DNA from: Ophryocystis elektroscirrha
Taxonomy: Eukaryota > Apicomplexa > Conoidasida > Neogregarinorida > Ophryocystidae
Length of the DNA: 26,017 nt
Assembly: GCA_030141585.1 (NCBI GenBank)
Contig: JAQIFP010000073.1
Location: forward strand, 1 to 26,017
Direction of reading: 5' to 3'
The notes beneath the pieces are model-generated. The model saw only the letters and a list, made by a program, of their open reading frames with translations, was not told the DNA's origin and searched no databases. Each line of letters opens with the position of its first letter. Position 1 is the stretch's first letter. A program made the position numbers and the translations under genes. Positions 1 to 26,017 of the stretch are shown one piece after another.

Positions 1-127
1 ATATAGTATATAGTATATAGTATATAGTATATAGTATATAGTATATAGTATATAGTATATAGTATATAGTATATAGTATATAGTATATAGTATATAGTAT
101 ATAGTATATAGTATATAGTATATAGTA
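1..127. repeat. 7-bp satellite at scaffold start
   Basis: About 18 near-perfect copies of the 7-mer ATATAGT run from the first base. The reverse complement of this 7-mer, ACTATAT, is the core of the array at the other end of the window. The array most likely marks where the assembly stopped. It is not a G-rich telomere repeat. Confidence 0.95.
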
Positions 128-322
128 AATAACATATAATTTACATTAAGTAATTGCAATAATGAGTATATATAATACGTTATCTATTAGATTTTTTTAT
201 TTCGTCTGAGTATTGCAGCTTCCAGAGTATTAAAAAACGGTTATTAATAATAAATTTACGTAGCCAATATGTGAATATTGATTTCTACATTTCTAATTCT
301 ATTTATATTAAATTCTTTTTAG

Positions 323-356
<34 letters not shown>

Positions 357-412
357 TGATATTATTTAGTTATAATCAGTGCGTATTAAATAGTTAGCTA
401 TATAATGGAAAT
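128..412. other. AT-rich spacer upstream of MED6-like gene
   Basis: I see no convincing coding sequence here. There is an (AT)n run near 325-353. Because the MED6-like protein lacks the usual N-terminal 30-40 residues of the family, a short 5' exon could lie in this stretch, but I could not find one with an ATG and a compatible splice site. Confidence 0.5.
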
Positions 413-1152
413 ATGTTAGATTTATATGGGTCTCAATTTTTTGATACCTCGAGCGTTAATCAAAAGCGCCGCAGAGGAATAGAAGTGGATGAGTAAGGTT
501 GACTGAATCGATTGGTAGAAATGCAGAATGCATTGAATATCGAGTTATTTACGCATACAAACATCACAAAAATTATTATGATACCGGAATGAGTATATAT
601 CCCCACCAATTTAGCAATTTCGTAATACAAAAAATACACAGAGACCGTAAGGGAGATGAGTCTTTACTTGAGGTTTTTACCTACATAATTGATTACCATG
701 TATTTAGTGCTTTTATGTACTAGATGGTACAATATACAAAAGCCCTAGTTTTGGAGGCCTTATAAGACAACGTATCTTGAATTCGGTCCAAAATATGAGT
801 ACGCATATAATCTAATAACTGACGCATACAATTTAAATATATCCAAATAGTGTATTATGAAAAATAAAAAAAAAAAAAATTCACAGATTTTGTATTGGAC
901 GAAATAAATAATATTGCTTGTTGGTCTCTAATAGAAGGATACGCATGGGGAAAGAAAAAAAAAAAAGAAGAAGATAAGAATATCGAAGAATTATATAGTA
1001 CTAAAGATAATCCAGATATTAAACGTGTTTTGGAAGATTCTTATGCTTCGTTTGCAAACGCTGCTGTTAAGTAAGCTTTATATATATATAATACATTGTT
1101 TTCATATAGATTTAATGAATATGTAGCAGAAAATCCTATTTGGCGTCGTTGA
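413..1152 (+). CDS. MED6: Mediator complex subunit 6 (MED6)-like
   Basis: Five exons (413-492, 519-672, 708-798, 887-1070, 1110-1152) give 183 residues with consistent phase; introns are 26, 35, 88 and 39 nt. The family signature is seen as IEYRVIYAY (about 32-40), FVIQKIHR (61-68) and FYVLDGTIYKSPSFGGLIRQR (80-100), which matches the MED6 order of EY.., FVI+K..R, YYI.dG.IYq.P...vi..R. A lysine run follows at 131-135. MED6 is a head-module subunit of the RNA polymerase II Mediator and acts in the nucleus. The second intron was chosen because it restores the DGTIY segment; reading through gives a stop at 721-723. The N-terminus is short against MED6 from animals and fungi, so the true start may lie upstream. 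The stop is TGA, 16 nt from the end of the convergent next gene. Confidence 0.72.
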
Positions 1153-1168
1153 TATTTTTTTTTTTTTT

Positions 1169-1957
1169 TTATTCAACATTGTATTGCTGCTGGAAATTAT
1201 TTTGTGATTCCTCCTGGAAAAGAGGATATCTATAATCATCTGCTACTGTAGATTCTTGACCTATATCAGAGAGCAAAGATACCATAGCTCCTTGATCTAT
1301 AAGTTTACCATCTTCATCATACTGGGGTGGTGCTACTGTTTTTCCAGAATATATTGCAAAACATATAAGTCCCAAAAAACTAAAATAAAGTCCCACCATA
1401 ACATTAATGACACTAGTTTTAAGAGCAGTACCAACTATTCCTAAAAATATGTACAACCCTGCTTTTCCTATAGGTATAGTTAAAAAGCGAAACCATTCAT
1501 TTGTCCACGGCTTAAACTGATCTATACAGTCCCAATTTTTAGCTTCAACTATCATAATTATGACACCAAAAAAGCCCTGGAAAAGATGAAGAAGATATAT
1601 ACAGGGATTACGAAATAATAAAAAAAAATTCAAAGCAAAAATTGTGCTGGTCAGTGTTAAAAGGAATCCTCCCGTAAAACATAAAAACCGTACTAAGGAT
1701 GGGCCCTCTTTAGAAAGTGTTTTTTGCTTCTGCTGTATATATACTTGTTTGATAGCTGTAACAAATTGCTTGATTACTTCACTTAAACGCATTAATTTTG
1801 GTGATTTAACCGATTGATTTGTGTAATCTTCAAAAGGGGGGGGATACGACTCATCTAAAATGGCTGTTTCTGGGGCTGCAAATAAAGATGGGTCTTCGCC
1901 CCCATATCCTGTTTCGTCGTATGCTCTAGGCTGGTACGATGTTGTATATGCTGACAT
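1169..1957 (-). CDS. COPI-associated / TVP15-like membrane protein
   Basis: Intronless ORF of 262 residues starting at ATG 1957. A hydrophilic, proline- and acid-rich N-terminus (1-85) precedes four hydrophobic segments at roughly 90-113, 118-137, 158-180 and 183-203, then a polar tail. The arrangement of two paired TM hairpins, with RNP between TM1 and TM2 and the GKAGLYIFLGIVG segment (164-176) opening TM3, resembles the COPI-associated protein family (yeast Tvp15 relatives), which are small Golgi membrane proteins. SCAMP, also a four-TM family with an acidic N-terminus, was the other candidate; the NPF repeats usual in SCAMP are absent. The assignment rests on topology and pattern only. 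It is convergent with the MED6-like gene and divergent from the ankyrin gene. Confidence 0.6.
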   Translation of the reverse strand: MSAYTTSYQPRAYDETGYGGEDPSLFAAPETAILDESYPPPFEDYTNQSVKSPKLMRLSEVIKQFVTAIKQVYIQQKQKTLSKEGPSLVRFLCFTGGFLLTLTSTIFALNFFLLFRNPCIYLLHLFQGFFGVIIMIVEAKNWDCIDQFKPWTNEWFRFLTIPIGKAGLYIFLGIVGTALKTSVINVMVGLYFSFLGLICFAIYSGKTVAPPQYDEDGKLIDQGAMVSLLSDIGQESTVADDYRYPLFQEESQNNFQQQYNVE

Positions 1958-2446
1958 TTATTCTAACTTTTACTGTATATATATCAAATATACATAAAAT
2001 ATAACTTTACTTTGATTTTTCTGATTTTTAAGTGGCAAGCAGTGTGTTTGTAAGAAGTTTATAGAATTAACTTAGCAGGTGCAGCAAATCAACCAAATTC
2101 AGACATAAATTTGATAACAAATTTTTGGTTATGTATTTAATAATCTATGTGTATTTAATTAACGTTTTTTAACTTTTTCAAGTATTAAAAAATAGCTCTA
2201 TTACTGTAAATCACGCATGTCTGTGCAGCGAACCTGACAAGTATGCGATGAAAGTAGCAAACTTCATTCAAAAATAAATTCAAACAATTAAAGTTTAACA
2301 GTTTTGTTTTAATAAGGTAATTAAATGTTAACAACGTTTAAAAATTATTTTAATAAGTTTACGTTTTATTTTTAGTTTATTGTATGTCACTCGAATTATT
2401 TTACAAATTAATTAAATGGTTTTTTTTTAGAAATTAGTTTTAAGAC
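1958..2446. promoter_or_regulatory. Divergent intergenic spacer
   Basis: This 489-bp AT-rich spacer separates two divergent start codons, so it should hold both promoters and 5' UTRs. A pyrimidine tract ending in TTTTTTTTAG at 2421-2430 lies 17 nt before the ankyrin ATG and could be the acceptor of a 5' UTR intron. No ORF or RNA gene is seen. Confidence 0.4.
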
Positions 2447-3749
2447 ATGGATAAATCTTTTTCTTTGAGTTTAGAACAGAAATTAGAGCTAGAGAAAGTT
2501 ATTAAATCAGAAGATTCAAATGCTTTGCGATCAAAACTTGACTTAATTTCTTCCGAACAAAACCTTCCAATTTTGAAAGTAATTATATTTATATGCAATA
2601 CTTATTTTTGATAAATAAAATTGTTATTTTTTATTTGTGAGCAACGAGTTGTTGTATTACTATACTTAATTAAAAAAGCTCACATACTCGCATAAAATAA
2701 AATAATAGCACATTATACATGGCTTAATATTAACTTAATCATTTATGAATATATATAGGAATATTGTCTGAAGCTGCTCTATGAAATACAGCTATTTGAA
2801 AAATCCTTAGAATGTTATAAAGTACTTCTTCAATTCACTGGTTACCAAGGAACATATACAAATGAGCAGGGGCGCACTCTCTTGCATCTCGCAGCTTTTT
2901 ATGGAAATTTAAGTATTGTTGAAACTTTATTAGAAATGAAGGGTGTTGAAATTGATAAGCGGACTCCAGTAATAACTCAATTTATTGTCAATTTATATTA
3001 GAATGGTTGTACTGCTCTTTACTTGGCAACCCCTCGGGGTCACTTTAAAATATTGAATAAACTATTATGCAAAGGAGCTGAAGTTAACTGCGTTACCAAT
3101 GTAAGTATATTAAAAAATGTGTAAAATTAAAAACATGTATGGCTATATTTTTATAGTAACTATTATGTCTACATATGCATATATAGAAAACAATATATGC
3201 AAACTTTTAAATCTAATTAATTAAATGTATTATTTTTCTTATTATACAAGTATTCTGTCTTTAAATTGATTTGTTGCATTAATTATTCAGTAAATTAATA
3301 ATTGCCTACGATATATTATATGGATTATTAAATTTTATTATAGCGTCTATTTGAAAGTTAACTTTTTCTATGATCAATAAATAATTCAAATAATATATAG
3401 GAGTATTTTGTAACAACATTGAAATTTTATGCTGTAGTCTGGAAGTAGTCCGTTACTTGTAACTGCTCATTATGGATACATCTCGTGTGCAAACCTACTG
3501 TTGTCGTATGGAGCAGATGCGAATCACAGCAACTCTAATGGAATGACTTCTTTGCATATAGCAGCCGAACTTTGCCACTGGGACCTTTATGATTTGTTTT
3601 TACGTGAAGGAGGTGATAACAAGATACTCAATAAAAATGGTGAAACTCCCGATGATATAAGGACCAGAAAGTTAAATCTGCAAGGAAAAAAGGATGAAAA
3701 GTCTCGCCTTGCCAAAAAAGTATTGAAAAGCAGTATATATGTAGATTAA
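2447..3749 (+). CDS. Ankyrin-repeat protein
   Basis: Four exons (2447-2578, 2759-2968, 3002-3100, 3438-3749) encode 250 residues; introns are 180, 33 and 337 nt. After a 70-residue helical, acidic N-terminus come four ankyrin repeats at about 81-113, 115-147, 148-180 and 181-213, with recognisable cores GRTLLHLAA, GCTALYLAT, SSPLLVTAHYG and GMTSLHIAA, and a partial fifth (NGETPDDI, 214-221). The tail is lysine-rich. The 33-nt intron is needed: without it the frame ends in TAG at 2999-3001, just before the second repeat. Ankyrin repeats bind proteins; nothing here shows the partner. No other domain is visible. Confidence 0.88.
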
Positions 3750-3884
3750 TAACAATATCATTAATAAATACATGACAAATATGCATATAACAATATGTAA
3801 ATATAAATGCATCTGACTTACAGAATGTGACAGAAATATTTAGTATAAATCAGTTGAATTATTAACATGTAATTTTTCAAGAAA

Positions 3885-4139
3885 ATGAATATAAAGTTGC
3901 CTGGAATAAAATCACGAGAACAATCTAGAGAGCCAGCAAAAAAAACACTGTCACCCGTTATTGCATCAGATGAAAATTCTTTCTTCCCAAACAAAAAGCA
4001 AAATGTGCCCATCTCGCATGTTAGATCCACGTCGCCCGAGGGAAAAGTTATAGATTCCTCTAGTACAAGAAGTAGTCAATCAATACAACAAGTCCAACCT
4101 GAGCATTTATATACACAACCAATTATTTTTTCAAGATAG
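3885..4139 (+). CDS. Small serine-rich hypothetical protein
   Basis: Single ORF of 84 residues from a genuine ATG. It is rich in Ser, Gln, Pro and Lys, with no hydrophobic segment, and looks disordered. I do not recognise it. It lies 135 bp after the ankyrin gene on the same strand and 108 bp from the end of the convergent PH-like gene. Codon use resembles neighbouring exons, with more GC than the flanking DNA, which supports coding. It could be the last exon of a longer gene: TTTTTCAAG just before the ATG could act as an acceptor, but no upstream exon was found. Confidence 0.5.
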   Translation: MNIKLPGIKSREQSREPAKKTLSPVIASDENSFFPNKKQNVPISHVRSTSPEGKVIDSSSTRSSQSIQQVQPEHLYTQPIIFSR

Positions 4140-4247
4140 ATCCATTGAGTGTACGTAAACACGTTAATTTGTTTTTTTTATAGTAGGAATATATGATGAT
4201 TTTGAATACGTTTTCCATTTAACGCTAACAAAAATAATTTTCAAAAA

Positions 4248-4838
4248 TTATTGTTTGTATTCTAGATATTTATATAATAATTTGAATGCTATAGATAATC
4301 TCTCTGCTTCGGAATATGTATCAAATTTAATTGCTACTCGGCGATGTTCAAACTGTAAAACTACTAAATAAACCGTATTACTGTTTTTATCTTTACGCAA
4401 TTTTATGACAACCGTCGTTAATTCTAAAATAGGAAATTCATATTGTTTCCCACTATTTTGGCTTATAATTAGGTGTTTAAAATCAGATGTTAATTGACAG
4501 TGTATTAAAGAGTATTGCCTTTTATAGTTAAGTTCTGTTAAATGTACTCCACATACAGCTTCGCATAAAAAATATCGAAACAATTCGCTTAATAAAAATT
4601 CCCGAATATGTAACAGTGGTACTTCCTCAAATAAACTGTATGAATCCGTCTCTATAAAGTCTTCCAAAACTTTATTTGGTATAATTGTATCTTTGTATAC
4701 GCGTAGTTGATAAGAATTTAATTTCCGACACGGTGTCTCTAAGTTTTTTGGATTACAGTAACATGTGCTATCGTAAAGTCTTGGATCTCGAGTTATATGG
4801 CCGCATGAATTTCCATAAGAAGAACGCTCCGATAACAT
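4248..4838 (-). CDS. PH-like protein, possibly ISP-type
   Basis: Intronless ORF of 196 residues from ATG 4838. The N-terminal 40 residues carry six cysteines, then a short helical stretch. From about 95 on, beta-strand-like segments alternate (LIHCQLTSDFKHLII, YEFPILELTTVVIKL, TVYLVVLQFEHRRVAIKF) and end in a helix (YSEAERLSIAFKLLYKYL). This order, with an LVVLQF..RR.A..F core before a C-terminal helix, is what I expect of a pleckstrin-homology-like fold and recalls the IMC sub-compartment proteins (ISP) of apicomplexans. ISPs start with an acylated MGN/C motif, which is missing here, though the cysteine-rich N-terminus could still be palmitoylated. The ISP link is inference. Confidence 0.5.
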   Translation of the reverse strand: MLSERSSYGNSCGHITRDPRLYDSTCYCNPKNLETPCRKLNSYQLRVYKDTIIPNKVLEDFIETDSYSLFEEVPLLHIREFLLSELFRYFLCEAVCGVHLTELNYKRQYSLIHCQLTSDFKHLIISQNSGKQYEFPILELTTVVIKLRKDKNSNTVYLVVLQFEHRRVAIKFDTYSEAERLSIAFKLLYKYLEYKQ

Positions 4839-5358
4839 TATAAACTTTTCTCATAACAAAACATTTTGTGGTTATCCATGCAATCACAAAAAAGAAGATC
4901 ATCTACACACATAAAAACTACTTTGTTTATCGCTATTTATATATTTTTTATATGTTAATTAGTTTCTTTATACTATACAATGTGCATACCACTCTGCCTC
5001 ACTATTATATATATAAGCGTATATTATATAATATATAAAAGTTTGTGTTTACAAATAAATCAATATACTCTAAAAAAAAAAAGAATAACTATTTTGATTA
5101 ATAAACCAAATCAATTTTATTATTATGTATAAATCAAGACATTATTTTATAAAAAAAAAAAAAAAGTTCAATTAATTTAATTAAAAAATTCATAAAAATG
5201 TATATTACACCTTTGGCATAATAAAGTTAACAAATTTTAAAAATCCAGATTATAGTACCATGAATATATGAATGATTTTAAGAAAAAATCAAATATTTTA
5301 GAAAAAGTTACGTTAAAGAATTTAATTAATTGCTCAAAAAAAAAAAAGTCAACTACTA
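4839..5358. promoter_or_regulatory. Divergent AT-rich spacer
   Basis: A 520-bp spacer between the divergent PH-like and protease genes. It holds several A or T homopolymers (5072-5081, 5151-5165, 5336-5347) and no coding exon I can support. Both promoters should lie here. Confidence 0.4.
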
Positions 5359-6664
5359 ATGGTATTAAGTAAAATTTTCATACAATTTAGATATATTTAT
5401 AAATATAAAACTATGGAAAGAGGCTTTCAACAACGATATAAATGCTTATCGTGCTTTATTAAATGAAAATCAGCTCTATATAAGGCCTTTATCGGCAGAT
5501 AGGTTGTTAACAGATACATGTAAAATTACTGCAGAACAAGATGCCATTAGGTAACTTTTTTTTTTTTTTTTTAAATTTCTCTAAGACATCTCTGTGAAGA
5601 ACGGCTTCAACTCTTACAGAAAAGAAGCGTCCAGTTCGCTCAAGTATATTAGAATAGCTTTTCATAGTTTTAGCGACGCCGTGACCGCATGCAACTTTCT
5701 AAAGATGAAAGAAATCATGCTCTTATGCTATTAGATAGCGATCCTGACCAAGTTGTTATTAATAAGTTCAATGTACAAATAACAGTGTAAGTTATAGTCG
5801 TCTAAATACAATTGTTGAATTTTAAATTCTTATAATATAATATATATAGTTAAACATCCCAGATGTAATTGCGCATCTTCATATAAAATATATATTTATT
5901 TTTATTGTATTTACATATTTAAATATTTTACTCTATATTTCTCAAAACTTTATATGAAACATTAGTGATATTGAATAAAGTTTTTTTTTTTTTTTTTTTT
6001 TTTTTATTTAACTTTTTATTAGCGAATGTTTGCAATGCCTCCGAAACTCCAATTGGTGCTCCGACGAAATTATCAATATTTACTTACAATTGTTAAATAA
6101 ACGAAATGAAGTCAGTTTACAGAATAAAGAACAGTAAGGATTATTGCAATCAAATCATAATAAATAATAATAGTAATAATAATAATAAATATAGTTACGT
6201 ATAATAAGCTTTATATGCAATGTTAACTTGTATACGTATTTTAAGATTTACAAGTTTCAAGTATTTGTACATGTGTTTAAAAAAAAAATGCTTATATGGA
6301 TGTGAATATTAATAATTTAATTAAATCGATGAATATACTATCAATTTATTAAGTAAACGTTTTCAATATATACATTAATATATTATAGTGCTATTTAACA
6401 GATTATGCATTCACATGTTATTATTTGTAATGCATGTTAATATACGAGCATGTATTTAGTATATCTTAAATTAATTATTAATACTTTATTATTAATAAAA
6501 ATTTATATACGTATTTAGGGTTCCCAAAATATATTGTTTTTCAACTTTTTTTTACACGAAACTTACTGATGAAGATGATACTGAACAATATACCTATGAA
6601 AATGTCCGAAGATGGACTTCAAGGTATGCAAATCATTATTTTTATATATATACATATTTAAATA

Positions 6665-6732
<68 letters not shown>

Positions 6733-7343
6733 GACTGTAATTTTATGAGGACTATATTTTTATGAGGACTATATTTTTATGAGGACTATATTTTTATGAA
6801 GACTAAATTTATGTACAGGCGAAAGATCGATATATTTGATTATGACATAATATTAATCCCTATTCATCTGCATAAAGTTCACTGGACTCTTGGAGTTATA
6901 TTTATAAAGTAATTTATACGAAATATATGCTATGCACCAAAAGGGAAAATAGAGTCGCTTATTTAGACTCTATGAATGGAAATTACGGTCCAATTTTTTT
7001 TAAAAATATAGCTAAATATTTGATCGATGAGCACAAAGATAAAAAACAATCAACTTTACGTAATTGTGATAAATGGGCTTTAGCAACAAGAACTTTGGTA
7101 AATTTTTACAAAAAATTAATTTATTAATTAATCGAAAAAAAAATTAGTTTTCGGAAATTCCTCAACAAAATAATGGGGCTGATTGTGGAGTTTTCGTATG
7201 CCAATATTGCGAATGCATAAGTGATGGAAGAATACTAGATTTCACTCATCGAAACATATCAGATAGACGTCTCAAAATGGTATTAGTTTGAGATCATTAT
7301 ATAGCTTTAGGTTTATCAAATAGCCGTAGGAGAAATTTTATAA
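5359..7343 (+). CDS. SENP/Ulp1-type C48 cysteine protease
   Basis: Ten exons (5359-5368, 5391-5550, 5586-5643, 5674-5786, 6023-6133, 6519-6623, 6819-6908, 6944-7097, 7148-7279, 7311-7343) give 321 residues; five introns are 22-35 nt. The Ulp1 domain covers about 125-321: CSDEIINIYLQLL (substrate side), KVHWTLGV with catalytic His206, VAYLDSM with Asp224, and IPQQNNGADCGVFVC with Gln274 and nucleophile Cys280. All catalytic residues are present. Such enzymes cut SUMO or NEDD8 precursors and conjugates. Residues 57-103 are Arg/Glu-rich and probably helical. The last intron was placed because it joins RRLKM to VYQIAVGEIL, the usual family ending; without it the frame ends at TGA 7289-7291. The first exon is only 10 nt, so the start is the least certain part. 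Confidence 0.88.
6727..6811. repeat. 17-bp tandem repeat in protease intron
   Basis: Five head-to-tail units of 17 bp (consensus TATGAGGACTATATTTT) sit in the sixth intron of the protease gene and end 7 nt before its splice acceptor. The GGACTATAT core is shared with the 18-bp satellite at the right end of the scaffold. Confidence 0.9.
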
Positions 7344-7471
7344 TGTATCTTTTTTTAAATTATTTATAAAGTTTTATTTATTTGTTGTTAAAATATAAAT
7401 TATATTTTTTTGTTTTTGCAGACCATTATTCTTAACAGGTCCGGTATATCAAAGTCTTAAACTTTCGAAAA

Positions 7472-7840
7472 ATGAATAATAATTTAACAAAAGAATCAGC
7501 TGATGTACAAAAAATTTTAAATTCTGTAGTTATGCAGCTATTAAACGAGGTATTGTTGCTGTAATATTTTTTTAAACAATTTAAAAACGGAACGTACTTA
7601 TTAGATTTTTTTTATTAAAACATTATTTAACTGACATATTTTTTTTAGCAAGTGAAGAAAACATGTTTTAATAAATGCGTATCTCAAAATTTTAAAAAAC
7701 CATCTTTGTCGGAATCAGAGCGCGTATGTTTAGCAAAATGTATGGATCGTATGTACGAAGCGCATGTGCATGTCATAAATGCTTCGACTAAACAGTCTCA
7801 GAAACTGATAGAGCAAAATGTTGAAAACTCAAGCGTTTAA
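7472..7840 (+). CDS. Small TIM chaperone, Tim8/Tim13 type
   Basis: Two exons (7472-7549, 7649-7840; 99-nt intron) encode 89 residues. The twin CX3C motifs of the small TIM family are clear: C32-FNK-C36 and C53-LAK-C57, with a 16-residue loop between them. CMDRMYEA after the second pair resembles the CMDRY end of Tim13. Small TIMs form hexamers in the mitochondrial intermembrane space and escort hydrophobic precursors to the TIM22 or TOB complexes; the cysteines form two disulfides. The gene starts 128 nt after the protease stop. Its last 23 coding bases overlap the start of the MYG1-like gene in another frame. Confidence 0.9.
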
Positions 7841-8341
7841 TTTACCTGAAAAAATATATTCAAGAATTGATGACATACCAAAAGAATTGAGGAACAATCC
7901 TCTTATTGTTACACATAATGGCTTGTAACTTCCTTTTTGTTTTAAGTGTTATTAGATTTCACTGTGACGACGTAATGGCTGTAGCCTTACTTTTACAACT
8001 AGATGAATATAAAAACGCTAACGTTATCAGAACGCGTGATGTTTCTATTATTGTGAAAGCAACTATAGCGGTTGATGTTGGTTTACAGTATGGTAATAAA
8101 CCACACTAACTCCAAATTAATAATTACAATTATATTAATATTATATATATTTATAAGAGTATAAAACAATTTTTATTGTTGCAAAAGTGGATATATATTT
8201 ACTCAAAGATCCTATATTTTTCTAAATATACCAATCTTACATAAATCTGTCCGTTTACATTACTTATTATTCCCGTAAACATAAGTTTCTTAGATGCAAA
8301 TAATCTATTATAATAATTATTATTACTATTATAATTATTAT

Positions 8342-8379
<38 letters not shown>

Positions 8380-9824
8380 GTTGAGTAATTATATAATTTA
8401 TATATAATTTTATTTGTACAATAAAATATAACTGAGTTTGTATCCGTAAAAGTGTTGTATTAAATATATTTTTTTAAGATCCATCTACTTTAAAATTTGA
8501 TCATCATCAAAAAATGGAACCGGTTCACTTTAGCGATCAAACGGAAATACCTCTCAGTAGTGTTGGAATGGTTTATAAACATTTTGGAAAAACCTTGATC
8601 CATAGATTGTTTGGTGTTGACGAACCGTGGAAATTAGATTTTTGTTATTATTACATATATAAGGTAATGAAAAGAAACGTTGCATGAAATATACGGGTAA
8701 TTAGTTTAGGGTTACATACACCACATATGTACATTTGAGTAGTGTATATATATATGATTACTTCAATTGTATAATTGTATTAATATAAAGCCTATTTTTA
8801 AGGAAAAAATTTATGCAAATTACAAGATATGGCATATACATATATTAATGTCTCTGTACACTTGCTTGTAATTTTTTTGTAAGGTTTTTATCGAAGGCAT
8901 TGATGCCAACGATAATGGTGTAGCGCCATGTAATGATCGTCCAAAATATGAGCAATTTACTCTATACAAAAGGTTTCTACAAATCAAATTGAATGAATTC
9001 GTAGAGTGAGTCAGAGAAATGCACCTTGGAACTCACCAGATGTATATGATAGTACCGCTAGCTCGAGGTTTATAGGAGCGCTTCAAATGTGCATAAATGA
9101 ATTTTACGAGGTTGCCAAACACGTAGCAGAAGTAGATTTACCATATTTGGACCATGTCAAACAAGCCCTCAAAACTCTTAATACTTTTCACCCTTCAGGA
9201 CGTATACTTTATATCCAAAACTATACTCATTTCCTTCATGTAATTTAATATATACGCATTATATACTTAACAATCTTATAAATAAATTTATAATTAGTTT
9301 TGTAACAATCAATACTTTATTTATTTGTATTATTAAATATATAATAATTATATTAATACACAAGATTATCTAATATAAATTTACATATAATTATACCTAC
9401 AAATATAAATTCAATTACATATTATTATGGAGTTAATTATACCGTTAAATATAAATGTCAATTTACATATATAAACATACATCTATATATATAATAAATT
9501 TTTGATTTATTGTTAATAGCGAGTAATTTCGAAAGAAGAGATTGAAATACAAGGGACACCCGAGTTCGATTATTTACCAAAAAAAATACTAATTTATATA
9601 TATAACAGTACAAAACAAATATATTCTATGAGAATGAGGGAAATTGAAGATCATGAGTTTAAGACATATATAAATATTCCAAATAAATACCGACGTAAGA
9701 TTATATATGGACATTATGTATTTTTACTACTTATTACGTGTATATATATTCATACAAATAGTTGATATATAATTATAGCAATTATAAAACTAACAATAAA
9801 TTACTTAAAAGAAAAACTTTTTAT

Positions 9825-9858
<34 letters not shown>

Positions 9859-10039
9859 TTTTTTTTTGTATGCTAATTCACATATATTTGATTTTGTAGA
9901 ACTGAGTAAAGAAGAATATGCAGAATTAGGTCTTCCAGGCGTAACATTTGTACATGGAATGGGTTTTATAGCCAAATCAACAAATTTAAATTCTTTATTA
10001 CATCTAGCCGAACTTTCTATGAGAGATTACAAAGAATAA
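7818..10039 (+). CDS. MYG1: MYG1-like DHH-type hydrolase/exonuclease
   Basis: Seven exons (7818-7924, 7956-8092, 8479-8663, 8884-8972, 9005-9239, 9520-9694, 9900-10039) give 355 residues, the usual MYG1 length. Metal-site motifs are present: VTHNG (31-35), FHCDD (37-41), RTRD, VDVG and FDHHQ (88-92). Downstream lie SVGMVYKHFG, EGIDANDNGV, an APWNSP segment, HPSGRIL and LGLPGVTFVHGMGFIA, in family order. MYG1 proteins are metal-dependent 3'-5' RNA exonucleases or hydrolases reported in nucleus and mitochondria. Two introns are 31 and 32 nt; the 31-nt one joins THNG to FHCDD. The ATG at 7818 is forced: an in-frame TAG lies at 7809-7811. The usual VDVGG reads VDVGL here. Confidence 0.93.
8093..8478. 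other. Long intron 2 of MYG1-like gene
   Basis: A 386-nt intron inferred from the join of VDVGLQY to DPSTLKFDHHQ. It holds an (AT)n tract at about 8344-8373 and an interrupted AAT/ATT run. Without splicing the frame would stop at 8107-8109. No internal gene is seen. Confidence 0.85.
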
Positions 10040-10084
10040 AAAAAAAAAAAGAAATATTAAAAATAAAATTAAAAAAAACATATA

Positions 10085-10702
10085 TCAAACAGCTTCAGGA
10101 TTAGAAATAACATTTGAGGAAAAAATTTGAAGACCTAACGGTAGGTATCCTTTGGAGAACACACAACTTATAATTAACGATAAACCAATATAAAAACCAA
10201 TAGCGCCTGCTAAAACTAAAAATACATGTGCAGTAGTAATCAAAGCTTTAGCAGTGCTAAAAATACCTAATCCAAAACAAAAGCACCCCCCCGCAATGCA
10301 AATTAAACTAAAAGGAGAGCATAAATTTCCAGGTAACATGGGAATAAATAAAGCGGCATTAAATAAAGCAAATAAAGTCCATACAAAGTCTACATAATGT
10401 TCTGGTGCATTTGGTACATTTAAAACGGCATAGTTTGATAAAACATGGAATGAGGAAAAAGCGAACCACCAAGCCCCGAATAATAAAAATAAAAAAGAAC
10501 CCAATTCATCTTTTTCTTCTAGTAACATAAATCCAACTAAAAGTTGAGTTATTGCACCAAAAAATCCTCCAACCAAATATGTATGCAACGACTGATAATT
10601 CAATAATTCGGAAATACTAATCAGCGCTGTCGCTACTCCAAATGCGATCATGCCTAATCCAGATATGCATGGCTTTATGTCTTTAAACTCTGTTCTCATC
10701 AA
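10085..10702 (-). CDS. GPR1/FUN34/YaaH acetate-type transporter
   Basis: Intronless ORF of 205 residues starting MMRTEF at 10702. Six hydrophobic helices are visible at about 13-31, 42-62, 69-88, 104-121, 130-149 and 157-180. The GGFFGAITQLLVGFMLL segment (45-61) and the following FGAWWFAFS (75-83) match the family pattern of GG..Q...G followed by G.FW.s. Members move acetate, succinate or ammonium-linked substrates across membranes; bacterial SatP is the model. The diagnostic NPAPLGL motif before TM1 is replaced by KPCISGLG, so substrate choice may differ. It ends 45 bp from the convergent MYG1-like gene and may share promoter DNA only with its own strand. Confidence 0.82.
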   Translation of the reverse strand: MMRTEFKDIKPCISGLGMIAFGVATALISISELLNYQSLHTYLVGGFFGAITQLLVGFMLLEEKDELGSFLFLLFGAWWFAFSSFHVLSNYAVLNVPNAPEHYVDFVWTLFALFNAALFIPMLPGNLCSPFSLICIAGGCFCFGLGIFSTAKALITTAHVFLVLAGAIGFYIGLSLIISCVFSKGYLPLGLQIFSSNVISNPEAV

Positions 10703-10828
10703 ATTTTCAAAATAGGTACCCAGTAAATAAATTGCAGGTTCTTTTTAGTGGTTGACGGTAAATTAAGGTTTTTTGCTTAGGAATTATCAGAATTCATTAT
10801 AAAAACCAAAAAACTATATTATACATAC

Positions 10829-11130
10829 TCAAATATTATTACTGTCAGTCATACACTCATCAGACTCAGTAGACGACTCATCAAAATCACGCTTTTTTTT
10901 ATATATGCAGCATTCTAATAATTAAAAAAAAAAAACAGTAGCTTACTCTTAGATTTTTTTTTTTCTAAAAATTCATTGTCTAAAGTGTCTTCCTTCCATG
11001 TTACGTGCTTAGGATCTTGTTTTTTAGATGTAGTATCTTTTACTGATGGAGATTTAACTATAATCACTGAAGAAGTTTGAGGTTGTGTCACAACTTCTGT
11101 ATATGTAACTGTATGAGTTCTAATTTGCAT
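10829..11130 (-). CDS. Protein phosphatase 1 inhibitor-3 (PPP1R11/YPI1)
   Basis: Two exons (11130-10947, 10914-10829) with a 32-nt intron give 89 residues. The family signature is complete: a PP1-docking motif HVTW (42-45), then TLDNEFLEKK (49-58), then KKCCIYKKKRDFDESSTESD (61-80), where animal inhibitor-3 has KCCCIY followed by FGESSTESD. The intron cuts this signature and was placed by it. Inhibitor-3 binds and restrains the PP1 catalytic subunit in the nucleus; in fungi (Ypi1) it works with Sds22. The open frame extends upstream to 11265 as AT-rich, Phe/Tyr/Ile-rich sequence that looks like untranslated DNA, so I start at Met 11130. It lies 126 bp upstream of the transporter on the same strand. 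Confidence 0.88.
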
Positions 11131-11373
11131 TAAATCATAATTAAAATATAAAAAAAAATAAATGTACTGTTCCTCGAAAAAATAAATTAAAAAAAAAGAA
11201 AAGTTTTTTTTTATAATATTTTTATGCATACAACAAATTAAAAAGGAAAAAAGTTTTGTATACATAAGTAAATAAAAAGTATCAATAATACAGGATTAAT
11301 AAAAAAGGTGAAAATTACTATGACAAAATAGAGTAAATTCATATATAGTTTTTTACTATGAACATATATTTGA

Positions 11374-14231
11374 TTACGTTTTCAAAAGTGCAGTGTTATT
11401 TTCTTCATTTTCTTCTGTTGTGTCGAAAATAGCGAGAATAGTTTCTACGGAAACACCTTTGTAGGAATCGCTTAATAAAAGGCGTATATTTTCATGAGAT
11501 GCTGATACATCATCACGGCTAATAATTTTTTTTTTTTTTCTTTTTTTTACCTTTTAGAAAGTTCTTCAGTAGGGGGAGCTTGTGTAGCACTAATTAAAGC
11601 ATCAAATGAAATTTTATGATGTCCGATTTGAGAGATCTTTTCGTGTAATAATTTCGCTTCAACATCACTCAAATGAAGATTGTTAATAATTGCTTTTATG
11701 AGATCTGAAAGCTAAAAAAATCAATGTTTAATGTTCAATCAATAATAAAAAGTACTACGAGTAAATATTTCGAGTTTCATTACAAAGATTGAGATTTACA
11801 ATTTTTTTTTAAAGTAATTAAAAGTTACTCACAAGTATTGTACGGTTTTTCTCAGATTTCAAATGAGGGTAAATATTATCAATTTGCATAGATGATTTTG
11901 ATGAAATTTGTTGAGCCATTACAGTCCATGCAGCTCTTCGCAGCATATTTCCCAGTGCAAAGCTTAAATAAAATAACATTAGTATATATATATATATATA
12001 TATATAATTATAGCAATAATTATAATTACAGATAATATCTGATTATTCAATGGTTTTTTATTAATATAATTGATAATTGCTATATATATATATATATATA
12101 TAAACATTATTGAATAAATGTAAATATATATAAATTTATATATATAAATAAATATTTAAATAAAAACATATTAATTGAAAAATTAATTGCTATATATATA
12201 TATATAATTATAGCAATNNNNNNNNNNNNNNNNNNNNNNNNNNNNNNNNNNNNNNNNNNNNNNNNNNNNNNNNNNNNNNNNNNNNNNNNNNNNNNNNNNN
12301 NNNNNNNNNNNNNNNNNGTTTTTTATTAATATAATTGATAATTGCTATATATATATAAACATTATTGAATAAATGTAAATATATATAAATTTATATATAT
12401 AAATAAATATTTAAATAAAAACATATTAATTGAAAAATTAATTGCTATATATATATATATAATTATAGCAATAATTATAATTACAGATAATATCTGATTA
12501 TATAATGGTTTTTTATTAATATAATTGATAATTGCTATATATATATAAACATTATTGAATAAATGTAAATATATATAAATTTATATATATAAATAAATAT
12601 TTAAATAAAAACATATTAATTGAAAAATTAATTGATATATATATATATATATATAATTATATATATAATTATAGCAATAATTATAATTACAGATAATATC
12701 TGATTATTCAATGGTTTTTTATTAATATAATTGATAATTGCTATATATATATATATAAACATTATTGAATAAATGTAAATATATATAAATTTATATATAT
12801 AAATAAATATTTAAATAAAAAAATATTAATTGAAACATTAATTGATATATATATATATATATATATACATATAAATTAGTATGGCTTATTATATATATAG
12901 ATATATAGAAATAAAAGTTTCATTTAATTTTTGATTATTTAATAGTTATAACTTAAAGTATTTAATAATATGTTATATACCTCTTCATAGATTTTAAAAC
13001 GGCAAGATCTATTCCATGGTCCACTTGGGTATTATCTATTCGCAACCATTCATGTTGAAGAGCTTCACTAGCTGATGGACGAAAATCGGGATTTTTTTGG
13101 AGTAAATAACGAATAAAAGATTTGGCAGATTCAGAGATTCCGTCCCAACGGGCTGCGGAGAAGTTAAACGCGCCTAATTTAGAATAGCTTCACTCGAATA
13201 ATACCTCTTTTAATACGGACAAGTATTTCATGGTCATATGACCCATTAAAAGGTGGAGAACCAGATAGAAGCATATATACAATAACACCAATAGACCAAA
13301 TATCACATTTTTCATGATAACAGCCATCCATAACTTCTGGACTAACATAATATACTGTTCCGTGCATAGCAGTCATTGGAACACCTGGATTAAAAATACG
13401 TGAAAATCCAAAATCAATCTACAAATTAATGAAATTAGCAAATATTTACAAGTTTTAAAGGGCTATCTGGACTTTCGTTAGCATACACCCAATTCTCCAG
13501 TCTGAAAACACTTTTTTTTTTCCTTTTTACTTCAAATCACGATGACAAATATGATGTTTATGACAGTAATCAATAGCGGCTAACATTTGACGTGTAACAT
13601 TGGCAGCATCCCGTTCACTGTACTTTTTTCGAGCTGCTAATCTTTGATATAGCTCGCCTCCTGTCAGTAAGGTAATTTTTTTTTTTTTTTTTTTTAAACC
13701 TGTACATAGTTCCATAACCAAATGAATAGCCTCAGGTGTTTTATAAACTTCTATTAATTTAGCAATATTAGGATGGTTCAACTTCAAATATATAGAGACC
13801 TTTTTAAATAATATTAACTGATAAAAAAATATTACTTCATTGTGGAGAACTGCAGCTTTTTTCGCAACTACGTTTTCTAGCGACAAAGTCTTTATAGCAA
13901 AACGTTCATGCGTTATTTTATGACTAGCCACCTGAACAGCACCCGAAACTCCTAAAAAAAAGGTATCAAATCAATTTCACAAATTCTGTATATATAATGC
14001 TAATCCATGTAGTTAAATTTATATTCATGAATTTGAGATTACGACTATTTGTTAAAATTTAAAAGAGTCTGTGAATATGTAGAATATAATTCTACAGTTA
14101 TAATAAATCATTACTATACATTCCTAAATACTCATATATAAACACATGTACATAAATATAGACATATATATACCAAAATACATATACATGCATATATATA
14201 TATATATGTTTATATATATAAATATATATCC

Positions 14232-14278
<47 letters not shown>

Positions 14279-14955
14279 GTTATATGTTTATATATATTTA
14301 TACATACTCTTATTTATTTATATATATATTTGTATATATGGATATATATTTAAATATATATATTTATGTATATATCCATATACATTTATATATAATTATA
14401 TATATATATATGGATGTATGTTTATATATATTTATATATATTCTTATTTATTTACATACATAAATATATATATTCATATAAATTTATATATGTTTATATA
14501 TATCTACATATATTTATACATAAGCTAACATATATGTCATATATTGGTGTATGTAAGATTACTTATTGTATAATAAACATTTATACAGTTATTTTTCCTA
14601 TGCATATATATATATGTATAGCTAAAATCCACGTAAAAAAGAACTTACCCGTGCCAAGAATTTCTTTGGATAAAGTATAGTTATCTTCAAAATCACTATA
14701 ATGCAATATACTGTTAGGCTCAGTTGGAGAAATTTTGGAGTTTTGTGACTGTCACTTTTGATATATTTTTTTTTTTATTACTATGAAGTTGGATTTTAGC
14801 GAAGAAGGCTGGTGAGAGGAGCAGCAGGAGTTATAATGGGATTTTTGTTTAGTTAAATTATTGTTTGAATTCTTTTTGGATATGTTGGAGTCAGAATCAG
14901 TTCGAGCAACTGATTGTCGACGGCGTCCAAATTTCATCCATACGAAACAACCCAT
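11374..14955 (-). CDS. CDPK-like kinase with degenerate EF-hands
   Basis: Eleven exons (14955-14782, 14748-14649, 13951-13836, 13799-13700, 13660-13531, 13501-13450, 13418-13205, 13173-12981, 11962-11833, 11711-11551, 11518-11374) give 504 residues in consistent phase. It begins MGCFVW, a likely N-myristoylation plus Cys3 palmitoylation site, then a basic/Ser-rich linker. Kinase motifs are intact: glycine loop GTGVSGAV (90-97), FAIK Lys112, Glu130, HRDLKLEN (203-210), DFG (226-228), GTVYYVSPE (244-252), then the CDPK-style NFS..W..IS..AK and HEWL. Residues 360-504 align with the CDPK activation domain, but the loops I expect to bind calcium (around [12 protein letters not shown] and [12 protein letters not shown]) lack the required Asp and Glu. 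Seven introns are 29-39 nt; two long ones (697 and 1018 nt) carry repeats. Confidence 0.9.
11963..12980 (-). repeat. Roughly 206-bp tandem repeat in kinase intron
   Basis: This intron of the CDPK-like gene is filled by about four copies of an AT-rich unit of about 206 bp. The marker GATAATATCTGAT recurs at 12031, 12486 and 12692. Each unit has TTAATTGCTATAT..., a (TA)n run and ...TTATAGCAATAATT, so it can fold into a long hairpin. The scaffold gap lies inside this array. Confidence 0.88.
12218..12317. other. Assembly gap, 100 N
   Basis: Exactly 100 N, a common placeholder for a gap of unknown size. It lies within the kinase intron array, directly after TATAGCAAT, the 3' arm of the unit's inverted repeat. 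The real array is probably longer. Confidence 0.98.
13952..14648 (-). repeat. Degenerate TATA/CATA satellite in kinase intron
   Basis: A 697-nt intron between the glycine-loop exon halves. From about 14140 to 14530 it is degenerate TATATA with CATATA and TGTATA variants. The Tyr/Ile-rich open frames on the + strand here are by-products of the repeat. Confidence 0.85.
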
Positions 14956-15362
14956 TAAATTACCATTGTCTTGCACAAAATCAGTACATTTGGTTATTTG
15001 TGTATTTCAGATTTTGCGTTCGCCTGGCAAAGCTGAATTATACTTTGCTTTACTTTAAATATAATTATTTGTATTTTTCATTAACTAATTGAACAGGTTT
15101 AACAATAATATGTTTAGTAAAGTTTTGTTATTTATTCAGTATACGTTCTTTAATGTATATCGTGAAAAAGCTATTAAATTTATTGATTAACGTATATACG
15201 GGATAAAGAGCTCAAATCAATTGAAATAAAAATAAAACAAAATGTAGTAATGCAATTTATAAACATTAAAAATACGTAATAGCTAATACAATATTATAAA
15301 ACGTAAATATTTGAGACTTATATAATTTTTGATTATAATGCAAATTAACAGATAATGGACCT
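14956..15362. promoter_or_regulatory. Divergent spacer between kinase and coiled-coil genes
   Basis: 407 bp between divergent start codons. It is unique AT-rich sequence with no repeat array. Open frames that enter it from the kinase exon's opposite strand are shadows. Promoters of both genes should lie here. Confidence 0.4.
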
Positions 15363-17065
15363 ATGACAGAAATACAAATTATAAAACAAAGATTTCCCAA
15401 TCTATGTGATAAAAACCAATTAGAAAGCTTACAGAGATGTATAGATGCTACGAACATATTATCTAAAAACTGTAAAAAACAAGTTTCAGAGTATGAGACC
15501 GTATTAAAAAATACCGGTTCTAAGTTGAAAATTAATCATCAATGTATGCATTGATAAGTACTTTAGTCTAATTTGATTGACTATGTGTATTGTAATTTAT
15601 CATAGCTCTAACGGATAAAGTAAAAGAAAAAGAAGCAAAAGCAAAAGAAGCAAAGGCCGCTTACAACAAATTGGCTTTAGAGTTAAAAGACTTGAAACAA
15701 AAAACCCGAATTCTCGAAAAAAACATAGAGGTATAAATAGAGTTCTCATACATTGTTTTAGGGATACGAAGATAAATTCAACCAATTAACTGCTTTGAAT
15801 AAAAAATATACTGATGAAATTTTATCTCATAATTCTTCGCGTCAAAAATTAGATAACGAATCTCAAAAAACTTCAAACCATTCTAGGTAGGTATTTTTTT
15901 ATCTTTTTTATATATTTTTCATCCTATATACTAAAATTTTTTTTGTATATATTACTATAGTTTGCAATTTGTTCTTTTGAAGCACAAATGCACATTTATA
16001 TACATAGATATATATATACATATGTATATAAGTGTATATGTATATTTGTATATATTTATATTTGTATATATTTATATTTGTATATATGTATATCTATATA
16101 AATTTATATTTGTACATATGTATATCTGTATATATGTATATAACTATATATGTATAAATGCATATATGTATATGCGTATTTCTGTATATATGCATATGTA
16201 CACATATATATATATATATGTGTATATATGTATATGTGCATATATGTATGTATGCATATATATATATATATATTTGTATGCATGTATATCTATATAAATT
16301 TATATTTGTACATATGTATATCTGTATATATGTATATAACTATATTTGTATAAATGCATATATGTATATGCGTATTTCTGTATATATGCATATGTACATA
16401 TATATATATATATGTGTATATATGTATATGTGCATATATGTATGTATGCATATATATATATATATATATATATATTTGTATGCATGTATATCTATATAAA
16501 TTTATATTTGTACATATGTATATTTGTATATATGTATAAATGCATATATGTATATGCGTATTTCTGTATATATGCATATGTGCATATATATATATTTGTA
16601 TGTATGTATATTTGTATGAATGTATATAAGTATATATGTGTGTAAATGAGCATAAATGTATATATGTATAAGCATAGATGCATACGTAGAGACTATAGAT
16701 GATATATTTGCTTATTTATGAATATATTCATATATGTGTGTATACATATATTTCAAAAAAAATTTTAAGCTTAATTTTGCATGTTTTAAAACAGAAAGGA
16801 TTTGCTCAAAAAAATGTTTGGAATTGAATGGCTAAATTGGCAAGAATCTGATAGCCCTATTATATATGTTGAGGCCAGTAAGCAGCACATATAGAAAATA
16901 TGTTTTTAAGGGTTTACTGACCCAAAATCTGACAATGAAGCATTCCAGCTTCCCATTACTAAATTTAATGCTCTTAAAGATCCTTCCGTAGCTCTTAAAG
17001 TTATTGAAAATATTGATTGGGTGTGGGCAGAAATTGAAAAGAGCGAGTTCAGTGAATCGTTATAG
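15363..17065 (+). CDS. Coiled-coil protein, possibly kinetochore Spc24/Spc25-like
   Basis: Five exons (15363-15543, 15606-15730, 15762-15886, 16795-16877, 16911-17065) give 222 residues; introns are 62, 31, 908 and 33 nt. Residues 60-145 form a coiled coil, with a [14 protein letters not shown] stretch and regular Leu spacing. The C-terminal part starts [16 protein letters not shown] and continues as strand-like segments ([20 protein letters not shown]) and an ending helix. A long N-terminal coil followed by a small domain opening with a GI/GL strand is how Spc24 and Spc25 of the Ndc80 complex are built, and the segment fits an RWD-like fold. Sequence identity is too low to be sure. It could equally be another small coiled-coil protein. 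Confidence 0.72.
15887..16794 (+). repeat. TATATG satellite with 200-bp higher-order units in intron
   Basis: This 908-nt intron splits the coiled-coil gene. From about 15990 to 16680 it is TATATGTA/TGTATA repeat. A longer unit is copied three times: CTATATAAATTTATATTTGTAC starts at 16094, 16290 and 16492, a spacing of 196 and 202 bp. Open frames of Tyr, Ile, Cys and His on both strands here come from the repeat and are not genes. Confidence 0.9.
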
Positions 17066-17422
17066 TTTCACCAAACAAACTTTGTATATCCATCTGTAGC
17101 TGTTCTTGTAAAGTTCGCTCTAATATGCAAATTATCAACTTGATTACTGTAAAGCTGTATATATGTGTATATATATATAAAAAAAAAAGTCTTTTATTTT
17201 TTTTTTTTTCATTTTATATGCCTATCTATTTGATGCATGCTTCAAAAGTTATAATTACTTTAAAACACACTAAGTTTGCTAAAGTGGTTATTTAATCTAT
17301 TTATCATTGATAATTATATGAATCAGACAATTAATACATTCATAGTCTATTAATTATATAATATTGAAATAATATAAATAATAATAAAAGCATCTTATTG
17401 CATATACATGTATGTAAATATT

Positions 17423-17470
<48 letters not shown>

Positions 17471-17646
17471 AGGATGAAAACAGTTATTCATTTGATAATA
17501 TTAGCATACATTCATTTATATGCATAGACTATATAGATAGTAATTTATATAAAGTATGAGAAACTGCTCACAAATACGCTAATAGTTTTATGTAAGGAAA
17601 AGATTTGGATAATAATAAGCATCAAAAATATTTAATAATTTATAGT
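17066..17646. other. Convergent intergenic region with (AT)n tract
   Basis: 581 bp between the 3' ends of the coiled-coil gene and frataxin. It has T runs near 17200, an uninterrupted (AT)n at about 17424-17466, and a possible alternative last exon of frataxin at 17516-17578. Nothing else is seen. Confidence 0.5.
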
Positions 17647-18137
17647 TTATGTTAAAAATACTTTACTTGTTTTTTCGGAAGTCCATAAGGGTAATCCAGG
17701 TGTATAATAATTAAAATGATCAGCTCCACTATATTATGTTATTATGAATATCGAGCGTACCTGACGGGAGATGAATACCATATTTGAGATTGTATATAAT
17801 GCTTATTAATAACTATAGTGCCTTTATTATTTGATAACTGAATTTCTAAAGTTTCGAAATCAATTAAATTCACATTCTCTACGAAATTGCACTGATCTAA
17901 CTGATCAAATAGCGCTTGTAACATTGAATTAGCATCAATCTGATATTTCATATTATATTTGCTAGGGAAAGTGTTTTCAACTTTTCCACTATTATTTGTC
18001 ACAACTGTACGAGTTCCGTAACTGATGTTATATGTATGAGAATGTAGATTTGGATATTTTGGCACATTTTTGAATAATTTGTGGTATAGACGACAAATCC
18101 CTAAATTATTTAATCTCTTAAATACCAGGATTGACAT
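17647..18137 (-). CDS. FXN: Frataxin (CyaY family)
   Basis: Two exons (18137-17761, 17728-17647) with a 32-nt intron give 152 residues. The frataxin core is clear: helix 1 (SMLQALFDQLDQ, 71-82), an acidic strand (ENVNLIDFETLEIQL), then GTIVINKHYIQSQIWYSSPV (106-125) and SGADHF (126-131), matching the family INKQ.P..QIW.SSP.SG. The intron separates SSPVS from GADHF; reading through gives RYARYS and a stop. Residues 1-29 (MSILVFKRLNNLG...) are basic and amphipathic, as expected for a mitochondrial presequence. Frataxin helps cysteine desulfurase in iron-sulfur cluster assembly in the matrix. The C-terminal helix is missing in this model; an 83-nt intron (17661-17579) leading to an exon ending at 17516 could supply it. 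Confidence 0.9.
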
Positions 18138-18512
18138 ATTTATATATATATATGTATATCTATATCACTGATGAAAAAAAAAAAAAAAAAAATTAACTTA
18201 CTGCTTATACTAAATATAGATTACTGTATTTAGCGATGACTCTTTTTGTACAGTACACAGAACAATAACAATGTGTTTTGCTATATTAATCATAAATTAT
18301 GCAGACTAACAAATATATCAACAATCGATAATGAAGGCGGTACAACAGGTATTATTATTACAGTATAGCAGCTATCATATAATATTATATTTTTTTTTCT
18401 GTTAAGTAGGAAAAAAAAATAAATTGAAATAACTTTTTTTAAATATTTTTAATATATATATAATTTTATATAAAGAATAATTTTCTTATAGTAGTCTAGA
18501 TTCTTCCATAAT
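18138..18512. promoter_or_regulatory. Divergent spacer between frataxin and WTAP genes
   Basis: 375 bp between divergent start codons, with an A run at 18174-18192 and a short ATG-initiated frame at 18331 that I do not believe is coding. TTTTCTTATAG at 18481-18491, just before the WTAP start, could be an acceptor for a 5' UTR intron. Confidence 0.4.
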
Positions 18513-20441
18513 ATGGAAGATCAAAATAAACCTACAGATATAGCGGATGCTAATGTGATAAATGAAGCTAAATCTCCTGATGAAGAGACTATGAAGAACG
18601 AGCCAGTTTGTGAGAATGTCGATAAATTGACTGCTTTAGAAATGCTTCAATTATTGAAAGAGTATAAGGTATTTATTTTTTATTTTTTTTTTTTTTTTTT
18701 TTTTTAGAAACGTGAATTTTTATATATAGCAGAGATAACAAGTTTACAAAAAGAATTATTTATATTATCAAATGGCAATTATACAGCTACTGAAAGACCT
18801 GCAAACATTCCAGTGACACCATATTATCCTGTTCTAGATTTATGCCAAGTTGCACTATATGATCCAGCGATTAATTTAGAAATCAAAGCTTTAAGGAGTA
18901 AGTTATATGAACAAGCCATGGAGTTAAGGAAAACTCAGGATGAATTGAAAGCAGCTACATACACTTCAGAAAGGTAATATAAAAGTCATTAACGTACCTC
19001 ACAATGTATATAATCATTAAGTATATCATATTATTATTACATATCATTTACATGATTGCCAGTTGCATATATATCTATATATCCATTAGTATACTTATAT
19101 TTATTTATATATTTTTTTTTTTTTTTTTTTGTTTACGTATGTGTATATGCTTAAAGTTATTCAGTTGTTTTTAACTTAAACATGTATATATGTATTTCTT
19201 GTTAACTCAGTGTAATGGGGCGGCGTTTAATAAATAAGTGTAAGTCGTTACAAGAGGAAAATACAGATATTGGAAAGATGCTACTGGAAAACCAACTTCA
19301 ACCTTTACAAATACAAACCAATGTTTTAGAAAAGCAACTAGCTTTTTTCAAACAGCAACTTAAGTACTAAATTTTATGGTTTTATTATCAATTACAGACT
19401 GTTGCATGAAATGAATGCTGATCTTGACAATGAAAATGAAAGACTTACCCGTCAAGTTCAAGAATTAACAGTACTATACAAGGTATATTGATTATTATAA
19501 TTAAATCAATTATTATATTATATTGTAATATAACAACAATATATATTTTTTACGAAAATATAGCAAGATTCTAGTAAAGATATTAAGATATATATCTTTA
19601 TATATATATCCATATTTCCGTGTAATAATAAAACATATATATATGTTTATATTAATATGTATATATATATGCATATATAAATATATATATATATGTATAT
19701 ATGTACATGTAAATATGTATATATAGATATGTATATATAGATATGTATATATAGATATGTATATATAGATATGTATATATAGATATGTATATATAGATAT
19801 GTATATATAGATATGTTTATATAGATATGTATATATAGATATGTATATATGGATATGTATATATAAATATGTATATATAGATATGTATATATGGATATGT
19901 AGATATAGATATGTATATATAGATATGTATATATAGATATGCATATATAGATATGTATATATAGATATGTATATATAGATATGTTTATGTAAATATAAAT
20001 ATGCATATATAAATATGTATATATAAGTATGTATATGTATATGTAAATGTGTACAAATATGTAAACATAAAAATGTATTTATAAATTTATATATTTATAT
20101 CTGTGTGTAGTTATATAAATGTAATAGATATATGTTTAGCACCTTTTTTTTTATTTCAATTTTACTGTTAGAATGTACAACAAGAACGCGATGCTGCAAA
20201 TGCAAAATTAGAAAAATTAGTCGAGAAAAAGCCGGCAACAAAAGAAAGGCAAAGTAGCTCATATCGCAGGTCAAGTAGTCGAGATAGTCATAAAAATAGA
20301 AAAAGTGGCGGTGATTCATCGCGGCATCACAATAAAAGCAGTCCCAAAAGAGAGAATTCTCGTAGAAGCAATCGTCATACAAGTAGAAGGGATATTGATT
20401 TTATTAAAAGGAATGATAAACGGAAAAGTTCAGATATGTGA
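18513..20441 (+). CDS. WTAP: WTAP/FIP37-like m6A writer subunit
   Basis: Five exons (18513-18668, 18708-18973, 19211-19363, 19398-19482, 20172-20441) give 309 residues; introns are 39, 237, 34 and 689 nt. The WTAP core is recognisable: [16 protein letters not shown] (103-118), [15 protein letters not shown] (127-141), [20 protein letters not shown] (144-163), [12 protein letters not shown], then a coiled coil ending near 238; human WTAP has DPAINL, EL.AWKFTPDS, GKKLM.KC..L..EN.ELG in the same order. WTAP/FIP37/Mum2 holds the METTL3-METTL14 RNA adenosine methyltransferase in nuclear speckles. The last 70 residues are rich in RS, SR and SSS with His and Lys, a splicing-factor-like tail. The first intron is nearly all T. 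The gene is divergent from frataxin. Confidence 0.87.
19483..20171 (+). repeat. 14-bp AGATATGTATATAT satellite in WTAP intron
   Basis: This 689-nt intron carries, from about 19715 to 20000, a 14-bp unit AGATATGTATATAT in more than 15 copies with few changes, flanked by degenerate AT. Long Ile/Tyr/His open frames on the minus strand are produced by the repeat (42 nt is three units) and are not genes. Confidence 0.92.
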
Positions 20442-20585
20442 AATTAATAGACCTCTTTATTTACTTCCAACTTTTATAAAAAGAACTATTAAACTTCAAA
20501 TTTATATACATATATATAAACCATAATTTATTGGCATTACTGCAATTATTCTTATTCGAGTAAAAAAAAAAACAAAAAGAAAAAA

Positions 20586-23500
20586 CTATACGTTTTCGAC
20601 CAAGTAATATATTCTTTGGTAAATAGTATTTCCTTTATTATTGATCGTTGGTTCCATAGCAGTTTTTACTAAATTGTAGAACTCTAAACTATTTAATAAA
20701 AATTGGATTTCGCATATGTCTAATAACTGAAATTCTTGATCTAGCTAACTCAAAATGAGACGTTTATTTTTTTACCAAGTTTACTGTACAGCCTCCGTAA
20801 TATTTGATCATTAAATATCGTATTCGACTTAACAAAATTATTAGAAAAGTTACATTTATGTTTCCATCCAACTGCAGCCATCTAATCGGAAAAAAAGCAT
20901 TCTCACAGAAAATTTATACTTAGTTGTAATTACCAATAAATTACTATTTATATATAAAGTTTGTTCTGAGAATCTCATCATATTATTTAAATTTATATAA
21001 TAATGATATAGATTGTTTCATTAATAGGGAATATACTCATATTGCACGAAATATAATAAAATTTACACCTATCTAACATATAAAGCAATTTTATATTATA
21101 TTTATATGAACATATAGTTTGCACATAATTTAAATGTTCAAGCGTATATAATATATACATAAACATATTTGTGGATTATATATAAGTATATATAGATATA
21201 TACAGATATGTATAATTAATTACAGAAATATATAAATATATATAGATATGTATAAATTTATATAAATATATATAGATATGCATTGATATATACAATTATA
21301 TATAAATATATATAGATATATATAATTATATATAGATATATATAAATATATATAGATATATATAAATATATATAGATATATATAAATATATATAGATATA
21401 TATAAATATATATAGATATATATAAATATATATAAATATATATAGATATATATAGATATATCCAGACATATATAAATATATATAGATATATATAAATATA
21501 TAGATATATATAGATATATTTAAGTATATATATAGGTATATATGAATGTTTAAATATATACGTGTATAAATTTACATTTATATATACATGTTTGTAATTT
21601 TGTATGTATATAATATATATATGACTTGAGTAAAATATTTCACATATAGTAAATAATTTCATTAAGTATCTAGCATATATGTACTTATATCTTTTAGATA
21701 TAATCATAAAATGCATATATTATTTATTATTAATAATAATCTATGCTAGTTGGTGATAACCGAAGACATGTATATACATATACGAATTATATATAAATGT
21801 AACCATGTAATACTATGTATAATTTGCTATAATTACATTAATAAATATGATTATACAAATTATATACATTTTTGAATTTATAATTCAACGGACTTTTTAA
21901 TTTTACATAATTATAGAATATATAAATTAATTTGGGCTGAATTATTAAATAATAGAAATATTAATAATAGAAATACTTACGTTACGGGAGGAACCTTGAG
22001 AGGAGTAAATGAGGTAATTTCAGCGTTAATAAGAATATCCGGGCTGTGGAATTGGTATAGAAAAAAGCTAAATATAAACCGTATTGCAACTACATACAAA
22101 TCCGAAACGGAAAAATATGAAATAATAAATTTGAGAGCTTCGTCAGAAGAATATTTTTTATAATGGTATATTAAGTAAAATATATCAACTTGGAATTTTG
22201 GCCCCCATAAGGCCCATACAGTGTTAGGAATAGTATATGGACAGTCTCCCACATTATTGAAGCTCATATTTATAAAATGATTTCTTTCTTGGAAAGGTAA
22301 ATCTTCCATAAATTTATTTTTATATTTATTAATATATTTGGTAGGGTGCTGTATTTCTATAGAGAAAGAATGAGCAGCGGAAGGTATCATGAACAGCCAA
22401 ACATCTCCTTGGGGTATGCGAACTATACATTTCAAGCTTTCCAGCACGAATATGTAAATGCAGAAAATACTGAAGTTTTGGGTATAAAATTTTTGCGAAA
22501 ACTGACTATAAAGATGTGGCATTTGAATACCTTGAGGATGATGCTTTAAAATCAAGGCATATATATACATTAACTCATCAAATTTGATACTTTCTAAGCT
22601 TAGCTGATCCGCAAATAGATTTTGATAAACATATGTTATTAATTCACACATATTAGTTTTGAAAATATCTGTGAATATATCATTATTCTTATTAACAATA
22701 TGAGTCCATATATATTGTAAGGATGGTGTAATTGGGACATACGATAAACTTATATACATAGTTCTTATATCCTCAAATATTTGGGACAGACTACTGGAAT
22801 CATTTATATTAATGTCTGCATTTTTTATAATAATATTTAAGAGCACGCTGTGAACATCTGCAATATTACAATTATATTTAAATTCCGTATAATCATTGTA
22901 TACGGGAGTCAGAGAATGAGGATCCATATATATCATAGGTTTATTATATATTTCTGAATGCATTGCATGGGAAATAAAAGGATTGGAGAAGTTCTTAGGA
23001 TCTAATAAATCAAAATCTGCTACAAAACCAAATTTTTTAGTAATAAATTCTGCTTTTGGCAAAACTCCAAGGTAGCTTTTATTTTTGTCAACAGAAACTT
23101 TTAAGGGACTTATACGTAAATCAACTACATCAATATTTTCCGAATTTTTTAAATGCTTATTTATGCCTCCTTCACCAATTTTAGATATATTAGATATCGA
23201 ATTATCACTGGATAATGATTCATTACTCGAAATGTCAGAATAATCAAAAAAAGAGACAGTCTCTCTATTCTCAATTTTCCATGTGGGTTCCACTGAACTG
23301 CAATCATCAAAAGCAATGTATTTGATCAAATTATTCAGTTTGTATTGGGAGCTTAAATCATAGTCACGATTTATCACTTCAGTCGTGAAATCTGTCGAAA
23401 ACATAAACGATTTATAAATGCTCAGTAATTCTGAGGGTTTTCCAAATAGAGCTCGTCTTGCAAATCTGTTTAAAGTGTAGCGGCAAGACTCTTGCAACGG

Positions 23501-23640
23501 AAATTTTACTCCTTGTGCGTTTTTGTTTTTAACTATCAGACCCTATAACCAATAAAAATTAAATTTAACTATAACCATATCTCTATATTACGGACATAAT
23601 AATTTTGTTTTGCAAAGCTATATAAATATATATATAATAT

Positions 23641-23674
<34 letters not shown>

Positions 23675-24720
23675 ATATATTATATATATAATATAATATA
23701 ATATTATATATATATATATATATACACAAAATTATGTATGAATTGTAAGGATACACACTATCATAACTATATATATTCAAAAATATATATAAATAATGGG
23801 AATAATCATTATCGAAACTATATATATATATATATGCAAATATACGTATGAACAGTAAGGATAAACGCTTTCATAAATAAATATGGAGACATATGTTTAA
23901 ACAGTAGGTATGTACATCACTTTAAATATATATATGTATGGATATATGTTAGTCGATGTGTATTATTTATGCCTATGCATTAGTGTGTAAAATTTGAGGA
24001 CAATTTTTGAATATAGTTTATTATAGAGTACTTTCAATATTAGAACGTTCCATATAGCCTGGACATCTTCGAATTTGAGAGATTTGATGGAATTTGAAGC
24101 CCATTCCGCAGAATAGCAAAAAAAAGATGCCAGTAATATTATCTAAAGAAAAATTATTAGCAAATTATTAGAAAAATTAGCAATCCACGTACATTGAAAT
24201 GAGTATGGTACGTTTTGTATTCTTTTAAAAACCCAGTTGTGTTAGATAAAGGAAACATTAATTGCTGAAGCTCACAATTATCAAGATATTGATTAAGTTC
24301 AACATTCGGTTTCTTGCGGAAATGTAGAAAAACTCTTTTCGTATAATGGTAATATGGGGAAGTAAGTAATGTTCTAAAGATATCGTGCACTTCCACTGGG
24401 GAACTTATATTCGGAAAAGGCACTAATGTAAAAAGAAACTGTAAAGTTAATAATAATCAATTTTTGTTCTATTACTTCCCATATTGTATGCGAACTTTGT
24501 GGAATCTTCAATACTTTGAGTCCAAAAGTCAATTTTTTACTATGCATCATTGAGTTAGCGTTTATAGGAATATTTAGCTTTGCATGACTGAGTTAAGTGC
24601 TTACAAACACACAACAACTTACTAATAAGATATCCACAACGATTCTGCTACCAAAGATAATTTTATAAATTTATACACATCTTCTCTTGCCATAGGCTTT
24701 TGCAAATATACCGATATGTT
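20586..24720 (-). CDS. Large helical protein of unknown function
   Basis: Seven exons (24720-24623, 24539-24476, 24438-24193, 24142-24032, 23542-21981, 20881-20776, 20744-20586) join in phase to about 781 residues. I do not recognise the family. The sequence is mostly helical with many aromatic residues, a Ser/Asn-rich acidic loop (about 245-280), and no signal peptide or clear TM. Its hydrophobic helical stretches recall the helical-repeat organelle RNA-binding proteins of apicomplexans, but I see no RAP domain, so this is only a guess. The first in-frame Met is at 24693 (MAREDVYKF); the frame stays open upstream, so more N-terminal sequence may exist. The join to the last two exons crosses a 1099-nt repeat-bearing intron and is less sure than the rest. 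The final intron is 31 nt. Confidence 0.62.
20882..21980 (-). repeat. 20-bp GATATATATAAATATATATA satellite in long intron
   Basis: This inferred 1099-nt intron starts with the strong donor GTAAGT at 21980. Its middle (about 21170-21540) is a degenerate 20-bp satellite of GATATATATAAATATATATA. Unique AT-rich sequence flanks the array on both sides. Ile/Tyr-rich open frames in it are not genes. Confidence 0.8.
23543..24031 (-). other. Intron with (AT)n tracts
   Basis: A 489-nt intron of the large helical-protein gene. It carries (AT)n palindromic stretches at about 23628-23724 and two related segments, CGTATGAACAGTAAGGATAAACGC and ATGTATGAATTGTAAGGATACACAC type, near 23735 and 23845, which suggests a small internal duplication. 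Confidence 0.7.
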
Positions 24721-24771
24721 CTGTTGCAATAACAAACTATTTATATTATTATATAATATTTTATATTGATA

Positions 24772-24803
<32 letters not shown>

Positions 24804-25277
24804 ATAATAATAATAATAATAATAATTTAAAAAGTAATAACAAAAGTATTAGTATTAATAATAGTAAAAATAATAGTAATAATAGTATTATTTATAGTAA
24901 TAGTAGTAATAATAGTAATAAATCTATATGATATTATTTTCTGTAGTATGGAGACTCATGATAATATATATATATATATATATATAAACTTATTAAAATA
25001 TCACATTTATGTAAAATTATAAATATTTGTATGTAATATATATATATATATATATATATACTATTAGCAACAGTGTTGTTATGAATCCTAGTATTGATAT
25101 ACATGTGATTAAATAGCCTATATATATAAAAAAAATGAATAAAAAAAGGAAATACTCTTTTTTCTAGAAAGAACAAGAAAATATACAAAAAACTTATTTA
25201 ACTAATGTTGAATTAAATTATTATGCAGCTTTAATGAATAATTTTACATAAATATTCATTAACAATTTTTAAATTAA
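24721..25277. repeat. Microsatellite-rich stretch, (AT)n and (AAT)n
   Basis: 557 bp holding (AT)n at about 24773-24798, 24965-24985 and 25038-25061, and AAT/AGT-type trinucleotide runs at 24800-24920. It could be an intron joining the exon at 25278-25772 to the large helical-protein gene, since both flanking phases are zero. No exon inside it is convincing. Confidence 0.7.
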
Positions 25278-25772
25278 CTAAGATATGAATACTTTAATAG
25301 ATTCTCGATGTTCTGTTTCAGCCGAATTATTATTTGTTTCTTGATTTTTGATAATATTACTCGTCAAATTAACAGTTCTTAGTAAATATTGTGTAATTTC
25401 ATCCCTAGGCAAAAAAAGGTGGTTAGCTTGAGCAGTAATGTCCATGAAATCTTCACCAACGCATTTACAGGCAGAGGAGGTTTTGTTGGCAAATATATTT
25501 GCTAAGGAGTTATTTATTGCATTTTGAATATTTGTGAGTAACATTGTTACGGCTAGATTCACTTCATTTGAGCTCAATTCATCAACTAAGTTATTTCTTT
25601 TCAATATCTGATACAAAGTGTTATCTAGCTGCTTTCTTTCGTATGGAAATAAATGTATTTGACTTGTCCAGTTTTTTTTCAGAAAGACCGAGTCTTTTGC
25701 AGACTCTAGTATTTTATCTGATCCGTGTGTTTTTTTATCTTTCAATTCTTGATTATTCAGATCAACTTCAGC
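25278..25772 (-). CDS. Orphan exon of unknown protein
   Basis: An open exon of about 164 residues begins after the acceptor ATACTCAG (exon edge 25772) and runs to TAG at 25278-25280. It has no Met near its start, so a 5' exon is missing and may lie in or beyond the terminal satellite. The sequence is Lys/Glu/Asn-rich and helical with a CKC pair and no family I recognise. A donor GTATTC at 25289 would end the exon in phase 0, the phase at which the large downstream gene's first exon (24720) opens, so this may be the 5' part of that gene. Composition and codon use are those of the coding exons nearby. Confidence 0.55.
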   Translation of the reverse strand, partial: AEVDLNNQELKDKKTHGSDKILESAKDSVFLKKNWTSQIHLFPYERKQLDNTLYQILKRNNLVDELSSNEVNLAVTMLLTNIQNAINNSLANIFANKTSSACKCVGEDFMDITAQANHLFLPRDEITQYLLRTVNLTSNIIKNQETNNNSAETEHRESIKVFIS

Positions 25773-25872
25773 CTGAGTATTTATTCAAAATGTATCTTTC
25801 TTATTACGTTATTTATGTGTAATAGATGAGCTTTTATTATAAAAATCTATATTAAATGAATAATTTAATTCT

Positions 25873-26017
25873 ACTATATATACTATATGGACTATATATA
25901 CTATATGGACTATATATACTATATGGACTATATATACTATATGGACTATATATACTATATGGACTATATATACTATATGGACTATATATACTATATGGAC
26001 TATATATACTATATGGA
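25873..26017. repeat. 18-bp satellite at scaffold end
   Basis: About eight perfect copies of an 18-bp unit, ACTATATATACTATATGG, run to the last base. Each unit is two ACTATAT 7-mers spaced by AT and GG. ACTATAT is the reverse complement of the 7-bp satellite at the left end. The scaffold most likely ends here because the array could not be assembled. Confidence 0.95.

Follow-up and report, generated by a model that had tools for sequence, protein, structure and literature searches.

Near-minimal introns of 28–42 nt, probably of the ordinary spliceosomal type, in the gregarine-like apicomplexan Ophryocystis elektroscirrha

Very short introns have been described in a number of protists, including the apicomplexans. 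In the gregarines Porospora cf. gigantea A and B, for example, the published description (PMC9250747) gives a genome of about 9 Mb with 54% GC, in which 71–72% of the introns form a class of 25–30 nt with its mode at 28, longer introns occurring alongside, and in which an adenine 6 bp before the acceptor is strongly conserved in the small introns, whose consensus is unlike that of the other introns. Small introns of 20 bp, in which a putative branch adenine lies close to the acceptor, are cited in the same source for Babesia microti (PMC9250747). Mikrocytos and Paramikrocytos are reported to have introns of 16–17 nt only, with a conserved sequence and a reduced spliceosome (PMC10245619), and similar accounts exist for Paramecium and Nyctotherus, with introns of around 25 bp only (PMC5014332), for the tiny introns of Stentor (PMC9505925), and for the heterotrichs, with introns of 15–16 bp (PMC10245619). 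Human short introns, in turn, are reported to need Smu1 and RED (PMC6692369). A sequence-only reading of the DNA analysed here, which had proposed a tight class of very short introns, named the gregarines only in passing among its precedents, yet the phenomenon in Porospora is nearly the same.

The window is the whole stretch of DNA analysed, with 26,017 nt; the window contig and, from the same genome, 200 kb of contig C1 made up the main sample, and 13 loci on other contigs the second sample. The window has a GC content of 25% and C1 one of 29%. The genome of the parasite, of 8 Mb, is small and AT-rich, and the parasite probably belongs to the gregarines, relatives of the malaria parasites. 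This gregarine affinity is suggested by the relatives of its hexokinase, a single protein judged by the ranking of its matches, in which three contig proteins are followed by an entry from a fly genome, which is probably a contaminant, and then by Porospora, Lankesteria, Gregarina, and Blabericola.

The best reading of the short segments, with a probability of roughly 0.93, is that they are ordinary spliceosomal introns of the major (U2) type, which a gregarine-like apicomplexan has reduced almost to the smallest size that the spliceosome will process. In the window, twenty introns of 29–39 nt could be placed, spread over ten genes, and 15 have lengths of 29–35 nt; the sequence-only reading had counted 26 introns of 22–39 nt and 19 of 29–35 nt. 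Fifteen of the twenty were called by a gene model whose prior favours short lengths, and five (673–707, 5551–5585, 5644–5673, 7925–7955, and 13661–13699) were placed from the coordinates of that reading, from a motif, or by eye. All five segments that it had singled out, i.e., those of MED6, the ankyrin-repeat gene, and inhibitor 3, the 29-nt one of the kinase, and the 39-nt one of WTAP, have GT...AG ends, and the conserved motifs that it expected are restored when the introns are removed.

On the plus strand, the removal of a 35-nt intron of MED6 (673–707) restores CFYVLDGTIYKSP, and the spliced protein scores 46 bits against Med6, where a shorter reading without splicing has no match at all; a 39-nt intron (1071–1109), taken from a separate partial gene model, probably lies in the 3' part of the same gene. 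The ankyrin-repeat protein, once its 33-nt intron (2969–3001) is spliced, matches Ank_2 at 89.5 bits, where two single open segments score 34.5 at best. In a gene that we take to be Ulp1/SENP-like from a reading of the protein alone, two introns placed by eye, one of 35 nt with a long T run (5551–5585) and one of 30 nt (5644–5673), open one frame when removed together; the gene model took donor 5551 with a far acceptor instead (5551–6022). MYG1 has one intron of 31 nt (7925–7955), whose removal restores THNGLFHCDD, and, by gene model and spliced domain match, one of 32 nt (8973–9004) and long-class introns of 386 (8093–8478), 220 (8664–8883), 280 (9240–9519), and 205 nt (9695–9899), which bears out the claim that long and short introns share genes; its spliced protein, at 251 bits where one exon gives 35.6, covers Pfam positions 2–318 of 318. 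WTAP matches at 113 bits when spliced, against 33.8, with a 39-nt intron that holds a T run (18669–18707) and another of 34 nt supported by the gene model and the spliced domain match (19364–19397), and the gene model adds a 33-nt intron in an unnamed gene (16878–16910).

On the minus strand, a 32-nt intron of protein phosphatase inhibitor 3 (10915–10946) restores KKCCIYKKK and raises the PPI_Ypi1 match from 31.5 to 68.5 bits, and a 32-nt intron of frataxin (17729–17760) raises that match from 35.7 to 51.8 bits. The spliced protein of the kinase reaches 219 bits over positions 4–263 of 263. In this gene, the gene model gave introns of 32 nt, A-rich (11519–11550), of 31 nt (13174–13204), and, in the N-terminal part, of 33 nt (14749–14781), and the spliced kinase match supports those of 31 nt (13419–13449) and 36 nt (13800–13835), as well as a long-class intron of 697 nt inside the kinase domain (13952–14648). 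Two others restore motifs, HRDLKLEN (HRDL^KLEN) in the case of the 29-nt intron at 13502–13530, and MELCTGGELY (MELCTG^GELY) in that of the 39-nt intron at 13661–13699, which is stop-free, has a 3n length and a 20-base A run, and is read through by the gene model as a run of lysines. The last of the twenty, of 37 nt (24439–24475), was placed by the gene model in an unnamed gene.

The lengths were also compared with those obtained from decoy dinucleotide pairs. With a flat length prior, and one dinucleotide pair as the only splice signal, the main sample gave 77 GT–AG introns of 30–39 nt, against 3–32 for 11 decoy pairs (8, 16, 13, 3, 13, 16, 12, 12, 7, 32, and 13), and the GT–AG lengths between 20 and 45 nt were even modulo 3 (32/32/31). 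The TT–AG decoy had a total score slightly above that of GT–AG (5674.8 vs 5641.9), and a length peak less than half as high. The coding model of this test and of the untouched runs had never seen a predicted intron, a second model being used in the retrained runs. Under a stricter filter, the untouched model gave 47 GT–AG introns of 28–41 nt, against 5–15 in four decoys, and the retrained model gave 81, against 9–17, with a weaker excess at the 13 loci on other contigs (9 vs 1–7 with the untouched model, and 11 vs 0–4 with the retrained one). Calls of 42–700 nt had no clear excess over the decoys in the strict tests with either model, and the long set in these tests is therefore mostly background. 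A coding-score cut of 8, which left zero introns, was abandoned, and an initial gene finder without partial genes, which strung together spurious long introns, was replaced.

The shortest introns claimed, of 22–27 nt, are doubtful, given that GT–AG had no excess over the decoys at 20–27 nt in the strict tests (0 vs 4–7 with the retrained model, and 2 vs 3–5 with the untouched one), and that the removal of the 22-nt candidate of MED6 at 592–613, the only one tried there, breaks the frame. A stop-free 27-nt segment of PRMT1 does look intron-like.

Seven C1 proteins, picked as conserved and mostly intron-rich, and modelled with a length prior that favours short introns, were aligned to solved structures, and 43 of the 46 junctions were, by eye, clean and gap-free; 36 of these 43 belong to introns of 29–42 nt, and four to introns of 146–223 nt. 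Judged by this homology, the proteins need the segments to be removed. For a retained segment in DHX15, a 39-nt reading was dropped, and 33 nt fits the homologue exactly. Given the clean junctions, the restored domains, and GT–AG counts far above those of most decoys, the proposed tight class appears to be real.

With splice sites trained on the short class, 192 introns of 26–41 nt with a mode of 31 were obtained, in a run that has no decoy counterpart, and the class forms a narrow mode at 31, with a sharp lower edge and a range of about 28–42 nt. The trained donor is GTAA, with A at 91% and then 69% in the two bases after GT, and the acceptor is YAG. By their A+T content, 36 verified introns can be told apart from 165 coding decoys (AUC 0.88), the introns having originally been found by composition, and an inner AG, which 59% of 280 intergenic decoys contain, occurs in 36% of 185 introns. 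Adenine occurs at −6 from the acceptor in 34% of the 192 introns, against a background of 35%; the 36 verified introns have 9 adenines at −6, 14 at −7, 14 at −8, and 19 at −9, and this last peak is absent from the larger set (37%). The k-mer test found a mild enrichment of TTGAT, and EM a motif (AATTT..) modestly above shuffles without a preferred position, with YTNAY in 131 of 185 introns vs 130 in shuffles, i.e., no enrichment, and none of these three tests gave a branch motif of useful strength.

The U6 RNA was found and is ordinary, U4 was found in part, and U1 starts with AAACUUACCUGG and, close to the 5' end, has the usual ACUUACCUG; the GT...AG ends and a donor that matches U1, which define major (U2-type) introns, are both present. 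RED (by a RED_N match) and SF1 are also matched. Rfam searches (best 16.4 bits, E 1.9) and short-pattern searches of the genome found no U2 snRNA, the only pattern match, on contig C39, reading like coding sequence without a U2 match, and the SF3b1 Pfam model had no match, in a search of a kind that cannot show absence. In the proposed mechanism, the spliceosome would pair both ends across the intron (intron definition), and recognition would rely not on a branch sequence that is strong or fixed but on GTAA, YAG, and an interior rich in A/T, possibly assisted by RED, with SMU1, as in human short introns. A deletion bias would shorten the introns until they reach a steric floor near 28 nt, and the minority of longer introns would be of the same kind, unshortened.

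Two intron populations, the long introns being old and recognised differently, and the short ones a later mass gain, would be compatible with both sizes in one gene and with the very uneven load of short introns, given that 10 of 45 well-scored genes have none and the dispersion is 4.4 times Poisson in a model with a length prior. In nine kinase genes, the sole intron site at an exactly shared alignment column is a long–long pair (534 and 297 nt), which also favours this reading, but a single site is too few, and in two further pairs, one short (30 and 29 nt) and one long (697 and 228 nt), the sites differ by one column. As the donor and acceptor profiles of the classes overlap (P = 0.059 for the donor, not significant), and most of the long set is background, two populations are unlikely, and the earlier claim of two modes of intron definition, or of two intron ages, is not supported. 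Decidedly unlikely is a spliceosome that removes thousands (by extrapolation) of 28–42 nt introns that lack a positioned branch adenine and have nearly no branch sequence, possibly tied to a U2 too altered in its branch-pairing region for standard searches, A/T-richness and the two ends then being decisive. It is very unlikely that the length itself is a ruler read by the spliceosome, as the sharp mode and hard lower edge might suggest, given that GTAA...YAG pairs in open frames are as frequent at non-3n lengths of 29–38 nt as at 45–119 nt (ratio 0.99, 48 pairs, 83 kb), and such pairs are thus not selected against.

Scarcely credible is the idea that homopolymer errors in sequencing or assembly shift the frames and mimic short introns. 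Several introns of the window hold A or T runs, and runs of at least 8 occur in 12 of 185 short introns, against 4.1 in shuffles, but the other 173 have no such run, the GT and AG ends at a sharp length are unmatched by decoy pairs, and 9 of the 36 verified introns have a 3n length and therefore call for no frameshift; as a general account, this reading already fails. Ciliate-type internal eliminated sequences are segments removed from the DNA, and ribosome skipping leaves the RNA unspliced; both would suit segments that are short, A/T-rich, and mostly stop-containing or frame-shifting, but the GT–AG boundaries, the splice-type flanks, the presence of U1 and U6, and the apicomplexan kinship leave them with next to no probability.

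The results suggest that Porospora is not alone among the gregarines in having a near-minimal intron class, and that such a class can be present where the fixed branch adenine reported for Porospora is lacking. The two cases therefore form a natural contrast for studying what determines the minimum intron length of the spliceosome. Gene prediction with a higher minimum intron length would go wrong in genomes of this kind, and introns that are in frame and free of stops could reach the databases as false protein inserts.

Compared with the systems described, the human Smu1/RED case (PMC6692369) is an analogy, with a RED_N match here too and a putative role for it. The ciliate introns reported are also very short, but shorter than those found here, and belong to an unrelated lineage (PMC9505925, PMC5014332), and Mikrocytos and Paramikrocytos are likewise parasites with numerous extremely short introns, whereas the lengths here are 28–42 nt, with almost no internal consensus (PMC10245619). 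Babesia microti is likewise an apicomplexan with very short introns, again shorter than here (PMC9250747). Porospora, as described (PMC9250747), shares with the present case a gregarine identity, probable here, a small genome, and a narrow short mode beside longer introns, but here the lengths spread over 28–42 nt, the GC content is far from 54%, and no adenine is fixed at −6. The short class is a further case of the intron type already reported in the gregarine Porospora, and what sets it apart is the missing fixed adenine before the acceptor.

The short GT-AG introns of Ophryocystis elektroscirrha form a real class, which stands above the chance level given by decoy dinucleotide pairs passed through the same intron finder. 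When C1:1-200000, from another contig of this genome, and the window were run on both strands through a gene finder whose splice signal was the dinucleotide pair alone and whose length prior was flat over 15-150 nt, GT-AG yielded 206 introns, 77 of them of 30-39 nt, against 3-32 in the same bin for 11 decoy pairs, the highest being TT-AG, whose total score was slightly above that of GT-AG. Under a stricter coding-flank filter, the untouched coding model, which never saw predicted introns, gave 47 GT-AG introns at 28-41 nt against 5, 15, 11 and 11 in the decoys, and 2 against 3-5 in four decoys at 20-27 nt. The model retrained with predicted genes, which had thereby met predicted short introns as noncoding sequence, gave 81 against 9, 17, 14 and 10, and 0 against 4-7, respectively. 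Neither model showed a clear GT-AG excess over the decoys at 42-700 nt, GT-AG ranking top at 60-99 nt (25 vs 9-21 untouched, 27 vs 16-26 retrained).

Other contigs also show the excess of short GT-AG introns, in a small sample of 13 loci (44.5 kb), where the untouched model found 9 at 28-39 nt against 1-7 in eight decoys (the closest being GT-CA with 7 and TT-AG with 6), and for the retrained model the figures were 11 and 0-4, respectively. Training the splice sites on the 28-39 nt calls, under a length prior that stayed flat, led to 192 introns of 26-41 nt, 149 of them of 29-35 nt, with the mode at 31 (35 introns).

The junctions were also checked by homology, through the alignment to solved structures of seven spliced proteins picked out of 84 models for their conservation and, in most cases, their many introns (PRPP synthetase, DHX15/Prp43, hexokinase, PRMT1, spermidine synthase, aspartyl-tRNA synthetase and TYW1). 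The aligned stretches hold 46 predicted junctions, 43 of which were judged by eye to be gap-free within about 3 residues, and the introns so verified comprise 36 of 29-42 nt (median 33.5), 3 of 43-52 nt and 4 of 146-223 nt. The three junctions dropped from this set belong to introns of 33, 62 and 342 nt. Three segments left in by the gene finder, one of 27 nt in PRMT1 and two of 33 nt each in DHX15, appear as protein inserts, all stop-free, with GT...AG ends and a length divisible by three, and their removal restores RDKYLK, ILTITAML and AKSRFAH.

In the window, which is the entire contig C89 of an 8.0 Mb genome in 118 contigs (GC 25% in the window, vs 29% in C1), the segments that the sequence-only reading had named as short introns, 673-707 (+), 2969-3001 (+), 10915-10946 (-), 13502-13530 (-) and 18669-18707 (+), all have GT-AG ends. 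That reading had counted 26 introns of 22-39 nt, 19 of them of 29-35 nt; the tight length class held, and the present placement gives 20 (29-39 nt, in ten genes), with 15 of the 20 at 29-35 nt, 15 coming from gene models and 5 being placed through the earlier coordinates, a motif or by eye. Splicing raised the Pfam score over that of the single open segment in MYG1 (251 bits, positions 2-318 of 318, vs 35.6), WTAP (113 vs 33.8), inhibitor-3 (68.5 vs 31.5), frataxin (51.8 vs 35.7) and the Ank_2 match of the ankyrin gene (89.5 vs 34.5). MED6 reached 46 bits when spliced, its shorter unspliced reading having no Pfam match, and the kinase reached 219 bits (positions 4-263 of 263) in a model that still kept one stop-free 39-nt intron. 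The WTAP gene lies at 18513-20441 and suggests an m6A methylation complex; at 10085-10744 (-) there is a weak, below cut-off Pfam match to a GPR1/FUN34/YaaH-type membrane protein.

The donor of the 192 introns is GTAA and the acceptor YAG, with G at position +5 in 24% only. Among the spliceosome parts, the genome holds a full-length U6 match (103 bits), U1 with the usual donor-pairing stretch (74.8 bits), U4 cut by the locus edge (47.2 bits), and matches to RED_N and SF1-HH. Two Rfam searches and three patterns found no U2 snRNA in the 8.0 Mb, which may reflect either an assembly gap or a divergent U2. Adenine is not favoured at -6 (34% of the 192 introns, 9/36 of the verified set), and at -9 it occurs in 19/36 verified introns vs 37% of the larger set. 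YTNAY is not enriched (131/185 introns vs 130 shuffled). TTGAT is enriched, in 25/185 introns vs 14/280 intergenic decoys and in 13/81 of an 81-intron set vs 4.2 shuffled, at scattered distances within the introns.

No purge of GTAA...YAG pairs was seen in 83 kb of open frames, which hold 48 at spacings of 29-38 nt not divisible by three, a ratio of 0.99 to longer spacings; if intron length acts as a ruler, it does not do so in a way that clears such decoys from coding sequence. Verified introns are separated from coding decoys with an AUC of 0.88 by A+T content and 0.80 by T content, which is partly circular, as the introns were first found by composition and only later confirmed by homology. 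Recognition may proceed by intron definition on weak ends together with A/T-richness, and deletion would drive intron length to a floor near 28 nt.

Homology backs long introns in MYG1, in the kinase and, four of them, in C1 genes, a minority of the verified introns. Given that the long introns were inseparable from background in the unbiased decoy tests, the comparison of long with short intron signals is weak. Across nine kinase genes, in alignment columns that six or more of them occupy, one site is exactly shared (534 and 297 nt), and in two further pairs, a long one (697 and 228 nt) and a short one (30 and 29 nt), the sites differ by a single column; this is too little for a statement on intron age. 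The 1018-nt intron of the window's kinase (11963-12980) consists, by eye, of long A/T-rich units repeated in tandem, and includes a 100-N assembly gap (12218-12317). Long microsatellite arrays of the GTATATAT/ATAGATAT type, also seen by eye, sit in long introns or between genes (15975-16700, 19640-20030 and 21180-21530). The window ends, 1-127 and 25875-26017, are short tandem repeats of the ATATAGT and ACTATATGGACTATAT types, at which the assembly probably stopped.

Intron load was taken from 45 well-scored C1 genes (101.5 kb coding), which carry 203 short and 103 longer introns, or 2.0 short per kb, a density that may be high, as this model carries a length prior; 10 of the 45 have no short intron. 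The models give 23 introns to an SMC1-like gene and 12 to aspartyl-tRNA synthetase, and none to four genes named by reading, elongation factor 2 (G000:C1:20173-22635), a sugar transporter (1182-2882), an importin-alpha-like gene (38533-40080) and an RNA-binding protein (91396-93219). At G000:C1:60199-62451 there are cysteine-rich repeats that may resemble those of oocyst wall proteins.

The best relatives of the spliced C1 hexokinase are three contig proteins (55-56% identity), followed by a fly-genome entry, probably contamination, and then by Porospora, Lankesteria, Gregarina and other gregarines; because these are among its relatives, this one protein points to a gregarine-like apicomplexan. 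Among open-licence papers on introns (short ones, and those of apicomplexans and gregarines) and on gregarine assemblies, taken by title and start of abstract and mostly from the top-ranked matches, no gregarine besides Porospora turned up with introns of this kind. Published accounts describe mikrocytid introns of 16-17 nt (PMC10245619) and, in Porospora cf. gigantea, a class of 25-30 nt with its mode at 28, comprising 71-72% of introns, which is likened to that of Babesia microti and has an adenine 6 bp before the acceptor (PMC9250747). The -6 adenine of Porospora's short introns is not favoured here, and it is the missing fixed branch adenine that sets the present class apart from that one.
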